Notes under the pieces: generated by a model | Database searches by the model: none | The model's input: only the letters and a program-made list of their open reading frames with translations | Told to the model about the DNA's origin: nothing | Shown here: positions 1 to 64,000 of the stretch, in pieces | Layout: every line of letters starts with the position of its first letter | Numbering within the stretch: position 1 is the first letter of the stretch | Translations under genes and position numbers: made by a program | Assembly (NCBI RefSeq): GCF_003627815.1 | Contig: NZ_CP032698.1 | Span: 1 to 64,000 of the forward strand | Source of the DNA: Streptomyces hundungensis | GTDB lineage: Bacteria > Actinomycetota > Actinomycetes > Streptomycetales > Streptomycetaceae | Direction of reading: 5' to 3' | Length of the DNA stretch: 64,000 nt

Positions 1-62
1 CGGTCGCACTGAGTGGAGCCAGTAGCCCGGAGCCTGAGCGGTTCCGCACGGTTCCAGGGGGG

Positions 63-90
63 TTCACACCCATGCATGTTCCACTATTAT
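63..90 (+). promoter_or_regulatory. Shared-type promoter upstream of the first operon
   Basis: A TTCACA -35-like hexamer (63-68) is separated by 16 bases from a TATTAT -10-like hexamer (85-90). The same arrangement with closely similar spacer sequence recurs at 4495-4522 and 7682-7709, each time shortly before an operon. The repetition makes promoter function much more likely than a chance match. The start points downstream to the gene at 186. Confidence 0.6.
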
Positions 91-185
91 TGGAGATGTG
101 GCGAGGGGCCGACTCCCCTCCGAGCCCCTCGCCGCTCCCCCGCCACGCGATGCCATCCGGTACACCATGCCCCCCTGGAGACGAC

Positions 186-530
186 ATGCTGCGCACCCTC
201 CTGCGTCCCCTCATCCGCCCGCGCTCAATTCTGGTCCGCACGTCCAGCCGGTGGCTGGCCCTGCCCCCGATCGCACGGGACTTCCTGCCCGAAGCCACAG
301 CCGAGGAAGCAGTGACCTACAACCGGGCCCGCAAGGCCGCAGCGATCACCCTGTACCTGTTCCGCGCGGGAAAGCCCGCATCATGCCGCGCCCAGGACGT
401 CGAGGCCGCCGCCACCGCCCTCGGCTGGTGCACCGTCTCGCCGGAAACCCGAGCAGCCGTCCGCGCGAACCTCGGCGTCCTGTACGCCGATTCGGAGATC
501 TGGCGGAGTTCACGGGCGGCGCAGCGGTGA
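186..530 (+). CDS. Hypothetical protein, 114 aa
   Basis: This is the first gene of the operon behind the 63-90 promoter. The ATG at 186 follows a GGAG ribosome site at about 177-180; upstream in-frame codons lack one. The protein is soluble and mostly helical in appearance, beginning MLRTLLRPLIRPRSI, with an alanine-rich central part. I recognise no family. It overlaps the next gene by GTGA, so the two are probably translationally coupled. Confidence 0.55.
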   Translation: MLRTLLRPLIRPRSILVRTSSRWLALPPIARDFLPEATAEEAVTYNRARKAAAITLYLFRAGKPASCRAQDVEAAATALGWCTVSPETRAAVRANLGVLYADSEIWRSSRAAQR

Positions 531-697
531 CGCCGAAACAGTACCCAGGCCGGGTTTTCCTTCCCGGGGACTTCGACGAGCCGTGCGAGGACTGCCAGGC
601 CCCGGCCGGTGCCTACTGCCGCCCCGGGTGCGGGTCCGGCTACACCGCCGACGACGCCCGCGCGGACGCGCAGAAGCGGACCGAGAACCCTGCTTGA
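527..697 (+). CDS. Small zinc-finger-like protein, 56 aa
   Basis: The GTG at 527 overlaps the preceding stop (GTGA). The protein carries a cysteine cluster of the form C-x2-C-x-A-x2-G-x2-C-x3-C (CEDCQAPAGAYCRPGC, about residues 20-35), typical of the small zinc-binding proteins common on actinobacterial plasmids and phages. The role is unknown; nucleic-acid or protein binding is an inference from the zinc knuckle. Confidence 0.5.
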   Translation: MTPKQYPGRVFLPGDFDEPCEDCQAPAGAYCRPGCGSGYTADDARADAQKRTENPA

Positions 698-761
698 CGC
701 TGACCCGGCCGCCGTCCCAAGCCCGCCCCGGCACCACCACTTCCGAACAAGGAGCCGTCCG

Positions 762-1201
762 ATGCGACTTACCAACCTGCCCGCAGGCACTGTCATCCTG
801 ACCGCCCCATCGACACCGTCGAGGCCGGAGAGCTGGTCGAGGGCGACCTCATCAGCGTCGGCGGGAGCACTGTCACCGTGACCGGCACCGAGCCGTGCGA
901 CCTGCCGGGGATGATCCGGCTCTCCGTCAGCTACCGCCCGTACGACAACGACATCATCCGTTGCCAGGGGTGGACCATGCCCGCCAACGCCCGCTTCACC
1001 CCCCTGTGGCTGCCGCGCACCGAACGCGTCACCTGCGAGCCGTGCAGCACCACGCATGACGTCGAGGTCGACCGCGCAAGTGAGGGCCGCATCCGCTCCT
1101 GGTTCTGCTCGGGTCACGCCGCCCGCCCGTCACTGAAGTGGCAGAGGAGGCTGCCCCCCGGCCCCGCACACCCCGTGCCCGCCCTGCTCGGCCTCTCCTG
1201 A
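762..1201 (+). pseudogene. Hypothetical protein, frameshifted near 800
   Basis: The ATG at 762 has a good ribosome site (AAGGAG at 749-754) and starts MRLTNLPAGTVIL. After about 13 codons the sensible protein continues in another frame (IDTVEAGELVEGDLISVGG, then on to the stop at 1201). The span is 3n-1 bases, so one base appears to be missing near 795-815. The downstream part has a beta-rich, possibly SH3-like segment and a C-x2-C pair in CEPCSTTHD. No family was recognised. This is either a sequencing indel or a decayed gene. Confidence 0.45.
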
Positions 1202-1311
1202 AAAGCCACCCCCCAGTCACTCCGCAGGCAACCCGGTGGCCGATCAGCCCGCCCCCACACACACCGGCTGACAACTACGCGTGGCTGTCCGCACGACTCC
1301 TGGAGGACCCC

Positions 1312-2843
1312 TTGATCACGATCACGCACACCCATGCGGAAGGCACGCTCGCCGACGGCACCTCGAAGGGCGACGGCTCCGGCGACGTACTCAAGCGGTA
1401 CGGCTTCCGCTGGATGCCCTCCATCGGCATGTACGGCATCCCGGGCACCATCGACCGCGCCGCCCGGCGCTGCGCCCTGCACCGGGCCGCCACCGACCTG
1501 CGCGCGGCCGGCTTCGACACCGAACTCACCGTGGACGACACCCCCCGCCCCTACGACATCGTGCAGGCCGCCGCCCGCGCCGCCTGGACGAGCGGCGCGC
1601 CGCGATCGGTGGGCGCGCCGAACGACTGGCTCAGGAGTCTGCTGCTCTGCTGCGTCGCTCCGATGAGCTGGTCGACGGCATCCCCATGGGGCAGCCGATT
1701 TTTTCCGGTAAGCGCGGTCGCTGGCACCGCAAGGCACAGGCCCGGGCGGCCGACGCCTTCCTCAAGGCCGGTGCCGCCGGGCGTGAGGCCGAGCGGCAGG
1801 CCGACCGGGTGCAAGCCTCTCTGAACCAGCAGGAACGGCGAGCGACGTTGCAGGTCACCGCGCGGCGTATCGCTCGCCTGGAACGCGAATTGCGCACCAT
1901 CGAGCGTGCGTTGACGGGGCATCAGGACGCGCCGCCAGCTGGCGGCCTGCGCGCCGAGCAGCTCCGGGCGGAGCGTGCCGTAGCCGAGATCCAGCTTGCC
2001 GGGGACCGGTCCGTACTGGAGCAGGCGCGTGCTGCGGGCGGCTTCGGGCAGTGGAGCCGGGACACCCTGCATGTGGGTGACCGGGTTCAGATTCATGGAG
2101 AGTGGCGCCGCATCGTGAGGATCAACGTCAAGACCGTCTCCGTCGATAGCGGCTATTCCTGGGTGAGCCGCCACGGATTCGACGAGATCACCCAAGCAGC
2201 CTGCCCGCACTCGCGGACTCCGGATGCCCCCGAGGCCCAGGCGGGAGCGGCCCGCAGTCCCAAACCGCGCCGGAGCACACGCCAGCGTGCTGCGGGTGTT
2301 TCCCGCGCAGACACGCCGGTGACGACCTGCGCGGACGGCGCCGTGTATGTGCAGATCACGTTCTTCCAACTGGCCGGGCCCGCTGTCCGCCTGGTCTGCG
2401 GATGCGGTGGCAAGCACTGGTCCAGGGCCCTGGACGGATCCCCCACGACGGCCGCTGATGTACCCACTGCCCTCGTGGAAGGCCTGATCGCGGCAGAGGG
2501 CTATCAGGTCAGCGGCGACTGGGCCGACCACAAGATCACCGGCGAGTGGGCACACATCGCCCGCCGTGCCCCGGTTCGGCGTTTCATCCAGCCCGGCGAT
2601 GAGCCCAGCGTCGGTGCGGGAGAACGGCTGCATCACTGGCGGGCCGACCGCTGGTCCCTTTTCCTCGCGGACGGATCCGGCTACGAGATCAGCTGGGTCC
2701 CCGAGGGCCCGGACCACTTTCTTGCCCGTCGGCGCCGCAGCACGTCGCTCGGTGCCGCTCCCTCTTGGGCTGAAGCACTGCTTCTCATCCGGGCGCACGC
2801 CGCGCAGGGCGTGCCGGACGGCGAGGGCCGACCGACAGCCTGA
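1312..2843 (+). pseudogene. DUF3560 domain protein, frameshifted near 1594
   Basis: A TTG start at 1312 follows GGAGG at 1302-1306. It gives the characteristic DUF3560 opening MITITHTHAEGT, followed by GTSKGDG-like and RYGFRW motifs. The reading frame breaks near 1590-1600. The other frame continues with a charged coiled coil, the DUF3560 signature ELVDGIPMGQPI, and then two C-terminal regions: a beta segment at about 1.28 kb into the gene and a domain containing CGCGGKHW. The span is 3n-1 bases, so one base seems lost. DUF3560 proteins are frequent on Streptomyces plasmids and integrative elements, and their biochemical role is not established. Confidence 0.65.
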
Positions 2844-3012
2844 CCGGTCATCCACCCTCCCGGCAGTGCGCCGCCGGTGGCCGAACGTGCCTAGCCCCGC
2901 GTCACGGACCACCGGCTGTGAGGCCAGCACCGCCGCAGAAGCTCACGGTGTCCGGTGCCGGCGTCCGCGCCGTCCCGGTCCCTCCCCCCGCCCCCGTCTG
3001 AAAGGAAGAGCC

Positions 3013-3200
3013 ATGAGACGGCACAGCAAGCGCCATCTCGCCCCGCCCGCGCCCGCGACGCCCGTACGGTCACACCCGACGGGCGCTGCGTGGACTGCGG
3101 GGAGAGCGGGACGGTCGAAGTCGCCGTAATTCCCAGGCCCGACGGCACCGCACGCCGCGTCCTGGCCTGCACCGCCCACGCCGCAGCCCGCCGAAACTGA
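3013..3200 (+). pseudogene. Short cysteine-containing protein, frameshifted near 3060
   Basis: The ATG at 3013 follows AAGGAAGAG. The start MRRHSKRHLAP is in one frame, while a plausible zinc-knuckle tail (RTVTPDGRCVDCGESG, then VLACTAHAA) is in another and ends at 3200. The span is 3n-1 bases. It resembles other tiny Streptomyces accessory proteins with one C-x2-C and a C-terminal C-x2-H. The function is unknown. Confidence 0.4.
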
Positions 3201-3280
3201 CGCCCCAGCCCTCACGCATTGCCTGAGGGAAAGCGCTGCTCGTGAGCCCTCGCACGACTACCAGCCGCAGGAGACCCATT

Positions 3281-3828
3281 GTGCCTTCCGCAAGCAGCCC
3301 CTACACGACGATCGAGGAATGGGAGGAAGCCGCTGCCGCCCAGCGCGCAGCGGCCCGCGGCGTGGCCCGCCTCATCGCCGACACCCTGCGCCACCAGTTC
3401 GCTGGGCCGCCTACCTCGTCCTCTATCTCGCTCCCGAACACGACCGCGCCACACGCCTGTTCCCTCACTCCGTCCGCGATGCGGGGGGCGCCATCCTCCA
3501 CGACTTCGAAGACCACCTCATGCCGCCGGTCGGGCATGGCACTGCGCTCAGCGCCGCATGGAGGGACCTCTGCCCCCGGGACCCCTTCGACCTACGGCGC
3601 ATCCTGCGCTGCCTCGACACGGCCGGAGCCGTCTTCGACAACTACCCCGAGGACCTGCGCACTGACGATGACCCGGCGGAGACCACCATGCCCTGCTTGT
3701 TGCTCCACGCCACCGCGCGCCCCGCACCCTTCCACAACGAGAACGACACCGACGCCAGCGAACGGCTGCTCAGGCCCCACAGCCCGCTCTCGCTCGCTGA
3801 ACACGGAAGGGCGGATCGCGATGCCTGA
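3281..3828 (+). pseudogene. Hypothetical protein, frameshifted near 3403
   Basis: The GTG at 3281 follows GGAG at 3270-3273. The N-terminal 40 codons (PYTTIEEWEEAAAAQRAAA and on) lead into a different frame that carries the rest (AAYLVLYLAPEHDRATRLF and on) to a stop at 3828. The span is 3n-1 bases. The product would be about 182 aa, soluble and acidic. No family was recognised. It overlaps the next start at 3821. Confidence 0.45.
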
Positions 3829-4477
3829 ATTCCTTGACCTGCCGGGCCGCTCCACCGCAGAGCGGCAAGCGCTGACCCCCCATCACCAACAACTGTCGAA
3901 AGGGGAGACAGTGAGCAAGCAGGGCGTCTTCGCGGCGCTGGAGAGGTCCGGCCACTACGCCGGCCTGATGGTCGCACTGGCCGGGACCAAGTCACGGATG
4001 CGAGCACAGGAGAATTCGGTGGCGCTGGAATTCTTCGGGAACCGCAGCACCGACTGTCGCCCACGCCCCGGCGGGTCGCTGGTTTGTGGCGCTCGGCGCC
4101 CTGGGGAGCCTCGGTTCCAACTCCACCACTGCCGTGCCAGGGGCTCCGCAATGGTCGTGGGCCCCCGGGGGGCACGGTCTGGCCGCAGGACTGCCAGCAG
4201 AGGTCCCCGCAGGCCCCAGGTGACGGCAGGTTTCTCGGTGATCCCCAACCGGATGGAGCAGCGCGACGCGGCATGGGGTTTGGGGGCCAGGTTCCTCGGT
4301 GCGCTCTGCTCGGGTGATCCGGCCTGGACCGCGAAGGCCGCGACGCGGCGCATGGTCGCGGAGTCACTTGCCCGCTGCGCGGCATCTCAGGACGCCGTGC
4401 GTGACGGGGCCCGTGTTCCGTCAGAGCCACCGGGCAGCGCTTCCTCCGGCAATTCCCATACGGAGCCCCGGGGTTGA
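3821..4477 (+). CDS. Hypothetical protein, possibly disrupted
   Basis: The ATG at 3821 overlaps the end of the previous gene and follows a GGAAGGG-like site. The open frame runs to 4477 (218 aa). The first 70 residues (MPEFLDLPGRSTAERQALT onward) and the last 60 look like real protein. The middle (about 4080-4200) is arginine/glycine rich and looks like out-of-frame translation. A second frame there reads RWFVALGALGSLGS, which could be a membrane segment. Two compensating frameshifts are possible. The function is unknown. Confidence 0.35.
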   Translation: MPEFLDLPGRSTAERQALTPHHQQLSKGETVSKQGVFAALERSGHYAGLMVALAGTKSRMRAQENSVALEFFGNRSTDCRPRPGGSLVCGARRPGEPRFQLHHCRARGSAMVVGPRGARSGRRTASRGPRRPQVTAGFSVIPNRMEQRDAAWGLGARFLGALCSGDPAWTAKAATRRMVAESLARCAASQDAVRDGARVPSEPPGSASSGNSHTEPRG

Positions 4478-4494
4478 GCGGATGTAGGGGTGGG

Positions 4495-4522
4495 TTCACA
4501 CCCCCACATCTTCCACTATTAT
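4495..4522 (+). promoter_or_regulatory. Shared-type promoter upstream of the ParB-like gene
   Basis: TTCACA (4495-4500), a 16-base spacer and TATTAT (4517-4522) match the 63-90 promoter closely; the segment from GGTT through TATTATTG is nearly identical. It lies 65 bases before the GAGGAGG ribosome site of the ParB-like gene. Confidence 0.6.
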
Positions 4523-4651
4523 TGAGTCATACCGGAAGGGGGCACCGCCCCTCTCCGCGTTCAACCGCCAGTCCGAGGAGGACTCCATGGCTACCGCCAC
4601 CAAGCCCCCACCAGCGCACAGCACACAGAAGTAACTCCCGACCTCTGCGAG

Positions 4652-6052
4652 ATGGTGGTGGTCCACCTCGATGCGGACCGCATCGTTCGCGACAGCTGCA
4701 ACGCCCGCGAGACCGACACCGCCCCGGACGACACCCTGATCGACTCCGTCAAGGCCGTCGGGATCCAGGACGCGATCAGCGTCCGGCCGCTCCCCGGCGG
4801 CACGTACGGGGCGTTCAAGGGCTGGCGCCGGGCCCAGGCCCAGCAGGCCGCCAACGCCACCGCCGCCGAGGAGCAGCGCGAAGTACTCAAGGTTCCTGCC
4901 TATGTCCGTGCGGACCTTGTGGGGCGCGACGGGTGGACCCGGCTGCTGAGCCTGATCGAGAACGACCACCGCGAGGGCATGGCCGAGCGGGACAAGGTGA
5001 AGTCCGTGGAGCTCGCGCTCGTGGACATGAGCGAGGCCGAGCAGACCCGGGCCGCGAAGGCGCTGCGGGTACGGCGGGGAGCGGTCAAGCACGCCCGCCG
5101 TGCCCAGAAGCTGGACGATGCGACACTGCGGCGTGCGTCAGCCGGTGGGATGGATCTGGAGCAGACGGCGCAGCTCGCCGAAGTGGCGGACGTGCCGGGT
5201 GCGGAACGGCGCCTCCAGAGCGCGCTGAGCCGGGACCAGGAGACGGGTGAGGGCGGCCGGGGGCACTGGGACCAGGAGATGGCCCTGCTCCAGGCCGAAC
5301 TCGCCGACAAGCAGGCGCGCGCAACGGCGCTCGCTGCGCTGAAGAAGGCGAAGATCCCGCTCCTTCCGAACCGCAACCTCGCGCCGTTCGGGGAGAAGGA
5401 CCTCTCCCGGCCCCTGTCGGAGCTGACCACCCCGCTGGGCAACCCGCTCACCGAGGCCAACCACTCCGGCTGCCCCGACCACAGCGCCCGCCTGGACGCG
5501 GCACATCAGCCGGTGTGGCACTGCGCCGACCCCGCCGCCCACGGCCACAAGGTGCGCCCCGAGGCCCGCAAGCCGAAGAACCCCCTCTCCCCGGAGGAAG
5601 CGGCCAGGCGCAGCAACTCCATTGCCAGCACCCGGGCATGGAAGGCCGCCCGCGAGCCCAGGTACGCCTTCCTCACCAAGCTCTGCCGCGCCAAGACGTT
5701 GCCCGACGCCGCCCGCACCTTCGCCCTCAAGCACTTCGTGACCCGCTGCTCCGACCCCCGCGACCCCGAGATTCTCGGACTGATCCTCGGAGCCAAGCCC
5801 GGCGACCCGGCGCCGCTGAACGTGCCCAAGGCCCGCGACACCGCCCTGGTGTTCGCGATCGTGGCCGCCGCATTCGAAGGCGATCTCCGCCCCGACAAGG
5901 CATGGACGTCCCTGCGCCCCAGCGCCGCAGCCTGGCTGATCCTCCTGGAAACACTCGGCCGACAGGACAACGCCTACGCCCTGTCCGAGGTCGAGGCGCA
6001 GGCCGTCGCCGCACACCGCCCCCGGACCGACACCGCCGGTCAAGCCGCCTGA
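4652..6052 (+). CDS. ParB/RepB-like partition protein
   Basis: The N-terminal ParB-like domain is evident: NARETDT, then LIDSVKAVGIQDAISVRP and the box KGWRRAQA, corresponding to the GERR CTP-binding region. A helix-turn-helix region follows (residues about 115-190, with RVRRGAVKHARRAQKL). The C-terminal half is specific to actinobacterial plasmids. Family members bind centromere-like sites and segregate plasmids, or act as plasmid regulators. A stronger start exists at 4587 (GAGGAGG at 4577-4583), but it runs out of frame after 15 codons. The two frames join sensibly near a CCCCC run at about 4610, so the native N-terminus is probably about 22 residues longer and one base is missing. No ParA was seen next to it. 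Confidence 0.72.
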   Translation: MVVVHLDADRIVRDSCNARETDTAPDDTLIDSVKAVGIQDAISVRPLPGGTYGAFKGWRRAQAQQAANATAAEEQREVLKVPAYVRADLVGRDGWTRLLSLIENDHREGMAERDKVKSVELALVDMSEAEQTRAAKALRVRRGAVKHARRAQKLDDATLRRASAGGMDLEQTAQLAEVADVPGAERRLQSALSRDQETGEGGRGHWDQEMALLQAELADKQARATALAALKKAKIPLLPNRNLAPFGEKDLSRPLSELTTPLGNPLTEANHSGCPDHSARLDAAHQPVWHCADPAAHGHKVRPEARKPKNPLSPEEAARRSNSIASTRAWKAAREPRYAFLTKLCRAKTLPDAARTFALKHFVTRCSDPRDPEILGLILGAKPGDPAPLNVPKARDTALVFAIVAAAFEGDLRPDKAWTSLRPSAAAWLILLETLGRQDNAYALSEVEAQAVAAHRPRTDTAGQAA

Positions 6053-6119
6053 CCGTGCCCCTGGGTGCAGCGTGTACCAGCACGCCGCACCCAGGGCCCC
6101 GCACCGAAAGAGCACCACT

Positions 6120-6374
6120 GTGAAGATCACTGCCCAGCACGTCGGAACCTCCGTCGCCCGGGACATCCGTTCCGGCGCAACCGTCATCGTCCGGCTCTCC
6201 GGTCTCGGCCCGGACGGCGTCTCCTACACCTGCACCGACGGATTCCGCGAGTACCAGCCCACCTCGTTCGCGATCAGCCTCGACGACATCACCGCCCGCT
6301 GGCGCCCGGCCACCGCCGAAGAGACCGCCGAGTTCGAGCGCCTCCACCGGCCCGCCCCCGAGAACTGGGACTGA
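6120..6374 (+). CDS. Hypothetical protein, 84 aa
   Basis: A GTG start at 6120 follows a weak GAAAGAG site, 67 bases after the ParB-like gene, so it is likely in the same operon. The protein begins MKITAQHVGTSVARDI and looks like a small beta-rich protein with an acidic C-terminus. No family was recognised. Its place in the ParB-like/SSB block suggests an accessory role on the element. Confidence 0.55.
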   Translation: MKITAQHVGTSVARDIRSGATVIVRLSGLGPDGVSYTCTDGFREYQPTSFAISLDDITARWRPATAEETAEFERLHRPAPENWD

Positions 6375-6478
6375 CCCCACACCGCACGGCACCGGTGCGC
6401 GGGCCAGTTAGCCCGCGCACCCGCTCCGCGCTGCCTCGGCAGCGCCCACGGCACATTCTCAGGAAGGCCACCCACCCC

Positions 6479-6787
6479 ATGGACGTCTTCGCCCTGTTCT
6501 CGATCTGCATCCCCGTAGCTCTCGGCCTGTGCGCGCTCGCGGGCGCGCTCACCGGCCGCCTCTCCGCGCGCCACTTCTACGCCCTGCTCACCACCGCCAT
6601 GCTCATCCGGAGCATCGCCAACATCGCCCAGGGCAAGGCGCTGTACGCCGCCACGGACGCCGCACTCACCGCCTACTACGCCTGGCGCTGGTGGAAGAAC
6701 GGCGGCGGCGACGACACCAAGCGCCGCCTGCGCAGCGTGGCCAAGGGCTTCACCCCGACCCGCCGCACCGCCCCCACCACGGCCTGA
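6479..6787 (+). CDS. Small membrane protein, 102 aa
   Basis: The ATG at 6479 follows AGGAAGG at 6461-6467. Residues about 4-27 form a clear hydrophobic segment (ALFSICIPVALGLCALAGAL), with weaker ones at about 33-50 and 55-70. The C-terminus is basic (KRRLRSVAKGF), consistent with a cytoplasmic tail. Small membrane proteins of this kind occur among spread and transfer genes of Streptomyces plasmids, but I cannot assign this one. Confidence 0.55.
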   Translation: MDVFALFSICIPVALGLCALAGALTGRLSARHFYALLTTAMLIRSIANIAQGKALYAATDAALTAYYAWRWWKNGGGDDTKRRLRSVAKGFTPTRRTAPTTA

Positions 6788-6870
6788 GGGCCCCGCACCG
6801 GCACGGCCGGTGCCCCGTCCGTACCCGGTCCACCCGGGCCGGGTGCCCCTTCACCCACCGGGAGATCACC

Positions 6871-7242
6871 ATGTCCGAGACCACGCTCACCGACGTCTGC
6901 GCCTACATCCGCACGCTGCCCGGCCGCGCCGACATCGCGGCCGTCCAGGAAGCCTGCGCCCAGCAGATCCTCACCCTCGACCGCGCGGCCCGGCCCGTCA
7001 TCACCTCCGGCCGCCGCGCCAGGATCACCGACATCCGGCCCGCCTTCCTGGCCGGGCTGACCGGGACCGTCCAGGAACCCAACAAGACCGTCACCCGCTG
7101 GCACTTCCTCCTTGACGAGGAGTCCACCATCGCCCTGCGGCGCGACCCCCGCACCACCTACACCGTCCCCGACGACACCACCCGCTTCCTGCTCCCCGGC
7201 AAGGGCATCCCCGCCGGGTGCGTCGAACTCCTCGACGCGTAG
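6871..7242 (+). CDS. Hypothetical protein, 123 aa
   Basis: The ATG at 6871 follows GGGAG at 6860-6864. The N-terminal half is helical (TLTDVCAYIRTLPGRADIAAVQEACAQQ, split here by no obvious motif). The C-terminal half is a predicted beta segment around PAFLAGLTGTVQEPN, then WHFLLDEEST, resembling a small SH3-like or KOW-type fold. No family was recognised. It is in the same direction as its neighbours and probably co-transcribed with them. Confidence 0.55.
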   Translation: MSETTLTDVCAYIRTLPGRADIAAVQEACAQQILTLDRAARPVITSGRRARITDIRPAFLAGLTGTVQEPNKTVTRWHFLLDEESTIALRRDPRTTYTVPDDTTRFLLPGKGIPAGCVELLDA

Positions 7243-7319
7243 ACCCTGTTCGCGGGGACGGCTCGCCGCCGTCCCCGCTCGGGCCCCGCCCCTGTGGCAT
7301 CCCCAAGAAGGACCCGACC

Positions 7320-7685
7320 ATGGACGGCGGCGGCCCTGAGCCGAAGCGCCGGCTGCGCCGACCCGTGCGCCACTGCACCCCGGTCCCGCACCGCACCCGC
7401 CACCCCCTGAGTCCAACCCACTGCCCCGCTGCGCCTTCGTCCCGTAGCCCCCACCACGAGCGGATGGGTCAAGCACCGCGAACCGGCATCAGCCCGCTGC
7501 CCAGGCCCCGGCGCGTCCCGGGAAGGCCTTCACTGCGGCTGGCCTGTCGTGGCGGTACCGGCCGTGCCATCTGGGCCTCTCCCGGCGCACCGACGCGTAC
7601 TGGCTCTCGGCGGCCTCCGTGGCGGCTCCGCTCCCGATGCGGTGTGCCGCTCCACCCGACGCCGGGCTTATACGGGGGGGGTTGA
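7320..7685 (+). CDS. Low-complexity reading frame, doubtful gene
   Basis: The ATG at 7320 follows AAGAAGG, a plausible ribosome site. The 121-residue product is very rich in arginine, proline and serine and has no recognisable domain. Alternative frames in the same stretch look no worse. It may be a frameshifted remnant or simply non-coding DNA between the 6871 gene and the SSB promoter. Confidence 0.2.
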   Translation: MDGGGPEPKRRLRRPVRHCTPVPHRTRHPLSPTHCPAAPSSRSPHHERMGQAPRTGISPLPRPRRVPGRPSLRLACRGGTGRAIWASPGAPTRTGSRRPPWRLRSRCGVPLHPTPGLYGGG

Positions 7686-7714
7686 CCCACCCCTTTCTTC
7701 AACTATTATTGAAG
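7682..7714 (+). promoter_or_regulatory. Shared-type promoter of ssb with embedded palindrome
   Basis: TTGACC (7682-7687), a 16-base spacer and TATTAT (7704-7709) form the best of the shared promoters. The -10 region is centred in a perfect inverted repeat: CTTCAA (7697-7702), six bases, TTGAAG (7709-7714). A repressor could therefore occlude the -10 element. The other copies keep the promoter but not the perfect palindrome. Confidence 0.6.
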
Positions 7715-7730
7715 ACAGAGGAGGGGTTTC

Positions 7731-8276
7731 ATGCCATCTGAACTCGTCATGCCCATCAGCGGGACCGTGACCGGTGACGTCGAATGCCGCATCACCGAGA
7801 CGGGCACCGTCATCGCCCGCTTCCGACTCACCGCCCACTCCCGCGAGTGGGACCCCCGCGCCAAGGCCTGGCGCGACGCAAAACCGGTCTCCTACGTGTG
7901 CACCGTGTGGCGGGACCTGGCACGCAACGCTGCCGAGTCCCTCACCGACGGCGTCACCGTCCTCGTCCACGGCCGCGTCACTGATGTCCGCGACAACACC
8001 TTGTGGCTCAGCGTCAACGACCTCGGCATCAGCCTGAGCCAGCGCATCGCCTACACCGAGCAGAGCCTGCCCGGCCCCCAAGCCGCCGCCCCCGTCAGCG
8101 CGCCAAAGCCCGCCGCACCCGCAGCTGCCACCACCGCTTCCCAGCCCGCCGCCCGCGTATCCGCCCGCCCCACACCGACAGACTCCCGGCCGCCCTGGTG
8201 GACAGCCGAACGCACCCAGGGCTGGCCCGCCTTCACCCCCGGCGGCACCACCGCGCACGCCGACCAGCGCTGCTGA
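7731..8276 (+). CDS. ssb: Single-stranded DNA-binding protein (plasmid-type SSB)
   Basis: The ATG at 7731 follows GAGGAGGGG just downstream of the 7682 promoter. Residues 1-105 are an SSB oligonucleotide-binding fold: ISGTVTGDVECRITETG, then ARFRLTAHSREWDPRAKAW, then VCTVWRDLARNAAESL and GVTVLVHGRV. SSB coats single-stranded DNA during replication, repair or conjugative transfer. The C-terminal tail is alanine/proline rich with PPWWTAERTQGW and lacks the usual acidic DDDIPF-like tip that recruits partner proteins. This suggests an accessory SSB rather than the housekeeping one. At 181 aa its length is normal. Confidence 0.9.
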   Translation: MPSELVMPISGTVTGDVECRITETGTVIARFRLTAHSREWDPRAKAWRDAKPVSYVCTVWRDLARNAAESLTDGVTVLVHGRVTDVRDNTLWLSVNDLGISLSQRIAYTEQSLPGPQAAAPVSAPKPAAPAAATTASQPAARVSARPTPTDSRPPWWTAERTQGWPAFTPGGTTAHADQRC

Positions 8277-8348
8277 CTGCACCACCAGCCGTACGGCGGC
8301 TGCTGCGCAGTCCTGCCCTCCCCCGCCCGTTCGCCCCGGAGACTCATC

Positions 8349-9581
8349 ATGTCCTGCACCGCGCCGGGCCCCCAGCTGCCCTTGTTCGGCCATGCCCCCG
8401 AGGACAACGCCGATGTCGACGTCGTCATCAACTGGGGGCTGGGCGTCGATTCGACCGCCTACATCGCCCGGATGCTCACCGCCCCTGCCACGCACGGCAT
8501 CGACCTGGAGCGCACCGTCGTCCTCTACATGGCGACCGGCAGCGAGTGGCCCGAAACCCGGCTCCTGGTCGAGAAGTTCATGCTGCCCCTGCTGCGCGAG
8601 CACCGCGTGCGGTTCGTCCAACTGGCCCGCAACGGCCACCTGCGCCAGGACGGCTTCACCGTCCTGGACGACTCCCCCACCCCCGAGCGGCTCTTTGCCC
8701 GCGGGCCCTGGACCTTGTGGGACGACCTTGAGTCCGTGGGCACGGTCCCCCAGCAGGCCGGCACCCGCAAGTGCAGCCTGTGGGCGAAGGGGGACGTCGG
8801 CGACTGGTGGCTGGGGCAGCAGTTCGGCGGCCGTCCCTTCCGGCAGATCATGGGTTTCAACGCCGACGAGGAAGGCCGCCGCTTCGGCGACCAGGCCACC
8901 TCCAAAATGCCCGGGCGTACCGGGGAGTTCCCGCTCATCGACTGGGGCTGGGGCCGGCAGCGGTGCGAGGACTACCTGCTGGAACGGTTCGGCGTCCACT
9001 GGCCCAAGTCGTACTGCACGTTCTGCTGCTTCCCCGCCTCCATGGGCGCGCTCCCCGCCCACCTGGAGCGCATGCGCGCCCACCCGTCGCTCGCGGGCGA
9101 AGTGCTCCGCCTGGAGTACACAGCCATGAGTCTCAACCCCAACGCCAGGCTCTACGGCCGCCGGAGTCTGCTCGAACTCCTCGACCCGGACCAGCCCCGT
9201 GACCGGGTCTGCCTGGACGCCTTCGAACGCGAACTGGACATGCCCTGGGCCCTCTACCGGGTACGCCGGCTGTTCCTGCTGTCCCACGACGGCCGCCGGC
9301 GCCCGGTGATGCGCTCCACCGAGCGCATCGACCTCGGCCGCCCCCAGCAACTGGCCCACCGACTGGCCACGATCTCCCAGCGCCACCGCGTCGCGGTCGA
9401 ACACGACCCCGCCTACGGACGTGCCCGCGCCTGGGCACGCCCCCGCGGCACCACCTGGCCGATGGCCGAGGACCTTTTCACCACCGCCCCCGCCCGCGTC
9501 ATCGACAAACAGGACAAGGGCTTCGAGCGGGAATGGCACGCCCTGCTCACCGGTGCAGCCGCCCAACTCCCTCTCACCTGA
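8349..9581 (+). CDS. PP-loop (PAPS reductase-like) protein
   Basis: This 410-aa protein has a PP-loop-like nucleotide motif, NWGLGVDSTA (residues 28-37), a variant of SGGxDS, in a Rossmann-type context (ERTVVLYMATGSEWPETR). It also has cysteine pairs, notably SYCTFCCFP at about 221-229, as in PAPS-reductase-like and tRNA/DNA thiolation enzymes. PP-loop enzymes adenylate a substrate oxygen or use sulfur-transfer chemistry; the substrate here cannot be told. It sits directly before a queuine-transferase-like gene and shares a family with the protein at 31085. I infer a nucleic-acid modification role. Confidence 0.7.
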   Translation: MSCTAPGPQLPLFGHAPEDNADVDVVINWGLGVDSTAYIARMLTAPATHGIDLERTVVLYMATGSEWPETRLLVEKFMLPLLREHRVRFVQLARNGHLRQDGFTVLDDSPTPERLFARGPWTLWDDLESVGTVPQQAGTRKCSLWAKGDVGDWWLGQQFGGRPFRQIMGFNADEEGRRFGDQATSKMPGRTGEFPLIDWGWGRQRCEDYLLERFGVHWPKSYCTFCCFPASMGALPAHLERMRAHPSLAGEVLRLEYTAMSLNPNARLYGRRSLLELLDPDQPRDRVCLDAFERELDMPWALYRVRRLFLLSHDGRRRPVMRSTERIDLGRPQQLAHRLATISQRHRVAVEHDPAYGRARAWARPRGTTWPMAEDLFTTAPARVIDKQDKGFEREWHALLTGAAAQLPLT

Positions 9582-9655
9582 ACCCACCGCCCCTGGAAGG
9601 AACGTCCCCATGCCCACCCGATTCCCAGCCTCCGCTCTCACCACGGGCCAGCGCA

Positions 9656-10288
9656 GTGCGGTACCTCGCGACTCCTTCGGGACCTGAGGCCCGGGCGGCG
9701 ATGCGGGCCGGCCTGCTGGCCTGCATGACCACCCCGGCCCAGGGCAACGTCGTCCCCGACGGCGCGCTGTACGCCTGCGACAACGGGAAGTTCGGCAAGG
9801 GGTGGCCCGGGGCCGAGCAGTGGTTTTCCTGGCTGCGCGCGACCGTGGACCGCTATGGCCGTGCCCGCTGTCTGTGGGCCGTGGCTCCCGACGTCCCCAT
9901 GGACGCCAAGGGCACGCTGGCCGAGTCGTTGCCCTGGCTCGAGCCGATCCGCTCACTCGGCGTTCCCGCTGCCTTCGCCGCCCAGGACGGCAGCGAGCAC
10001 GGGCTCATCCCCTGGGGCCGCTTCGACGTTCTGTTCCTCGCTGGATCCACAGCCTGGAAGACCGGGCCTGCCGCTCACCGCCTGGCCGCCGAGGCCCGCG
10101 GACGGGGTCTGACGGTGCACATGGGCCGGGTCAACTCCCTCCGCAGGCTGCGCATCGCGCAGGCCTTCGGCTGCACCAGCTGTGACGGCACCTACCTCGC
10201 CTTCGGACCCTCCACCAACCTCCCCCGCCTTTTGACGTGGCTGGACGAACTCCGCGCCGCCCCGACCCTGTTCGGAGACCACACATGA
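9656..10288 (+). CDS. Queuine tRNA-ribosyltransferase-like (TGT-fold) protein
   Basis: The 210-aa product starts MRYLATPSGPEARAAMRAG and continues with APDVPMDAKGTL, GRFDVLFLAGSTAWKTGPA, HMGRVNSLRRLR and CTSCDGTYLAFGP. This is the compact actinophage/plasmid family that I recall being described as queuine tRNA-ribosyltransferase-like (DUF7221). A base-exchange role on RNA or DNA is an inference. The GTG at 9656 gives the usual family N-terminus. An ATG at 9610 has a better ribosome site (GGAAGG) but reads a 25-codon peptide in another frame, so either a leader peptide or a frameshift is possible. The stop overlaps the next ATG. Confidence 0.65.
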   Translation: MRYLATPSGPEARAAMRAGLLACMTTPAQGNVVPDGALYACDNGKFGKGWPGAEQWFSWLRATVDRYGRARCLWAVAPDVPMDAKGTLAESLPWLEPIRSLGVPAAFAAQDGSEHGLIPWGRFDVLFLAGSTAWKTGPAAHRLAAEARGRGLTVHMGRVNSLRRLRIAQAFGCTSCDGTYLAFGPSTNLPRLLTWLDELRAAPTLFGDHT

Positions 10289-10836
10289 CCACCCGTCTGC
10301 GCCACCTCGGCGCCGCGATCATAGGGATTCTCGACCCCGTCCCCTCCCCCACCACCCCGCCAATGAGCGAGACCGAGGGTGCCTGGGTGCGGGCCCATGC
10401 CTGGACCCAGGGACTGCGCCGCATCGAGGATGCCTACCCGCACGGCTTCCACCGCTGGTGCTCGTGCGAACGCGGCACCTGCACCGCCTGCGCCTCAGGC
10501 CACCACGACCGGTGCATCAGCGCCACCGGCCCCCGCACCGACACGGACGCCGGCACCCTGACCGACCATGGCGGCTTCGTCGTCGCGGTCATCCATTACA
10601 CCCCCAGTCAACGCCCCTGCCGCTGGGTCTGCCCCTGCACGCACCAGGAACGGACCGCAGCCGCCGACGTATGCGAGCCACGGCCCACCCGGCACACACT
10701 CGCTTCTTCGCGGTCGGTGCCCGGCCCGACCGGGCAGCTTTCCTTGTTCCCGGATGGGGGGGGTGTCTCTATGTCCTTCGTCAAGGATGTGGCGCCGGGT
10801 TTGGGGCTGTTTGGGGCGGTCATGCGGCGAGAGTGA
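10285..10836 (+). CDS. DUF6248-like cysteine-rich protein, 3' end altered by IS110
   Basis: The ATG at 10285 overlaps the previous stop (ATGA). After about 30 residues the protein reads MSETEGAWVRAHAWTQGLRR, then GFHRWCSCERGTCTACASGHHDRC and CRWVCPCT. This layout of cysteines and histidines matches the DUF6248 family as I remember it. Metal binding is likely; the function is not established. The last roughly 24 codons (from about 10764) lie in the IS110 element and overlap its transposase end, so the native C-terminus has probably been replaced. Confidence 0.6.
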   Translation: MTTRLRHLGAAIIGILDPVPSPTTPPMSETEGAWVRAHAWTQGLRRIEDAYPHGFHRWCSCERGTCTACASGHHDRCISATGPRTDTDAGTLTDHGGFVVAVIHYTPSQRPCRWVCPCTHQERTAAADVCEPRPTRHTLASSRSVPGPTGQLSLFPDGGGVSMSFVKDVAPGLGLFGAVMRRE

Positions 10837-12034
10837 CGCTGGGGGTCCGGGATTCGTAGAAGGTTCCGTCGCGGAGCATGGCGAAGAGGACGCTGATGCG
10901 TTGGCGGGCGAGGCGGAGGAGCGCTTGGGTGTGGGTTTTGCCGCGGGCTCTTTGCCGGTCGTAGTAGCCGCGGGAGGCCGGGTCGGCGTTCATGCAGGCG
11001 AAGGCGGAGAGGAACATCGCGCGTTTGAGCTGCCGGTTTCCGCCTCGTGGTGCGTGTTCGCCGTGGATCGAGGTCCCTGACGACTTGGTCGTGGGAGCGA
11101 GGCCGGCGTAGGAGGCGAGGTGGGCGGCACTGGGGAAACCGGTGCCGTCGCCGACGGTGACCAGGATGACGGCGGCGGTCCTGACTCCGACTCCGGGCAT
11201 CGAGGTCAGGACCGGGTGAAGAGGGTGAGCCTCCAGAAGGGTGCTGATCTGGGCTTCCAGTGCCCGGCGCTGGTCGTGAACCGCCGCGAGCGAGCGGGCC
11301 AGCGACGGGATGACCACGTCGAGGGTGCCGGTTCCCGGGACCACGACGGTCTGTTCGTCGAGGGCGTCGAAGACGTCGTCGACCAGCCGGGCCGCCATGC
11401 GGGGGGCCTTGGGACGGATCACCTCGACGAGTCTGCGGCGGCCGGCTTTCCGCAGGGCGTTCGGGGATCCGTATCGCTCGAGGAGCCAGGTGACGGCGGG
11501 GTGGTCCAGCCGCGGGCCCAGGACCCGCTCGAGGCTGGGGTGGAACTGGGTCAGCAGACCGCGTATCCGGTTCGAAGTGCGGGTGGCCTCGGCCGCGAGG
11601 TCCTGGTCGAAGCCGGTCAGCACCGTGAGCTCGGCGGTGATCTCGTCGGTCAGCTCCAGCGAACGCAAAGTGTGAGGCATCGTCCGGGCCGCGTCCGCGA
11701 TCACCGCCGCGTCCTTCGCGTCGGTCTTCGCCTCGCCTGGATAGAGGTCGGCGATCCGCCGCATCGCGAGTCCGGGCAGGTAGGCGACCTCGCAGCCCGC
11801 GTCGCGGGCGACGGTCAGAGGCAGGGCGCCGATAGAGGCGGGCTGGTCCACGATCACTAGGACGGTGCCGAACTTGGCCTTGAGCTTGTCGAAGACGGCC
11901 CGCAGTTTCGGTTCGCTGTTGGGCATCGGCTTGTCGAAGACCTTCTTCCCGGCCGGGGTGAGCCCGTGGCCGTGGTGGGCGGTCTTGCCGACGTCCATCC
12001 CGAGGAAGACGCCCACGCCTTCGGTGTCTAACAT
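10820..12034 (-). CDS. IS110 family transposase
   Basis: This is a 404-aa DEDD-type recombinase. The N-terminal RuvC-like domain shows GMDVGKTAHHGHGLT, IVDQPASIGALP and KTDAKDAAVIADAAR. The C-terminal Transposase_20 domain shows LTSMPGVGVRTAAVILV, SYAGLAPTTKSSGTS and RGGNRQLKRAMF. These enzymes excise and insert the element guided by a bridge RNA. The ATG at 12034 has GGGAAGG upstream; longer in-frame starts lack one. The length and both domains look intact, so the element may be active. Confidence 0.92.
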   Translation of the reverse strand: MLDTEGVGVFLGMDVGKTAHHGHGLTPAGKKVFDKPMPNSEPKLRAVFDKLKAKFGTVLVIVDQPASIGALPLTVARDAGCEVAYLPGLAMRRIADLYPGEAKTDAKDAAVIADAARTMPHTLRSLELTDEITAELTVLTGFDQDLAAEATRTSNRIRGLLTQFHPSLERVLGPRLDHPAVTWLLERYGSPNALRKAGRRRLVEVIRPKAPRMAARLVDDVFDALDEQTVVVPGTGTLDVVIPSLARSLAAVHDQRRALEAQISTLLEAHPLHPVLTSMPGVGVRTAAVILVTVGDGTGFPSAAHLASYAGLAPTTKSSGTSIHGEHAPRGGNRQLKRAMFLSAFACMNADPASRGYYDRQRARGKTHTQALLRLARQRISVLFAMLRDGTFYESRTPSVTLAA

Positions 12035-12238
12035 CGCAACCTTCCCAGGTGATTGACCGTGCCGGCCTCGGCAATGGCACCGTGCTCGCGCATCCACGTT
12101 ATGTAGACCTGCCGCCCACGTCTCTGCCCGGCATTGCGCCGGACCGGGCGGTGGCCGGGTCTCTCATCAGCGTCTCCGGCGGCACCTACCAGGCCCGGCG
12201 ACACCACCCCCCAGGTCATCCGTTCGACAGAGGGGACA
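12035..12238 (-). ncRNA. Candidate IS110 bridge-RNA region
   Basis: In IS110-group elements the non-coding end upstream of the transposase is known to encode the structured bridge RNA, whose loops pair with target and donor DNA. Here about 200 bases upstream of the transposase start hold no open gene. I did not fold the RNA or locate the guide loops, so the call rests on position and family knowledge only. Confidence 0.35.
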
Positions 12239-12308
12239 CAGTCATACCGGACCCGGAGGCCAGCAGCCCCATTGCAGGACCGCGAAAAACATAACGGGGG
12301 ACGCCGTG

Positions 12309-12643
12309 ATGCCCCTCGTTCAGGACCACCTTCCTTTCGAGGACCTGCCGGAGGTGCCGACCGCGTCTCTTTGGTGCCAGCGATGGAACGCGGGTCAGCA
12401 CTCCTGGCAACACGTTCGGGACGGCGGCTTCGATGCCCGGCGCTACCGAGTGGACGTCATCCCCACGGCGCCCGCCAAGGCATTTGTGCTCGCGCACCAC
12501 TACTCCCGCTCATATCCAGCTGCGACGGTGCAGTTCGGCCTGTTCGACGTCGCTGGAGGCCAGTGCCGTCTGAGCGGTGTCGCGGCGTTCGGTGTTCCAG
12601 TCAGCAGGACTGTGCTCACCAAGCCTCTGCCGGAGCTGCGGCC
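12309..12643 (+). pseudogene. Mom-like DNA modification protein, N-terminal half
   Basis: From the ATG at 12309 (GGGGGA ribosome site) the protein reads MPLVQDHLPFEDL, VPTASLWCQRWNAGQHSW, AKAFVLAHHYSRSYPAA and VQFGLFDV, ending with LTKPLPELRP. This matches the N-terminal half of the actinobacterial Mom family, GNAT-fold enzymes that add a carbamoylmethyl group to adenine in DNA (known from phage Mu Mom). The family HxYS motif is present. At 12644 the frame enters the transposon and stops at 12665. The missing half is intact at 30455-31016. Rejoining gives a protein of about 298 aa with no frame change. Confidence 0.85.
12638..12643. other. Left 6-bp core at the transposon junction
   Basis: GCGGCC directly abuts the left terminal repeat. 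The counterpart GCGCCC abuts the right repeat at 30449-30454. Tn554-type elements recombine at a short core next to each end. Keeping either core after excision gives the amino-acid sequence ELRPYT across the junction of the Mom-like gene. Confidence 0.7.
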
Positions 12644-12654
12644 TTCTGCGCACC
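12644..12654 (+). repeat. Left terminal inverted repeat of the transposon
   Basis: TTCTGCGCACC is the exact reverse complement of GGTGCGCAGAA at 30438-30448. The 11-bp match ends at the same distance from a 6-bp core on each side, and the sequences inside the two repeats are otherwise unrelated. Confidence 0.85.
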
Positions 12655-12785
12655 CCTCGCACTGATCGACCCACTCGTACCGTTCCACGAAATCTCTCCT
12701 GTGAGGCAAAGTACGACATCCAGCATTGATCGACTCGCGCCCACAAGGTGGCCACCCTGAGTAGTCTCAGTGGTACATTCCGTAC

Positions 12786-13943
12786 GTGATCCTTGCTGGA
12801 GGGCTTCTCACCGAGCTCCTGAGGGTGGAGGTCGCCGACACGCTGGCCTACTGGACGGTCCTCTCGGGGCCGACCCTTGATGTCGTCGAGGACGTGGACG
12901 ACTTCCTTCGCCACTTGCGGTTCGGCCGGGCCCGCGAGGAATCGACGACGAAGACGTACGCCGGCCACCTCAGGCGCTTTCACGCCTGGTGCGAGGAGAA
13001 CACGCTCACGCGGTCAACCGCGGCCGTCGAACTGCCCCACTACGTCATGCAGTTGAGAACCACGCCACGGCGGACCAGTGGCCGCAACCAGGGGAAGACA
13101 CCACAGGACTCCACCCTCGCCCCCGCACTGGCGGCCGTGCACGGCCTGTACCTGCACCTCGCCGACATCGGGCAGGTGGACGAGACCGTGGTCGACGCCC
13201 TGTTCGTCACCGTGCCGCAGCCGCGGGGCGATGGGAGGCTCGTCCTCAAGCCGCGTCTGCGCGTGGACGCCCGGCCCAGCCATGGTTCGGGCCGGCCGCT
13301 GGCGGCCACTGCCGACGAGTTCGCCGCGCTTCTCGAGGCCGCCACGACGGCCCGGGACCGCTGCATGGTCGCCCTGCTCGGCGCGTGCGCCCTGCGGGTG
13401 GGTCAGCTCGTCTCTCTGCGCCGGGAGGATGTCCACCTCGTGCCGCCGGGGACCGTCATGCCCGGCTGCCCGTACGTGCTTGGTCCCCACCTTCACCTGA
13501 TGAAGCGCGACGGCCACCCACGGGGCGCGGCGAACAAGAACCGCAGCACCGTCATCGTGCCCGTGCCCGACCCGGTGACGATGCTCTACGCTGACTGGAT
13601 GCGCGAGCGGGCCACCATCCCCCACGCGCAGAGCAGTATCTGGGCCTTCGTGTCGTTCCCCGGGCCCACCGGTGAGCCCGGCGGCCAGGCCCTCGGTGCC
13701 CGGCGCGTCCAGGGCCTCCTCGCTGGCCTGGCACAAGACGCGCAGATCCGGCACGTCCATCCGCATATGGTGCGTCATCTCGTCGGCGAGACCGCAGCCG
13801 ACCTCGACATCGCGCGGGATGTTCTCCAGCGCCTGCTCGGCCACGACGACCCGCATAGCCAGGACGTCTACCGCAACGCTCCCGCGGCCAAGGTCGCCCA
13901 GGCGGCCCAAGCGGTCAACGACAAGCTCTACGGAGCGACATGA
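12786..13943 (+). CDS. tnpA: Tyrosine recombinase TnpA-like
   Basis: A 385-aa phage-integrase-fold recombinase. An N-terminal SAM-like core-binding domain (ESTTKTYAGHLRRFHAWCEE) is followed by the catalytic domain with ALRVGQLVSLRRED (first Arg), HPHMVRHLVGE at about 326-336 (H-x2-R), LLGHDDPHSQ (second His) and VYRN (tyrosine near 362). It would cut and rejoin the element ends. The GTG at 12786 is the first start after the left end; no strong ribosome site was seen. It overlaps tnpB by ATGA, and the trio is a single transcription unit. Confidence 0.88.
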   Translation: MILAGGLLTELLRVEVADTLAYWTVLSGPTLDVVEDVDDFLRHLRFGRAREESTTKTYAGHLRRFHAWCEENTLTRSTAAVELPHYVMQLRTTPRRTSGRNQGKTPQDSTLAPALAAVHGLYLHLADIGQVDETVVDALFVTVPQPRGDGRLVLKPRLRVDARPSHGSGRPLAATADEFAALLEAATTARDRCMVALLGACALRVGQLVSLRREDVHLVPPGTVMPGCPYVLGPHLHLMKRDGHPRGAANKNRSTVIVPVPDPVTMLYADWMRERATIPHAQSSIWAFVSFPGPTGEPGGQALGARRVQGLLAGLAQDAQIRHVHPHMVRHLVGETAADLDIARDVLQRLLGHDDPHSQDVYRNAPAAKVAQAAQAVNDKLYGAT

Positions 13944-16537
13944 CCGCCCCCGTCGTCTCACCACCGGGCTTGCCGCTGGACGTCGGGCCCGAGCCGGACT
14001 GGGACTACCTGGCCCTGCACGGCTTGGACCGCGCCGCGCTCCTGCTGCGCTTCCCGTTGGGAGTCGACTGGCACTCCCTGCGCTCGTGCCGGCATCCCGG
14101 CTGCGATCGCCCCGCTTCGAGTGCGCCCTGGCTGTGTCAGCGCTGCCTGGCCGGCTGGCGCCGGGCAGGAGCACCCGCCGACGTCGACGGCTGGTGCGTC
14201 GCCACGCCCGCGCCTCCCGTCCGGCGCACCTACGCCGAGCGCTGGTGCCGGGTGGGCTGCGAGCGCACGGCGGAGGCCAGCGGGCTGTGCAAGGGCTGTG
14301 CGCGCGAACGCCTGACACGGGGTCTGACCGTCGAGCAGTACCTTGCCAGTGGCGTCCGCCCCCGGCCGAGCTTCGGGCCGTGCCTGGTCCGTGTCTGCCC
14401 GCGCACCGCGGTGATGCGACGCACCCAGCTGTGCAACCCCCATCAGCGGCAGTGGTCCAAGGCTGGCCGACCCGAGCGCGGGGCCTGGGCGCTTACTGCG
14501 GCCGCGGTCTACACCGCCATCGACGAGGTCCCCCTCGGTGACCTGCCGCCCACGGTCGTCGTTCAGGTCCTGCGCGGCTACGAAGCCCAGCTGCGCCAAG
14601 GCGGTCGCATCTCGCCCGGGCAGATCAAGTCGGCGGTGCGCTGGCTGTGCGACCACGCGGTCAAGGACCTGGTCGACGCCGATCTGCCACCGAAGGGCGG
14701 CACGACCACCTACCTGCGGGTCTGGCAGCGGACCCTCCCGCTGCTGGACGCCGACCCGACAACGGAGCACACCCGGAGCCTTATCAGGCTGTCCGTCCTC
14801 AACCGCCGTTACAAGGGCGGCACCGTCGACCTCCGCGACGTCCAGGCGCCCTGGCTCACGCACCTCGCCCAGCAGTACGTGCTCCACCTCGCCGCCGCCG
14901 GCGCCTCCCCGGCCCGGCTGAACACTGTCGGCTACGCGGCGCGGTGGTTCGCGATGTTCCTGCGCACCCTGACCGGGGAGGGACGACGGCCCAGCGATGT
15001 CGGCCGCCTGGGCCTGCTCGCCTACCTTCGCTGGCTGGCCCAGCGGGCCCGCGACACCGACGACTACCGCCAGCTCGGCGACGGCGACCCGACACGGCCC
15101 GTGATCGCCGAGCGTCTCCTGCCCGCGCTTCAGGGCAAGGGGCCGTTGCTAGTCTCCCCGCAGCGGCACTGCCAGCTGGTCAGCACGCTGCGGGACATCC
15201 TCGAACACGGCCGCTCCTGGCTCGCCGAGAATCAGGCGGCCGACGTGCACCTGCTGGAGCGGGACGTCCCACCGTGGCCGGAGCGCGACGACACGGACAG
15301 CGAGCTGGAAGGCCGCTCCCAGGACGCCCTGCCGGAGACGGTCTTCCTCCAGCTGATGGACGAGCAGCATCTCGCACTACTCCCGGACGGTACCCGCCGC
15401 AACTACATCGAGCTGACCATGCGGGTGGGCCGGCGCCCGTGGGAGATCCGGCATCTGGAGTTCGACTGCCTCGAATGGCACGACCTCGACATCGAAGACC
15501 CCGACGGGACAGTGCGCCGCCGCTCCTATCCCTTCCTGGTGTACTGGATGCAGAAGGTCCGCCGGCGTCACAAACTCCCGCTCCACCCCAGCGACGCCGA
15601 GGTCATCACGCGCCAGCAGGAGTACCTGCGCGCCGCGTACCCACACCGGTTCACCAACCTGGGCCGGCCCCGCTTCGGGCGGATGCTGCTCTTCCCGACC
15701 CCGCGACTGTCCCGGGCCAACGCCTCCGGCGAGCGGCCCTACGACAGCAGCTCGGTCGGCTACTGGCTGGCGACCTGGCTCGACCAGGCCGACGTCCTCG
15801 ACGAGCACAACCAGCCCCTGGCTCCCGGGCGGGTGTTCGCCTACGCCTTCCGCCACACCTACGCCCAACTACGCGCTGATGCCGGCGTGCCGTTGGAGAT
15901 CCTCCAGGTCCTCATGGCTCACCAGGACCCCTCCACCACTCAGGTGTACTACCGGGTCTCCCACCCTCGGCGCATCCAGGCTGTACGCGCCATCGCAGCC
16001 AAGTTCCAGTTCGACCTCACCGGCGGCCGCATCCGCGCCCGCTCCCCGCAGGACGACCTCGCCGACCGCGTCCGGGCCGGCGTCGGCTCGGTCCCCGTTC
16101 CCGCCGGTCAGTGCCATGAGATGAACAACGTCCGCGCGGACGGCCGCGGCTGCCCGGTGTACTACCGCTGCTTCTCCTGCACCTTCTACACCACCGACTT
16201 CACCCACCTGCCCGAGCTGCGCCAACTGCGCGCCGGCAAGGCCGAACAGCTCGCCACGCTGGAAGCCGCCTACGGCAGTGCGCTCACACCCGGCCCCCTG
16301 ACCGCGACCAACCTCGACCTACTGCGCCTGGAGATCAAGCAGATCGACGAGCTCGTGGCCAAATGCGAGGCCGACATCGGATCGCTGACCCAGGACGAAC
16401 GCCGCACCGTGGAGTCCTGGCTCCACAGCAAGGACAAGTTGTTCACCGTCATCCCGGTGGCCGCGGTCCTGGCCGGCCGCCAACGCCTGCAACAGCCGAC
16501 CCTTGACCCGATCCTCCTGGGCGGAGCACCCTCATGA
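13940..16537 (+). CDS. tnpB: Large tyrosine recombinase TnpB-like
   Basis: This 865-aa recombinase is much longer than simple integrases, as expected for Tn554 TnpB-type proteins. The N-terminal 170 residues hold three cysteine clusters (GCDRPASSAPWLCQRCL, GCERTAEASGLCKGC, VCPRTAVMRRTQLCNPH), probably zinc fingers. The catalytic part has VGRRPWEIRHLEF (Arg near 494), FAYAFRHTYAQLRADAG (near 638), LMAHQDP and QVYYRVS (tyrosine). Another C-x2-C pair (YYRCFSCTFYTTDF) lies in the C-terminal region. The start overlaps tnpA and the end overlaps tnpC by ATGA, so all three should be made together. Confidence 0.88.
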   Translation: MTAPVVSPPGLPLDVGPEPDWDYLALHGLDRAALLLRFPLGVDWHSLRSCRHPGCDRPASSAPWLCQRCLAGWRRAGAPADVDGWCVATPAPPVRRTYAERWCRVGCERTAEASGLCKGCARERLTRGLTVEQYLASGVRPRPSFGPCLVRVCPRTAVMRRTQLCNPHQRQWSKAGRPERGAWALTAAAVYTAIDEVPLGDLPPTVVVQVLRGYEAQLRQGGRISPGQIKSAVRWLCDHAVKDLVDADLPPKGGTTTYLRVWQRTLPLLDADPTTEHTRSLIRLSVLNRRYKGGTVDLRDVQAPWLTHLAQQYVLHLAAAGASPARLNTVGYAARWFAMFLRTLTGEGRRPSDVGRLGLLAYLRWLAQRARDTDDYRQLGDGDPTRPVIAERLLPALQGKGPLLVSPQRHCQLVSTLRDILEHGRSWLAENQAADVHLLERDVPPWPERDDTDSELEGRSQDALPETVFLQLMDEQHLALLPDGTRRNYIELTMRVGRRPWEIRHLEFDCLEWHDLDIEDPDGTVRRRSYPFLVYWMQKVRRRHKLPLHPSDAEVITRQQEYLRAAYPHRFTNLGRPRFGRMLLFPTPRLSRANASGERPYDSSSVGYWLATWLDQADVLDEHNQPLAPGRVFAYAFRHTYAQLRADAGVPLEILQVLMAHQDPSTTQVYYRVSHPRRIQAVRAIAAKFQFDLTGGRIRARSPQDDLADRVRAGVGSVPVPAGQCHEMNNVRADGRGCPVYYRCFSCTFYTTDFTHLPELRQLRAGKAEQLATLEAAYGSALTPGPLTATNLDLLRLEIKQIDELVAKCEADIGSLTQDERRTVESWLHSKDKLFTVIPVAAVLAGRQRLQQPTLDPILLGGAPS

Positions 16538-17154
16538 CGCTCTCCGTTCCGCCCCAGAGCAGCCCCGCCCGCCGCACGACGGCCCTCGACGCCGGCCGAG
16601 CCGCCGCCGTGCAACGCCGCCGCGCCGACAGCGAGCAGTGCCGCCAGCGCGTCCTGGACGTCCTCACCGCGATGCGCAGGAACCACCAGAGCCTGTCGGA
16701 CGCGGAGATCACCCGGCGGGCCCGGGTCAACCCGCAGTACCTGCAGCGACACCGCGACCTGAAGGCGGAAGCGGAGGCCGTTCGCGCCCACCTCGTCGCC
16801 GACCGCCCGCGCGCGCAGGCCGCAGCCACCGCCGGCCGGGAGGCGGCGCTGACGGTGGAGAACCGCATGCTGCTCGCCCAGAACGCGGACCTGCGCCGTG
16901 AGCTGGAGACCATGCGAGCGGAGCTGCGTGCCATCCGCGCCCGAGACCTCGCCGCGAACGCCCGCGGCGACCTCGTCCCGCACCCGACGCGCGACACCGA
17001 GATCGAGGTGCTGCGTCGCGAACGGGACGATGCCCTGGCCGCGGTGCGGCGCGGAGAGGCGGATCTTCTTGCGCAGCGCAACGTCGTCCAACGCCTGATC
17101 GCCGAGAACACCCGGCTGATCGGCGGCGCAGTTCAGCCCCCGGAACGTCACTGA
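16534..17154 (+). CDS. tnpC: TnpC-like coiled-coil protein (DUF6262)
   Basis: This 206-aa protein has an N-terminal helical region that looks like a DNA-binding domain (SLSDAEITRRARVNPQYLQRH, of the AsnC/TetR-like HTH kind) and a long coiled coil from residue 85 to the end. It matches the small third gene that accompanies tandem tyrosine recombinases in Tn554-type elements (DUF6262 in actinobacteria, from memory). TnpC of Tn554 influences efficiency and orientation of transposition. ATGA overlap with tnpB. Confidence 0.8.
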   Translation: MTLSVPPQSSPARRTTALDAGRAAAVQRRRADSEQCRQRVLDVLTAMRRNHQSLSDAEITRRARVNPQYLQRHRDLKAEAEAVRAHLVADRPRAQAAATAGREAALTVENRMLLAQNADLRRELETMRAELRAIRARDLAANARGDLVPHPTRDTEIEVLRRERDDALAAVRRGEADLLAQRNVVQRLIAENTRLIGGAVQPPERH

Positions 17155-17266
17155 ATGCGCGGCGCCGTCCTCACTGCCACGCGTCGCACTGAACACTGGG
17201 TGCCTGATTGGAGTCCTCGAAAGCGCAGGTCAAGGCAGCGTTGTGGTCCGTTGGGCAGAAGTCACG

Positions 17267-17303
17267 GTTCCGAAGAAGCGTCTCGGTGACGGTTCTTCGG
17301 AAC
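17267..17303. terminator. Strong hairpin downstream of the tnpABC trio
   Basis: GTTCCGAAGAA (17267-17277) and TTCTTCGGAAC (17293-17303) form a perfect 11-bp stem with a 15-base loop, 113 bases after the tnpC stop. There is no T-tract, as is usual for Streptomyces terminators. It could equally be a recombinase-binding inverted repeat, since it is close to the integrase remnant. Confidence 0.45.
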
Positions 17304-17334
17304 GGCTCGCGCATCCGGAATGGGCGCGAGCGTG

Positions 17335-17560
17335 GGACGCGGCGACCGGGCGCCTTGTCGAGCTGACGTACGGGCAGCCGGTGCGCTGCTGCTCTTCGGT
17401 GCCAAGCTGACCCGCATCGCCCGACTGCTTCTGCGGGACTTCACCCAAGATGGGGACCAGGCGTTCATCACCTTCGGCGGCAAGCTGGCCCCATTGCCGC
17501 CAGCCGTCGCCCGACTCGTGACCATCCAGTTTCGCCCAGCGCGCCCGCCGCTAACCCTCC
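17335..17560 (+). pseudogene. Fragment of a recombinase-like protein
   Basis: One frame reads LLLFGAKLTRIARLLLRDFTQDGD, then FITFGGKLAPLPPAVARLV. This resembles a short central piece of the integrase-like proteins found with Streptomyces mobile elements. There is no full domain, no catalytic HxxR or tyrosine and no start. I take it as debris left inside the transposon between the trio and the cargo. The roughly 140 bases after it hold nothing recognisable. Confidence 0.35.
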
Positions 17561-17705
17561 CTGAATTCGCCTCAACCCACGGGCGTCCCCTTGACGGCCG
17601 AACAGCTCTGGCCGGGAAACCGCAGCAGGGCCTCCCCGTTGCACGACCCGGACAGCTGCCCCAGGAAACAGGGCGGCTAGCGCGAAGGGGCGGGGCCGAT
17701 GTTGG

Positions 17706-18554
17706 TCAGCTGCTGCTGGGCCGTGCGTCATCCCGGCGTCCTGCCGCGTGGAGGGAGCCGAGGAGTGCGAGGGAGTCGGCGCCGGTGCTGCCCGTCTCGG
17801 CGGTGCCGACAAGGAGGTACTGGCCGTCGGTGGCCTGCACGTCGAACGCCTGGTAGGTGAGGGTGATGCAGCCGACGTCGGGGTGATTGAAGACCTTGGT
17901 CTTGCGGCCCAGGCCGCTGACGCTGTGGTCCCGCCACAGCGCGGCGAACTCCGGGCTTTCGGCGATCAGTTCGCGCACTATCGCGGCGAGCTCGGGGTCG
18001 TGGCGGTCGTGTCCGGCGGCCAGGCGCAGTGCTTCGACGGTGTCGCGGGCGACGCTGTGCCAGTCGGCGAAGAGTTCGCGTGCCGCTGGGTCCTGGAAGA
18101 GGGAGCGCACCATGCGGTGGGGGTCGGCCAAGGGTGACAGCAGGGCGTCGGCGAGGGCGTTGGAGGCGAGGACGTCCAGGCGGCGGTTGATGACGTAGGC
18201 CACGGCGGTGGGGAAGGCGTCCATGAGCTGGAGGAGGGCGGGGTGCACCTGGTCGTGCGGGTGGGTGGGCGCCGACTCGGGCAGCAGGCCGGCCAGGCGG
18301 TAGGCGTGCCAGCGGGCGTCGATGCCAAGGCGCAGGGCGCCCGCGATGGCGTCGATCACCTGCCCGGAGGGGTTGGTCTCGCGGCCCTGCTCCAGCCGGG
18401 CGTAGTAGTCGGCGCTGACCCCGGCCAGGACAGCGACCTCCTCGCGCCGCAGGCCCGCGACCCGGCGGGAGCCGGAGGTGGGCAGGCCCACGTCGGCGGG
18501 CGTCACCTGGGAGCGGCGTGCCCGCAGGAACGCGCCCAGCTCGTGGCCACTCAT
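17706..18554 (-). CDS. XRE-family regulator with MmyB-like ligand domain
   Basis: 282 aa. The N-terminal HTH (GLRREEVAVLAGVSADYYARLEQ split over residues about 36-60) is the classic xenobiotic-response type. It is followed by the MmyB-like PAS-fold domain (YVINRRLDVLASNALADALL; RLAAGHDRHDPELAAIV; FNHPDVGCITLTYQAFDV). In Streptomyces such proteins commonly repress adjacent short-chain dehydrogenase or aldehyde dehydrogenase genes. It is divergent from the ALDH gene at 18867 across a 312-base spacer. Start chosen at ATG 18554, with an alternative ATG at 18563. Confidence 0.85.
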   Translation of the reverse strand: MSGHELGAFLRARRSQVTPADVGLPTSGSRRVAGLRREEVAVLAGVSADYYARLEQGRETNPSGQVIDAIAGALRLGIDARWHAYRLAGLLPESAPTHPHDQVHPALLQLMDAFPTAVAYVINRRLDVLASNALADALLSPLADPHRMVRSLFQDPAARELFADWHSVARDTVEALRLAAGHDRHDPELAAIVRELIAESPEFAALWRDHSVSGLGRKTKVFNHPDVGCITLTYQAFDVQATDGQYLLVGTAETGSTGADSLALLGSLHAAGRRDDARPSSS

Positions 18555-18704
18555 GCCTCGCATGGTACGCCGCTGCCCCAGCTTCGAGCGGTGGTGCACA
18601 CCGGGCCCGGCAGCCGGTGCGTCCCCGGCCCCGTGCCGGTGCCCCGTCGCCCAAGCCACCGGTTCCCCGGGTGCGGCTCGCACGGCCGCGGTGTGGTTCG
18701 AGCA

Positions 18705-18746
18705 CCTGTTCCTGGGTGCGGCACTCCTAGGCAGGCCCGGCCTTCC
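18705..18746 (-). promoter_or_regulatory. Conserved 42-bp element before the XRE and ALDH genes
   Basis: The complement of this stretch matches 22146-22186 at about four bases in five, including the uninterrupted CCGCACCCAGGAACAG. Both copies lie upstream of cargo genes (XRE/ALDH here, the SDR there). The simplest reading is a shared operator or promoter box for one of the XRE regulators. The rest of the 312-base spacer shows no gene. Confidence 0.5.
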
Positions 18747-18866
18747 TCGCGGGCGGCGAGGCGCCGATAGTCGATGGTGTGCCGGTCCGCGACCGCAGGA
18801 CACCGGGCCGGACGTCCGCCCTGAAGGCGGGCACACGCCACCGATCGTCGTGCCAGGAGAACCACC

Positions 18867-20309
18867 ATGGACACCAGTGTTTTCACCGACTTCACCATGA
18901 CCATCGCCGGCCGGGCGGTGGCGGGAGACACGTCCTACGAGGTCCTCGATCCGGCCGACGAGACGGTCGCGGCCAGGGCGCCGGTCTGCTCGCCCGAGCA
19001 GCTCGACCAAGCGGTAGCCGCGGCCAGGGCGGCCCTGCCCGGCTGGTCGGCGACGCCGTTGGAGGAGCGGCGCAAGCTCGTCCTGGCGGTCGCCGACGCC
19101 GTCGAGGCACAGCTCGAACCGCTCAAGCGGCTCCTCACCCGGGAGCAGGGAAAGCCGTTGGACGACGCCGCCGCGGAGATCCTCGGGTTCGGGTACTGGC
19201 TGCGGGGGACGGCGTCGCTGTCACTGCCGGAGACGGTGAACGAGGACAGCGCGGAGCGGCTCTCGGTGACCCGCCGGGTACCGCTGGGCGTGGTGGGCGC
19301 GATCGTGCCGTGGAACTACCCGCTGGGCAACGCGGGGTTCAAGCTCGCCCCGGCGCTGCTGGCGGGCAACACAGTGGTGTGGAAGCCGTCCCCGTTCACC
19401 CCGCTGGTCACGCTGAAGGTCGGCGAGCTGCTGCGCGAGGTGCTGCCGCCCGGTGTGCTGAACGTCGTCTCGGGCGGCGCCGAGCTCGGGCCGTGGATGA
19501 CCGCGCACCCCGGCATCGACATGATCAGCTACACCGGCTCCACCCGGACCGGCCGCCAGGTGATGGCCGGCGCGGCGCCGACGCTGACCCGGGTGACCCT
19601 GGAGCTGGGCGGCAACGATGCCGCGATCGTCCTGCCGGACGTCGACGTGCCCGCCGTCGCGGAGAAGCTGTTCTGGGGTGCCTTCGCCAACAGCGGCCAG
19701 GTGTGCCTGTCGATCAAGCGGCTGTACGTCCACCGCGAGGTCCACCAGCCGCTGCTGCGGGCGCTGGCCGCCTACGCCGCCACCGTGCGGGTCGGGCGCG
19801 GCACCGAGGCGGGGGTTCGGCTGGGCCCGGTGCAGAACCGCCCGCAGTACGAGCGGGTCCTCGACCTCCTCCAGGACTCCCACACCCGCGGCCACCGCTT
19901 CGCCGCCGGCGGCCGGCCCGGCGAAGGGCCGGGGTACTTCGTGGGGCCGACGCTCGTCGACGATCCCCCGGAGTCCTCGCGGATCGTCCAGGAGGAGCAG
20001 TTCGGGCCGGTCCTGCCGGTGCTCTCCTTCGACGACATCGAGGACGCCGTCACCCGGGCGAACGCGAGCGAGTACGGCCTGGGCGCCTCCGTCTGGTCGT
20101 CGGACCCGGAGGCAGCCCTGGCGGTCGGCCGGCGCCTGCGAGCCGGCACGGTGTGGATCAACGAGGTCCAGCACCTCACCCCGCTGGTCACCTTCGCGGG
20201 CCACAAGCAGTCCGGGCTCGGCTCGGAGAGCGGAACCGAGGGCCTGCTGGAGTACACCGCGCCCCAGACCGTGACCCTCCGCCGCACCGCCCCTGCCGCC
20301 GCGGCCTGA
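18867..20309 (+). CDS. NAD(P)-dependent aldehyde dehydrogenase
   Basis: 480 aa, normal for the family. Catalytic features are all present: PWNYP with Asn about 150, the general base in ELGGNDA (Glu about 246), the nucleophile in SGQVCLS (Cys about 280) and EQFGPVLPV near 380. It should oxidise an aldehyde to the acid with NAD(P)+; the substrate is unknown. The ATG at 18867 follows CCAGGAG. It opens a three-gene plus-strand run with two NTF2-like proteins and faces the XRE regulator, which probably controls it. Confidence 0.92.
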   Translation: MDTSVFTDFTMTIAGRAVAGDTSYEVLDPADETVAARAPVCSPEQLDQAVAAARAALPGWSATPLEERRKLVLAVADAVEAQLEPLKRLLTREQGKPLDDAAAEILGFGYWLRGTASLSLPETVNEDSAERLSVTRRVPLGVVGAIVPWNYPLGNAGFKLAPALLAGNTVVWKPSPFTPLVTLKVGELLREVLPPGVLNVVSGGAELGPWMTAHPGIDMISYTGSTRTGRQVMAGAAPTLTRVTLELGGNDAAIVLPDVDVPAVAEKLFWGAFANSGQVCLSIKRLYVHREVHQPLLRALAAYAATVRVGRGTEAGVRLGPVQNRPQYERVLDLLQDSHTRGHRFAAGGRPGEGPGYFVGPTLVDDPPESSRIVQEEQFGPVLPVLSFDDIEDAVTRANASEYGLGASVWSSDPEAALAVGRRLRAGTVWINEVQHLTPLVTFAGHKQSGLGSESGTEGLLEYTAPQTVTLRRTAPAAAA

Positions 20310-20344
20310 GCCCGGCCGTGAACCACCGACGAAGGAGGCTGCCG

Positions 20345-20701
20345 ATGCCGACCGAACAGCAGGTCGACGACTGGGTCAAGGCGTATGTGCGGGCCTGGCG
20401 CAGCAACGCGCCCGAGGACATCGCGGCCCTGTTCTCCGCCGGGGCGGAGTACCACGAGTGGCCGTACGAGACCGACTGGATCGGCCGCGAGGAGATCGTC
20501 AAGGGCTGGCGGTCCCGGGAGGCGTGGCAGCAGGGCGGCTGGGGCTTCGAGTGGTCCGTCCTCGTGATCAACGGCGACACGGCCGCGATCAAGGGCACCG
20601 GCGTCTACAAGGAGCTGGGCACCTTCGCCAACCTCTGGACGGTGACCTTCGACGACCAGGGCAGCTGCGCGATGTTCCGGATGTGGAACAACCAGGTCTG
20701 A
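20345..20701 (+). CDS. NTF2-like / SnoaL-type protein, 118 aa
   Basis: The short alpha+beta cone-fold pattern is clear: VKAYVRAWRSNAPEDIAALF, then YHEWPYETDWIGREEIVKGW, and a beta-rich end (LWTVTFDDQGSCAMFRMWNNQ). NTF2-like proteins act as small-molecule isomerases, dehydratases or binding proteins. The ATG at 20345 has an excellent GAAGGAGG site 36 bases after the ALDH stop, so it is in the same operon. Confidence 0.8.
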   Translation: MPTEQQVDDWVKAYVRAWRSNAPEDIAALFSAGAEYHEWPYETDWIGREEIVKGWRSREAWQQGGWGFEWSVLVINGDTAAIKGTGVYKELGTFANLWTVTFDDQGSCAMFRMWNNQV

Positions 20702-20777
20702 CGCGGCGCGGACGACAAGCGGCACGACCGCCGGCCGGTGGCCGCGCCGGGATTCGGAAGGCACGAGGAGCGAGACG

Positions 20778-21233
20778 ATGGTCGACTACGCGCAGTTCAA
20801 AGCCCTGGGCCCCTTCATGGAACTGGTCGAGGAGTCACTGGCCGGGCTGACCGACGGTGACCACTACTTCGACCTGTTCGCGGACGACGTCGTCATGGAG
20901 TTCCTCTACGCGCCCCCGGGCACACCGCCCGCGCTGCACGGACGCCAGGCGATCATCGACTCGTTCCGCGGGTACGGACGCATCATCACCCTGGAGCGCA
21001 TGAGCGACTCCAAGGTCTACCCGACCACCACCCCGGGCGTGGTGATCCTGGAGTACGCCGGCCACGGCAGCGGGGTCGCGACCGGCAGGCCCTACCACCA
21101 GCGCTACGTCTCGATCGTGACGATCCGGGAGCGGCGGATCGTCCACTGGCGGGACTACTCCAACCCGCTGGTCGTCATCGACACGATCGGCGACGCGCAG
21201 GAGATGACGAAGGCCATGTTCTCCGACGCCTGA
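20778..21233 (+). CDS. SnoaL-like NTF2-fold protein, 151 aa
   Basis: It reads FMELVEESLAGLTDGDHYFDLF, DDVVMEFLYAPPGTPPALHGR and YVSIVTIRERRIVHWRDYSNP, the standard SnoaL/NTF2 layout. Likely a small-molecule-binding or isomerase partner of the neighbouring oxidoreductases. The ATG at 20778 follows GAGGAGCGAG, in the same direction and 76 bases behind the previous gene. A convergent SDR gene lies downstream beyond a hairpin. Confidence 0.8.
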   Translation: MVDYAQFKALGPFMELVEESLAGLTDGDHYFDLFADDVVMEFLYAPPGTPPALHGRQAIIDSFRGYGRIITLERMSDSKVYPTTTPGVVILEYAGHGSGVATGRPYHQRYVSIVTIRERRIVHWRDYSNPLVVIDTIGDAQEMTKAMFSDA

Positions 21234-21246
21234 CAGCCCCGGCGGA

Positions 21247-21272
21247 GCCCCGGCTGCCGTAGCGGCCGGGGC
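21247..21272. terminator. Hairpin between convergent genes
   Basis: GCCCCGGC (21247-21254) pairs with GCCGGGGC (21265-21272) around a 10-base loop, in the 50-base gap between the SnoaL-like gene and the convergent SDR gene. It would serve both directions. There is no T-tract. Confidence 0.5.
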
Positions 21273-21283
21273 CCGCCCCCGTT

Positions 21284-22078
21284 TCACTCCGGCGGAGCGA
21301 AGCGGCCGTCGACGGCCGTCCACCCGCCGTCGACGGTGAGCACGCCGGCGGTCACGTAGCTCGCGGCGTCCGAGGCCAGGAACACCACCGCACCCGCCAT
21401 CTCCTCGGGCTGCGCCCATCGGCCCAGCACCGTCTTGGCCGCGTAGGCGTCGTAGCGCACGGGGTCGGACTGCGCCCAGGTCGTCATCGGCGACTCGACC
21501 ACACCGGGGGCGAGCGTGTTCACGCGCACGCCGAGCGGGCCGAGTTCGGCGGCCGCCGTGTTCAGCAGGGCCACCAGGCCGGCCTTCGTCGCGGAGTAGA
21601 TGCCCTGGGCCGGTTCCACGGTGACGGCACGGATCGAGGAGACCCCGATGATCGAGCCACGGCCGCGCTCGGCCATCGGGCGGCCGAAGGCACGCACGAG
21701 GTCGAACGGAGCGCGCAGGTTGAGGTCGACGATGTGGTCGAACTCCTCGTCGGCGTAGTCGACCAGCCGCCTGCGGATGTTCGTCGCCGGGGTGAAGACG
21801 AGTACGTCGACGTCGCCCAGTTCGGCGGGCGCGGCCCGCACGGCGGCGCGGTCCAGGATGTCCAGCAGGTACGGTTCGCCGCCGGTGGCGGCAGCGGTGG
21901 CGGTGGCGGCGGCCAGGTCGCGGTCGGCGCAGACCACGCCCGCGCCGTGGGCGGCGAGGGCGCGTGCGCTCGCGGCGCCGATGCCGCTGCCCGCGCCGAT
22001 CACCACCGCCCGCCGGCCGTCCAGGCGGAAGAGGTCTCCGGGCGCGGTCGCGGGCTGGTGTGTGGCGTTCCCTGTCAT
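21284..22078 (-). CDS. Short-chain dehydrogenase/reductase (SDR)
   Basis: 264 aa. The nucleotide-binding motif is GAGSGIG (about 28-34), a variant of TGxxxGxG. The active site has Ser in GVSSIRA, and YSATK supplies the Tyr and Lys. The C-terminus has the usual VTAGVLTVDGGW. It is an NAD(P)H-linked oxidoreductase of unknown substrate. Start at ATG 22078 because AAGGGG precedes it; the ATG at 22096 lacks a site. The upstream region carries a copy of the 42-bp element and, further out, the AAACG palindromes shared with the divergent monooxygenase gene. Confidence 0.9.
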   Translation of the reverse strand: MTGNATHQPATAPGDLFRLDGRRAVVIGAGSGIGAASARALAAHGAGVVCADRDLAAATATAAATGGEPYLLDILDRAAVRAAPAELGDVDVLVFTPATNIRRRLVDYADEEFDHIVDLNLRAPFDLVRAFGRPMAERGRGSIIGVSSIRAVTVEPAQGIYSATKAGLVALLNTAAAELGPLGVRVNTLAPGVVESPMTTWAQSDPVRYDAYAAKTVLGRWAQPEEMAGAVVFLASDAASYVTAGVLTVDGGWTAVDGRFAPPE

Positions 22079-22145
22079 GGCTGTTCCCCTTGTCAAAGGC
22101 GTCGAGCACGGTCGACTCGATCATGCGCACCCGCCAGGGGACCGG

Positions 22146-22186
22146 GGAAGGCCGTGTCTTCCTCGGTACACCGCACCCAGGAACAG
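22146..22186 (+). promoter_or_regulatory. Second copy of the conserved 42-bp element
   Basis: It is the inverted counterpart of 18705-18746, about 80% identical and sharing CCGCACCCAGGAACAG exactly. It lies 70-110 bases upstream of the SDR start. A common regulator, most likely an XRE protein of this element, is inferred. Confidence 0.5.
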
Positions 22187-22240
22187 CCCGTGAAGGTCAT
22201 CGGCTGGGCGGCGCCGGCCGGGTGAACCGCCTCCAAAAGG

Positions 22241-22304
22241 AAACGATCGTTTGCGCTATGGGTTGGGGGTTGCTACCGTCGAAGTGAAACGGAAACGTTC
22301 GTTT
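22241..22304. promoter_or_regulatory. Pair of AAACG-N2-CGTTT operators
   Basis: AAACGATCGTTT (22241-22252) is a perfect 12-bp palindrome. AAACGTTCGTTT (22293-22304) has the same arms with a TT centre. The centres are 52 bases apart, just upstream of the monooxygenase gene. The same AAACG/CGTTT arms occur directly before the TetR gene at 26576-26600. This fits an autoregulating TetR repressor that also controls the 22371-25661 operon. Confidence 0.65.
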
Positions 22305-22370
22305 TCGCTAGTTGCGTGCTGCTGCCGGGAGCTCCCCGGCTACTGCCGCCCTGTAGGCGAGGAGCGTGTC

Positions 22371-23855
22371 ATGACCGCCCTACCGCATGTCGAACCCCTT
22401 CCCTCGCAGAGTTCCGTACTGATCGTCGGGGCAGGCCCCACCGGCCTGGCCCTGGCGGTGAGCCTGCGCCAGCTGGGCGTGGACCATGTCCTGATCGACC
22501 GGGGTACCGGGATCGGGCCCGGCAGCAGGGCGGCGGCCGTGCAGCCCCGCACCCTGGAGTACCTGGACCGGATCGGGGTCGGCGCCCCGCTCGTCCGGGC
22601 CGGGACGAAGGCGCGGGGGTTTCGCCTCCACGACCGCGACCGGACGCTCCTGCGGGCCGGCTACGAGCAACTCGACACCCCCCACCCGTACATCCTCCTC
22701 GCCTCCCAGCAGACCACCGAGGAGCAACTGCTCACGCGGCTGGAGGAGCTGGGCGGCACCGTGCACCGCCGACACCGTCTCCTCGGCATCACCCCCGACC
22801 ATCCCGGCGTGAGTGCGACGGTCGCCGGCCCCGATGGGGTGGTGCGCGCCGTCTCCGCCCGCTACCTCGTCGGCTGCGACGGCCTGCACAGCGCGGTGCG
22901 CACGGCGGCGGGCATCGCCTTCCCCGGCGCCGCGCGGGAGCAGCTGTTCGCGCTCGCCGACGTCCGTCTCAAGGCCGGCACCAGGGCCGCGGCCTGCGAG
23001 GACCCCACGTTCTTCCTGTCCGAGGCGGGCATGCTGCTGCTCTCGCCGCTCGCAGACGGCCTGCACCGGCTGGTCGCCCCCGCCGCTCCCGGATCGGCCG
23101 CCCCCAGCGCGGCGGACGTCGAGCGACTGCTGTCCGAGCGCGGTCCCGCACAAGGGGCGGCGCGGGTCACCGAGGTGGCCGCGGCCTCGACGTACCGGGT
23201 GCAGGAACGGGTCGCCGAGTCGTTCCGCGCCGGGCCGGTCCTGCTGGCGGGCGACGCCGCCCACACCCACAGCCCGGCCGGCGGGCAGGGCATGAACACC
23301 GGCATCCAGGACTCCGGGAACCTGGCCTGGAAGCTGCACGCCGTCCTGAGCGGGACGGCGCCGGACGCCCTGCTCGACAGCTACCACCACGAGCGGCATC
23401 CCGTCGCCCGCGAACTCGTCTCCTTCACCGCCCGGTTCGCCGAGGCCGCCACCCTGACCGACCCGCCGGCCTGCACGCGGCGCAACGCCCTGCTGGCCGC
23501 AGCCGCGGACACCCCGGGGATCACCGACTGGATCGCCGCCAAACTCGCCCAGCTCGACATCGGCTACACCGACCGGCCCGACCTCGGCGCCCCGCGCCCC
23601 GGCACGCGGGTCTGCCCGACCCTCGTCCCGCCGGACGGCCTGCACTGGACCCTGGCCCTGCCCGCCACCGCGACCACCGACCCTCCGCGCCTGCCCCCGG
23701 AGCACCGCCCCCTGACGGTGCGGCACATCCCCGCGCTGGACACCACCCTGCTGGTCCGCCCGGACGGCTACCTCGCCGCGCACGGCGTACCGGCCGCACC
23801 CGGCGAGGTCCTGGCCCGTCTGGCCGGCCACCTGCCTCTTGAGCCCGCAGCCTGA
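22371..23855 (+). CDS. FAD-dependent aromatic hydroxylase (monooxygenase)
   Basis: 494 aa. The three flavoprotein hydroxylase signatures are present: VGAGPTGLALA near residue 20, VGCDGLHSAVR near 170 and LLAGDAAHTHSPAGGQGMN with Asp about 295. A C-terminal thioredoxin-like part ends the protein, as in phenol-hydroxylase-type and rifampicin-monooxygenase-type enzymes. It should insert one oxygen into an aromatic or polyketide-like substrate using NAD(P)H. The ATG at 22371 follows GGCGAGGAGCG. First gene of an operon with an amidohydrolase and a VOC protein, behind two TetR-type palindromes. Confidence 0.9.
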   Translation: MTALPHVEPLPSQSSVLIVGAGPTGLALAVSLRQLGVDHVLIDRGTGIGPGSRAAAVQPRTLEYLDRIGVGAPLVRAGTKARGFRLHDRDRTLLRAGYEQLDTPHPYILLASQQTTEEQLLTRLEELGGTVHRRHRLLGITPDHPGVSATVAGPDGVVRAVSARYLVGCDGLHSAVRTAAGIAFPGAAREQLFALADVRLKAGTRAAACEDPTFFLSEAGMLLLSPLADGLHRLVAPAAPGSAAPSAADVERLLSERGPAQGAARVTEVAAASTYRVQERVAESFRAGPVLLAGDAAHTHSPAGGQGMNTGIQDSGNLAWKLHAVLSGTAPDALLDSYHHERHPVARELVSFTARFAEAATLTDPPACTRRNALLAAAADTPGITDWIAAKLAQLDIGYTDRPDLGAPRPGTRVCPTLVPPDGLHWTLALPATATTDPPRLPPEHRPLTVRHIPALDTTLLVRPDGYLAAHGVPAAPGEVLARLAGHLPLEPAA

Positions 23856-23883
23856 AGACCGCCCGTTCGAAGGAGTCACGGAC

Positions 23884-25161
23884 ATGTCCGCTCCCGCCTC
23901 CCGCCCCACCCTCGTCCGCCAGGCCGCCGTCTTCGACGGCACCCGCCTCCACCCCGCCCGTGACGTGCTGATCGAGGGCCCGCTGATCACCGCCGTCGGC
24001 GACGCCCTGCCGCTGCCCGAGGGCGCACACGTCGTCGACGGAACCGGCCGCACCCTCCTCCCCGGCCTGATCGACGCGCACACCCACGCCACCGACGCCG
24101 GGCAGCTGCGCCAGTCCCTGCTGTTCGGGGTCACCACCGAACTCGACATGGGCGGCGCACCCGCCACCGCCCGCCGCCTGCGGGCCGCCGCCGGCGGCCG
24201 GGACGACCTCGCCGACCTGCGCGTCGCCACCACCGGCGCCACCGCCCCCGGCGGACACCCCCACCAACTGGTCGAGACCGGCCTGCTCGAACCCTTCCCC
24301 ACCGTCGCCCGATGGCAGGACACCGACGCCTTCGTCGCGGCCCGGGTCGCCGAAGGCGCCGACCACCTCAAGATCTTCATCGAGGACGGCACCGCCATCG
24401 GCCACCCGATGCCGCTGATGTCCGCGCAGACCGTCACCGCCCTGGTGCGCGCCGCCCACGAACGCGGCCTGCGCACCGTCGCCCACACCCTCACCCGCAC
24501 CGCCGCCCGCCAGGCCATCGACTGCGGCATCGACGGCCTCGCCCACGCCCCCGCCGACGGCCACAGCAGCGACGACCTGATCGAAGCCGCCGCCGCACAC
24601 GGCGTCTTCGTCGTCCCCACCCTGACCGCCCTCACCGGCATGACCCCCACCCCGGCCGAGTACGCACTCGCCGACGACCCCCGGCTGCGCCCCTACGCCG
24701 ACCCGCGATGGCTCGACGAACTCGACCGCATCCGCACCACCGACCCGGCGCAGCGGGTCGGCCCGATCAGCATGGACCCGGCCCACGCCGCCGACGCCGC
24801 TCTGCGCATGTTCCGCCTCGGCGTCCCCCTGCTGGCCGGCACCGACGGCACCGGCGGGATGGGCCACCCCACCACCCACGGCATCAGCTACCACGGCGAA
24901 CTCGCCCTGCTGGTGGCCGCCGGGCTCACCCCCGCCCAGGTGCTGACCGCCGCCACCGCCGCGCCGGCCGACGCCTTCGCCCTCGCCGACCGGGGCCGCA
25001 TCGCCCCGGGCCTGCGCGCCGACCTGCTCCTCGTCGAGGGCGACCCCACCCACGACATCACCGCCCTGCGCGCCGTCACCCACCTGTGGCGCCGCGGCGT
25101 CCCCGTCGACCGCCCCGCCCTCGCCACCACCGGTGCCGGTGCCGCAGAGATCCGGAGCTGA
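23884..25161 (+). CDS. Imidazolonepropionase-like amidohydrolase
   Basis: 425 aa metal-dependent hydrolase. The HxH pair is in IDAHTHATDAG (His 66 and 68), the bridging lysine in DHLKIFIEDG, further metal ligands in TVAHTLTR and GLAHAPAD, and the catalytic Asp in LAGTDGTGGMG. N- and C-terminal strands form the small composite beta-sandwich. It probably cleaves a C-N bond in a ring or amide of the compound handled by this operon. The ATG at 23884 has GAAGGAG upstream, 28 bases after the monooxygenase stop. Confidence 0.88.
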   Translation: MSAPASRPTLVRQAAVFDGTRLHPARDVLIEGPLITAVGDALPLPEGAHVVDGTGRTLLPGLIDAHTHATDAGQLRQSLLFGVTTELDMGGAPATARRLRAAAGGRDDLADLRVATTGATAPGGHPHQLVETGLLEPFPTVARWQDTDAFVAARVAEGADHLKIFIEDGTAIGHPMPLMSAQTVTALVRAAHERGLRTVAHTLTRTAARQAIDCGIDGLAHAPADGHSSDDLIEAAAAHGVFVVPTLTALTGMTPTPAEYALADDPRLRPYADPRWLDELDRIRTTDPAQRVGPISMDPAHAADAALRMFRLGVPLLAGTDGTGGMGHPTTHGISYHGELALLVAAGLTPAQVLTAATAAPADAFALADRGRIAPGLRADLLLVEGDPTHDITALRAVTHLWRRGVPVDRPALATTGAGAAEIRS

Positions 25162-25163
25162 CC

Positions 25164-25661
25164 ATGAACCCCACCGCCACCACCCCGCCCTACGCGGGCA
25201 TCCACCACCTCAAGCTGCCGGTCACCGACCTGGACCGCAGCACCCGCTGGTACACCGCAGTCCTCGGCGCCCGCCGCATCGAGGCACTCGACCACCACCA
25301 CCCCGACGGCACCCTGTTCGCCGTCATCCTCGACACCCCCGGCCTGGGCACCCACCTCGAACTGCGCCTCGACCCGGCGACCTGCGCCGCCCTGAACGGC
25401 TACGACTTCCTCACCCTGGCCGTCGACGACCGCACCGCCCTCGACCGCTGGACCGCCCACCTCGACGCCCTCGGCGTCCCGCACTCACCGCCGGTCGTCG
25501 CCCTGGCCGGCTGGCTCCTCGTCGTCCCCGACCCCGACGGGCTGCGACTGCGCCTCTACACCAACGCGCCGCACGGCCTGGGCCCCGAGCACGTCGAGTA
25601 CGACTCGCCCTGGCTCGCGCCCGCCGCGCCGGGCCCGGTGCCGGTGAGCGCCGTTCCCTGA
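25164..25661 (+). CDS. VOC / glyoxalase-like protein
   Basis: 165 aa with two VOC modules: IHHLKLPVTDLDRSTRWYTAVLGA at the start and FLTLAVDDRTALDRWTAHLDALG, ending with VPDPDGLRLRLYTN. Possible metal ligands are the first-module His and the two acidic residues near each module end. Members are dioxygenases, glyoxalases or antibiotic-binding resistance proteins. It starts two bases after the amidohydrolase stop and is therefore coupled to it. The operon ends at the hairpin at 25675. Confidence 0.85.
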   Translation: MNPTATTPPYAGIHHLKLPVTDLDRSTRWYTAVLGARRIEALDHHHPDGTLFAVILDTPGLGTHLELRLDPATCAALNGYDFLTLAVDDRTALDRWTAHLDALGVPHSPPVVALAGWLLVVPDPDGLRLRLYTNAPHGLGPEHVEYDSPWLAPAAPGPVPVSAVP

Positions 25662-25674
25662 CCCTGCGGGACCG

Positions 25675-25719
25675 ACCGCCTGCGGCAGTACGCGCCGCGC
25701 TCGCTGTGCCGCAGGCGGT
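25675..25719. terminator. Operon terminator hairpin
   Basis: ACCGCCTGCGGCA (25675-25687) and TGCCGCAGGCGGT (25707-25719) form a perfect 13-bp stem with a 19-base loop, 14 bases after the VOC stop. The following 200 bases before the convergent TetR gene show no convincing gene. Confidence 0.75.
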
Positions 25720-25936
25720 GAAAGGACCCTCGGGCGAGGGCTTCGGCGCGTCTCCTGGTGCACATCAACGCCCATACGGCATCAGCGAGCTCGCCCGGAT
25801 CGGCGGAGGGGTGGGGCTGCCGTCGGTCGAGGAGGGCGCCGCCAGGTGCTACCCGCGTGAGATGCCAGGGTCTCATCCTGGCCAGGCGGCCGGAACCTCC
25901 CATCCCCGCCCGACAGCCGGCGGATCCGCAGGACTG

Positions 25937-26563
25937 CTACAGCCCGTCGCCGTCCTGACCCTGGGGGAATGCCGAGGCGAGGGCCGACAGGCCCTCGACC
26001 ATGCGGTCCACCGAGACCGGGTCCACCAGGTAGCGGCCGACCAGCAGCCCCGGCATCAGGGATGTCAGCACCGATGCCACCGCCTCCGTGTCCGCCTGCG
26101 GCCCGAGCCGCCCCTCCTCCCGCCACCGCCCAGCCAGCTCGGTGAGACTGCCGCGCACGTCCAGGTAGAACGAACGGGTCCGCTCCGCCAGCTCCGGCGT
26201 GCGCAGTGCCTCCCCCCACGCCTGGATGGCGATGCGCCGCAGGTCGTCACCCTGCTCCGGGGCGCGGTCGCGCAGCTCGGCCACCATCGCGGCCACGACC
26301 TGGGCCGGCGACGGGGTGGGGCGTTGCTCCAACAGCCCGCTGAACAGGTTGCGGACCAGGGCCAGGGATTCGTCAGCGGCGGCCAGGATGAGGTCGTCCT
26401 TGCTGCGGAAGTACCGGTACACCGCACTGGAGGACATGCCGGTCGCGGTGATCACGTCGTCCATCGACGTGGCGTGGAATCCGTCGCGGGAGAAGCAGCG
26501 CCAGGCACTGGTGAGGATGTGGCGCCGCCGCTCCTCCCGGGTCTCGTCACTCAGTCGGGGCAT
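25937..26563 (-). CDS. TetR-family repressor
   Basis: 208 aa. The N-terminal HTH is typical (RRRHILTSAWRCFSRDGFHATSMDDVI, split over residues 12-38, then GMSSSAVYRYFRSKDDLI); the C-terminal domain is all-helical and would bind ligand. Start ATG 26563; a GTG three codons upstream is possible. Immediately upstream lie AAACG/CGTTT arms that recur before the monooxygenase operon, so it most likely represses both that operon and itself and is released by the substrate. Confidence 0.88.
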   Translation of the reverse strand: MPRLSDETREERRRHILTSAWRCFSRDGFHATSMDDVITATGMSSSAVYRYFRSKDDLILAAADESLALVRNLFSGLLEQRPTPSPAQVVAAMVAELRDRAPEQGDDLRRIAIQAWGEALRTPELAERTRSFYLDVRGSLTELAGRWREEGRLGPQADTEAVASVLTSLMPGLLVGRYLVDPVSVDRMVEGLSALASAFPQGQDGDGL

Positions 26564-26575
26564 ACCCCACACCCT

Positions 26576-26600
26576 AAACGAAAACGGATGTTCTCGTTTT
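26576..26600. promoter_or_regulatory. AAACG/CGTTT operator before the TetR gene
   Basis: AAACG repeats at 26576-26580 and 26582-26586, and CGTTTT lies at 26595-26600, making an imperfect palindrome 13 bases upstream of the TetR start. The half-sites match those at 22241-22304. Confidence 0.55.
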
Positions 26601-26650
26601 GGGTTCGGTGGGGTCGACGGTCCAGGCCCGCTGGAGCCTGAGAGAGCTCG

Positions 26651-27553
26651 TCACCGGCTGTGGTGCATGTCCGTGGTGTGGTCGTCCGGTCCGGTGGTGG
26701 GGGTCGCCGACCACTGGAGGAGGAAGCGCAGTGCCTCCTCGGATGGCGAGTCCGGTGGGGCCGTGTAGGCGACGAGTTGCTGGTCGGGCTGTGTGTCGAC
26801 GGAGAACTGCTGGACGTCGAGGGTCACCGTGCCGACGACCGGGTGGCGGTAGGTCTTGGTGAGCTGCCTGGGACCGCGTACCTGGTGGCTTTCCCACCAG
26901 GCGCGGAAGTCCGCATCCCGGGCAGTGAGTTCGCCGACCAGGGCGGCCAGTGCCCGGTCGTCGGGGTTGCGTCCGGCCTCCATCCGCAGGACCGCGACGC
27001 ACTCGCGGGCAGCGCGTGGCCAGTCGGCGTACAGGGACCGGTAGGCGTCGTCGAGGAAGGTCAGCCGGATCAGGTTGCGCTCACCGGCGGGCAGCGCGGC
27101 GAAGTCGGCCAGCAGGGCTGCCGCGCCCCGGTTCCAGGCCAGCACGTCCATGCGGCGGTTGAGGATCATGGCGGGGATGTCGTGCATGCCGTCGAGCAGT
27201 CGGCGCAGCTTCGGGTCGACGTGCCGTCCGGCGGGCCGCCGGGCGGAGGCGGCCTGCGTGACGTCGGCGACGGTGAACAGGTACGCGCGTTCGTCCGGGG
27301 CGAGTTGCAGTGCGTCGGCGAGGGCGTCCAGGACCGGGCGGGAGACCCGGCGGGTCCGGCCCTGCTCCAACCGCACGACGTAGTCGATGCTCACGTGCGC
27401 GAGCTGGGCCAGTTCCTCCCGGCGCAGGCCCGGGACCCGGCGCAGGCGGCCGTCGTCGGGCAGGCCGGCGCGGTGCGGGTCGAGGGCGGCGCGGCGGGCG
27501 CGCAGGAAGTCGCCCAGTTCATTGCCGCCCGGAGGGGTGCCGGGGTTTTCCAT
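26651..27553 (-). CDS. XRE-family regulator with MmyB-like ligand domain
   Basis: 300 aa, the second protein of this type in the transposon. HTH: GLRREELAQLAHVSIDYVVRL (residues about 42-62, quoted in part). Ligand domain: ILNRRMDVLAWNRGAAALLADF, RLTFLDDAYRSLYADWP and YRHPVVGTVTLDVQQFSVD. Start at ATG 27553. It is divergent from the hydrolase at 27718 with a 164-base spacer and probably regulates it. Confidence 0.85.
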   Translation of the reverse strand: MENPGTPPGGNELGDFLRARRAALDPHRAGLPDDGRLRRVPGLRREELAQLAHVSIDYVVRLEQGRTRRVSRPVLDALADALQLAPDERAYLFTVADVTQAASARRPAGRHVDPKLRRLLDGMHDIPAMILNRRMDVLAWNRGAAALLADFAALPAGERNLIRLTFLDDAYRSLYADWPRAARECVAVLRMEAGRNPDDRALAALVGELTARDADFRAWWESHQVRGPRQLTKTYRHPVVGTVTLDVQQFSVDTQPDQQLVAYTAPPDSPSEEALRFLLQWSATPTTGPDDHTTDMHHSR

Positions 27554-27717
27554 GGCTCCCAGTGTCCGCGAAGCGCCGGCCGCGTGCCTGGTACTGGTCT
27601 GCACAGGCACAGTCCTCCCTGGCACCCCGGAGCGGACGGAGCGACGGTGGGAACGTGGCCGGCGCACCCCGACGCGGTCACCGGAGCCCGCCCCCTGTGT
27701 GACCGGAGAGCACCAGC

Positions 27718-28641
27718 ATGAAGACGGATGTCACCTTCCCCAGCGCCGGCCTGAAGCTTGCCGGCCACCTCCACACCCTCGACGGCGAAGCCGACGGCCC
27801 CCGCCCGGCCGTCGTGGTGGGGCATCCCGGCGGCGGTGTGAAGGAACAGACCGCGGGCCTGTACGCGCGGCGCCTGGCCGAGCATGGCTTCGTCGCCCTC
27901 GCCTTCGACGCCGCCCACCAAGGCGAGAGCGAGGGCGTTCCGCGCGGCCTGGAAGACCCGGCCCACCGGGTGGAGGACATCAAGGCCGCGGTTTCCTTCC
28001 TCACCACCCGTGAGGAGGTCGACCCCGACCGCATCGGGGCACTGGGCATCTGCGCCTCCGGCGGGTACGTGCTTCCCGCCGCCGCCACCGACCACCGCAT
28101 CAGGGCCGTCGGCACCGTCAGCGCCGTCGACATCGCCCGCCAGTTCCGCCTGGGCGCCGACGGCGCGCAGGACCCCGCCGTCATCCAGGGCATGCTCGAC
28201 GCCGCCGCAGCCGCGCGTACCGCCGAAGCCCACGGCGAAGGTGTCCCGAGCTTCCAGCTCTTCCCCGACACCGCCGAGCAGGCCCGCGCCCTGGGCGGCC
28301 GACACGGCTTCGAGGGCTTCGAGTACTACCGCACCGACCGCGCCCGGCACCCACGCTCGGCGACGTCCCTCACCTGGTCCAGCGTCGACCGCATGACCAC
28401 CTTCGACGCCTTCGGCTTCGTCGACCTGATCGCGCCCCGCCCGCTACTGATGATCGTCGGAAGCGAAGCGGTGACGTCCTGGATGGCCGTTCAGGCGTTC
28501 CAGCGCGCTCGCAGCCCCAAGGAACTGCACTGGATCGACGGAGCCAGCCACGTCGACCTCTACGACAAGGAGCAGTACGTCGGCCCCGCGGTCTCGAGGC
28601 TCAGCGACTTCTTCGAGACCCACCTGGCCAAAACCGCGTAG
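27718..28641 (+). CDS. Alpha/beta hydrolase (dienelactone-hydrolase-like)
   Basis: 307 aa. The oxyanion region is VVGHPGGGVKEQTAG (about 34-48), the nucleophile elbow GICASGGY (110-117), and the catalytic His is in GASHVDLY near residue 279. The elbow has Cys and Ser at alternative nucleophile positions, as in DLH and YcjY-like enzymes. It may open lactone or ester products of the oxidative cargo enzymes. The ATG at 27718 has a GGAG site nine bases upstream. Divergent from an XRE gene, with the EthD-like gene following. Confidence 0.85.
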   Translation: MKTDVTFPSAGLKLAGHLHTLDGEADGPRPAVVVGHPGGGVKEQTAGLYARRLAEHGFVALAFDAAHQGESEGVPRGLEDPAHRVEDIKAAVSFLTTREEVDPDRIGALGICASGGYVLPAAATDHRIRAVGTVSAVDIARQFRLGADGAQDPAVIQGMLDAAAAARTAEAHGEGVPSFQLFPDTAEQARALGGRHGFEGFEYYRTDRARHPRSATSLTWSSVDRMTTFDAFGFVDLIAPRPLLMIVGSEAVTSWMAVQAFQRARSPKELHWIDGASHVDLYDKEQYVGPAVSRLSDFFETHLAKTA

Positions 28642-28894
28642 ACGGGCGGACCCGGCACCTCCGACCGGCGAGACGCTGCCAGGCGGGCCCGCCGATGATC
28701 GCGGTGCGGTGCTTTACGGTCATGGGTAAGGGCACCGGGCGCCATACGGAGCGCGGCGCCCTTGCAGTCTGTGGACCGTGACCTTCGGCAGGAATGGGAA
28801 GTGCACGGTGTTGCGGATGCGGAGCAACGGGGTCTGGCATCGCGGCTGTGATGACATGGCCCGAGCCACCAGGTGTGCCGCGAAAGGACCGTCC

Positions 28895-29227
28895 GTGATC
28901 ACTCTGCTCACCGTGATCCGCAAGAAGCCCGAGGTCTCGACCGAGGACTTCCGCCACTTCATGAAGAACGAATACGGGCCGATCTACGAGGCGCTCCCGC
29001 AGACCCGTGCCTACGTCCAGTACCACCTGACCGACCTCGCCTCCGACGGTGCGGAGGACCAGATCGACGCCATCGTGCAGATCAGCTTCGAGTCGCATGA
29101 GGCGATGGCCGAGGCGCTCTCGACCGACGCGTACAAAAAGGCCCATGAGCTGCGCCAGCAGTACATGCGCGAGACTTCCGTCGGAATCCACTCGACACGC
29201 GTTGACGAGACCGTCACCTTCGTGTGA
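28895..29227 (+). CDS. EthD-like dimeric barrel protein
   Basis: 110 aa: MITLLTVIRKKPEVSTEDFR, FMKNEYGPIYEALPQTRAY and the ending HSTRVDETVTFV fit the EthD/ferredoxin-like barrel, found in ring-cleaving or decarboxylating helper proteins and polyketide cyclases. The GTG at 28895 follows GAAAGGACC. It lies 254 bases after the hydrolase and may have its own promoter. Confidence 0.75.
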   Translation: MITLLTVIRKKPEVSTEDFRHFMKNEYGPIYEALPQTRAYVQYHLTDLASDGAEDQIDAIVQISFESHEAMAEALSTDAYKKAHELRQQYMRETSVGIHSTRVDETVTFV

Positions 29228-29684
29228 AACCGGACAGCACCCGGCAGCCCGGGCCGGGGCCGTGCACCGCCCTGCCCGACTGCACTGGGACCTGGCAGGT
29301 CCGCACCGTCAACCACCCGGGCTCCACTCGGGCCCGGGACCTGTTGCACGCCACAGCCCTCCTGCACGGAGCCGCCTGCCCGCGACCCCGCTGATCGCTC
29401 CAGAAGGAGCCCGGCCTGCGGCGGTGAAGGTACGCTCTCGGGCCCGGCGCGTTCTGCCCGTGCCGGACGGCCTGCTGCCTGATGGCCGGGGCGGGCAGCA
29501 CCGGTGGGGCCGCCGTGAGCGGTCGGCGGCCCCACCACCCCGGGCGACTGCCGACGGACGACCGGGCCACGCATCGCGGCACCGCGCAGGTGCCCCGAAG
29601 AGGTGAGCGCAAGCCGGCGGGACATCGCGCGTCCGGTGTCCCAGTCCCCGGAGTGAGCCCGTCACCAGCTGGGCGCGAGCCGTG
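29228..29684. other. 457-base stretch without a recognised gene
   Basis: The DNA is GC-rich with several open but codon-poor frames on both strands, none with a plausible ribosome site plus recognisable protein. It separates the EthD-like gene from the convergent secreted-protein gene. Confidence 0.5.
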
Positions 29685-29978
29685 TCAGTTCGCGCAAAGC
29701 CGGTTCAGGTCGTTGACGTCGATCTTGATGGTGTCTGTGGCAGGGCTGCTCCAGGGGTGGCTGTTGAGGAAGTTCTGCGCGGCGTTGCGCACTCCCTGCC
29801 AGGTCGTGGCGTTGGTCGGGGCGCCGGCCTGTCGGAGGTCGTTCTGGGTGTTGCGGACCGCCTGGCCGCAGGTGGTCGCCCTGGAGGGCGACGGTGCGGC
29901 CGCGGCGTCGGTGGCCGCGGCGGTGCTGAGCGCGACGGCGCTAAAGACAAGGGGGACAAGTGCCCATCGGATCTTCAC
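29685..29978 (-). CDS. Small secreted protein, 97 aa
   Basis: The GTG at 29978 follows GAGAGG. The N-terminus is a textbook signal peptide (MKIRWALVPLVFSAVALSTA, cleavage probably after AAA near residue 27). The mature part has one Cys near its start (TTCGQAV) and one near its end (RLCAN), which could form a disulfide. No known family. It is the last recognisable gene before the right end of the transposon and is not obviously related to the catabolic cargo. Confidence 0.7.
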   Translation of the reverse strand: MKIRWALVPLVFSAVALSTAAATDAAAAPSPSRATTCGQAVRNTQNDLRQAGAPTNATTWQGVRNAAQNFLNSHPWSSPATDTIKIDVNDLNRLCAN

Positions 29979-30437
29979 GTGCTGGACCTCTCACTGCCGG
30001 AGGGGGACCTCGTCGGCCCCCGAAGTGCGCTGGCAGCAACGAGTCTGGGCGAGCAGCTGGCTGCCGATGGTCAGGCACGACCGTGAGAACCCGAACGAGG
30101 TACGTAGCAGCAAGGATTGCCCTCACGAGCAGCTTTGGGCAGCAGTCAGCACCCACACGGCGGGAGCGTGCTCGGGGGCACTGAGGAATACGGCACCTCA
30201 GTCTCCCCCGTTGAGGCTCACGACTAGGGATTCCGATCAGGCGCTGAGGTCGACTTCGGCAAGGCGCGGATCGTTCCGCTGGCTAGACGCTCAGGTGGTC
30301 CTAGTGGGTGCCTTCACTGGCGCCGCCCTCGATCGCGGTCAGGCACCGAGCAGGTCACTGCCGCCAACCTGCTCCAGTCACTCAACGCATCGACTCATTG
30401 GTCACACGCAAGGTGACTTGGAGGGATTGCCCCCGTC
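29979..30437. other. Right-end region of the transposon, no gene seen
   Basis: About 460 bases between the secreted-protein gene and the right terminal repeat. There is no credible open frame. The region is less GC-biased in codon position than its neighbours, as expected for non-coding DNA, and would hold recombinase sites near the end. Confidence 0.5.
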
Positions 30438-30448
30438 GGTGCGCAGAA
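30438..30448 (-). repeat. Right terminal inverted repeat of the transposon
   Basis: GGTGCGCAGAA is the exact complement of the left repeat at 12644-12654. It is followed by the 6-bp core GCGCCC (30449-30454) and then by the resumed Mom-like gene. Confidence 0.85.
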
Positions 30449-30454
30449 GCGCCC
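30449..30454. other. Right 6-bp core at the transposon junction
   Basis: GCGCCC differs from the left core GCGGCC at one position. If the element leaves with one core, the gene reads CTG CGG CCC TAC or CTG CGC CCC TAC, both Leu-Arg-Pro-Tyr. Confidence 0.7.
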
Positions 30455-31016
30455 CTACACCGAATCTCTGGAGTGCTCGCGCTTCGTGCTGCTGAATGAG
30501 TGCCCGGGCAATACCGAGAGCTGGTTCCTGGCCCGCTGCTTCGATGCCCTGCTCGCCAATGGGGTGCGGGGCATCGTCTCGTTCGCCGACCCCGTCCCAC
30601 GGCGGACCGCCTCCGGAGACCTGGTCATGCCCGGGCACGTGGGGACGATCTATGCGGCGGCGAACGCCCTGTATACCGGGCGGGCAACCGCACGAACGGT
30701 GAAGCTCCTGCCAGACGGCACTGTTTTCCACGCGCGGACGGCGCAGAAGATCCGTCGCCGGGAGCAGGGCCACAAGTACGCCGAGGCGCAGCTCCGCGCG
30801 CTCGGTGCTCCGCGGCCGCGACCGGGCTGCGACCCAGCCGTGTGGTTGCGCGAGGCCCTCGCCGCAGTGGGCGCGCACAATGTCCGCCACCGCGGTGCGC
30901 ACCGCTACGTCTTTCAGCTCGGCAGAACCCGCCGTGAGCGGGAGGACATCAAGGTCGACGTCCCCGTGCTTCGCCCCTACCCCAAGCAACCCGATCCCGA
31001 GCCGACGGTCCGCTGA
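30455..31016 (+). pseudogene. Mom-like DNA modification protein, C-terminal half
   Basis: It resumes in the exact frame of 12309-12643: YTESLECSRFVLLNECPGN, TESWFLARCFDALLANGVRG, VSFADPVPRRTASGD, MPGHVGTIYAAANALYTGR, then a basic region (KIRRREQGHKYAEAQ) and the C-terminal RPYPKQPDP. This is the conserved C-terminal half of the actinobacterial Mom family, including the SF(A/S)DPVPR segment. Alone it has no ribosome site and lacks the N-terminal acetyltransferase-fold strands, so no active protein is expected while the transposon is present. Confidence 0.85.
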
Positions 31017-31084
31017 CCGGGGCTGCGCTGCCCTCCCCTCTCGGCCACCAACCCGACCACTGCCACCCCCACGTTGGAGTCTCC

Positions 31085-32116
31085 ATGTCCGGCTGCTCTG
31101 TCCACGACCCACATAGTGGGCCCGTGCTGACCTCGTACGACCTCATCGCCCCTCAACTGTCCGGCGGCAACGACAGTGCCCTGACCATGTGGTTGCTCAT
31201 GGACGCCGCCCGTGCGGCGGGGGTGACAGAGCGCGTCCGCAGCTTCCACGCCTGCCTCGGCCCCCTCGACTGGCCTTCCGTGACCTACCAGGGCACACGC
31301 TGGCCGGGCGTGGCCGAGCTGGCTGCGCTGCAGAGCACGGCCTTCGGCCTGCCCTCCGAGCAGCACACCCAAGTCACGCGGACCTTGCCCGGCCCCGGCG
31401 GACGGATGCCGCACTCGCTGCTCACCGAAATCGCGGCCTACGGCCGCTTCCCCCGGATGGGCAGCAAGTTCTGCACGAAGGCCGCGAAGGAGTCCGTGGT
31501 CTCCATGGCCTGGACCCCCTACGTCACCGAGATGTCCCGCGAGCTCGGCCGGCCGGTACGGATCCTGAAGGTCCAGGGCCACCGCCGCGACGAAAGCCGC
31601 CGCCGCGCCACCATGGCCGCCTTCCGTACCGTGCAGGCCAACAGTGCTCGCATCGTCGACGAATGGCTGCCCGCCCTCGACTGGCCGCGCCCCGCAGTCC
31701 GTGAATGGAGCCAGGACCACCCCCGTCTACGGCACTGGACCTACGATTCCGTGCCCGGCGCCGGGGACTTCCAGGGCACCTCACGCTGCTCCTGCAGCCT
31801 GTGCTCCTTTGCCGGGCTGCGCGATCTGCTGCTCGCCGTCGCACGCCGGCCCCGGCTCGCCGCCCTGTACGCAGTAGTCGAAACCGTCCGCGGCGACCGC
31901 CTCCGCCCCGACTGGAGCATCACCGACCTGATCCGCCACGCCGCCACCTGCAAAACACCCGAACCCGGAATCATCTGCCCCGACAACGGACCCGACTTCA
32001 CCGCCCTCGAGCGCCAAGTCCGCACCCAGCTCACACAGCCGCCCCGCAAGCCCGTCGGTCTCGCCGCCCACCACACCGGTCGGACGCTATGCGAAGGCTG
32101 CCAGGCAAGCACCTGA
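31085..32116 (+). CDS. PAPS reductase-like PP-loop protein
   Basis: 343 aa. The PP-loop is canonical, QLSGGNDSALTMWLL (residues 25-39). Further features are GSKFCTKAAKE, VQGHRRDESRRRA (the family GxRxxES motif, about 164-176) and a cysteine cluster SRCSCSLCSFAG near 235-245. PP-loop enzymes of this type act in sulfate activation or in thiolation of nucleic acids. The ATG at 31085 has TTGGAG upstream. It follows the Mom-like gene by 68 bases, and before the insertion would have been in one run with the Mom-like gene. Confidence 0.8.
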   Translation: MSGCSVHDPHSGPVLTSYDLIAPQLSGGNDSALTMWLLMDAARAAGVTERVRSFHACLGPLDWPSVTYQGTRWPGVAELAALQSTAFGLPSEQHTQVTRTLPGPGGRMPHSLLTEIAAYGRFPRMGSKFCTKAAKESVVSMAWTPYVTEMSRELGRPVRILKVQGHRRDESRRRATMAAFRTVQANSARIVDEWLPALDWPRPAVREWSQDHPRLRHWTYDSVPGAGDFQGTSRCSCSLCSFAGLRDLLLAVARRPRLAALYAVVETVRGDRLRPDWSITDLIRHAATCKTPEPGIICPDNGPDFTALERQVRTQLTQPPRKPVGLAAHHTGRTLCEGCQAST

Positions 32117-32149
32117 CCACCGCCTCCCCGCCACGGAAGAATCGGACCG

Positions 32150-32503
32150 ATGACCTACCCCACCGAACACCTCATGGACCTGGTCGCGCTCGCGTACACC
32201 ACGACCGACCCCGACGAGCTGCTCCGGCTGCTCCGCGACAGCCATCAGCTCTACCACCAAGGCCTCGCCGAGACGCGCGCCGCAGTCACGGGTCAATGCC
32301 AGGAGCTGCCTGATCCCATACTCCTTGAACAGTGCCGCACGCAGCAGCTCTTCCTGCCCGTCGACGCCACCCGCGAGGACGCTCTCTCCGCGCTCTCCTT
32401 CGCCCGCTGGGAGAACACTCCCACCGCCCTTGCTTACAGCTCCATCGCCGAACGCGCCGCAGCCCACGGCGTGAGCCTCCTGCCCGAGGAGGGAAGCCCG
32501 TAG
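32150..32503 (+). CDS. Hypothetical protein, 117 aa
   Basis: The ATG at 32150 lies 33 bases after the PP-loop gene, with a CGGAAG site. The protein is acidic and helical (LMDLVALAYTTTDPDELLRLL; FARWENTPTALAYSSIAERA). No family was recognised. Likely part of the same operon. Confidence 0.55.
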   Translation: MTYPTEHLMDLVALAYTTTDPDELLRLLRDSHQLYHQGLAETRAAVTGQCQELPDPILLEQCRTQQLFLPVDATREDALSALSFARWENTPTALAYSSIAERAAAHGVSLLPEEGSP

Positions 32504-32579
32504 GGGCCGTTCGCCTGCCGGCCCTCAGCCCGGCGCTGCTCGGGCAATCGCCTTCCCGGAGGTCTCCCGTAGCCCCTCC

Positions 32580-32723
32580 ATGAGTTTCTCTTTGACCGCC
32601 TACCTGCTTGATGTCGCCGAGCCCCGAGCTTTGACCGGATCCCGCGATGAGCAGTTGCTGAGGCTCATCCGCGACGAGTCCGCCGACGTTCAGATGTGGG
32701 CCCGGATCTGCTTCACCGGATGA
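32580..32723 (+). pseudogene. Truncated DUF7691-like fragment, 47 aa
   Basis: MSFSLTAYLLDVAEPRALTG, then SRDEQLLRLIRDE, matches the start of a family of about 150-200-aa Streptomyces proteins that I associate with DUF7691. It stops after 47 residues, so only the N-terminal part remains, and its 3' end overlaps the convergent gene at 32690. A ribosome site (CCGGAGG) precedes it, so the stub may be made. Confidence 0.35.
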
Positions 32724-33157
32724 CCCCAGCGGTCCGCCAGTGCGGTCAGCCCGTCCTCGCTGAACCAGAGGCGTTCGGGGTTCCAGATGGCGATCTCGAA
32801 GCGGGCGAATCCGCACGGCCAGTCGTACTCCAGCACATCCAGAGTGGTTGACCCGCCACAGCACGGGACCTCGATCGCAAGCGTGGTGAACCCGTCGTCG
32901 CAGTGGGCCTCAAGGAGGTCGCCCCACCACTCCTTGTCGATGGCTGCCTGGCGCAGGGGACAACCGATCCTTTGCAGGTTGCCCCCGCTGTCAACAGCGG
33001 TCACCACGTCGTGCCACGTCACGTCGAGCTCCACGTCCACGCCGTCGGCAATTCCGGGAGTCAGCTCCTCGACGAGCTCGATGACGTGATCAACCGCATC
33101 GCGATCCGGCTGCCACTGCGGATCACTCGGAATGATCGACAGGACGTCCTCGCTCAC
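32690..33157 (-). CDS. Conserved hypothetical protein, 155 aa
   Basis: It reads SEDVLSIIPSDPQWQPDRDA, DVELDVTWHDVVTAVDSGGN, VPCCGGSTTLDVLEYDWPCG and ends GHPVKQIRAHI. I recognise this as a widespread Streptomyces protein without assigned function. CPLRQ and CCGG hint at a degenerate metal site. GTG at 33157 chosen to match the usual family start; an ATG at 33214 is in frame. Confidence 0.7.
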   Translation of the reverse strand: MSEDVLSIIPSDPQWQPDRDAVDHVIELVEELTPGIADGVDVELDVTWHDVVTAVDSGGNLQRIGCPLRQAAIDKEWWGDLLEAHCDDGFTTLAIEVPCCGGSTTLDVLEYDWPCGFARFEIAIWNPERLWFSEDGLTALADRWGHPVKQIRAHI

Positions 33158-33585
33158 AGCTTCCCCACCTCGCCAGGCCACCACAACGTCGCGACGGGAT
33201 GCTATCGATTGCATGTTCTGATGCTGCACCTCCCTGGACCCGGTGCCCGACACGGCCAGTGAGGTGTTTCTGGAACTCGGCAACATTCCAGAGACGGCCC
33301 AGCAGCAGATGATCCTGGAACCCGCCGGCATCCGTTCTTGGTTCTCCCCTACGCAGCCAGTCACGCCATGCCTCGGCTGGATGCGCCACGCAGCGGCACG
33401 CCCGGGCCTCGGCGTCATCGCTTTCTGCTCCCGCCGAGAAGCCCCCACAGAAGCCCACGTGAGTGGACGGCGGGGCCTGGCCGGACGAGCGTCCGGCCAG
33501 GCCTCGCTGCTCATTGCAGCTGCCGTGCTTTCCCGTGGAGGCAGCAGGCCCTTCATCGGCCGCACGGAAAGTGCGTCATCTCCGA
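33158..33585. other. Stretch without a recognised gene before the 33586 promoter
   Basis: A frame at 33243-33420 reads FLELGNIPETAQQQMILEPAG and then loses any sense. It may be debris of an inserted sequence, but no family is recognisable. Otherwise nothing. Confidence 0.4.
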
Positions 33586-33615
33586 TGGACCCACGCCCCC
33601 ATCTTCTGCCATTAT
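33586..33615 (+). promoter_or_regulatory. Variant of the shared promoter
   Basis: GGACCCACGCCCCC, then TCTTCTGC and CATTAT (33610-33615), aligns with the ssb promoter (GACCCAC, CTTC, ATTAT) but with two extra spacer bases and a weaker -35. It precedes the HTH protein gene at 33672. Confidence 0.45.
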
Positions 33616-33671
33616 GGAGGAACCAAGGGGGGCTTGACCGCCCCGCCAACTCCTGTGGGACGGATCTCCGC

Positions 33672-34403
33672 ATGCCCTCCACCGCCAACCGCGCCCGCCT
33701 TGTGGGCACCGCCGAGATCGGCGAAGAGTTCGGTGTGAGCACCGGAAGCGTCACCCTCTGGTACAACAACCGGGCCACCACGGGATTCCCGGACACCGTC
33801 GGCACGAAGGGCCGGGCACGCCAGTGGGAATACGGCGCGGTCAGTGACTGGTTCGCAGCCAAGGAGAAGCCCCGCCTTCAGGAGGCCGGCGCGGCGATCG
33901 CCGGCGACCCGGACGAGCTCCTCAACGCCACTCAGGTCGCCAAGGCCCTCGGCTACAAGAACGCCAACCAGATCACCAACTACCTGCGCAACAACCCCGG
34001 CTACTTCCCCGAGCCCGACGTCGTCGAAGAGCTCGGCACGGCCGATCGCCCATGGACCCGTAAGCAATGGCGGCGCTCCACCGTCGCCGAGTGGGCTGCT
34101 ACGCGCCGCGGGAAAGGAAACCGGCGCGACCTTGCCCGTGAAGCGACTCTGCCCGACGTATCTCCCGAGGGCGATGCCGACGAGCTCTTGGCCGCCCCCG
34201 CCGCGGCCGCACTCCTCGGGTACAAGAACACTGCCAGTTTCAGCAGTTCCCTGTCGCAGGGGAATCTCCCCCTCCTCAAGGAGACGGACGGGATCCTGCC
34301 CGCCGCTCGCGGAAGCAGCCCAGCCTGGACCAGGCGCCGTATCCTCGAACAGGCCACAGAGCGCTCGAACAGAATCAGAAGGACTTCGTCCCCCGCAGGG
34401 TGA
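33672..34403 (+). CDS. Protein with three MerR/excisionase-like HTH repeats
   Basis: 243 aa composed of three similar modules: LVGTAEIGEEFGVSTGSVTLW, LLNATQVAKALGYKNANQITN (residue about 79 on) and LLAAPAAAALLGYKNTASFSS (about 172 on). Each is followed by a short wing with aromatic residues. Single modules of this type bind DNA in excisionases and plasmid regulators; three in one chain suggest binding to a repeated site. The ATG at 33672 has only a weak site (GGATC). Its variant shared promoter ties it to the ParB-like and SSB operons. Confidence 0.7.
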   Translation: MPSTANRARLVGTAEIGEEFGVSTGSVTLWYNNRATTGFPDTVGTKGRARQWEYGAVSDWFAAKEKPRLQEAGAAIAGDPDELLNATQVAKALGYKNANQITNYLRNNPGYFPEPDVVEELGTADRPWTRKQWRRSTVAEWAATRRGKGNRRDLAREATLPDVSPEGDADELLAAPAAAALLGYKNTASFSSSLSQGNLPLLKETDGILPAARGSSPAWTRRRILEQATERSNRIRRTSSPAG

Positions 34404-34474
34404 CGTACAGACACGGTGTCTGGTCAGGGTTGTTGATGCCCAGGCGGGCCAGAACACCGTCCGGTGGCCGGCAC

Positions 34475-34520
34475 GGAGGAGTCGCCAACTCCTCCCCCGC
34501 GGCGGCACACGCCGCCGCGG
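34475..34520. terminator. Two tandem hairpins
   Basis: GGAGGAGT (34475-34482) pairs with ACTCCTCC (34488-34495), and CCGCGGCGG (34497-34505) pairs with CCGCCGCGG (34512-34520). Both are perfect with 5-6-base loops, 70-115 bases after the HTH gene. The 400 bases from here to the MurG-like gene contain no convincing gene. Confidence 0.6.
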
Positions 34521-34921
34521 ACCGGCCACTGCGAGCCCACACACAAGGCGACCGGGTATGACCAAGCTTTCGTGCTTGGATGCGGACTGCTGGCCCGTGC
34601 GTGCGGCAAGCCCTGAGTTCTCCTGCCATACGGCCGGAGACGAGAAGGCCCTGGATCACCGACTTCACGGCTGGCCGGGCGGTTGTTTTTGGGGCGGACG
34701 GCAGACTCAACATCCGCATGCCGCAGGGGATCAGGACCCGGGGTGGTGGAGGTGTGAGGTCAGGCGGGGCGCGCGGAGGACATCGTGGCGGGGCCGAGGA
34801 GATGGTGGCCCGCGCGAAGTGGCGCAGCGCGCGGCTGGGGTGTGGGAGGCTCTGTGATCTGGCCTCGCGTGCGGGGGCGCAGCCTGATTCGGTGATCTTG
34901 ACGTCGGACTGGAGTTCTTCT

Positions 34922-36109
34922 GTGGCCGGTACCTCCTCCCCTCCTACGGCCGGCAGGCCGTTTCGTCTGCTCGTAACGGGAGGCGGCACGGGCGGACATA
35001 CGTATCCGGCACTCACTGCGGTACGCACGTTGCGAGCGCGGTTGGCTGCGGACGGACGGGCGCTGGAGGTTCTGTGGGTGGGGCAGGCCGACAGTCTGGA
35101 GTCCCGGGTGGCCGCCGCGGAGGGTATTGAGTTTGCCTCTGTCGCGGTGGGCAAGATTCGGCGGTCGAGTAATCCGCTGAAGATGGTCTCGCCAGCGAAC
35201 GTGGCGGACATGAGCCGGGTCCCGCTCGGGGTCCTTCAGGCCCGCAAGGTCATCGCGCGGTTCGGCCCCGATGTGGTGCTGGCGACCGGCGGCTATGTCG
35301 CGGTCCCGGTCGGTGTGGCCGCGACGCGGCTGTGCCGGGTGCCGCTGGTGGTGCACGAGCAGACGGTCCGGCTCGGGCTGGCGAATCGCACGCTCGCCGG
35401 GGCGGCGACCCGGATCGCCGTGTCGTCGGAGTCCACCCTGGCGCTGCTGCCGGAATCGGTTCAGGGCGCGGCCGCGGTGACGGGGAACCCCGTGCGGCCG
35501 GAAGTGTTGAGGGGGCAGGCCGGGAAGGCATTCGAGGCGCTACCGCTGCACGGCTTCGACCGTCGCCTGCCGACGGCCTACGTAACCGGGGGTGCGCAGG
35601 GCTCCCGGCAGATCAACGAACTGGTCGCAGAGCTGCTGCCGTGGCTGCTGGGCCACGCCAACGTGATCCACCAGTGCGGGCCCGACAACCTGGACGGCCT
35701 GCGCCGCCAAACCGCGGACCTGTCACCTGTATTGGCGGGCCGCTATCACTTGACCGCCTACGTCGGCGCGGAGCTGCCCGATGTGCTGGCGCTGGCCGAC
35801 GTGGTGATCTCGCGCAGCGGCGCCGGGACGATCGCGGAACTCACCGCGCTCGGCAAGGCCGCGGTCTTCATTCCGCTCGCCACGGCGGCCGGCAACGAGC
35901 AGGCGCACAACGCCCAGCACCTGGAGCGGGCCGGGGCAGCCGTGGCCCTGGTCGGCGAGGTGACGATGCAGCGCCTGCGCGAGACGGTCGCCCCGCTGCT
36001 CACCGATCCGCGAGCGCGGGCCGATATGGCAGAGCGGGCCCGCGCGCACGGGCGACCTGATGCCGCCGAGCGGCTCGTGGATATCGTGCTGGCCGCAGCC
36101 GGGAACTGA
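34922..36109 (+). CDS. MurG-like UDP-GlcNAc glycosyltransferase
   Basis: 395 aa, close to MurG length. The N-domain has VTGGGTGGHTYPAL and VVLATGGYVAVPVG, LVVHEQTVRLGLANR (the HEQ motif). The C-domain has AYVTGGAQGSRQINEL, HQCGPDNL, VISRSGAGTIAELTALGKAAVFIPL and GNEQAHNAQHL, which bind the UDP-sugar. MurG adds GlcNAc to lipid I. Outside the cell-division cluster and next to sugar-modifying genes, this copy more likely glycosylates another acceptor. The GTG at 34922 follows GGAG at 34911-34914. It is convergent with the phosphatase gene. Confidence 0.85.
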   Translation: MAGTSSPPTAGRPFRLLVTGGGTGGHTYPALTAVRTLRARLAADGRALEVLWVGQADSLESRVAAAEGIEFASVAVGKIRRSSNPLKMVSPANVADMSRVPLGVLQARKVIARFGPDVVLATGGYVAVPVGVAATRLCRVPLVVHEQTVRLGLANRTLAGAATRIAVSSESTLALLPESVQGAAAVTGNPVRPEVLRGQAGKAFEALPLHGFDRRLPTAYVTGGAQGSRQINELVAELLPWLLGHANVIHQCGPDNLDGLRRQTADLSPVLAGRYHLTAYVGAELPDVLALADVVISRSGAGTIAELTALGKAAVFIPLATAAGNEQAHNAQHLERAGAAVALVGEVTMQRLRETVAPLLTDPRARADMAERARAHGRPDAAERLVDIVLAAAGN

Positions 36110-36130
36110 CCCGACGGCGCGCCGGGAGCA

Positions 36131-36571
36131 TCACGGCAGGTGGGGCGCGGCGCCGGCCTCGATGATCGCCGCGCATTCGGTGAAGTCCTGCATGGGCTTG
36201 CCCATTGGGTCGGGGACGTCCTGGCCGTCGTCGAGGTATAGCCGCATCTTGTCGCTGTTCTGCGGGCCGCCGATGTCGTGGAGCCGCTCAAGGACCGAGC
36301 GGTCCATGGCAAGGACGACGTCGGCCCAGTCGATGAGGGTGTAGTCGACCTGGGCCGGGTGGTGGCCGGTGAGGTCGTAGTCGAGCGCCCTGGCCGCTTT
36401 GACCATGTTGGGGTGTGCCGGGCCGCCGACCCATTTGTCGATCAGGCCTGCCGAGCGGACCTCCAGCGCGTCACCGCCCTGGACACCGAGGACGAGGGCG
36501 GCGAACGGACTGCGGCAGTAGTTGCCCAGACACACCGTCAGGATGCGTCGCGGTCGTACGGATGCGGTCAT
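36131..36571 (-). CDS. Low-molecular-weight protein tyrosine phosphatase
   Basis: 146 aa. The P-loop CLGNYCRS (Cys 14, Arg 20) and the catalytic DP in DVPDPMG are intact. Members dephosphorylate tyrosine-kinase partners, often in exopolysaccharide loci, or arginine residues. The ATG at 36571 overlaps the stop of the aminotransferase gene, and it is the last gene of the 39.7-36.1 kb operon. No kinase was seen nearby. Confidence 0.9.
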   Translation of the reverse strand: MTASVRPRRILTVCLGNYCRSPFAALVLGVQGGDALEVRSAGLIDKWVGGPAHPNMVKAARALDYDLTGHHPAQVDYTLIDWADVVLAMDRSVLERLHDIGGPQNSDKMRLYLDDGQDVPDPMGKPMQDFTECAAIIEAGAAPHLP

Positions 36572-37710
36572 CGGTGGACTCCGGTCGCGTCGAGGGCCAG
36601 CTGGAGAGTGGAGGCGACATAGCGAATGTCGTCGCCGGTCAGATGCTGATGGAACGGAAGGGTCATGATCTCGCCGCCGAGCCGCTCGGTGACGGGCAGC
36701 GGCCGGTGCCAGGCCTTGAACGCGTGCTGAGTGTGGTTGGGCGGGTAATGCACGCCCACCGCGACCCCCTGCTCGCGCATGAACCGCCATACCCCGTCTC
36801 GGTCGGGGACCCTCACCACGGCGAGGTGCGGCACGCAGTGGTCCACGTCGACGTCCACCAGGGCGACGCCGGGGATGCCGCTCAGCGCGGTCCGGTAGGT
36901 GCGCCACAGGTGTCTGCGGACGCTCTCGGCCGTCGCGAAGTGCGCGAGCTGAGTGGAGCCGATCGCCGCGTTGATCGCGGACATCTGGTAGCGGAACGCG
37001 CCGGGCTCGGTGACCTGGTAGGCGGTGGACGCGGCCCGCTGGGATGCGGACTCGACGACCCCCAGCAGCCGCAGGTGCCTGAGCCGGTAGGCCTCTTCGC
37101 GGGTGCGGGGGATGATCGCGCCGCCCTGGCCGCAGGTCAGGTTCTTGATGGGGCCGAAGCTGAAGCACGTCAGCCGCCCTGTGGCGCCGACCCGCTTGGG
37201 TCCCTGGTGGGAGCCGAAAGCGTGGGCCGCGTCTTCAACGACGGTGATGCCCCGCTCGGCGAGGAGCCCGTCCAATGAGCTCAGGTCGACGGCTCGCCCG
37301 CCGTACAGGACGGGCAGCACGGCGGCGGTGGTGTCCGTGAGAGCGTCCAGGACGGCCGGGGCGTCCATGCACAGGGTGTCGGGGTTCACCTCGGCGAAAC
37401 GGGGGCGGGCGCCGGCGTGGAGGATCGCCTGGATCGTGGCGCAGAACGTCAGGGACGGAACGACGACCTCTTGGCCCGCGGTGACGCCGGCGACCAGGAG
37501 AGCGAGGTGGAGGGCTGCGGTGCCCGAGGACACGGCGATCGCGTCCGGCACGTCGAGCAGACGCGCGACACCGTCTTCGAACTCCTCGACGACGCTGGTG
37601 TGGCCGTAGTGGCCGCTGGCCAGCACCTCGGCCACAGCGACGTGTTCGGTGCCGTACAGGTAGGGGGAGGCGTTGCGTCCGGCGCCCGGCCGGGGCGGGG
37701 TCGCGGTCAC
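36568..37710 (-). CDS. DegT/DnrJ/EryC1 family sugar aminotransferase
   Basis: 380 aa PLP enzyme. Seen: VAVSSGTAALHLALLVAG, VVPSLTFCATIQAIL, VVEDAAHAFGS and the PLP lysine in SFGPIKNLTCGQGGA (about 187). The C-terminal PPNHTQHAF segment lines the active site. It transaminates a keto-sugar nucleotide, which the dehydratase-like product of 38725 could supply. GTG start overlaps the ATP-grasp stop (GTGA), giving tight coupling. Confidence 0.9.
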   Translation of the reverse strand: MTATPPRPGAGRNASPYLYGTEHVAVAEVLASGHYGHTSVVEEFEDGVARLLDVPDAIAVSSGTAALHLALLVAGVTAGQEVVVPSLTFCATIQAILHAGARPRFAEVNPDTLCMDAPAVLDALTDTTAAVLPVLYGGRAVDLSSLDGLLAERGITVVEDAAHAFGSHQGPKRVGATGRLTCFSFGPIKNLTCGQGGAIIPRTREEAYRLRHLRLLGVVESASQRAASTAYQVTEPGAFRYQMSAINAAIGSTQLAHFATAESVRRHLWRTYRTALSGIPGVALVDVDVDHCVPHLAVVRVPDRDGVWRFMREQGVAVGVHYPPNHTQHAFKAWHRPLPVTERLGGEIMTLPFHQHLTGDDIRYVASTLQLALDATGVHR

Positions 37711-38720
37711 GGTGTCTCCTCGGCTCGGGGCAGCAGGGACTGGTCGCCGGAGGTGAGCGTCTCGGTGTAGTGGGTCAGGAAGATGCCAGGCTGATAGGTG
37801 AGTCGGTCGTGGTCGACGGGACGGTGGAAAAGTCCGTTGACCATCTGGCCGACCAGATCCGCACCCGCGGCCTCGGCCAGGGCGAAGCCGCCGGCGACGC
37901 GCACATTCAGCTCGGTGATCACCACCGGCTCGGGCCCGGTACTGGTGATGAAGCCCTGCACGCAACACAGGCCGGCCGCCCCGACAGCCGTCAGGGTCTG
38001 CCTGACCCGCGCCTCGACGCGGGCGTCGTCGAAGGTGGTGGCGACCGCCGACAGGCCACCCTTGACGAGGTCGCGGCGGCGCAGGATCACCGAGGCCCGT
38101 CCCGCGCGGTCCACCAGGCAATCGGCGGTGAACTCCGCGCCGCGGATGCGCTCCTGGACCAGCGCGTCGGGGACCAGCTCGCACAGGACCCGGGCCTGCT
38201 CGGCGGTGGAACAGAAATAGACGTCCTGCGCCCCATGCCCGCGGCGCGGCTTCACCACCAACTCGTCTGCCACGGAACCGAGTTCGTGGATCTGGTGCGG
38301 CAGGACGCTCCGTGGTGTCGGGATGCCGTGGTTGGTGAGGGCCTTGTGGAAGGCGGCCTTGTCGAGGCAGGTCTGGACGGACGCGGCAGTGGGCAGCCAC
38401 ATGCGTACGCCGTTCTGAGCCAGGGTGCGCTGGGCGGCGAGCAGCGGGATGAGGTCGTTCTCGATGCCGACGACGATGGCGTCGGCGCGGGTTTCGCGGC
38501 ACACCCTGATCATGTGGGCGGCGTAGGCGGGGTGATCCGCGCGCGGGCTGACGCGACCGATGGTGTCGGGAAGCAGGAGGCCGGGGACCAGCGGCTCGGC
38601 GTCGGTGCAGATGAGCTGATGCCCGAGCCGTTGCAGGCTGCGGGTGAGGCCGAAGCCCGGGTTCGCGCCGACGCCGGTGACGACGATGCGGCGGGCCCGA
38701 GCGGTCTTCTGCGCGGCCAT
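37707..38720 (-). CDS. ATP-grasp enzyme
   Basis: 337 aa. N-terminal Rossmann-like part (VVTGVGANPGFGLTRSLQRLG) followed by an ATP-grasp core: DKAAFHKALTNHGIPTPRS, LVVKPRRGHGAQDV, LVQERIRGAEFTAD and the metal-binding ITELNVRVAGGFAL. Such CarB/PylC-like proteins activate a carboxylate as acyl phosphate and join it to an amine or thiol. Between an aminotransferase and a sugar dehydratase, an aminoacyl or acyl transfer onto an amino sugar is a reasonable inference. Start ATG 38720; a 4-base gap to the upstream gene. Confidence 0.85.
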   Translation of the reverse strand: MAAQKTARARRIVVTGVGANPGFGLTRSLQRLGHQLICTDAEPLVPGLLLPDTIGRVSPRADHPAYAAHMIRVCRETRADAIVVGIENDLIPLLAAQRTLAQNGVRMWLPTAASVQTCLDKAAFHKALTNHGIPTPRSVLPHQIHELGSVADELVVKPRRGHGAQDVYFCSTAEQARVLCELVPDALVQERIRGAEFTADCLVDRAGRASVILRRRDLVKGGLSAVATTFDDARVEARVRQTLTAVGAAGLCCVQGFITSTGPEPVVITELNVRVAGGFALAEAAGADLVGQMVNGLFHRPVDHDRLTYQPGIFLTHYTETLTSGDQSLLPRAEETP

Positions 38721-38724
38721 GGGG

Positions 38725-39735
38725 TCACGCTCCCGTGGGAGAGGAGTCGACAGCGAGTTCAGCTTTCGGCGCTGTAGGGTCGCGGTGGGCGGGGGCCCAG
38801 CGGTCCGGGTTGTCGCGGTACCAGCGGACGGTGTCGGCGAGGCCTTCCTTGAGCGTCCGTTCCGGCTCGAAGCCGAGGGCGCGGATCTTCGACCAGTCCA
38901 TCGCGTAGCGGATGTCGTTGGAGCGGCGGTCGGGCACATAAGTGACGGCATCCCAGCCGGCGCCGCACTCGGCCAGCAGCATCCCGGTGAGCTCCCGCGT
39001 CGTCATGTCCGTGCCCCCGCCGATGTTGTAGATCTCGCCGGGTTCCCCGTTGCGCAGCACGAGCTCCAGGGCGGCGCAGTTGTCGTCGACGTGGAGCCAG
39101 TTGCGGACGTGCTCACCTCGGCCGTGCAGCGTGACCTGCTCGCCGCGCAGGAGCCGGGAGATGGAGAGCGGGATGAGTTTCTCGGGGTGCTGGCAGGGCC
39201 CGTAGTTGTTGGAGGAGCGGGTCACGCAGACCGGAACACCGAAGGTCTGGTGGTAGGAGAGCGCGATCAGGTCGCTCGCGGCCTTCGACGCGGCGTAGGG
39301 CACGGTGGGCCGCAGTGGATCGCGTTCGGAGGCGGTTCCGCTGGGCAGTGGGCCGTAGACCTCATCGGTGGAGACGTGCACGAAACGCTCGACGCCGAAG
39401 CGGTGGGCCGCGTCGAGGAGCATCTGCGTGCCCAGAACGTTCGTCATCAGGAACGTGCCGGCCTCGTAGAAGGAACGGTCCACGTGAGACTCGGCTGCCA
39501 GGTGCACGATCACCTGGCTGCGCCGCACGTAGTAGTCCACCAGCTCCTGGTCAAGGATGGTGCCTTTGACGAACGAGAGCCGCGGCGAGTGCAGTTCTTC
39601 GCGGAGGTTCTCGATGTGGCCCGCGTAGGTGAGGGCGTCAAGCACCGTCACTCGCGTGACGTCGTCGGCGCGCAGCAGGCGTTTGACAAGGTGCGATCCG
39701 ATGAACCCGGCGCCGCCGGTCACCAATACGTCCAT
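38725..39735 (-). CDS. dTDP-glucose 4,6-dehydratase-like enzyme
   Basis: 336 aa extended SDR. NAD motif VTGGAGFIGSHLVKRLL, then LAAESHVDRS, HVSTDEVYGPLPS (Thr-Asp-Glu catalytic group), PYAASKAASD (Tyr/Lys) and NNYGPCQHPEKLIP, all RmlB-like. It would give a 4-keto-6-deoxy sugar nucleotide. No RmlA-type nucleotidyltransferase is in view, so the substrate would come from elsewhere. First gene of the four-gene minus-strand operon (dehydratase, ATP-grasp, aminotransferase, phosphatase). Confidence 0.9.
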   Translation of the reverse strand: MDVLVTGGAGFIGSHLVKRLLRADDVTRVTVLDALTYAGHIENLREELHSPRLSFVKGTILDQELVDYYVRRSQVIVHLAAESHVDRSFYEAGTFLMTNVLGTQMLLDAAHRFGVERFVHVSTDEVYGPLPSGTASERDPLRPTVPYAASKAASDLIALSYHQTFGVPVCVTRSSNNYGPCQHPEKLIPLSISRLLRGEQVTLHGRGEHVRNWLHVDDNCAALELVLRNGEPGEIYNIGGGTDMTTRELTGMLLAECGAGWDAVTYVPDRRSNDIRYAMDWSKIRALGFEPERTLKEGLADTVRWYRDNPDRWAPAHRDPTAPKAELAVDSSPTGA

Positions 39736-39960
39736 ATCCCGTAACCCGTCTATGGATTGAGCTGGGAAGCGGCGGCGCGGGGGCCGCCAGGAGAGGGGCT
39801 GGCTCATGGCCACGAGCACGTTTGTTCGCGGGCGGCCACAGGCAGGCCTGTCTGTAGAGCACCACCGGGGCGCGTTGAGGGGAGTGCGGCGCCAGAGGAG
39901 TGCACGTCGCGTGCACAAACTGCACCCGGACGTGCTGGAACCACGGCCCTGTGCTCCCGC

Positions 39961-40470
39961 TCACTGGCCCCGTGCCAGAGGCGGCAGGGTGGGTTGTTCG
40001 CGGATGATTTCGGCATGGGTTCGCTCCCCGCCGGCTGCGCGGAAGGCGGTGTCGACCAGATGCCAGAATTTGCGTCCCGACTTGGTGGGAGCCGACTGCT
40101 GCCACCGCTTTTCCCTGGTCAGGGCCCACATCAGGGTGCCGCCGTCCAGCCTCATGAAGCTGGACAGGTTGACCTTGAGGTCGCTTGTGCTGATCACGCC
40201 CGCGCGGCGCCCGCGCCGGTACCACTCCAGCCACCGATTAAGGGTGAAGAACTTGGGGTCCTCGCCGGGCTTGACCCACGGCTCGTACTGCGAGCTCCAT
40301 GCGGGATCGGTCTCGGGGTCGCGGATGATGTCGGCCAGGAGGTCGCTGTGCACCTGCATGGCCACCAGCTCCTGGCGCTGGCGGTGGTGGCGGTCCGCGA
40401 GCAGCAGATGCGCGGTGCCGAGCGCCGCGACCGTCAAGGAGATCGGGATGGAGGGCGAGCGAGACGACAT
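39961..40470 (-). CDS. DUF6082-like protein, 169 aa
   Basis: An N-terminal hydrophobic stretch (ISLTVAALGTAHLLLA) is followed by HRQRQELVAMQVHSDLLADI, WYRRGRRAGVISTSDL, then LSSFMRLDGGT and FWHLVDTAFRAAG. This looks like the DUF6082 family known from Streptomyces regulatory and RiPP-adjacent loci (from memory). One membrane anchor is possible. ATG at 40470. Confidence 0.55.
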   Translation of the reverse strand: MSSRSPSIPISLTVAALGTAHLLLADRHHRQRQELVAMQVHSDLLADIIRDPETDPAWSSQYEPWVKPGEDPKFFTLNRWLEWYRRGRRAGVISTSDLKVNLSSFMRLDGGTLMWALTREKRWQQSAPTKSGRKFWHLVDTAFRAAGGERTHAEIIREQPTLPPLARGQ

Positions 40471-40546
40471 GGATTTCCTTATGGGCGAAGTGGGTTGGGA
40501 ACAGGAGCCCTGATGCCAGCAGCAGTGCCGGGGCGTCAGTTCTTGC

Positions 40547-40774
40547 TCAGGGGGCGGGTGCGCGGTCGCGCACGGCGACCACCCACGACCGGAAGGCGTC
40601 GCTGCTGCGCGCCGGTGTCAACAGGCCCTCGCGGGACAGCACGATGAAGGCCTCCTTCACGTCACGCATCGGCAGGCCAAGGTCGCGGGCGGTCGGCGCG
40701 AGGAACAGCCGCGTCCCCGCCGGCCACACGCCGCGCACGATCCGCTGCCGTACCCGCTTCGTCACCGGCGTCAC
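40547..40774 (-). CDS. Short GntR-like winged-helix protein, 75 aa
   Basis: It is only the DNA-binding module: VRQRIVRGVWPAGTRLFLAP, then LGLPMRDVKEAFIVLSREGLL, matching a GntR wHTH without effector domain. The GTG at 40774 overlaps the ATP-grasp stop, so it is made with that enzyme. A stand-alone wHTH next to a peptide-maturation enzyme may be a pathway regulator. Confidence 0.65.
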   Translation of the reverse strand: MTPVTKRVRQRIVRGVWPAGTRLFLAPTARDLGLPMRDVKEAFIVLSREGLLTPARSSDAFRSWVVAVRDRAPAP

Positions 40775-41691
40775 AACGCGAGCCGCCGCTCGGCGAGATG
40801 GTCGGCGAGGAAGCGGCTGACGGGCTGCGCGGTGTCGTGCTCCAGCTGCCAGAAGTCGCCGGCAGGGTCGACGCCCTCGAACCACCACGCGCCGTCCGGG
40901 TCGGCCCCGAGGTCGAGGACGAGGTACGTCAGACCGAGCCGCGCGGCGAGGTGGTCCATAGCCGTCTGGATGTCCTCGGGAATCACGGCCACCGGCAGCA
41001 TCGCAGGCGGCTTCACGCCCCGGTCGCGTTCCCACGGCGCGATGTCGTGCAGCGGGACTTCGGCGGCGAACAGCGTGCCGTCGACATAGACGATGCGCAC
41101 GCGGTGAACGCACTCCACGTACTTCTGCACGATGGGAGAGAGAGCGTCTCCGTAGGTCGCGCCCAGGCCGCCACCGGTGCCGGTCATGTGCGGCTCGCCC
41201 CACGACAGGAAGCGGACACCGCCCTTGAACTCGGTCGAAAAGCGCGACAGCGTGTACGGGTCGCGGTCGATCGCGACCGGCAGCGTCGGGAGACCTGCTT
41301 TCGCGGCGGCGATGAGCTGCACGGCCGGGGACTGCACCCGGTAGCGGTCGTCGGGGCTGCCGATCCACAGAATGTCCTCGCGCGTACGCAGCAGCGCTTC
41401 GAGTTGGATCTGCCCGTCCGGGCCCGCCGGGTCCTCGGGCGAGGTGACCGGCGGCCGCCACAGCACGGACACGATGTCATTGGAGTGAGCCGTCACGTCC
41501 TGCACGGTCACCTCGAACCAGGCATCGCCGTCGATAACGCGCGCGCTGAGCATCGCCAGGCCACCGATGTCCGCCGGGTCGATGCGCACCACCTCGACGT
41601 CATTGCTGCGGAGCCGTAGCTGCCGCTCCACGCGGTCGACGCCCAAGTCCTCCACCGCCGCCACCACCAGGACGACGCGCTTGCTCTCCAC
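40771..41691 (-). CDS. MvdD/TgmB-like ATP-grasp (RiPP maturase type)
   Basis: 306 aa. Characteristic are the N-terminal VVRIDPADIGGLAMLSARV, the segment IVSVLWRPPVTSPE, LWIGSPDDRYRVQSPAVQLI, LPTLPVAIDRDP and the C-terminal ATP/Mg part TYLVLDLGADPDGAWWFEGVDP. This pattern is that of ATP-grasp ligases that crosslink or extend ribosomal peptides (graspetide-type) and of RimK-like ligases. GTG at 41691 with GAGGAG upstream. Two methyltransferases and several short genes follow the same strand upstream. Confidence 0.75.
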   Translation of the reverse strand: MESKRVVLVVAAVEDLGVDRVERQLRLRSNDVEVVRIDPADIGGLAMLSARVIDGDAWFEVTVQDVTAHSNDIVSVLWRPPVTSPEDPAGPDGQIQLEALLRTREDILWIGSPDDRYRVQSPAVQLIAAAKAGLPTLPVAIDRDPYTLSRFSTEFKGGVRFLSWGEPHMTGTGGGLGATYGDALSPIVQKYVECVHRVRIVYVDGTLFAAEVPLHDIAPWERDRGVKPPAMLPVAVIPEDIQTAMDHLAARLGLTYLVLDLGADPDGAWWFEGVDPAGDFWQLEHDTAQPVSRFLADHLAERRLAL

Positions 41692-41748
41692 TACATGCTC
41701 CTCAAGAGGTCAACGGACTCAGCACAAAGCCGCAGGGGTGTGCAGGGT

Positions 41749-41947
41749 GCCCGGCCCCGCCGCTATCGAGACACAGCGGGGCCGGGCGCTGCCCGGGACT
41801 GCAATCCGGGGCAGCGACCGCGCGGCGAGGGGCCCGGAGCCGATCCCAAGCTCTGGCGTGCCTGCCGTGCGGTCCAGGGCCCCGGTATCCACTCCAGGGC
41901 CCGTACAGGGGGTGCCGTGCCCGGCCCGGAACCTCGGCCGGGCACGG
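41749..41947. terminator. Cluster of strong hairpins between 41.7 and 42.0 kb
   Basis: GCCCGGCCCCGC (41749-41760) pairs with GCGGGGCCGGGC (41776-41787), and CCGTGCCCGGCC (41915-41926) pairs with GGCCGGGCACGG (41936-41947). Both are perfect 12-bp stems. They fill the 366-base gap between the methyltransferase and the ATP-grasp gene, which otherwise has no gene. They would insulate the two transcription units. Confidence 0.65.
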
Positions 41948-42026
41948 CGGCCGCGGCCGTGACGGGGGCTCAAGGACCATCCCCGCTACGGGGTCCTGAG
42001 CGCGCGGCACACTGCCTGGCGGCCAA

Positions 42027-42048
42027 GGCCCGGGGGACATCCCGGGCC
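42027..42048 (-). terminator. Hairpin after the first methyltransferase
   Basis: GGCCCGGG and CCCGGGCC flank six bases, 11 bases past the methyltransferase stop. Confidence 0.55.
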
Positions 42049-42058
42049 GTCTCGGTGG

Positions 42059-42727
42059 TCAGGAAGGGCGTCTGCCGCGCACGATGACCGTGCCCGAAAG
42101 GCCTTCCTTCGTGGGTGGCGGCGGCACCGTCCACGCTTCCTCCTCGGTGAAGCCCGCCGCTTCGAGGAAGTCCAGCCACTCGCCCGGCGCATACGACCAG
42201 CGGTGTGCCGGCAGCACGTCGGTGTGCGGAGTCCGGCCGTGCTCACCGTCCTCGGGCGGCCGGTGCGAGAACACCAGCACGCCGCCCGGCTTCAGCCGGT
42301 CCCAGATCAGCGGCAGCAGTACCTCGGGGTCACAGAACCAGACGCCGCCGAACACGGAGACCACGGCGTCGAACTCCTCACGGCACCGGGTGAGGAACCG
42401 CTCGGCCGTGTCGTGGTGGAGCTCCAGGCGGTCGCCGTGCGCGGCACGCGCGGCGTCGACCTGGGCGCGTGACACGTCGACGCCGACGGCGCGGCCGCCG
42501 AGCGAGGCGAGGTGGGCCAGGTTCGCGCACGCCCCGAACCCGAGGTCGAGGACGCTCGTGCCCGGTCCGCACGGGATGAGCTCAACGCCCGGCCCGTGCG
42601 CAGGGAATAGCGTCCACTGCGTGAAGTGGAACCGCTCCGGGCCGCGCGCCCAAATCTGGTTGCGGTCCCTCGTGGCGTACGCGTCCCAGGCGGCTTCCTC
42701 GCTCGCGTATGGGGTGTCCTCGTCCAT
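42059..42727 (-). CDS. Class I SAM-dependent methyltransferase
   Basis: 222 aa. Motif I is VLDLGFGACANLAHL, with the acidic end of strand 2 in AVGVDVSRAQVDAAR, and motif IV-like AVVSVFGGVWFCDPE. The C-terminus (YAPGEWLDFLEAAGFTEEE) is typical. Start ATG 42727 behind GGGAGGGG. The target is unknown; its position suggests modification of a peptide or small molecule made by the locus. Confidence 0.82.
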   Translation of the reverse strand: MDEDTPYASEEAAWDAYATRDRNQIWARGPERFHFTQWTLFPAHGPGVELIPCGPGTSVLDLGFGACANLAHLASLGGRAVGVDVSRAQVDAARAAHGDRLELHHDTAERFLTRCREEFDAVVSVFGGVWFCDPEVLLPLIWDRLKPGGVLVFSHRPPEDGEHGRTPHTDVLPAHRWSYAPGEWLDFLEAAGFTEEEAWTVPPPPTKEGLSGTVIVRGRRPS

Positions 42728-42760
42728 GCTTTCCCCTCCCGGCTGGTGGTGCTGGATAGT

Positions 42761-42822
42761 GCGGGCCCGGCACCCAGCGGGGCTCCACGGGGCGGGATTT
42801 GCCGCCTCGGGGCCGGGCCCGC
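42761..42822. terminator. Long inverted repeat downstream of the 61-aa peptide gene
   Basis: GCGGGCCCGGC (42761-42771) pairs with GCCGGGCCCGC (42812-42822); the 40 bases between hold a smaller GGCGG/CCGCC stem. It starts 19 bases after the peptide stop and probably ends its transcript. Confidence 0.6.
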
Positions 42823-42840
42823 AGGCCCCTCTGCTGTCGG

Positions 42841-43026
42841 TCAGAGGGACGACTGGAATGCCGACGCGGCTGGCTGTGCGGCCGCCGCCGGCGCGGTCGC
42901 GCGGAGCAGTACGCGCGGCCGGTCGCCGCGGGCGAGCGCGGTGGCGCGGTCCGCCAGCGACCGGCGGCCGCGAAGCGCTGGCGGGCCGGTCAACTTCGCG
43001 GCGGCCCCCGAAACGAGCTGATTCAC
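42841..43026 (-). CDS. 61-aa peptide, candidate RiPP precursor
   Basis: GTG at 43026 has a strong AGGAG site five bases away. The peptide starts MNQLVSGAAAKLTGPPALRG, has a basic middle (LADRATALARGDRPRVLL) and an alanine/proline/serine-rich end (APAAAAQPAASAFQSSL). It is a separate small unit, with a 14-bp inverted repeat before it and a hairpin after it, between two methyltransferase genes and near a RiPP-type ATP-grasp. That is where a precursor would be expected. The sequence itself matches no precursor family I know, so the assignment is inference. Confidence 0.5.
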   Translation of the reverse strand: MNQLVSGAAAKLTGPPALRGRRSLADRATALARGDRPRVLLRATAPAAAAQPAASAFQSSL

Positions 43027-43058
43027 GGTGCTGCTCCTGTCGGTCCAAGGAGTGGGCA

Positions 43059-43114
43059 CAGTCCGTCCGCCACTCGCTCGGGCCCGGGGAGGTGTGGGCC
43101 TGGCGGACGGACTG
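43059..43114. promoter_or_regulatory. 14-bp perfect inverted repeat before the peptide gene
   Basis: CAGTCCGTCCGCCA (43059-43072) and TGGCGGACGGACTG (43101-43114) are exact complements 28 bases apart, 33-88 bases upstream of the peptide start. It may terminate the upstream methyltransferase message, bind a dimeric regulator, or form a leader structure controlling the peptide. Confidence 0.55.
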
Positions 43115-43270
43115 CGCCAGGGGGCCCGGCACGACACGCTCATGGGTGGGAAACCACGGTTCCAGTTCGGTTGAAAACGAGGTCGAGCGGGGTCGTGCCG
43201 GGGGGCTTGCTACCGCCAGCTGGCCGGGACACGGGCATGGAACCCTTCACCGGCCGGCAGGCGGAATCCT

Positions 43271-43924
43271 TTACGCGAGGCTGGAGTCCACGGGGTTCTG
43301 CAAGACGAGCGCGATCGTCTCGCCGTCCGCGTCCAGCCTGTAGTGGTCCAGGGACCGCCACCGCTGCCGTAGCGCCGACAGCTGGTCCTTGGTCAATCCA
43401 CGGTGCGGCACCTGGTGCGCGCCCGTCTCGGGCGCCGCGGGCAGCTTCTCCGCGACCTTCGTCACGACGTGCAGCACACCCTCCGGGGCGAGCCACCGCC
43501 GGACGTCGGTCAGGAACCGGGCCACGTCCAGGTACGACAGCGACAGACGGCACGTCACGATGTCAATACTGTTCGGCGCCAGGAACGCCGGGATCGGGTC
43601 CGTGTTGACGTCCCACCGCTCGTACGTCGGATGCTGCCCGGCCCGCGCGCCGAGCGACAGGTTCCGCGCCTTCGACAGCGCCACCGACGAGAAGTCGAAA
43701 CCGCGCACCTCGGTACCCATGGCTGCCAGGGCCCGCGTCCACTCGCCCGTGCCGCAGCCGATGTCCACGGCCCGGCAGCCGACCCGCATGTCATTTGCCT
43801 CACGGATCGTCCGCACGGACCTCTTGAACAGGGCGGCTTCGTTCCTGGTCACCGGCTCAAAGACGGCGCCGTGCCGGTACGCGAGGTCCCAGTGCGCTGC
43901 GGTGCGTTGCTCCTCGATGATCAC
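43271..43924 (-). CDS. Class I SAM-dependent methyltransferase
   Basis: 217 aa. It has DIGCGTGEWTRALAAMG (motif I), EVRGFDFSSVALSKAR and DIVTCRLSLSYLDVARFL. The substrate is unknown. The GTG at 43924 overlaps the stop of the 62-aa gene (GTGA), so these two are translationally coupled. The strong inverted repeat at 43059-43114 lies downstream. Confidence 0.85.
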   Translation of the reverse strand: MIIEEQRTAAHWDLAYRHGAVFEPVTRNEAALFKRSVRTIREANDMRVGCRAVDIGCGTGEWTRALAAMGTEVRGFDFSSVALSKARNLSLGARAGQHPTYERWDVNTDPIPAFLAPNSIDIVTCRLSLSYLDVARFLTDVRRWLAPEGVLHVVTKVAEKLPAAPETGAHQVPHRGLTKDQLSALRQRWRSLDHYRLDADGETIALVLQNPVDSSLA

Positions 43925-44109
43925 GCGGCGTCCCCCTCGGGCCCGGACTGCACGAAGTACGCGAAGCGCCGGGAGTTGGACGTGCGGCGCAGGTCGGCGT
44001 CGGCCGCGACACCGAAGACATTGACCAGCTCGGGCCCGGACAGGGCCGGAAGGAGCTCGCCGAGGGCCTGCTGCGGCACTCGGCGCGGAAGCGGCGACGG
44101 GGTGAACAT
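43921..44109 (-). CDS. 62-aa conserved-looking small protein
   Basis: The ATG at 44109 has GGAAGG upstream. The sequence begins MFTPSPLPRRVPQQALGELL and ends with RRFAYFVQSGPEGDAA. It is coupled to the following methyltransferase. It could be a precursor peptide, a carrier or recognition protein, or a fragment of a larger methyltransferase-associated protein. No family recognised. Confidence 0.55.
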   Translation of the reverse strand: MFTPSPLPRRVPQQALGELLPALSGPELVNVFGVAADADLRRTSNSRRFAYFVQSGPEGDAA

Positions 44110-44121
44110 CGGGGGCCTTCC

Positions 44122-44244
44122 TCAACGGGTGGACAGGAGTAGGAGAGACATGCTGATCACGACGCAGACGGCGACGATGCCGGCTGGGGGAGCCAGTGAC
44201 GCCAGCGCTTGTCGAGCCACGCGACGTGCCGGTTGGCCCGGCAT
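44122..44244 (-). CDS. Single-pass membrane peptide, 40 aa
   Basis: It starts MPGQPARRVARQALASLAPP and ends in one hydrophobic helix (GIVAVCVVISMSLLLLSTR). The basic N-terminus would stay in the cytoplasm. There is no clear ribosome site; it starts eight bases after the end of the upstream gene, so coupling is possible. Small size makes this uncertain. Confidence 0.35.
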   Translation of the reverse strand: MPGQPARRVARQALASLAPPAGIVAVCVVISMSLLLLSTR

Positions 44245-44251
44245 AACCGGT

Positions 44252-44740
44252 TCACGCGGCGGTCTCCGGCACAACCAGCGCCACGAACGCCGGCCGACCG
44301 CACAGGAACGCAAGCTGCGCCAGGTATTCGTCCGCGTCCGGGCTGATGTGCCGCCGGTTCAGGACGATCACGCCGTCGGCGAAGCCCTCGTGGACGTACC
44401 GCCGCACCATGAGCCAGTCCTTGCGCTGCATCGGCGGCAGCATGCCTGCCGGGTCGACGAACATCCTCGTCATGTGCCAGCCACGGCGCACCGCTTCCGT
44501 GCGGAGCATCTGCTCGACGTCGGCCGGGGCCTCGCCGAACGTGACCTGGACGTACCCGGCGACGCGGCGCCGGCGGCAGGCCCGGCCCGCAAGGGCCATG
44601 TCGTTCATACGCTGACGCTTCCGGAACAGCAGCTCACCAGCCGTCGGCTGCTGGCCGCGTATCCCGGTGATCTCGGCGTGCGACTCGTGGTCGCGGTCCA
44701 TCCAGTCGGATCGTGCTCGTCGTGCCGTGCTCGGTGACAT
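44252..44740 (-). CDS. Resolvase-like N-terminal-domain protein, 162 aa
   Basis: The core (VAGYVQVTFGEAPADVEQML, WLMVRRYVHEGFADGVIVL, NRRHISPDADEYLAQLAFL) resembles the serine-recombinase N-terminal fold but without a catalytic Ser-Arg pair in the usual place. It is probably not a recombinase. Similar stand-alone proteins occur beside Streptomyces biosynthetic and regulatory genes. Start ATG 44740, first gene of the minus-strand run. Confidence 0.5.
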   Translation of the reverse strand: MSPSTARRARSDWMDRDHESHAEITGIRGQQPTAGELLFRKRQRMNDMALAGRACRRRRVAGYVQVTFGEAPADVEQMLRTEAVRRGWHMTRMFVDPAGMLPPMQRKDWLMVRRYVHEGFADGVIVLNRRHISPDADEYLAQLAFLCGRPAFVALVVPETAA

Positions 44741-45042
44741 GGGGGTGTCTCCGTCAGTGGGACGTCTAGTGGTCTGGCGAGCACCGCCCCTGACCAGCGT
44801 GGAGGGGGTGTCAGGAGCGGCGCCCAGACAGCCGGCGAGGGGGTAAGCCCGGCCTTGAGCAGCCACAGGCGAGGCAGGGTGAACATAGAAAAATCCCACC
44901 AACTGGCGTACGGCCAGGGCCTGTTGCTCGTTCAGCATGGACCCATTGCGGGGAGTGATGCAATATGAACGTCGAGACCCGCAAAAGAACATTCGGCCGG
45001 ACGGCATCGTCAGACCAGTCGACGACGTGCCAGACTGCGCCC
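44741..45042. other. Divergent promoter region
   Basis: About 300 bases between the minus-strand run and the plus-strand XRE gene. No gene was recognised. It is locally less GC-rich around 44,885-44,970 (ATAGAAAAAT, GCAATATGAA), consistent with promoters for both directions. Confidence 0.45.
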
Positions 45043-45927
45043 ATGACTCAGAAGTCCGCGCCCATGACGGGAAAAACGGCGCTGCCGACCATCAAGCGCC
45101 GCCGGGTCGGCGCCCAACTGAGGCGCTGGCGTGCGGAGATGCCATCAGGTGAGGCAGCGAAGCTCATGGGCTGGAGCAGTCCGCGCCTGAGCAGGGTGGA
45201 GCGAGGGTTGTACAAGATCTCGGCCACGGACGTGCGCAAGATCTGCGGCTTCTACGGCATCGAGGACAACTCGGCGATCGAGGAGGTGGCGAAGGTCGCG
45301 GAGGAGCCACCTGGCGGTGGATGGTGGGCGCCATACGTCGGCCGCGTGAGCCAGCCCTACCTCGACTTCGTGGAGCTGGAAGCTGAAGCAGAGACGATCT
45401 GTACACACCACCCGGTTGTGATTCCTGGTCTGTTGCAATCCGCAGGCTACGTACGCGAGATCATTGGCCGCGACCCGCTCTCACCAGTCAAGGAGCAAAC
45501 CGCCGAACAGCTAGTTTCGATTCGCCTGGCACGTCAAGAACTGCTCAGCCGCACTGACACGCCGGTCAACGTCCACGCGATCCTGCCCGAATCAGCTCTG
45601 CACGCACGCTTCGAAAACCCTGCGGTCATGCGTGATCAGCTACGCAAGCTGCTCGACATCGCGGAGAGACCGAGCACGAAGGTGCAGATCGTTCCCCTGA
45701 CGGCAAGGCCCGGCGTCGGCTCCAACGGCCCGATCACCGTCATGTCGTTCCGCCACCCTTGGTCGCCGGTCGCAAGCCTGGACAACTCGATGGGCGGCAC
45801 GCACACCGAGGACGCAGAGACAGTCGACTACCACGCAACGCTATTCGACAAGTTGGCGAACACAGCACTTCCCGTGGACAAGACACGGGATCTCATCAGC
45901 GAGTACCTGGAAGGACTCCACAAGTGA
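45043..45927 (+). CDS. XRE regulator with DUF5753 (WhiJ-like)
   Basis: 294 aa. HTH about residues 20-75 (RVGAQLRRWRAEMPSGEAAKL; WSSPRLSRVERGLYKIS) followed by the long DUF5753 domain (YLDFVELEAEAETICTHHP, VIPGLLQSAGYVREII, ALHARFENPAVMRDQLRKLL, TEDAETVDYHATLFDKL). Together with the DUF397 partner this is the Streptomyces WhiJ/BldB-type pair that influences differentiation or secondary metabolism. Several in-frame starts exist (44965, 45043, 45064); 45043 is chosen by fit to the HTH, without a clear ribosome site. Confidence 0.85.
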   Translation: MTQKSAPMTGKTALPTIKRRRVGAQLRRWRAEMPSGEAAKLMGWSSPRLSRVERGLYKISATDVRKICGFYGIEDNSAIEEVAKVAEEPPGGGWWAPYVGRVSQPYLDFVELEAEAETICTHHPVVIPGLLQSAGYVREIIGRDPLSPVKEQTAEQLVSIRLARQELLSRTDTPVNVHAILPESALHARFENPAVMRDQLRKLLDIAERPSTKVQIVPLTARPGVGSNGPITVMSFRHPWSPVASLDNSMGGTHTEDAETVDYHATLFDKLANTALPVDKTRDLISEYLEGLHK

Positions 45928-46154
45928 GCAACAAGAAGATCTACACGGCGCCGGAGCTGGTAGGCGCCCACTGGCGGAAGTCGTCGTACAGCGGTGACAA
46001 CTCGGGCCAGTGCGTGGAGGTAGCCGACCTTATCGACACCTCGTACGCGGGCGTCGCCGTCCGCGACTCGAAGAACCCCGCCGGCCCAGCGCTGCTGCTC
46101 GACCCGCAGGTGTTCGCGGGCTTCATCGGCGACGTCGCCCACGGTCGGATCTGA
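45924..46154 (+). CDS. DUF397 protein
   Basis: 76 aa with the DUF397 signature: WRKSSYSGDNSGQCVEVADL, VAVRDSKNPAGPALLLD and FAGFIGDV. The GTG overlaps the XRE stop (GTGA). DUF397 proteins act with the neighbouring WhiJ-like regulator. The transcript ends at the strong hairpin at 46172. Confidence 0.9.
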   Translation: MSNKKIYTAPELVGAHWRKSSYSGDNSGQCVEVADLIDTSYAGVAVRDSKNPAGPALLLDPQVFAGFIGDVAHGRI

Positions 46155-46171
46155 GCCGCGCCACCTAGAGG

Positions 46172-46216
46172 ACTGGCCCGCTTCCCCCACGTCGAGTGCG
46201 GGGGAAGCGGGCCAGT
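46172..46216. terminator. 17-bp stem terminator
   Basis: ACTGGCCCGCTTCCCCC (46172-46188) and GGGGGAAGCGGGCCAGT (46200-46216) form a perfect 17-bp stem with an 11-base loop, 18 bases after the DUF397 stop. Confidence 0.85.
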
Positions 46217-46412
46217 GTCGTACATACGTACCCGAAGGCGCCGTCAGCCTACCGGCGCATCCTGACGCAGGTCAGCTCCTCGGCATCCGCAGCGAGAAGG
46301 GCATCCGCTGGGGTGGGCGCCCCCTCAACACCGCGGCGTGACCACCGCAGAACCACTCGGACATACGGCGCACGGCCCCCTCGTGAAAGGCTGGACAGCA
46401 TGAGCGGGCCGT

Positions 46413-46970
46413 TTGAAGAAACCAGAACTTCAGGTGTTCCTGGAATCACTGCACAGCGGCGAGCTCCTTTCCGGCACTGTCGCAGCGATCGAACCCTTCG
46501 GCGTGTTCGTCGCCCTGGACGAAGGCCCCGACCACCCGGTCTTCCCCGGCGGCGTCGGGTTCATCACGAGCCCCGAACTGTCATGGCGGCGCATCGAAGC
46601 AGCCTCAGACGTCGTTCAGGTCGGGCAGCGCATCACCTGTGAGTTTCTCCAGTTCGACACGTGGAACGCAGAGGCCAGACTGTCCCTGCGGGCGACGCAA
46701 CCCGACCCCTTCCAGGCGTTCGCCGACCGCACCGCGGTGGGCCAGAAACTGCACGGACGGGTCACCAAGCTGGTGCCGTTCGGCGCCTTCGTGCAGGTCG
46801 CCGACGGCATCGAGGGGCTAGTCCACTTGCGAGAGCTCGCCCGGACGCCCGCGGACGCACCGGAAGATGTCGTCCGACTCGGCGACAAGACCACGGTCAT
46901 CGTCACCGAAGTCGATCGGGAACAACGCAGGCTCGTCCTCTCCCGCCGCCAGGCCACCCTTGACCGCTGA
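46413..46970 (+). CDS. Protein with two S1 RNA-binding domains
   Basis: Two OB-fold S1 repeats: GELLSGTVAAIEPFGVFVALD with PELSWRRIEAASDVVQVGQ, and GQKLHGRVTKLVPFGAFVQVA with GIEGLVHLRELA and LSRRQATLDR. S1 repeats bind RNA, often in translation. The frame opens with TTG at 46413. An ATG at 46400 with AAAGG upstream reads MSGPFEE in another frame, which resembles the expected N-terminus, so a one-base shift near 46420 is possible. Confidence 0.8.
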   Translation: MKKPELQVFLESLHSGELLSGTVAAIEPFGVFVALDEGPDHPVFPGGVGFITSPELSWRRIEAASDVVQVGQRITCEFLQFDTWNAEARLSLRATQPDPFQAFADRTAVGQKLHGRVTKLVPFGAFVQVADGIEGLVHLRELARTPADAPEDVVRLGDKTTVIVTEVDREQRRLVLSRRQATLDR

Positions 46971-47205
46971 CTCCCCTCACCGGAGAGCGCACCGCGCAGT
47001 GACGAACGAGCTCCTACACGGCGAACCCATGCGGTCACAGCACTAGCAGGTCGGTGCCAGCGGGAGCGTGCGGAGCCGCGCGCACTGGAACTGGCGGTGT
47101 GCTGTGTGGCGATCTGGCTGCGGGCAGCCGGGGCGGGGGCGCATCGTGGGTTCCGGGAAGCTTGGCCGCCATGGCTGGGCAGTCGGCTCCGGGTGGAAGG
47201 GGACT

Positions 47206-47820
47206 GTGTTGTACGGGGAGCGGAGCGGATGGTGCAGGGACGGGTTTGTGTCGCATGAGGGCATGGTGGGGGTGCTGCTGGCTGATGGCAGCGAGCCGAA
47301 GCCAGCGCTTTTCGACCTGGGCAGCGGCAGCAATTTCCACGAATCGGCCTTCTGGCGCCACTACGACGGGAAGTTCCGCCGGCCGGTAGCGGCCTCGATG
47401 CGAGGCCGGTGCGCGTGCGGCTGGCGCGGGACGACGACCTACCCCATCAACTGGGAGGAAGTCCGCGAGAACGGCGACCCCGACGCGTACGACACTTCAG
47501 GACCGTACACAGACTGGGCGGCCCACCTGGATGAGGTTGCCGAGCGGGCCGTTCAGCTGCCCGATGACCTAACCGGGCTGCTGAAGCAGGTTCACGAGCG
47601 GTTGAACCGGCTCATGATGGAGGACGACGACGCGCTCGCGACGGTGCTGAAGGCCTGCGACGAGATGGAGGCGATCATCGCCGCGACCGGCCCGGAAGCC
47701 GCCCGGATTCTTGACCGCGACCAGGCCGAAACCCTGGCCCGGGCCGCCGCGGACCTCGGCATGACCCAGGAGGCGGCCCGCTCGCGCCTCGTGCACTACC
47801 AGCACCTCGCCTGGCGCTGA
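47206..47820 (+). CDS. Hypothetical protein, 204 aa
   Basis: The GTG at 47206 lies behind GGAAGGGG. N-terminal half: VGVLLADGSEPKPALFDLGS, HYDGKFRRPVAASMRGRCAC, GWRGTTTYPINWEE (one C-x-C). C-terminal half: helical, including LNRLMMEDDDALATVLKACDE and ending LGMTQEAARSRLVHYQHLAWR, reminiscent of an HTH or coiled coil. Function unknown. A convergent gene follows after a hairpin. Confidence 0.6.
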   Translation: MLYGERSGWCRDGFVSHEGMVGVLLADGSEPKPALFDLGSGSNFHESAFWRHYDGKFRRPVAASMRGRCACGWRGTTTYPINWEEVRENGDPDAYDTSGPYTDWAAHLDEVAERAVQLPDDLTGLLKQVHERLNRLMMEDDDALATVLKACDEMEAIIAATGPEAARILDRDQAETLARAAADLGMTQEAARSRLVHYQHLAWR

Positions 47821-47847
47821 CCTGCCGGCTACCACGACTCGGCAGGT
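47820..47847. terminator. Hairpin between convergent genes
   Basis: ACCTGCCG and CGGCAGGT flank 12 bases directly at the stop of the 47206 gene. Confidence 0.55.
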
Positions 47848-47969
47848 GTGACGCCAGGCCCTGAGCGGTGCGTACGCCGTGAGCCCGTTCGTACGCTGCC
47901 GTGCTGGGCCGGGAGGGCCCCGCACGTCTGCCATTGTCCCAGAGGTCCCCGGGCCAGCTTGCGGTGTCG

Positions 47970-48775
47970 TCAGTGGGCGATGCCGTCGATGATCTCGCGG
48001 GCGCCTTGCCGGAGCAGAGAGACTGCGACGGCTGTGCCGAGGGTCGCAGGATCGAGGCCGTCATCACGGGCTGGAGCGTGAGGGAGTCGGCGCCCTCGCC
48101 GATCCAGCGGGCGGCCTGCACCAGGACGTCACGGTCCGCACGGCCGGGTTCGAGCTGGAGACCGCGCCGGTGACCGGCCCGCGGATCGGTCGCCATAAGA
48201 GCTTTGAACGGGTCGTACAGGCTGGTGTGTACGGCCACGTTCGGGTTCACGGCGACGTCGCGGTGCCCGGCTTCGTCCAACGCGGTGCGGACCGCACGGA
48301 TGGAGCCGTCGAGCATGGCGGTCGGCGAGACGGCGTCCGCCCCGGCGTCCGCGTGCTGCACCGCCATCGCGGCCATCAGCCCGTACGTCGCAGGCAGGTC
48401 GAAGTCCCCGTCGGCGGTGCGCAGCACGCATTCGCCGTGGTCGGTCCACGAGCAGCCACAAACCTTCGTGGTGACGGCGAGGCCGGGAGCGGTCGCCTTC
48501 ACGAACCCGATCGCCCGGACCATGCGGTTCCCGGGCGCGAGGGCGCCCGTGGCGTGGGCATCGCGGTCGTGGCCGTAGGCGAACACCTTCACGCCGACGA
48601 TGCCGAGGGCGGCCCAGCGCGCGACGGTCTCCGGGATCTCACCGGCAGGGGACGCGCCGGGAAGATCGGTGGTGACGGGGTGATCGTCGGGAAGTGCGAG
48701 GAGCGGCGCGCTGAGGTCGGCCGCCGTGAGGACGGGGCCGCGGTACAGACTGCGGATGGCGCTGCGCGCCCGCAC
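47970..48775 (-). pseudogene. Non-canonical ALAD-like (porphobilinogen synthase-like) protein, frameshifted near 48060
   Basis: The alpha/beta-barrel of delta-aminolevulinate dehydratase is recognisable: VVGVKVFAYG-like strand, VTTKVCGCSWTDHGECVL (zinc cysteines), ADAGADAVSPTAMLDGSI, VRTALDEAGH and [15 protein letters not shown]. Where ALAD has its two Schiff-base lysines (AYSAKYASAF and VKPALPYLD), this protein has VAVHTSLYDPF and LTLQPVMTG, so both are missing. The C-terminus ([16 protein letters not shown] and on to EIIDGIAH) is in another frame; the span is 3n-1 bases. At about 268 aa it is also shorter than ALAD. A normal haem role is unlikely. Start GTG 48775 is tentative. Confidence 0.6.
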
Positions 48776-49007
48776 CGGGTTGATCCCGGCAGGGGCAGCG
48801 GTGTCCCTGAGCGGTGAGCGTCATGGGGTCGAGTAGATACCGACAGGGCGTCGGAAAGCAGGGCGCACGGGCTCGCCACCGGCGCATAGAACCCGGGCGA
48901 GTGCTCCGTACTGAGCGCCTCACCTGTTCGCAGCCGGGGCTACGGTCCCGGTCGGGTCAGCGGAGAGCTTCCGGGTTGTCGACGCCTTTGATCGTGGTGC
49001 CGAGTTC
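48776..49007. other. Intergenic stretch, no gene
   Basis: About 230 bases between the ALAD-like start and a regulator remnant. Short open frames only. Confidence 0.4.
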
Positions 49008-49153
49008 CTACTCGATCTTGTTCAGCGCGGCCAGTTCGCCGTCGACCGAGTACGCGGCGCCGGACAGGAAGCCTCGGCGGTCCAAGTCATCCCTCCAGAT
49101 CGGCATCAGGGCGTCCAGCGGGTCGTCGCCGATGGACAGTCCGATGCTGTCAT
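49008..49153 (-). pseudogene. Remnant of an XRE-type regulator
   Basis: The frame reads SIGLSIGDDPLDALMPIWRD, then DLDRRGFLSGAAYSVDGELA, and stops at 49008. Streptomyces XRE regulators often have a similar NDPL-W-D-ERR-L-AA linker after the HTH. No start and no HTH precede it here. I take it as a leftover of a decayed regulator. Confidence 0.3.
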
Positions 49154-49300
49154 TCTCCCAGTCGGCCGTCCGCGACGATGACCTGCCGTACGCGACCCGA
49201 ACCGTCGCGGCGGTACCAAACCTGACCCAGGATTAGATGGCCAGACAGCCACAGTGGGTAAAGCCTCGGTGCCGGGGTCAGTACGCGCCGCAGACGACCG

Positions 49301-49903
49301 TCAGGCTGATCCCCATCCGGCTTCTTCTGCCAGGGTGGGCCACCCCATATACACGGCATGGCCGGGGGTCAGCGGTGCCGTCGCCGATCGTTCGGGATTG
49401 GGCAAGCCGCAGAGTCGCATGCGTAGGTTGGTTCGGATTCTCTCTGCCTCCCATGTACCGATCCCCTCCGCGAAGGCCTTGAAGGTCTGGCCGCAGGCCA
49501 GGGACCACAGCAGAGCCATGCTCTCGTCCGGGAGGTGGCCGGGATGCTGGGGACGTGGGTGGTCTACCAGGCGATGGCGCAGCGCGAGGGCGACCAGGCC
49601 GGCGCGGGTGGTCCGATGGCCGACACGTTTGATCAGTTTCCGGACGCACCACGACACTTGGTCAGGACTGACGGCGAGTGCTTCTGCGATGGCCCTGTCC
49701 GTGCTGCCGATGACGAGGAGTTCCAGGATCTTTCGTTCTAGCGTGCCGAGGTCCTCGAGCCCCGCAGGGCAGATGCCGTCGAGGACTCCGGGGGGTTTTG
49801 CCCGGCAAAGGCGTGCGTGGACGTAATGATCAGAGGCGCCGACGGGACCATCGTGGGTTCTCTCCGCGCGGAGCGGAACTGTGCGGTCTGTCTGGCTGCT
49901 CAT
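49301..49903 (-). CDS. LuxR-type HTH protein
   Basis: 200 aa. The GerE/LuxR helix-turn-helix is in the middle: LGTLERKILELLVIGSTDRAIAEALAVSPD (residues about 50-80, quoted in two parts by position) followed by VSWCVRKLIKRVGHRTTRAGLV. No receiver domain precedes it. The C-terminal half repeats LuxR-like features more weakly (LLWSLACGQTFKAFAEGIGT). ATG at 49903 overlaps the stop of the upstream gene, so the two are coupled. Confidence 0.75.
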   Translation of the reverse strand: MSSQTDRTVPLRAERTHDGPVGASDHYVHARLCRAKPPGVLDGICPAGLEDLGTLERKILELLVIGSTDRAIAEALAVSPDQVSWCVRKLIKRVGHRTTRAGLVALALRHRLVDHPRPQHPGHLPDESMALLWSLACGQTFKAFAEGIGTWEAERIRTNLRMRLCGLPNPERSATAPLTPGHAVYMGWPTLAEEAGWGSA

Positions 49904-50379
49904 GACAACCCTCGCGGGAGCGTTCGGTTCGCTGGTATCAGTCGCGCTCTTTCCGCGGGTTGCTCCTGCCGCTGGACTGTCGGGTCCTCGGTAGTCAGGC
50001 GCAGGAGTGCGCGGCAGTGGCGTGCGAGGTCGCGTACAGCGTCGTGAGCGAGTTCCGGGTCGCTGGGCAGGCTGGCCGTGGCCTTGTCCTGGATGAACAG
50101 AAGGGCGAGTGCGAGTAGTTCAGCGGATGGGTTGCCCTCGCGGAGTTCGACGGAGATACGTTCGGCCATGGTGGAGGCCAGGGGGCGCAGGTACTCGCGC
50201 AGACGTTTCTGCCGGCGAGCACTCGTTTCTGGCGAAGGCACGGTCGAGCAGCGGTCGAGGATGCTGTCGATCGTCTCGGTGATGTCGTCGGCGTCCAACG
50301 GCCTCGGTGTCCCGGGCGCGATGCCATCCGCAGGCCAGCCGAGCTGCGGGCTGTGTGCGGGAGAGCTCGAGAGGGTCAC
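49900..50379 (-). CDS. Hypothetical protein, 159 aa
   Basis: GTG at 50379 with a strong GGAGGG. Helical and acidic: DADDITETIDSILDRCSTVP, LREYLRPLASTMAERISVEL, LALALLFIQDKATASL and RDLARHCRALLRLT. Family not recognised. It lies between a small frameshifted gene and the LuxR-type gene, overlapping both (GTGA and ATGA), so the three form one operon. Confidence 0.65.
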   Translation of the reverse strand: MTLSSSPAHSPQLGWPADGIAPGTPRPLDADDITETIDSILDRCSTVPSPETSARRQKRLREYLRPLASTMAERISVELREGNPSAELLALALLFIQDKATASLPSDPELAHDAVRDLARHCRALLRLTTEDPTVQRQEQPAERARLIPANRTLPRGLS

Positions 50380-50631
50380 GGCTCCCTCCGATCGAGTTCT
50401 ACCCAGAAGACCGACTTCTTGTTGCCTCCGGTCAGGTCGTGTCCGAAGCGGACATCTGCGCTGGTGAGGGCGGCGAGGAGTCTGGTGTGGGCTGTCTCGC
50501 TCAGGTCGTCGGGCACGTCGGCCTCTATACGGATCAGGCCGGGGGTCTCGTCGGTGCGGGGGGGTCGTGCCGAGTTCGGCTTTCAGCATCGAAGCGACCG
50601 CTGTGGCCGCAGCTGCCCCCGACGACTCCAC
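50376..50631 (-). pseudogene. Small protein frameshifted at a 7-G tract
   Basis: From GTG at 50631 the start reads VESSGAAAATAVASMLKAEL. After the G tract at about 50563-50569 the sensible continuation is in another frame: LIRIEADVPDDLSETAHTRLLA, then ADVRFGHDLTGGNKKSVFWV, ending at 50376. The span is 3n+1. A run of seven Gs is a classic indel site, so this could be a sequencing error or phase variation. Its stop overlaps the next start. Confidence 0.5.
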
Positions 50632-50669
50632 AGTCCCCCCGGCACACCATCAATTACCTAACGTAGTGC

Positions 50670-50698
50670 TGATGCATTAGTTTGTTCCTAATGCATTA
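50670..50698. promoter_or_regulatory. Tandem TAATGCATTA operators in an AT-rich promoter
   Basis: TGATGCATTA (50670-50679) and the perfect palindrome TAATGCATTA (50689-50698) have centres 19 bases apart. They lie in a markedly AT-rich 60 bases between the divergent 50631 operon and the GntR gene. This is the expected arrangement for a GntR-family autorepressor controlling both directions. Confidence 0.65.
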
Positions 50699-50761
50699 AC
50701 TTGTCAATCGGAGGCCAGCAGCCGTCCCACCACTGTCGTCCGAGCACTACGGAGATCCCGG

Positions 50762-51532
50762 ATGGTCCCCGACGAGCCGCCGCCCTATCTGAAGGTCGCC
50801 GACGATCTACGCCGCAGGCTCACAGGTGGGGAATGGACCGTCGGCGATAAGCTGCCCTCCCGCGCCCAGCTCGCCGCCCACTACCAGGTCGGCCCCAACG
50901 TCCTTCAGAAGGCGCAGGAGCGCCTGATCGTCGAAGGGCTGCTTGAAGGCCGGTCGGGTTCTGGCACTTACGTGCGGGCGCCCCGAGAGCGGCGGCGCCT
51001 GGTCCGCTCCCGTCACCGGGAGCAGCGTGGGACCAGCCCGTTCAAGGCCGCCATGGACGAGTTGGGCGTCAGCGGAAGTTGGGATGCCCACTCACAGGCC
51101 CGTACGCCAGCCCCGGACGGCATCGCGCAGCGGCTCGGCATCGCCCCAGGGGACCTCTGTGTGCGCACCGCGTACGAGTTCCTCGCTGACGGCCAGCCCG
51201 TGCAGACCTCCGTCAGCTGGGAACCCATGGCGATCACCGGCGATACTCCGGTGCTGCTGCCGGAGATGGGGCCGATGGCCGGCAAGGGAGTGGTCGAGCG
51301 GATGCGGTCCATCGGGATCGACGTCGATGAAGCGGTTGAGGTCCCCCGGCCTGCCCGCGCCACTCAGGCGCAGGCCAACCTGCTCGGCATCAGCCTCGGC
51401 GACCTCGTCCTGGTCATTGAGCGCACCTTCTACGACTCTGATGGCCGCCCTGTGGAAACCGCCGACATCGTGGTTCCCGACGTCCGGTGGGAAGTCGCCT
51501 ACGAGTACGGCGTCCTGCCTCGTACCGAGTAG
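50762..51532 (+). CDS. GntR-family regulator with UTRA domain
   Basis: 256 aa. N-terminal wHTH: YLKVADDLRRRLTGGEWTVG, KLPSRAQLAAHYQVGPNVL, RLIVEGLLEGRSGSGTYV. C-terminal UTRA ligand domain (residues about 95-250): LGIAPGDLCVRTAYEFLADG, VQTSVSWEP, ADIVVPDVRWEVAYEYGV. HutC subfamily. It would bind the palindromes 64-92 bases upstream of its start. ATG at 50762 with GGAG upstream. Confidence 0.88.
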   Translation: MVPDEPPPYLKVADDLRRRLTGGEWTVGDKLPSRAQLAAHYQVGPNVLQKAQERLIVEGLLEGRSGSGTYVRAPRERRRLVRSRHREQRGTSPFKAAMDELGVSGSWDAHSQARTPAPDGIAQRLGIAPGDLCVRTAYEFLADGQPVQTSVSWEPMAITGDTPVLLPEMGPMAGKGVVERMRSIGIDVDEAVEVPRPARATQAQANLLGISLGDLVLVIERTFYDSDGRPVETADIVVPDVRWEVAYEYGVLPRTE

Positions 51533-51679
51533 TTCCGCTCGGCGGGTGGCCTGCGCGATGTGACCGTCACCCGTGTCAGCGGCTCCTGCCGAGAGGTGTC
51601 GCAACCAGGGCGTTCGACTGGCGGTCCGAGCCCACGGATCGGGGGAAGTGCCCGCCTGTGTGCCTTGCAGCCGTTCGTG

Positions 51680-52249
51680 CTATTGCCGGGCGAGCCCGGC
51701 GGGGTCGATCTCGAAGGGGAACGGGGTCTCGATCCGGGTGGCGGTCCCGGGGAGCGCGATAGCGGTTTCCGTGTACCGGCCGCTGTCCAGTTCGCTGATG
51801 ATCAGGCGGGGGGCCGGGTCGAATTCCAGACGCCAGTAGTGGGGGATCGCGGCTTCGGCATACAGCAGGGGCTTGAGTTTGCGGTCCATGGTCTTGTTGC
51901 CGGGCGAGACCAGCTCGATGACCAGCTGGACCGCGTCGGCATCGATACTGGCCTGGTCCTCTGCGGTCGCGCCCGCGTCGGCGACGACGATGTCCGGCAC
52001 GACCAGACCGGAGGGCAACGTGACGTTGATGGCTTCGAGTACCTCGACCGGGGTCCCAGCGGCCCGTGCTGCGGCGTCGAGGGCGACATGGAGGCGGAAG
52101 CTGGCGCGCTGATGGCGCAGCCCAGGGGCGGGAGACATCACGAGTGACTCCCCGAGCAGTTCGTAGCGAACGGTCCGGTCTTCGGGCAGAGACAGGACGT
52201 CGGGGACGGTCCAGGGCCCGTTGTGGTGCGTGAAGCTGGCAACGCTCAT
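51680..52249 (-). CDS. Uma2-family putative nuclease
   Basis: 189 aa: YELLGESLVMSPAPGLRHQR, VVPDIVVADAG, VQLVIELVSPGNKTMDRKLK, LLYAEAAIPHYWRLE. The PD-(D/E)XK core (Asp of PDIVV, Glu of IELVSPGN, Lys of RKLK) is intact. Uma2 proteins are restriction-endonuclease-like and often numerous in actinobacteria and cyanobacteria; their target is unknown. ATG at 52249 with GGTGGAAGG. Confidence 0.85.
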   Translation of the reverse strand: MSVASFTHHNGPWTVPDVLSLPEDRTVRYELLGESLVMSPAPGLRHQRASFRLHVALDAAARAAGTPVEVLEAINVTLPSGLVVPDIVVADAGATAEDQASIDADAVQLVIELVSPGNKTMDRKLKPLLYAEAAIPHYWRLEFDPAPRLIISELDSGRYTETAIALPGTATRIETPFPFEIDPAGLARQ

Positions 52250-52347
52250 TCCTTCCACCTCCTCATCGCGTAGCACTGACCAGTGTGGCCTGCCAGGCGG
52301 CTGGTGTCGTGGGCGATTCCGCAGTCGGCCGGGTGACGGTGTCCGGT

Positions 52348-52764
52348 TCAGCCGCCGTGGCGGCCCTGGGCCAGGTCGCGCCGCAGGTCGTCCAAGGTAC
52401 GGCCGTCCGGCAACTGCCACAGGGTCCAGCCGTTGATGACGTTGCCGGTGATGGCCTCGGCGGCCTTGGACGGGGAGGGGAAGACGGCGGCCTGGCCATC
52501 CACGATGAGTTGGCCATCACTGGTAACCACGGCTCGCCCCTGGCGGCCTGCCCGTCGCTGATGGAACGCGAGGATGGTGCCCTCTGCGAGCAGCCCCGCC
52601 TTCATGAGCTCGGCGAGCGGTCCGTGGGGAACCACGGGCGCCACAGGAGAGCTGTTTTGCTCCCCTCCGCCCAGGGAGAGCGTGACGTGGACGGTGTCGT
52701 CTCCGCCGGCCTTGGCGAGGTGAGCGAACACGGCGGGATCGAAGTGGATGCTGAGTGTGGGCAT
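52348..52764 (-). CDS. RAMA-domain protein
   Basis: 138 aa. The C-terminal 75 residues fit the restriction-associated RAMA domain: LAELMKAGLLAEGTILAFHQR, GQLIVDGQAAVFPSPSKAAEA, ITGNVINGWTLWQLPDGRTL. The N-terminal part is MPTLSIHFDPAVFAHLAKAG. RAMA domains are thought to recognise modified DNA or proteins in restriction/modification contexts. ATG at 52764 behind GGGAGG; it lies next to a Uma2-type nuclease on the same strand. Confidence 0.7.
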   Translation of the reverse strand: MPTLSIHFDPAVFAHLAKAGGDDTVHVTLSLGGGEQNSSPVAPVVPHGPLAELMKAGLLAEGTILAFHQRRAGRQGRAVVTSDGQLIVDGQAAVFPSPSKAAEAITGNVINGWTLWQLPDGRTLDDLRRDLAQGRHGG

Positions 52765-53060
52765 GTGCGGACCTCCCGGGTTCGACGCGGAGCCGTCGGC
52801 CGGCCCCCTCCTCCTGCTGTTCGCTTCTGACACCAGGCAGCAAGAGCTTACATCTACTTCAGCATGCAGCGGTAGAGCAGTGCAGGCGGCGCCGGTTTAC
52901 GGGTCCATTGCGGCGACCAGCCCCCATCTCCCCTATTTAGCACGGGCATTGCATGGCCCATGGGGCCGAGCGAGTCGACCGCGCGGGAATACCGCGGACG
53001 TGATGTAAGTTCTCCTCAGGTGCTTACGTTGGAAGATGTTTCGAGTGGTTGGGGGACTTG

Positions 53061-54866
53061 GTGAGAGACAGCGACGTCGCGCCGGTGCTGCTCGGCGAGG
53101 GCGAGCACCGAGCCATCCTGAACAACCTGATCCTGCCGGACTGGACGCGCGGCGCGGTCCGCCAGGAGCAGCCGGTCCTGATCGTTGTCGCCGGGCCTCC
53201 GGGCAGCAGCAAGACGGCCGTCGCGGACGTGATCCACGCCGGACTGGGCCAGCGTGGCGGCGCGGTACGGATCGGCTCCGACCTCTACAAGCACCGTCAC
53301 CCCCACTACAGCGCGCTGGTCGCGGAGAACGACCGGACCGCGGGGGTCCGGGTGCGGCCCGACACCCGCCGGTGGCAGGCTGAAGTCGAGGAGTACGTAC
53401 GGCGCCATGGGTTCGACGCCGTGGTGGAGAGCGCCGCGGCCGATCCCGGTCAGTTCCGTGCCGACGCGCTCGCCTACCGGGCATCCGGATACCGGATCGA
53501 GCTCGTGGTCGTCATAGCGGCCGAGGCCCTGACCCAACTGCGAGCAGTCAGCCGCTATCTGAGGGAACACCGCCATGTGTCGTGGGAGAACCACGACCTA
53601 TGCGCCCGTGGCCTGCTGGAGACGCTCGCGGTTATCGAGGCCGAGCAGCTCGCCGACCAGGTCACCGTGGTGGGGCCCGGCATCGACTTCGTGTACCGCA
53701 GCGAGGTGGTCAGCGGAGCGTGGACGGGAGGCAACGGCGCCGCCGTGCGGGCCGTGCGGACCGAACGCGGGCGCCCGTGGTCGGCACGGCAGACAGCCGC
53801 GTTCAGCACGGAGCTGTACGAGGCCCAGGAGCAGGTCCACCAGCCGCAGGTGACACGGGATCAGCGCCTGGTGGTGGCCGGGCCGATCGAGCGGGCCCGC
53901 GCGCTGGCCGAACCGGTCCGCAGGATCGCCCAGGTCCGCGCTGACGCCCCAGGGGTCCACTACCACCAGTTGTCGCGGTCCGAACACCAGTGGCTCTACG
54001 ACGAGCTGATCGCACCGTCATACCTGGACAGCGTCACCTCCCAGGAAGCACCGGTAGCGGTAATCGTGGTCGGCGAGCCCGGCGCAGAGGTGAGCCGGAC
54101 CGCCAACCTCGTGCAGCGTGCGATGCCCGGCCGGGCCCCAGTCCGGCTGGCGTACCAGGATTTCGAGGCGTTCCACCCGGACTCCGAGCAACTGTGTTCC
54201 GAGCACCCGTTCACCGACGGAGCAGAGATCCGCTCCGATGTCGAGGCGTGGATGGCGAGGATCACCACGGCTCTCCGCAACCTGCGCGCTCACGTGATCG
54301 TGGAGAGCCACCCGGGCAGCGTTCAGGAAATGCTCGGTGAGGCCGCGCTGTACGTCTCGGCCGGCTTCCGGGTCGATATGGTCCTGCTCAGCACGCGTGC
54401 AGCCGACAGCCGCCAGGCCACCGCCCGCCTCCACGCCCTGCTGCAACGGCAAGGGGTCCCGAGCCGCTACATCTCGCGGACTCGCCACGACCGGGTCCGC
54501 CACACGGTCGCCCAGCTCGCGCGGACCGCCGAGACTCACCCCGCCCTTACCTCCGTGCTCGTCCTCGGGCCGGACGGCAACGCGGTCCACCGCAACGAGC
54601 GGACCACCAGCGGAGCACTGACCAGGCCGGTCCGCGCGGCAGCGGCGCTGACCCGGGCGCGGGTGCAGCCCTACACCCTTAAGGAGGCGCACTGCTTCCT
54701 CACTACCCACCGCGCCCTGCGTGCCGCGCTCCCGCAGCATCGCGACGACCTCCACCACACCCTCGCACTCGCGCACCCGCTGATGCCCGCCGTATTTCGC
54801 CCACCCTGCCTTCCCCGCCCAGGTCAGGCGCTTTACCTGCCCGTGCCGCTGCCGGAGCGGTTGTGA
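53061..54866 (+). CDS. Double zeta-toxin-like kinase
   Basis: 601 aa with two zeta-toxin-like halves. The first has an intact P-loop (VVAGPPGSSKTAVADVI, GPPGSSKT about 45-52), GSDLYKHRHPHYSALVAEND and FDAVVESAAADPGQF. The second (from about 334) has VIVVGEPGAEVSRTANLV with no Lys-Thr P-loop, LAYQDFEAFHPDSEQLCSEH and HVIVESHPGSVQEML. Zeta kinases phosphorylate UDP-GlcNAc or similar and block cell-wall synthesis; an epsilon-type antitoxin normally pairs with them, and none was recognised beside it. GTG at 53061 behind GGGGGA. Confidence 0.82.
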   Translation: MRDSDVAPVLLGEGEHRAILNNLILPDWTRGAVRQEQPVLIVVAGPPGSSKTAVADVIHAGLGQRGGAVRIGSDLYKHRHPHYSALVAENDRTAGVRVRPDTRRWQAEVEEYVRRHGFDAVVESAAADPGQFRADALAYRASGYRIELVVVIAAEALTQLRAVSRYLREHRHVSWENHDLCARGLLETLAVIEAEQLADQVTVVGPGIDFVYRSEVVSGAWTGGNGAAVRAVRTERGRPWSARQTAAFSTELYEAQEQVHQPQVTRDQRLVVAGPIERARALAEPVRRIAQVRADAPGVHYHQLSRSEHQWLYDELIAPSYLDSVTSQEAPVAVIVVGEPGAEVSRTANLVQRAMPGRAPVRLAYQDFEAFHPDSEQLCSEHPFTDGAEIRSDVEAWMARITTALRNLRAHVIVESHPGSVQEMLGEAALYVSAGFRVDMVLLSTRAADSRQATARLHALLQRQGVPSRYISRTRHDRVRHTVAQLARTAETHPALTSVLVLGPDGNAVHRNERTTSGALTRPVRAAAALTRARVQPYTLKEAHCFLTTHRALRAALPQHRDDLHHTLALAHPLMPAVFRPPCLPRPGQALYLPVPLPERL

Positions 54867-55164
54867 GGAGACACGCCGAGCCGTGGCATACCCGGCTAGC
54901 ACGAGCATTCCCCGCATGGCGACGCATGTGAGAGGGCCAGCACGTGACCTGCCGGGCGCCCCTGCGCCTTCGCGCTTCCGGCAGGAGCGCGGTGGCCGGC
55001 ACCTAGAAGCCTGCGGGCATCGTGCAGTCCAAGTCCTCGGCTGGCCCGGCGCTTTCGGCGGCCCGCCCCATCGCGTCATCACGCCGGCCGCGCGGCCTGA
55101 CGGCGGCGCAAGCTGATCGATGAGGGCCGGACGAAGCAGGACGGTCTCCAGCCCCCGGCTCCAC
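54867..55164. other. Intergenic stretch, no gene
   Basis: About 300 bases, GC-rich, with no frame that looks like protein. It separates the zeta-like gene from a convergent small gene. Confidence 0.45.
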
Positions 55165-55494
55165 CTACTCGGCCTCCAGTTCGCTGAACCGCACCGCGTA
55201 GAGGGCGGTGATCCGGGACGCCTGGCCCGGATCAGCGAGCAGCGCCTTCTCGTCCGCCTTGGCTGTCTTCACTGCGGCCGTCAGCTCCTCGGTCCGTGCC
55301 GCATCAGGCCGCGCGGCACGCCGCTCCTCAAGGATCTGCTGCATGCACCTGCGGATGAAGCGGCGCAGCACCGCCCGGGCCTCCTCGAACGCGTCCCCCT
55401 CGTATCGGGAGTCGTCCGGCTCAAACGCTCCCGAGGCTCCTTCCCCGGGAGGAATCCGACCGGGCGTGGACTCGGGTTCGTGCACGGCTGCCAC
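55165..55494 (-). CDS. Small acidic helical protein, 109 aa
   Basis: The C-terminal 70 residues form a charged helical stretch (RAVLRRFIRRCMQQILEERRA; ELTAAVKTAKADEKALLAD; ITALYAVRFSELEAE). It could be a coiled-coil adaptor or antitoxin. GTG at 55494 is chosen, with no strong ribosome site. Convergent with the zeta-like gene and divergent from the STAND gene, so pairing with either is possible but unproven. Confidence 0.5.
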   Translation of the reverse strand: MAAVHEPESTPGRIPPGEGASGAFEPDDSRYEGDAFEEARAVLRRFIRRCMQQILEERRAARPDAARTEELTAAVKTAKADEKALLADPGQASRITALYAVRFSELEAE

Positions 55495-55638
55495 CTTGCT
55501 GTTTCGGGAAGGGAAGGACCATTGTCCGCCAGTTGTTGGCCAAAGCACGGCGGTGGCGGTCACACGGTTCCGCGATGGCGCGGCGCACAGCTCCAACGCT
55601 GCCTACAGTGGAGGCAGTTGATCTTCTATGGGGGTGTC

Positions 55639-58346
55639 GTGGTCGAGCGGGGCATGGATCTGCGCACGCTGTTCAGCACGAACGACCGCGCTCTGCGCGC
55701 GGAGGAAGCGTTCACCAACCGGCAGGCCCAGTGGCAGATCATCGCCGAGGCGCTCGCTGAGCATCTGCACACGATTTCGTTGCCCGGCTTCGACGTGGAG
55801 GACCTGGAGGCGGCCCGCCGCAATGTGGTGGCGCTCCACGGTGTCGGAGGCGTCGGCAAGACGGCGTTGTCCCGGACCGTCGAGGCAGCACTCGCCGACA
55901 CCTCGCGCCGGCCCGCCCAGTGGGGCGCGCCTCCCTGGCCGGAGCAGGTGCGGATTCTGCCCGTCCGGATCGACCTGGCCCGCTCCGAGGGGATCGACTT
56001 CGAGCGGGTCGTGTTGCTGCTCCGCCTCGCCCTCGCCGCGACCGGCCGCCCGATGCCCGCCTTCGACTTGACGCTGCGCCGCTATTGGGAGAACGCCCAC
56101 CCCGGTGAGCCGCTGGAGGAGTACCTGCGCCGCAGCGGCCTCCTCGCACAATTCGGGAAGGTGCTGCCCCAGCAGATGGAGGGTGTGCTCGGCGAAGTCG
56201 CCCAGGCGCTGCTGCTGCCCGGCATTGTCGGCTCCGCCGTCGGGAAGGTCACCGGAGCGCTGGTCACCGCGCTGCGCGAGCGGCGCCAGGCCGTCCGCGC
56301 GCTCGCCGGATGTACGCGCTTGGCCGACCTCTTGGAGGCCGAGCCCACCCTCGACGCGCTTTCCTTCTACCCGCACCTGCTGTCCTGGGACATCTCCCAG
56401 CTTCCCGCCAAGCAGCGGGTCGTCCCGGTCGTGTTGTTCGACACATGGGAGGAGATCGGCGACCGTACCCACGCGACCTGGAGCGCCTTTTGCAGAGGGT
56501 CGTCTGGCTCATGCCGCAGACCTTCTTCGTCATCACTGGACGCGCCCGCCTCCAGTGGGGTGATGTCGGTCTGGAGGGCCAGCTCGACTGGACGGGGCCG
56601 GCCGCCTGGCCCGGACTCGCCGCCGGCCCCGTGCCGTCCCCGCGTACCGCGGCCGCCGGATCTGCGGCACCGGCGCCGCGCGGGCAGGTCCTGATCGGTG
56701 ACTTCAGCCGTGAGGACGCCGACGACTACCTCGCCCGGCGCCTGACCCGCGACGGCCGGCCGCTGATCGAGCCGGCGATCCGCGCCGTGATCGCGGAGCG
56801 CTCGCACGGCCTGCCCCTGCACCTGGACCTGTCCGCGATGCGCTTCCTGGAGATCCGCCGCTCCGGCCGGACCCCGCAGCCGGACGACTTCGCCGCCGAC
56901 TTCCCAGCGTTGGTCGCCCGCACCCTGCAAGACCTCACTCCCGACGAACGGCATGTCCTGCGGTCGGTGAGCCTGTTCGACTCTTTCGATCTCACGCTCG
57001 CGGCCCAGGCCGCGGGCCTGACGCACGAGGCACCCGCGTTGCGCCTGACGGAGCGGCCGTTCGTCCGGGAAAACGCCTTGTCCCGGTGGCCCTTCAGCCT
57101 CCACGCACTGATCCGCTCCACCATCCGGTCCGCCGACGACCAGGCCGATGACCGATGGTCGCCGCGCGACTGGGACCACGCCGCCCGCCGCGCCTTCGCC
57201 GCCCTGGGCGGGCAGTGGGCCGCCCACAGTGGACGCGATCGCCTTCTGCTGACCGGTGCCCTGCGCCAAGGCCTCGCAATCGCCCGCGACTTCCGTCTCG
57301 ACCTGGACTGGCTCGCGGACGCTACCTGGGCGTATGTGGCCGACGAGATCTGGGAGCCGATCGCCCTCCCCGCCGCCCCCGACCCGGCCGGTGGTCCGGT
57401 GCCGCTGGCTACGGCCGCCGAGGCCCTGGTGGAGACACTCAGCGCCCTCGCCCGCCGCCAGCACGAGCACCGCGAGCGCACCGTCACCCGCCTGACCGCA
57501 GTCGTCGCTGCCGATCTGCTGCCCGCCGACCTGACCGAACTGGCCGTGTACTACCTGGCCAAAGCCCATCGCGACCTCGGCCACGCCACCGAATCGCGTC
57601 TCGGGATGCAGCGCGTCGCCGACGGCGGAGGGCGGCTCGCGCCCGCCGCACGACGTGGCCTCGCCCACCTCGCCCGCCTCGACGGGGACTTCCCCGCCGC
57701 CCTCCAGACCGCGCAGAGCCTGGGCTGGGAGGGCCGTCAGCACCGCGTCGAAGGCGACGTCCGCTGGGTTCAGGGCGACATGACGGGCGCGATTGCCGCG
57801 TACGAGCAAGACCGCGCTCAGGCCGAACAGCACGCAGTGGCCGGCGAACGGGCCACCGCACAAGCACAGCTCGCCTTCGCCACCGCCTTCACCGACCCCG
57901 ACCGTGCCGCCGTCGAACTGGAGCTCGCTGAGCAGCTCTTGGCCGGCGTCGACCTGCGCGCCACCACCATCACCACCCGCATCGCCGCCCTCATCCAGGA
58001 CGCCGGAATCAGCGGTGATATTGAGGACCGTGCACAACGGCTGCGCACCGAGATCAGCGTCGCCGGCCTCAACTCCGCGCAGCTCCCCGCCCTCGAACTG
58101 GCCCTCGCCTTCCACCACGCCGTACACGACGATCGCGATGGCGTGACCGCCGCCCTCTCCCGGCTCCACGACCTGACCCAGGGCGGCGACCGCGCGTACT
58201 ACTCCGACATCGCCCGCTTCATGGCTGACCTGCCGCTTGCCGAGCCCGGCTCGGGCGCACGCTGGCTCGACGGCCAGCAGGTCACGCGCGACCGCTGGCG
58301 TGCCCTGGTCACTGCGCGTGCCGATCGTCTGCGGGCCGCCCGATAG
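55639..58346 (+). pseudogene. STAND NTPase with TPR-like C-terminus, frameshifted near 56478
   Basis: About 900 residues. Walker A is LHGVGGVGKTALSR (about 68-80) and the Walker B-like VVPVVLFDTWEEIGD. A winged-helix/TPR-rich second half follows in a shifted frame (RLLQRVVWLMPQTFFVITGRA, then ADDYLARRLTRDGRPL, LTPDERHVLRSVSLFD, and helical repeats to 58346). The span is 3n-1 bases, so one base seems missing at GCGACCTGGAG. STAND proteins sense ligands and oligomerise; many are antiviral or regulatory. No N-terminal effector is visible here. Start GTG 55639 or ATG 55654. Confidence 0.7.
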
Positions 58347-58629
58347 ACCACCACCGAGGGTCGATTCAGCGTCAGCTTGGCATGACCTGGCGAACGGTCC
58401 CAGCGCTTCGCCGACGCTACGTCGCCGGAGGAGCTGTTCACTGGCCAGTGGCAGAACGGGACCTGCGTCCTCGACGAGTAACAAGACCTACCGCGACGAC
58501 CGCTGGAACGAGGGATGCAGCGACGCCTGGAAGATCTGGGAGGAGGAGGCGAGTCCTGCTCGCCTCCTGACGAGCACGGGTCCCAGACCAGCTTGACCAT
58601 GATTAGTGCCACGGCGATTGAATACCCAT
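58347..58629. other. Intergenic stretch, no gene
   Basis: About 280 bases without a recognisable gene; a TTGACC at about 58594 could be a -35 element for the next gene. Confidence 0.4.
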
Positions 58630-59358
58630 GTGATCGACTGGACACAAGTGCTCGACCCCCTAGGAACCGCCGGCCGCGTGCCCGCACTCCTGGACCAGGT
58701 GGAGACCGAAAGCAGTGCTGAAGCATGGGACGACCTTGGGGATGCGCTATGTCTCGAAGGTGAGACCGTGGTTCCGGCGAGCTTCGCCGCACTTCCACGC
58801 CTGGTGGCGATCGGTGCAAAAAGCCCTGAGGCGCTCAGCCTGGCCGGATCAATCATGCGGGGAGCCCTCCAAAACCATGGCGCTGACGACCTGCTGAGGT
58901 GCTGCACCGGCGTGGTGCCCCGACTTCAGGCACTTCTGGACCAACGCCTGACATTGCGGCCGGTCGGCTATCTGCATGCCTTCCGTGACCTGCTGGCAGC
59001 CAATGGGCAGTACCACTGGAGTGCCGTACTTGGAGACCTCTCGGACGACTTCTACGACCTGCGCTGCCCTCACTGCGACGTGGAAGTGACGGTCGCCATC
59101 GGCGACCATGGGCGGTACTCAGCAATCCGGGACTGGCATGCCGGAGACATTGAGCGACGCGATCTGCAGCCCGTGCCGCCGGAAGACTTCGTAGGCACCG
59201 GACGCTGGATGTACGACACGGCAGTCCGTGATGACCAGAGCTGGCTCGCGAACGGTCTCACCTACCTTTTCGGAATGGCTGAATGCCCGCGGTGTGCCAG
59301 CAGATTCGGCGTCGCGGATGAGTACACAGCCGCGAACCTCCCCTCTTCGGGGGAGTGA
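58630..59358 (+). CDS. Hypothetical protein with C-terminal zinc-ribbon-like pairs
   Basis: 242 aa. The N-terminal half is helical, with repeats like VPALLDQVETESSAEAWDDL and FAALPRLVAIGAKSPEALSL, resembling HEAT-type repeats. The C-terminal half has DLRCPHCDVEVTVAIGDHGR and AECPRCASRFGVADE, two C-x2-C pairs that could bind zinc. GTG 58630 is chosen; GTG 58606 is in frame. No family recognised. Next to STAND and Fic genes. Confidence 0.55.
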   Translation: MIDWTQVLDPLGTAGRVPALLDQVETESSAEAWDDLGDALCLEGETVVPASFAALPRLVAIGAKSPEALSLAGSIMRGALQNHGADDLLRCCTGVVPRLQALLDQRLTLRPVGYLHAFRDLLAANGQYHWSAVLGDLSDDFYDLRCPHCDVEVTVAIGDHGRYSAIRDWHAGDIERRDLQPVPPEDFVGTGRWMYDTAVRDDQSWLANGLTYLFGMAECPRCASRFGVADEYTAANLPSSGE

Positions 59359-59708
59359 GCGCAGGTAGAGCTCGTGCAGTGGGGCTCCAGCAGCACGCAA
59401 CGTGAACAAAGCCACGAGGCGAAGCTGCAAGCCCAGGAATGAAGCTAAGGATCTCGTGGCTGCCGCTCAAGCCGGAGTGATCACAGTTAGTCGGCTCCGT
59501 GTGCGCGCGGTCTTGAGGGAGTATCAGCCCTACGCCTGTTGCACAGCCTCTGCTGTGGCGCGCGGGGCTGCGACGCGACCCGGCCGCCGCCCGACCGGCA
59601 GGGTCTTGGTGCCCGCCCTGCGCAGCCGGTCTCGCGCGATGGTGATCTGCCGCATCCTGGCCGCCGTATTGCTGTCTTTGCCCTCCGGCAGGGCCCTGCG
59701 GCAGGCGT

Positions 59709-59948
59709 TCTCCTCGACGCGACCTGGGGCATCTGGCGGTCCCAGGAGGTACCCCACTGGTGGGCGCACATCCGCGTCAACAGGCGGGCGCACGCCGCCG
59801 AGGCGGAGGTCCACCTGGGCAAGGCCGAGTCGATCACGCTCGAGGCGTGCGGCGAGGGTCCCACGTCACCACGAGCATGGCCCCCGCTACTTTCACGCTC
59901 ACTCCCGACGGGAAGCTCACCGGGCGCGATCTCCCCGGCGAAGACTGA
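59709..59948 (+). pseudogene. Fragment of an unknown protein, frameshifted near 59850
   Basis: One frame reads LLDATWGIWRSQEVPHWWAH, then VNRRAHAAEAEVHLGKAESI. After a GGG run another frame gives SHVTTSMAPATFTLTPDGKL and ends GRDLPGED at 59948. Together they look like the C-terminal part of a real protein, with no start visible. The 350 bases before it show no clear gene. Confidence 0.35.
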
Positions 59949-59969
59949 CAACAGGCGCAGTGACCCCGG

Positions 59970-61112
59970 CTACGTGGCGTACGGATCGATGATGGTGTGG
60001 GGTCGTCGGGCGGTGGTCAGGACGTCCTGGGGGAAGCGGGGGCCGGCGGTGTAGTGGCGGCCCTTGGTCTGGCCGACCGCCGTGAGCACCTGGGCCTTTG
60101 TCAGGGCCTGGAGATCACGGGTGGCCTGCTGGGTGTTGATGGCTTCGGCCTTCTCGTAGCGCGAGCGCCGCACCCGGCCCGTCATCGCGACCTCGTGCAG
60201 GGCGGTCAGCTGCCGCTCGCTCAGCCCGAGTTCGCCCTGGGCGTCCATGAGCTGCATCCAGCAGCCGTTGGAGCGGTCCACGCGGAACTGCACGCGCTGG
60301 GCCTGCTGGTGGTAGGCGAGGAGGCTGAACTTGATCCACGGCAGGGTGTCGCGTTCGGGGGACCAGACGGGGCCGCCGACCTCGCGGAGCACCTTGTAGT
60401 ACTCCCAGGTGTTGCCGGGCATGCCCAGCCACTCCTCGATCGAGGAGAACTCGGGGGCCAGGACGCCACCGCGGGCGATGAGGAGGGTTTGCAGGGAGCG
60501 GGACATCCGTCCGTTGCCGTCCGACCAGGGGTGGATCTTCACCAGGTTCAGGTGGGCCATGGCCGCCCGGATCAGCACGTGGTGGTCCAGGTCGCCGGCG
60601 TTGAGCCAGTCCACGAACTCGCCCATCAGGTGGGGCACCAGGTCCTGGTCGGGGCCTTCGTAGTCGGTGGCTAGCTCGTCGCCGGGGGCGGTGATGCGGA
60701 TGGAGGTCTTGCGCCACTGGCCCGCGGTCTTCAGCGGGTGGTGGTGGCCCTGGAGCATCCAGTGCAGTGCGTTGAGGAGTTCCTTGTTGTAGTGGAAGTC
60801 TTCGACGTCGTGGAGGGACTGGATGTAGGTCATGGCCTGCTGGTAGGCGAGCGTCTCGGCCTTGTTCTCCTCGCTCGCGTCGACCCCCTCGCGCTCGCCG
60901 TCCATCAGGTCGGCCACGTCGGTGGCGTCGACCCGGTAGCCCTCGATTGTGTTGGAGGCGGCGATCGCGCTCGCGGTCAGCGCCTTGCGCAGGTCGAGGG
61001 TCCACTTCATGGGGGCCTGCTGCACCGCGTGGCGCAGCTGGTCCCGCATCGCGTCGACCTGCTCCAGGACCTGGACGTCGGCGGGAGTGAGGCGGGGCAT
61101 CGAGTACAGCAT
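59970..61112 (-). CDS. Fic-family adenylyltransferase-like protein
   Basis: 380 aa. The Fic motif HPWSDGNGRMSR (about 193-204) keeps the catalytic His and GNGR anion-hole residues. An inhibitory-helix motif SNTIEG (about 49-54) lies N-terminal, so it is a class II Fic protein held off until released. A C-terminal winged helix (QALTKAQVLTAVGQTKG) may bind DNA. Fic proteins AMPylate target proteins. ATG at 61112 chosen; longer and shorter starts exist (61139, 61100). Confidence 0.88.
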   Translation of the reverse strand: MLYSMPRLTPADVQVLEQVDAMRDQLRHAVQQAPMKWTLDLRKALTASAIAASNTIEGYRVDATDVADLMDGEREGVDASEENKAETLAYQQAMTYIQSLHDVEDFHYNKELLNALHWMLQGHHHPLKTAGQWRKTSIRITAPGDELATDYEGPDQDLVPHLMGEFVDWLNAGDLDHHVLIRAAMAHLNLVKIHPWSDGNGRMSRSLQTLLIARGGVLAPEFSSIEEWLGMPGNTWEYYKVLREVGGPVWSPERDTLPWIKFSLLAYHQQAQRVQFRVDRSNGCWMQLMDAQGELGLSERQLTALHEVAMTGRVRRSRYEKAEAINTQQATRDLQALTKAQVLTAVGQTKGRHYTAGPRFPQDVLTTARRPHTIIDPYAT

Positions 61113-61117
61113 GACGC

Positions 61118-61140
61118 AATGATACTTAGCTTCTATCATT
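61118..61140. promoter_or_regulatory. Palindrome at the Fic promoter
   Basis: AATGATA (61118-61124) and TATCATT (61134-61140) flank nine bases in an AT-rich patch just upstream of the chosen Fic start. It could be the operator for autoregulation by the Fic protein's winged helix, or contain the -10 element. Confidence 0.45.
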
Positions 61141-61494
61141 TGTGCCACGCGTTCCCATCGTGGTCCGGATTGCGGTGCGCCCGAGAGCAGCGCGATCCGT
61201 CTGCCGGTTACGGCACGTCGCCGCTGATCATGCCGGTCTGCTGCAGGACCGATTGACGGCGTAGGAGCCGCCCTCTCGGCCAAGCGACGACCGCTTCGCC
61301 GACGCCGTAGACGCCGCGTCGGCGAAGAACTTGCGCTCGCCGACGTCGCGGTCATGCCAGTAGCCGTAGACCTGCGCCCCCCGGGCCGGAGCTGAAGTGT
61401 CACGCGGAAGCGGAAGGCCGTGGAGACAGCCTGTCACTCCCACGGTACGGAGCCGTGCTCGCCCGGTGGCGCCGGGCGGACAGCGCCTGCCGGC
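61141..61494. other. 354-base stretch with only a weak remnant
   Basis: On the minus strand a short frame (AQVYGYWHDRDVGERKFFAD) looks like the tail of some protein but has no start or domain. Nothing else seen. Confidence 0.35.
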
Positions 61495-62465
61495 TCATCG
61501 GGGAAAGGCCTCCCGCCCTGCCTCCTGGGCCTCGCGCAACGCTTGGCCGAAGGCGTCCGTGACCGTCTCAGCCCACGCAGCCTTACCCTCGACCTCCTCG
61601 ACGGCGTGCTCGTCCCCGGCGGTCCGGGCCACCAGGTCAGGCACTTGATCGCTCCGGTCGTTGAGGTAGCGGATCTGTTCGAGCTCCGCGTACCGCGCGT
61701 CCGCCTCCGCGGTCTGCTGCGCGTAGTCCTCCAGCGCCCGCACTCGGCTCGTGATCCCGCGCAGACCGGCCCCCAGCGCGCGCCGCCGGTCCCGCAATAC
61801 GCTGATCAGGGCGGTGCCCTGTGGATGGTCAGGTTCCTGGCGGCACAGTTTGCTGTACAGGGCCAGCGACAACGCGATCTCCCACAGCTGCGCGGGGAAC
61901 ATGTACTCATTCGCAGCGCGGTCGATCAGATCCTCGCCGTGCACCCGGGACTTCAGCATGACGTGCTGGGCACGATGGGCACGGCGCAGCAAGTCCCAGG
62001 CGGGGTCGCTGAGTTCGTCGACCAGGACGTAGTGGCCGTGCGCGTCAGCGAGTGCCTTGAGCCACCGGTTGTCACTGGCACACTCCAGAGCAGCGAATAG
62101 GGCGAACACCCCGACGAGCGCCGCGAGAACCATCACCCCGGCGTGCACGTACGGCACGGCCTTCTGCGACAAGGCCTGTGCCAGGGCCTCAAGAGCGAAC
62201 CGGTGACGGCCGCCCGATGGGGCGGCGGCTCGGTCCAGTCCGTACAGAAGGAACGCACCGACCGAGACCGGGACGCTGCCCTTGAGCAGCACCGCCAGGG
62301 CGGGCCGCAACGGCGAGCGCAGCCGGGGACGGGGGACGGCCTCCGCGCCAGCGGGGTCAGCAGAGCGTGGGGCGCCAGTAGCACCACGGTGCGCCGGCGT
62401 TGGGGCAGGCCGGGGTCGACGATCCTGTCGGGCGGAAGCACACTGGTCGATCGCTGCCCGGTCAC
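61495..62465 (-). pseudogene. Membrane protein with coiled coil, frameshifted near 62325
   Basis: The GTG at 62465 overlaps the stop of the upstream gene (GTGA) and has GGAGGG before it. About 45 codons on, at a CCCCC tract, the frame moves to one that reads LRPALAVLLKGSVPVSVGAFLLYGL, with a second hydrophobic span (VMVLAALVGVFALFAALECA), and a helical, charged cytoplasmic part to 61495. The span is 3n-1 bases. Two membrane helices plus coiled coil suggest a scaffold or transfer-related protein. Without the shift the open part is 62310-61495 from a TTG. Confidence 0.55.
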
Positions 62466-63535
62466 TGGTCGCTCCCTCCTTCGCGCGAGTGGAGAGATGA
62501 TGCGGTGAGGCAGCCGAACTCCGAGTCGGAAGTACCCGTGGGGCGCGGGCTCCAGCCCGAATGCGAATGGTCCAACTGGTGAAGATGCTCCGTGGCCGCC
62601 CGGTACGCGGTCGCGGCCTGGTGCAGTGCGTGGATCGCCTCCTCGATCAACGCATCGGGCAGGAGCTGCCGTTCCAGTGCGCTCTCGACCGGCCGCCCCA
62701 CGGTCATGGCTGTGTCCCTGTCCCATCCGGTGCGGGTGATGCGACGGTCCCGCTCCTGCTTCGCGGTTTGAGTCTCAACAGCCTGGGAGGCGAGTTGAGT
62801 GAACCGGTACTCGCGGGCAAGGAGCAGTTCGTGGACCGGGGCTGCGGCGGGCCGGGTCAGCACCCCGGCGATATCCCACAGCAGGTGATGGCCGAGCTCG
62901 ACGGCACGGGCCAGTTCGGGTGTCTCGCGGTCGTCGGCTGCCTGGATGATCTGATGGCAGCCCAGGAAGCGCTGCATCTCCCGCAGACCGGTTTCATCCT
63001 GGACGATCCGTGCGTGCACCCGGGCCCGCGCGTCCAGGCGCCCGGGCACATGCTCGGCGAGTGCTGGGATGAGCAGCATCAGGGGCACCCCGACGTCGGC
63101 CGGTAGTCCCTTGGCCATCGCCGCGCCCACAAAGGTCAGCGCGAGGAAGGCGGCGAGCACGGTGGTGCTGGTGACCCAGAACCGGCAGCGCGCGTCGAAG
63201 TAGATCCGCAGAGGCGGACGCCGGGTGAGCCAGCGGCTGGCCAGCCGCGCGGCACGGGACGGCATCGGCGACAGCACGGCGATCTGTAGCGGCACTACCG
63301 GCGCGTCCTCGGACAGCGGGGCCGGCCAGCGCAGCCATCCCCACGCGGTTCGCTCGTCGATCCGGGTGTGCTCCTCCACGCGGTGGCTCTCCCGGCGGTA
63401 GCCGGGGCCTTGGTCGAGGGCCCCGGCTGCGAGCCGGGCCTGGGTCCGCTGGAGTTCACGGTGCCAGCGCCCGGGCTCAGTGGCGAAGGGGCGCAGCTCC
63501 GGCTCCGGCAGGGGGTGGTGGGGTTCGGTGGTCAT
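62462..63535 (-). CDS. Membrane protein with cytoplasmic helical domain, 357 aa
   Basis: ATG at 63535 behind GAGGAG. Acidic N-terminus, two hydrophobic spans (FWVTSTTVLAAFLALTFVGA and LPADVGVPLMLLIPALAEHV) at about 125-165, then a long helical domain with FLGCHQIIQAADDRETPELA, WDIAGVLTRPAAAPVHELLL and YRAATEHLHQLDHSHSG. It matches its downstream neighbour in layout, and the two are translationally coupled, so they probably form a complex in the membrane. No family name known. Confidence 0.65.
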   Translation of the reverse strand: MTTEPHHPLPEPELRPFATEPGRWHRELQRTQARLAAGALDQGPGYRRESHRVEEHTRIDERTAWGWLRWPAPLSEDAPVVPLQIAVLSPMPSRAARLASRWLTRRPPLRIYFDARCRFWVTSTTVLAAFLALTFVGAAMAKGLPADVGVPLMLLIPALAEHVPGRLDARARVHARIVQDETGLREMQRFLGCHQIIQAADDRETPELARAVELGHHLLWDIAGVLTRPAAAPVHELLLAREYRFTQLASQAVETQTAKQERDRRITRTGWDRDTAMTVGRPVESALERQLLPDALIEEAIHALHQAATAYRAATEHLHQLDHSHSGWSPRPTGTSDSEFGCLTASSLHSREGGSDQ

Positions 63536-63578
63536 GATCTCCTCGGTTCGCTCGGAAGCGCGTGCGTGTGATGGAGGG

Positions 63579-64000
63579 TCAGGTGCCGCTCGGCTCTGCC
63601 GGATCCCACGGGGAAGCGGCGGCAAGGGTGCAGGGGGTGCAGCGGCCGTCGCTGCCCGGGCGGGCGCGACGCGGGGTGGGTCCTGTGCAGGTGGTGCAGA
63701 GCGGCCAGTTGAGGCAGGCCGGGCAGAGGTCTTCTGCCGGTGCCGGGCCGGGGTTGCCGCAGGCGGCGCATTCGACGAGCACCCGGCGGGCGACGGCCTC
63801 AGCCGGGGATCGGTCGGCGCCACCCGCCCCGGTCCGCTCGTAGACGGTGAGCCCGGCGGAGTGGGGCGTCGGGGTGCTCTGGGCGGCGCGGAGCCGGGCG
63901 GCGATGATCGCAGCAACCGACGTACGGACCGGGTGGGGCAGCGGACGGTCGGCGATGAGGTGCTCGAGCTGCTCGGCGCTCCAGCCGTTGTCCAGAAGGG
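63579..64000 (-). CDS. Zinc-finger-containing protein, start beyond window
   Basis: The frame is open through the right edge. Seen are LLDNGWSAEQLEHLIADRPL, VRTSVAAIIAARLRAAQ and a C-terminal zinc region CAACGNPGPAPAEDLCPACL, then CTTCTG and CTPCTLAAAS. The N-terminal piece resembles the helix-turn-helix/winged region of actinobacterial plasmid proteins. 140 residues are visible, stop at 63579. It is 43 bases upstream of the membrane-protein gene, likely co-transcribed. Confidence 0.6.
   Translation of the reverse strand, partial: LLDNGWSAEQLEHLIADRPLPHPVRTSVAAIIAARLRAAQSTPTPHSAGLTVYERTGAGGADRSPAEAVARRVLVECAACGNPGPAPAEDLCPACLNWPLCTTCTGPTPRRARPGSDGRCTPCTLAAASPWDPAEPSGT

What the first reader, a model, noticed from the sequence alone, without database searches (positions are those of the whole stretch)
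12309..31016. Tn554-like transposon splits a Mom-like DNA modification gene and should excise without a scar in the protein
The sequence shows perfect 11-bp inverted repeats at 12644-12654 and 30438-30448, 6-bp cores GCGGCC and GCGCCC outside them, and two halves of one protein family flanking them in the same frame. Removing 12644-30454 or 12638-30448 gives Leu-Arg-Pro-Tyr across the junction either way. Tn554 is known to enter fixed sites using TnpA/B/C; here the target would be a Mom-type gene. If excision occurs, the host element could switch DNA modification on and off.
Basis: partly seen in the sequence, partly recalled or inferred. Interest (0 to 1): 0.92.

Follow-up and report, generated by a model that had tools for sequence, protein, structure and literature searches.

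The report
Transposon that docks inside Mom genes
A jumping DNA element in a Streptomyces-type bacterium sits at one exact codon of a gene for chemically modifying DNA, and most of its traceable relatives in other strains sit at that same codon of related genes, so this gene is their regular docking site; that it jumps out again and switches the gene back on has not been shown.

Summary
A 17,805-bp tnpABC transposon (12644-30448) with perfect 11-bp inverted ends splits one Mom-family gene at Arg111. Of the 120 best Mom homologues, 118 run gaplessly over the site. Of 18 elements with related transposases (window included), 11 have both ends in a Mom gene at this codon, 1 has its only traceable end there, 1 keeps a short Mom-like remnant, 1 lies elsewhere, 4 gave no usable ends. 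Near-identical transposases sit in dissimilar Mom genes, so insertion recurred. A natural pair, S. liliifuscus (empty) and S. longwoodensis (occupied), shows the left 6-bp core is the target's own and the right core is foreign, as described for Tn554 and SE elements. Excision is unproven: SEs circularise without freeing the site, and for Tn554 this was unexamined (PMC10214605, passages). An IS110 also separates this Mom start from its upstream gene, so on/off switching is doubtful here. Mom is also split at other codons by a second Tn554-like lineage (type III-B CRISPR genes inside) and by an integrase element. New, as far as searched: Mom as attachment gene, the ends, convergent docking.

The parts
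12309..12643 (+). 5' half of the split Mom-family gene (residues 1-111 and part of 112)
   Evidence: Pfam Mom PF25680 positions 2-57; aligns to intact Mom genes up to the junction
12638..12643 (+). left 6-bp core GCGGCC (third base of Leu110, Arg111, two bases of Pro112); by the rule the target's own sequence
12644..12654 (+). left terminal 11-bp inverted repeat TTCTGCGCACC, first bases of the element
12666..12674 (+). left copy of a subterminal direct repeat (TCGACCCAC; consensus TCGACT-AC over 13 left ends)
12786..13943 (+). tnpA, tyrosine recombinase, 385 aa, only match of its kind in the genome
   Evidence: PF00589 E 2e-16; R197, H320, R323, H346, Y355 invariant in alignment A2 of three proteins (numbers are those of its first row; the catalytic reading is recalled)
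13940..16537 (+). tnpB, long tyrosine recombinase, 865 aa, overlapping tnpA by 4 nt
   Evidence: PF00589 E 2e-6; the eight best plasmid records are 65-78% identical
16534..17154 (+). tnpC, 206 aa, overlapping tnpB by 4 nt
   Evidence: no Pfam hit at 1e-3; a 48-75% identical partner follows tnpB in relatives
17706..29227 (.). cargo: HTH regulator, aldehyde dehydrogenase, two SnoaL-like proteins, short-chain dehydrogenase, FAD monooxygenase, amidohydrolase, TetR, MmyB-type regulator, dienelactone-hydrolase-like protein; looks catabolic
   Evidence: Pfam on nine of the ORFs; first HTH gene from the annotation under a match; ORFs at about 25.1-25.9 and 28.7-30.4 kb were not scanned
30390..30397 (+). 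right copy of the subterminal direct repeat (TCGACTCA)
30438..30448 (+). right terminal 11-bp inverted repeat GGTGCGCAGAA, last bases of the element
30449..30454 (+). right 6-bp core GCGCCC, by the rule the footprint brought from an earlier site
30449..31016 (+). 3' half of the split Mom-family gene (open from GTG 30486; homology starts at the core)
   Evidence: PF25680 positions 76-190; four best plasmid matches 80-86% identical
10758..12290 (-). IS110-family insertion (transposase 10820-12097) between the DUF6248-like gene and the Mom start; outer edges approximate
   Evidence: NF033542 E 1e-67; comparison with L082
8349..10836 (+). upstream host-replicon genes (8349-9581, about 9587-10288, DUF6248-like 10237-10836), syntenic with the plasmid Mom locus L082
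31085..32116 (+). downstream host-replicon gene, also next to Mom in plasmid loci L080 and L081 (its counterpart in L103 is annotated phosphoadenosine phosphosulfate reductase)
   Evidence: no Pfam hit

Best explanation
The window holds a member of a lineage of Tn554-type transposons whose attachment site is a fixed place in Mom-family DNA-modification genes, the codons for Leu-X-Pro in the loop before a core beta-strand. Shown: the ends, the target codon and its repeated use, and, in one natural pair, no target duplication, a native left core and a foreign right core. Inferred: TnpA and TnpB bind the 11-bp arms either side of a 6-bp crossover region; a circle that carries the six bases from its old left flank inserts into a new Mom gene, where those six end up at the right end and the new gene's own six at the left end; cargo rides along; Mom is cut in two and inactivated. 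Whether the donor site is freed (true excision, which would rebuild Mom) or kept (copy-out) is unresolved; copy-out is at least as likely.
For: 118 of the 120 best Mom homologues continuous over +-15 residues of the site. Of 18 distinct elements with related transposases, 11 have both ends in a Mom gene at this codon. Right-end pattern found in 6 of 394 genomes, 0 for the pattern read backwards; 5 of the 6 continue as Mom by profile (starting at profile position 132-133), the sixth (G366) by eye for 18 residues only; the pattern itself contains eight Mom-side positions. Natural pair: flanks 98.7% over 780 bp and 99.65% over 4,571 bp, empty core GGAGCC, occupied cores GGAGCC left and CATGCC right. 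TnpB and target identity uncorrelated over 45 pairs of 10 elements (r 0.05); of 10 pairs with TnpB at least 90% identical, 8 have Mom flanks (42 residues) under 55% identical. None of the 25 distant TnpA relatives fetched has Mom beside it. AlphaFold model of an intact Mom (P0001), pLDDT 88.7, puts the codon in a loop between strands 80-88 and 109-117; best solved match is phage Mu Mom.
Against: S. griseoruber carries the same ends outside Mom, and no Mom match was found in that genome, so specificity is strong, not absolute. In the window the RIGHT core GCGCCC, not the left, equals the core of the closest intact genes L080 and L081, so which core is native here cannot be told from a one-base difference. 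S. musisoli has halves from two Mom types, pointing to rearrangement or misassembly. No movement has been seen. The 18 elements are not all independent: L075 with L076, and L077 with L085, share both transposase (96-97%) and target type (90-95%). The footprint rule rests on one pair.
Confidence: 0.93

Rival explanations
1. Reversible switch: the element excises cleanly often enough to rebuild Mom and turn DNA modification on and off.
For: Both possible removals keep the frame and even the amino acid in this window; near-identical plasmids exist with and without an element; GInts, which resemble this group, gave restored empty sites by nested PCR in some strains (PMC5385486, passages).
Against: SE elements with the same 6-bp footprint make circles with no empty site (PMC10214605, passages). 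The empty/occupied pair is equally explained by insertion. In other elements removal through the right core would change the middle codon (for example L062, L075, L076). IS110 separates this Mom from its upstream gene. Several target genes are broken at further places too.
Confidence: 0.12
2. One ancient insertion inherited with Mom, not repeated insertion at a fixed site.
For: Two element pairs share target type as well as transposase (L075 and L076; L077 and L085).
Against: Left and right Mom halves match the same Mom type in 10 of 11 elements, and the matched genes differ widely between elements (for L079 this rests on 45 and 18 residues, since its frame is lost after that). Of 10 pairs with TnpB at least 90% identical, 8 have Mom flanks under 55% identical. 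A 99%-identical empty site exists.
Confidence: 0.03
3. Dead remnant: the element once moved but is now fixed, with Mom decaying.
For: Right ends without a near transposase exist (G237; L105; G089 and G366); G188 has a frameshifted tnpA; no second copy in this genome.
Against: In the window all three tnp genes are open with overlapping starts, the conserved recombinase residues are kept, the two 11-bp ends are perfect, and both Mom halves are open up to the junction.
Confidence: 0.2

Closest known systems
Tn554-related actinobacterial transposons with one long and one normal tyrosine recombinase plus, in many, a TnpC (Van Houdt 2012, PMC3414803; passages and section 10 read)
   Same: Same three-gene layout, similar sizes; the window's TnpB matches a place on pRHL3 of R. 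jostii (NC_008271, 29% over 93%), a record that the paper lists.
   Different: That section names no target gene for these elements; here target, ends, core and subterminal repeats are defined. Naming: the paper likens the short protein to Tn554 TnpB and the long one to TnpA; I call the short first gene tnpA and the long one tnpB, by order and by recalled Tn554 sizes.
Tn554 of Staphylococcus (att554 in radC recalled; passages on the family in PMC10214605)
   Same: tnpABC, one fixed site, no target duplication, 6 bp of the left side of the old site carried to the right side of the new one.
   Different: Target is Mom, not radC; ends carry a perfect 11-bp repeat in this copy, while the Tn554 ends are called imperfect repeats there.
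[quoted passage not shown]
   Same: One ordinary and one large recombinase, 6-bp spacer, attL/attR core rule.
   Different: SEs have four core genes including tfp; only three are here. They were found in Gammaproteobacteria.
GInts and RIT elements (PMC5385486 passages; PMC3414803 passages)
   Same: Clusters of tyrosine recombinases, site preference.
   Different: GInts have four genes, RITs three recombinases; here the third gene is a TnpC type.

Membership tests
Tn554-related actinobacterial class | adjacent same-strand genes: normal-size tyrosine recombinase, abnormally long one, TnpC-like third gene | tested here: met
   385, 865 and 206 aa, 4-nt overlaps; the paper gives 611-828 aa for the long one, so 865 is slightly above; that the third gene is a TnpC rests on its place and on weak similarity to a DUF6262 third gene (30%, E 3e-4)
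Tn554-related actinobacterial class | sequence relation to listed members | tested here: met
   TnpB to a place on pRHL3 NC_008271, E 2e-53 (record listed in the table)
Tn554-related actinobacterial class | direct similarity to TnpA, TnpB, TnpC of Tn554 itself | not tested
   Tn554 proteins were not fetched
Tn554-type transposition | fixed insertion site | tested here: met
   11 of 18 elements with both ends at one Mom codon; one exception outside Mom
Tn554-type transposition | no target duplication; old left 6 bp appear at the new right end | tested here: met
   shown for one natural pair: left core native, right core foreign; the donor itself was not seen, so the second half is only consistent
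Tn554-type transposition | demonstrated movement needing tnpA, tnpB, tnpC | not testable with these tools
   needs the bench
Tn554 sensu stricto | att554 in radC as target | tested here: not met
   target is Mom; the radC target itself is recalled
SE elements | four core genes intA, tfp, intB, srap | tested here: not met
   three genes only, tnpB follows tnpA directly
RIT elements | three catalytic tyrosine recombinases | tested here: not met
   third gene has no recombinase domain hit
Mom family (target gene) | PF25680 profile and Mom fold | tested here: met
   both halves above the Pfam cut-off; intact relative modelled, best PDB match Mu Mom 8bv8, E 7e-9
Mom family (target gene) | DNA-modifying activity | not testable with these tools
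   no call shows activity for these Streptomyces proteins; some homologues bear the NCBI name 'Mom family adenine methylcarbamoylation protein'

The most novel reading that the evidence does not exclude
Mom genes of Streptomyces plasmids and chromosome ends are a convergent docking hub: at least three recombinase systems (this Tn554-type lineage at Leu-X-Pro, a second Tn554-type lineage about 40 codons upstream carrying type III-B CRISPR genes, and a single-integrase element further downstream) each use their own codon of the same DNA-modification gene. The arrival and departure of mobile elements would then set whether a plasmid carries modified DNA, which could change its fate under restriction.
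Probability: 0.3. Interest if true: 0.82.

Novelty: new variant of a known kind. Interest (0 to 1): 0.62.

Why it matters
It gives the actinobacterial Tn554-like class a defined target, defined ends and a natural empty/occupied pair, so the open question whether this kind of element leaves an empty site can be tested directly. It also shows that a gene expected (from phage Mu Mom, recalled) to protect DNA from restriction is the landing place of several mobile element families, which bears on how linear plasmids and chromosome ends of Streptomyces gain cargo (mercury resistance, CRISPR, catabolic genes) and may lose DNA modification.

Tried and rejected
Genome scan with TnpA alone found nothing; the TnpB alignment then gave nine loci. 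A DNA search of the left Mom half in 61 genomes (own included) found only the window itself and three short matches of 25-39 bases, so these 60 relatives do not share the gene. Circle-junction patterns gave nothing in viral contigs or 394 genomes; assemblies rarely hold circles, so this says little. The cargo had no close match among plasmids (at most 14% covered). Phage records gave only Mom proteins under 60% identity (19 records), so I found no support for a phage origin of this copy. PDB by sequence found no relative of P0001, although the fold search did. Considered and rejected: RIT or SE membership (gene number), one inherited insertion, chance repeats. A first identity comparison (11 elements, r 0.15 and 0.02, 19 of 24 pairs) had faults: the left stretch of S. 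musisoli ran through a frameshift and TnpB pieces were strung together; one search repeats it without that element and with single pieces, and I cite. Selection to know: the scans for ends kept candidates with CC (or TA further on) beside the repeat, which favours the GNNNCC form of the core. L078 (left end not found), L086 (contig cut on the left, right side read only to the fetched flank), L090 and L091 (partial transposase) are among the 18 but gave no usable ends. Loci with right ends but no near transposase (G237, L105, G089, G366) are not among the 18.
Full report
Observation. The two 11-bp ends are exact reverse complements at the stated places, with 6-bp cores GCGGCC (12638-12643) and GCGCCC (30449-30454) outside them. 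The element is 17,805 bp, 12644-30448. The left core covers the last base of Leu110, the Arg111 codon and two bases of Pro112. Both halves match the Pfam Mom family in the right order (positions 2-57, then 76-190). The genome is one contig of 8.39 Mb and the window is its first 64 kb. Only one TnpA match is present in it.

The target gene is one gene. A search with an intact relative (L082) gave 1,722 proteins at E up to 1e-3, of which the best 120 are listed; 118 of these 120 align without a gap over 15 residues each side of the site, 2 have a one-column gap there, none fails to span it. Some bear the NCBI name Mom family adenine methylcarbamoylation protein. A model of intact P0001 (pLDDT 88.7, pTM 0.83) places the codon in a loop between strands 80-88 and 109-117, and the best solved match is the phage Mu Mom structure 8bv8. 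Cutting there separates strands of one fold, so neither half should work alone (inference).

The transposon. TnpA 385 aa and TnpB 865 aa carry the phage-integrase domain; TnpC is 206 aa without a Pfam hit. Stop and start codons overlap by 4 nt. The residues expected for tyrosine recombinases are kept in alignments of relatives (the catalytic reading is recalled). The cargo looks catabolic and has no close plasmid match.

Relatives. From plasmids (140 records with any TnpB match, the eight best at 65-78%), sampled genomes of the same family (108 of 394 with any TnpA match, five of them, the window included, at 65% identity or more) and GTDB genomes (nine loci) I assembled 18 distinct elements with near transposases, the window included. 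Both ends lie in a Mom gene at this codon in 11: the window, S. musisoli (L061/L071), Kitasatospora NBC_00374 (L062), strain ITFR-21 (L063), S. avidinii (L075), S. longwoodensis (L076), S. europaeiscabiei (L077), NBC_01455 (L079), S. anulatus (L084/L095), S. mexicanus (L085/L096), OfavH-34-F (L088). In S. filamentosus (L083) only the right end was found, in Mom. G188 is degraded, with a nine-residue Mom-like stretch at its right end, judged by eye. S. griseoruber (L087/L097) has both ends outside Mom and no Mom match in its genome. L078, L086, L090, L091 gave no usable ends. Ten elements measured in one piece are 7.1 to 18.1 kb (this includes the degraded G188 at 12.2 kb); the S. mexicanus element spans about 49 kb by contig coordinates. 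Cargo differs where annotated, for example merA and merB in S. longwoodensis.

Independent check. A pattern made of the right end plus eight Mom-side positions hit 6 of 394 genomes; the same pattern read backwards hit none. Five of the six continue as Mom by profile from position 132-133; the sixth, G366, reads Mom-like by eye for 18 residues and then changes. Three of the six genomes (G237, G089, G366) have no TnpA match of 65% or more, so their ends look like remnants (inference).

Ends. Aligned left ends (13) and right ends (16) are conserved inward from the repeat, and a second shared motif, TCGACTCAC-like, lies in direct orientation; in the window it starts 22 bp from the left tip and ends 51 bp from the right tip. 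The core is not fixed: 10 of 13 left cores and 10 of 16 right cores read GNNNCC; the other right cores are TGGCCT, CATGCC, CCAGCC, CCAACC and TGCTCC twice. The scans that found the ends favoured CC at that place.

Footprint. S. liliifuscus ZYC-3 (L098) is an almost identical empty version of the S. longwoodensis site (98.7% over 780 bp, 99.65% over 4,571 bp). Its core is GGAGCC, the same as the occupied left core; the occupied right core is CATGCC. This is the rule that Idola and colleagues give for SEs and note for Tn554 (PMC10214605, passages). In the window itself the test is not decisive: intact L080 and L081 have GCGCCC, equal to the right core, and G237 (L066) has CCGGCC. The right core of the remnant in G089 is GCGGCC, equal to the window's left core; with so few bases this may be chance.

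Repeated insertion. Best matches of the left and right halves belong to the same Mom type in 10 of 11 two-ended elements; S. musisoli is a chimera. Over 45 pairs of the other 10 elements, TnpB identity and target identity (42 residues beside the site) are uncorrelated, r 0.05; of 10 pairs with TnpB at least 90% identical, 8 have target flanks under 55% identical, and the other 2 (L075 with L076, L077 with L085) have 90-95%. None of the 25 distant TnpA relatives fetched (L036-L060, about 30-38% identical) has Mom within up to 1.5 kb each side of tnpA; other distant matches were not fetched.

Other docking in Mom. In S. anthocyanicus NBC_01372 (L107) Mom is split about 40 codons upstream by a different tnpABC set (TnpB 26% identical; third gene DUF6262) whose interval carries type III-B CRISPR genes; NBC_01668 (L103), NBC_01455 (L079) and S. 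europaeiscabiei (L077) show a break at the same place. In pFRL4 (L106) an insert of about 13.3 kb with a single integrase and an HTH gene sits further downstream, and its flanks are 99.8-99.9% identical to empty L098. Similar 3' breaks with an integrase gene beside them appear in AM 4-1-1 and S. clavuligerus pSCL3. End sequences of these other elements were not worked out.

Function here. In relative L082 the Mom start overlaps the end of the DUF6248 gene; in the window an IS110 lies between them. Excision could rebuild the reading frame, but expression would still depend on a promoter past the IS. I give true on/off switching 0.12.

Literature. Searches of the open library for Tn554 with radC or Streptomyces, Mom protein, Mom family with Streptomyces, Tn554 excision and circles, mom gene with linear plasmid, and methylcarbamoyl with Mom showed no title or abstract start that links a Tn554-like element to a Mom gene. 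Of the listed papers I saw passages of six (PMC3414803, with its section 10; PMC8407400; PMC10214605; PMC5385486; PMC8138268; PMC7843796) and only the listing of the rest. Subscription papers are mostly not held there.

Noticed in passing
L107 (NZ_CP109573), L103, L079, L077: A second Tn554-like lineage interrupts Mom about 40 codons upstream of this site; in S. anthocyanicus NBC_01372 it carries type III-B CRISPR genes.
   Followed up: partly
L106 pFRL4 against L098; also L101, L102: A single-integrase element with an HTH gene splits Mom further downstream; about 13.3 kb insert with 99.8-99.9% identical flanks to the empty plasmid.
   Followed up: partly
L077 27946-37565; L114 (G366): A further break in Mom about 20 codons after the Leu-X-Pro site; in L077 a tyrosine recombinase and HTH gene lie inside the gap.
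   Followed up: no
L061 and L071 (S. musisoli): The Mom halves flanking this element come from two different Mom types, as if plasmid arms had been exchanged through the element, or a misassembly.
   Followed up: no
L081 11319-16134: The gene downstream of Mom is itself split by an insert with two tyrosine recombinase genes.
   Followed up: no
window 10758-12290: IS110 between the DUF6248-like gene and Mom; edges approximate.
   Followed up: partly
window 4661-10677 and 30449-34225: Patchy synteny with Streptomyces linear plasmids (L080, L081, L082), so this chromosome end may be plasmid-derived.
   Followed up: partly
P0087: A 304-aa protein from the jgi source joins an MmyB-type ligand domain (PF17765) to a Mom domain.
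   Followed up: no
window 53061-54866 and 59970-61403: Zeta-toxin-like and Fic-domain genes.
   Followed up: no
L085 to L096 (S. mexicanus): The element there spans about 49 kb, larger than the others measured; cargo not read.
   Followed up: no
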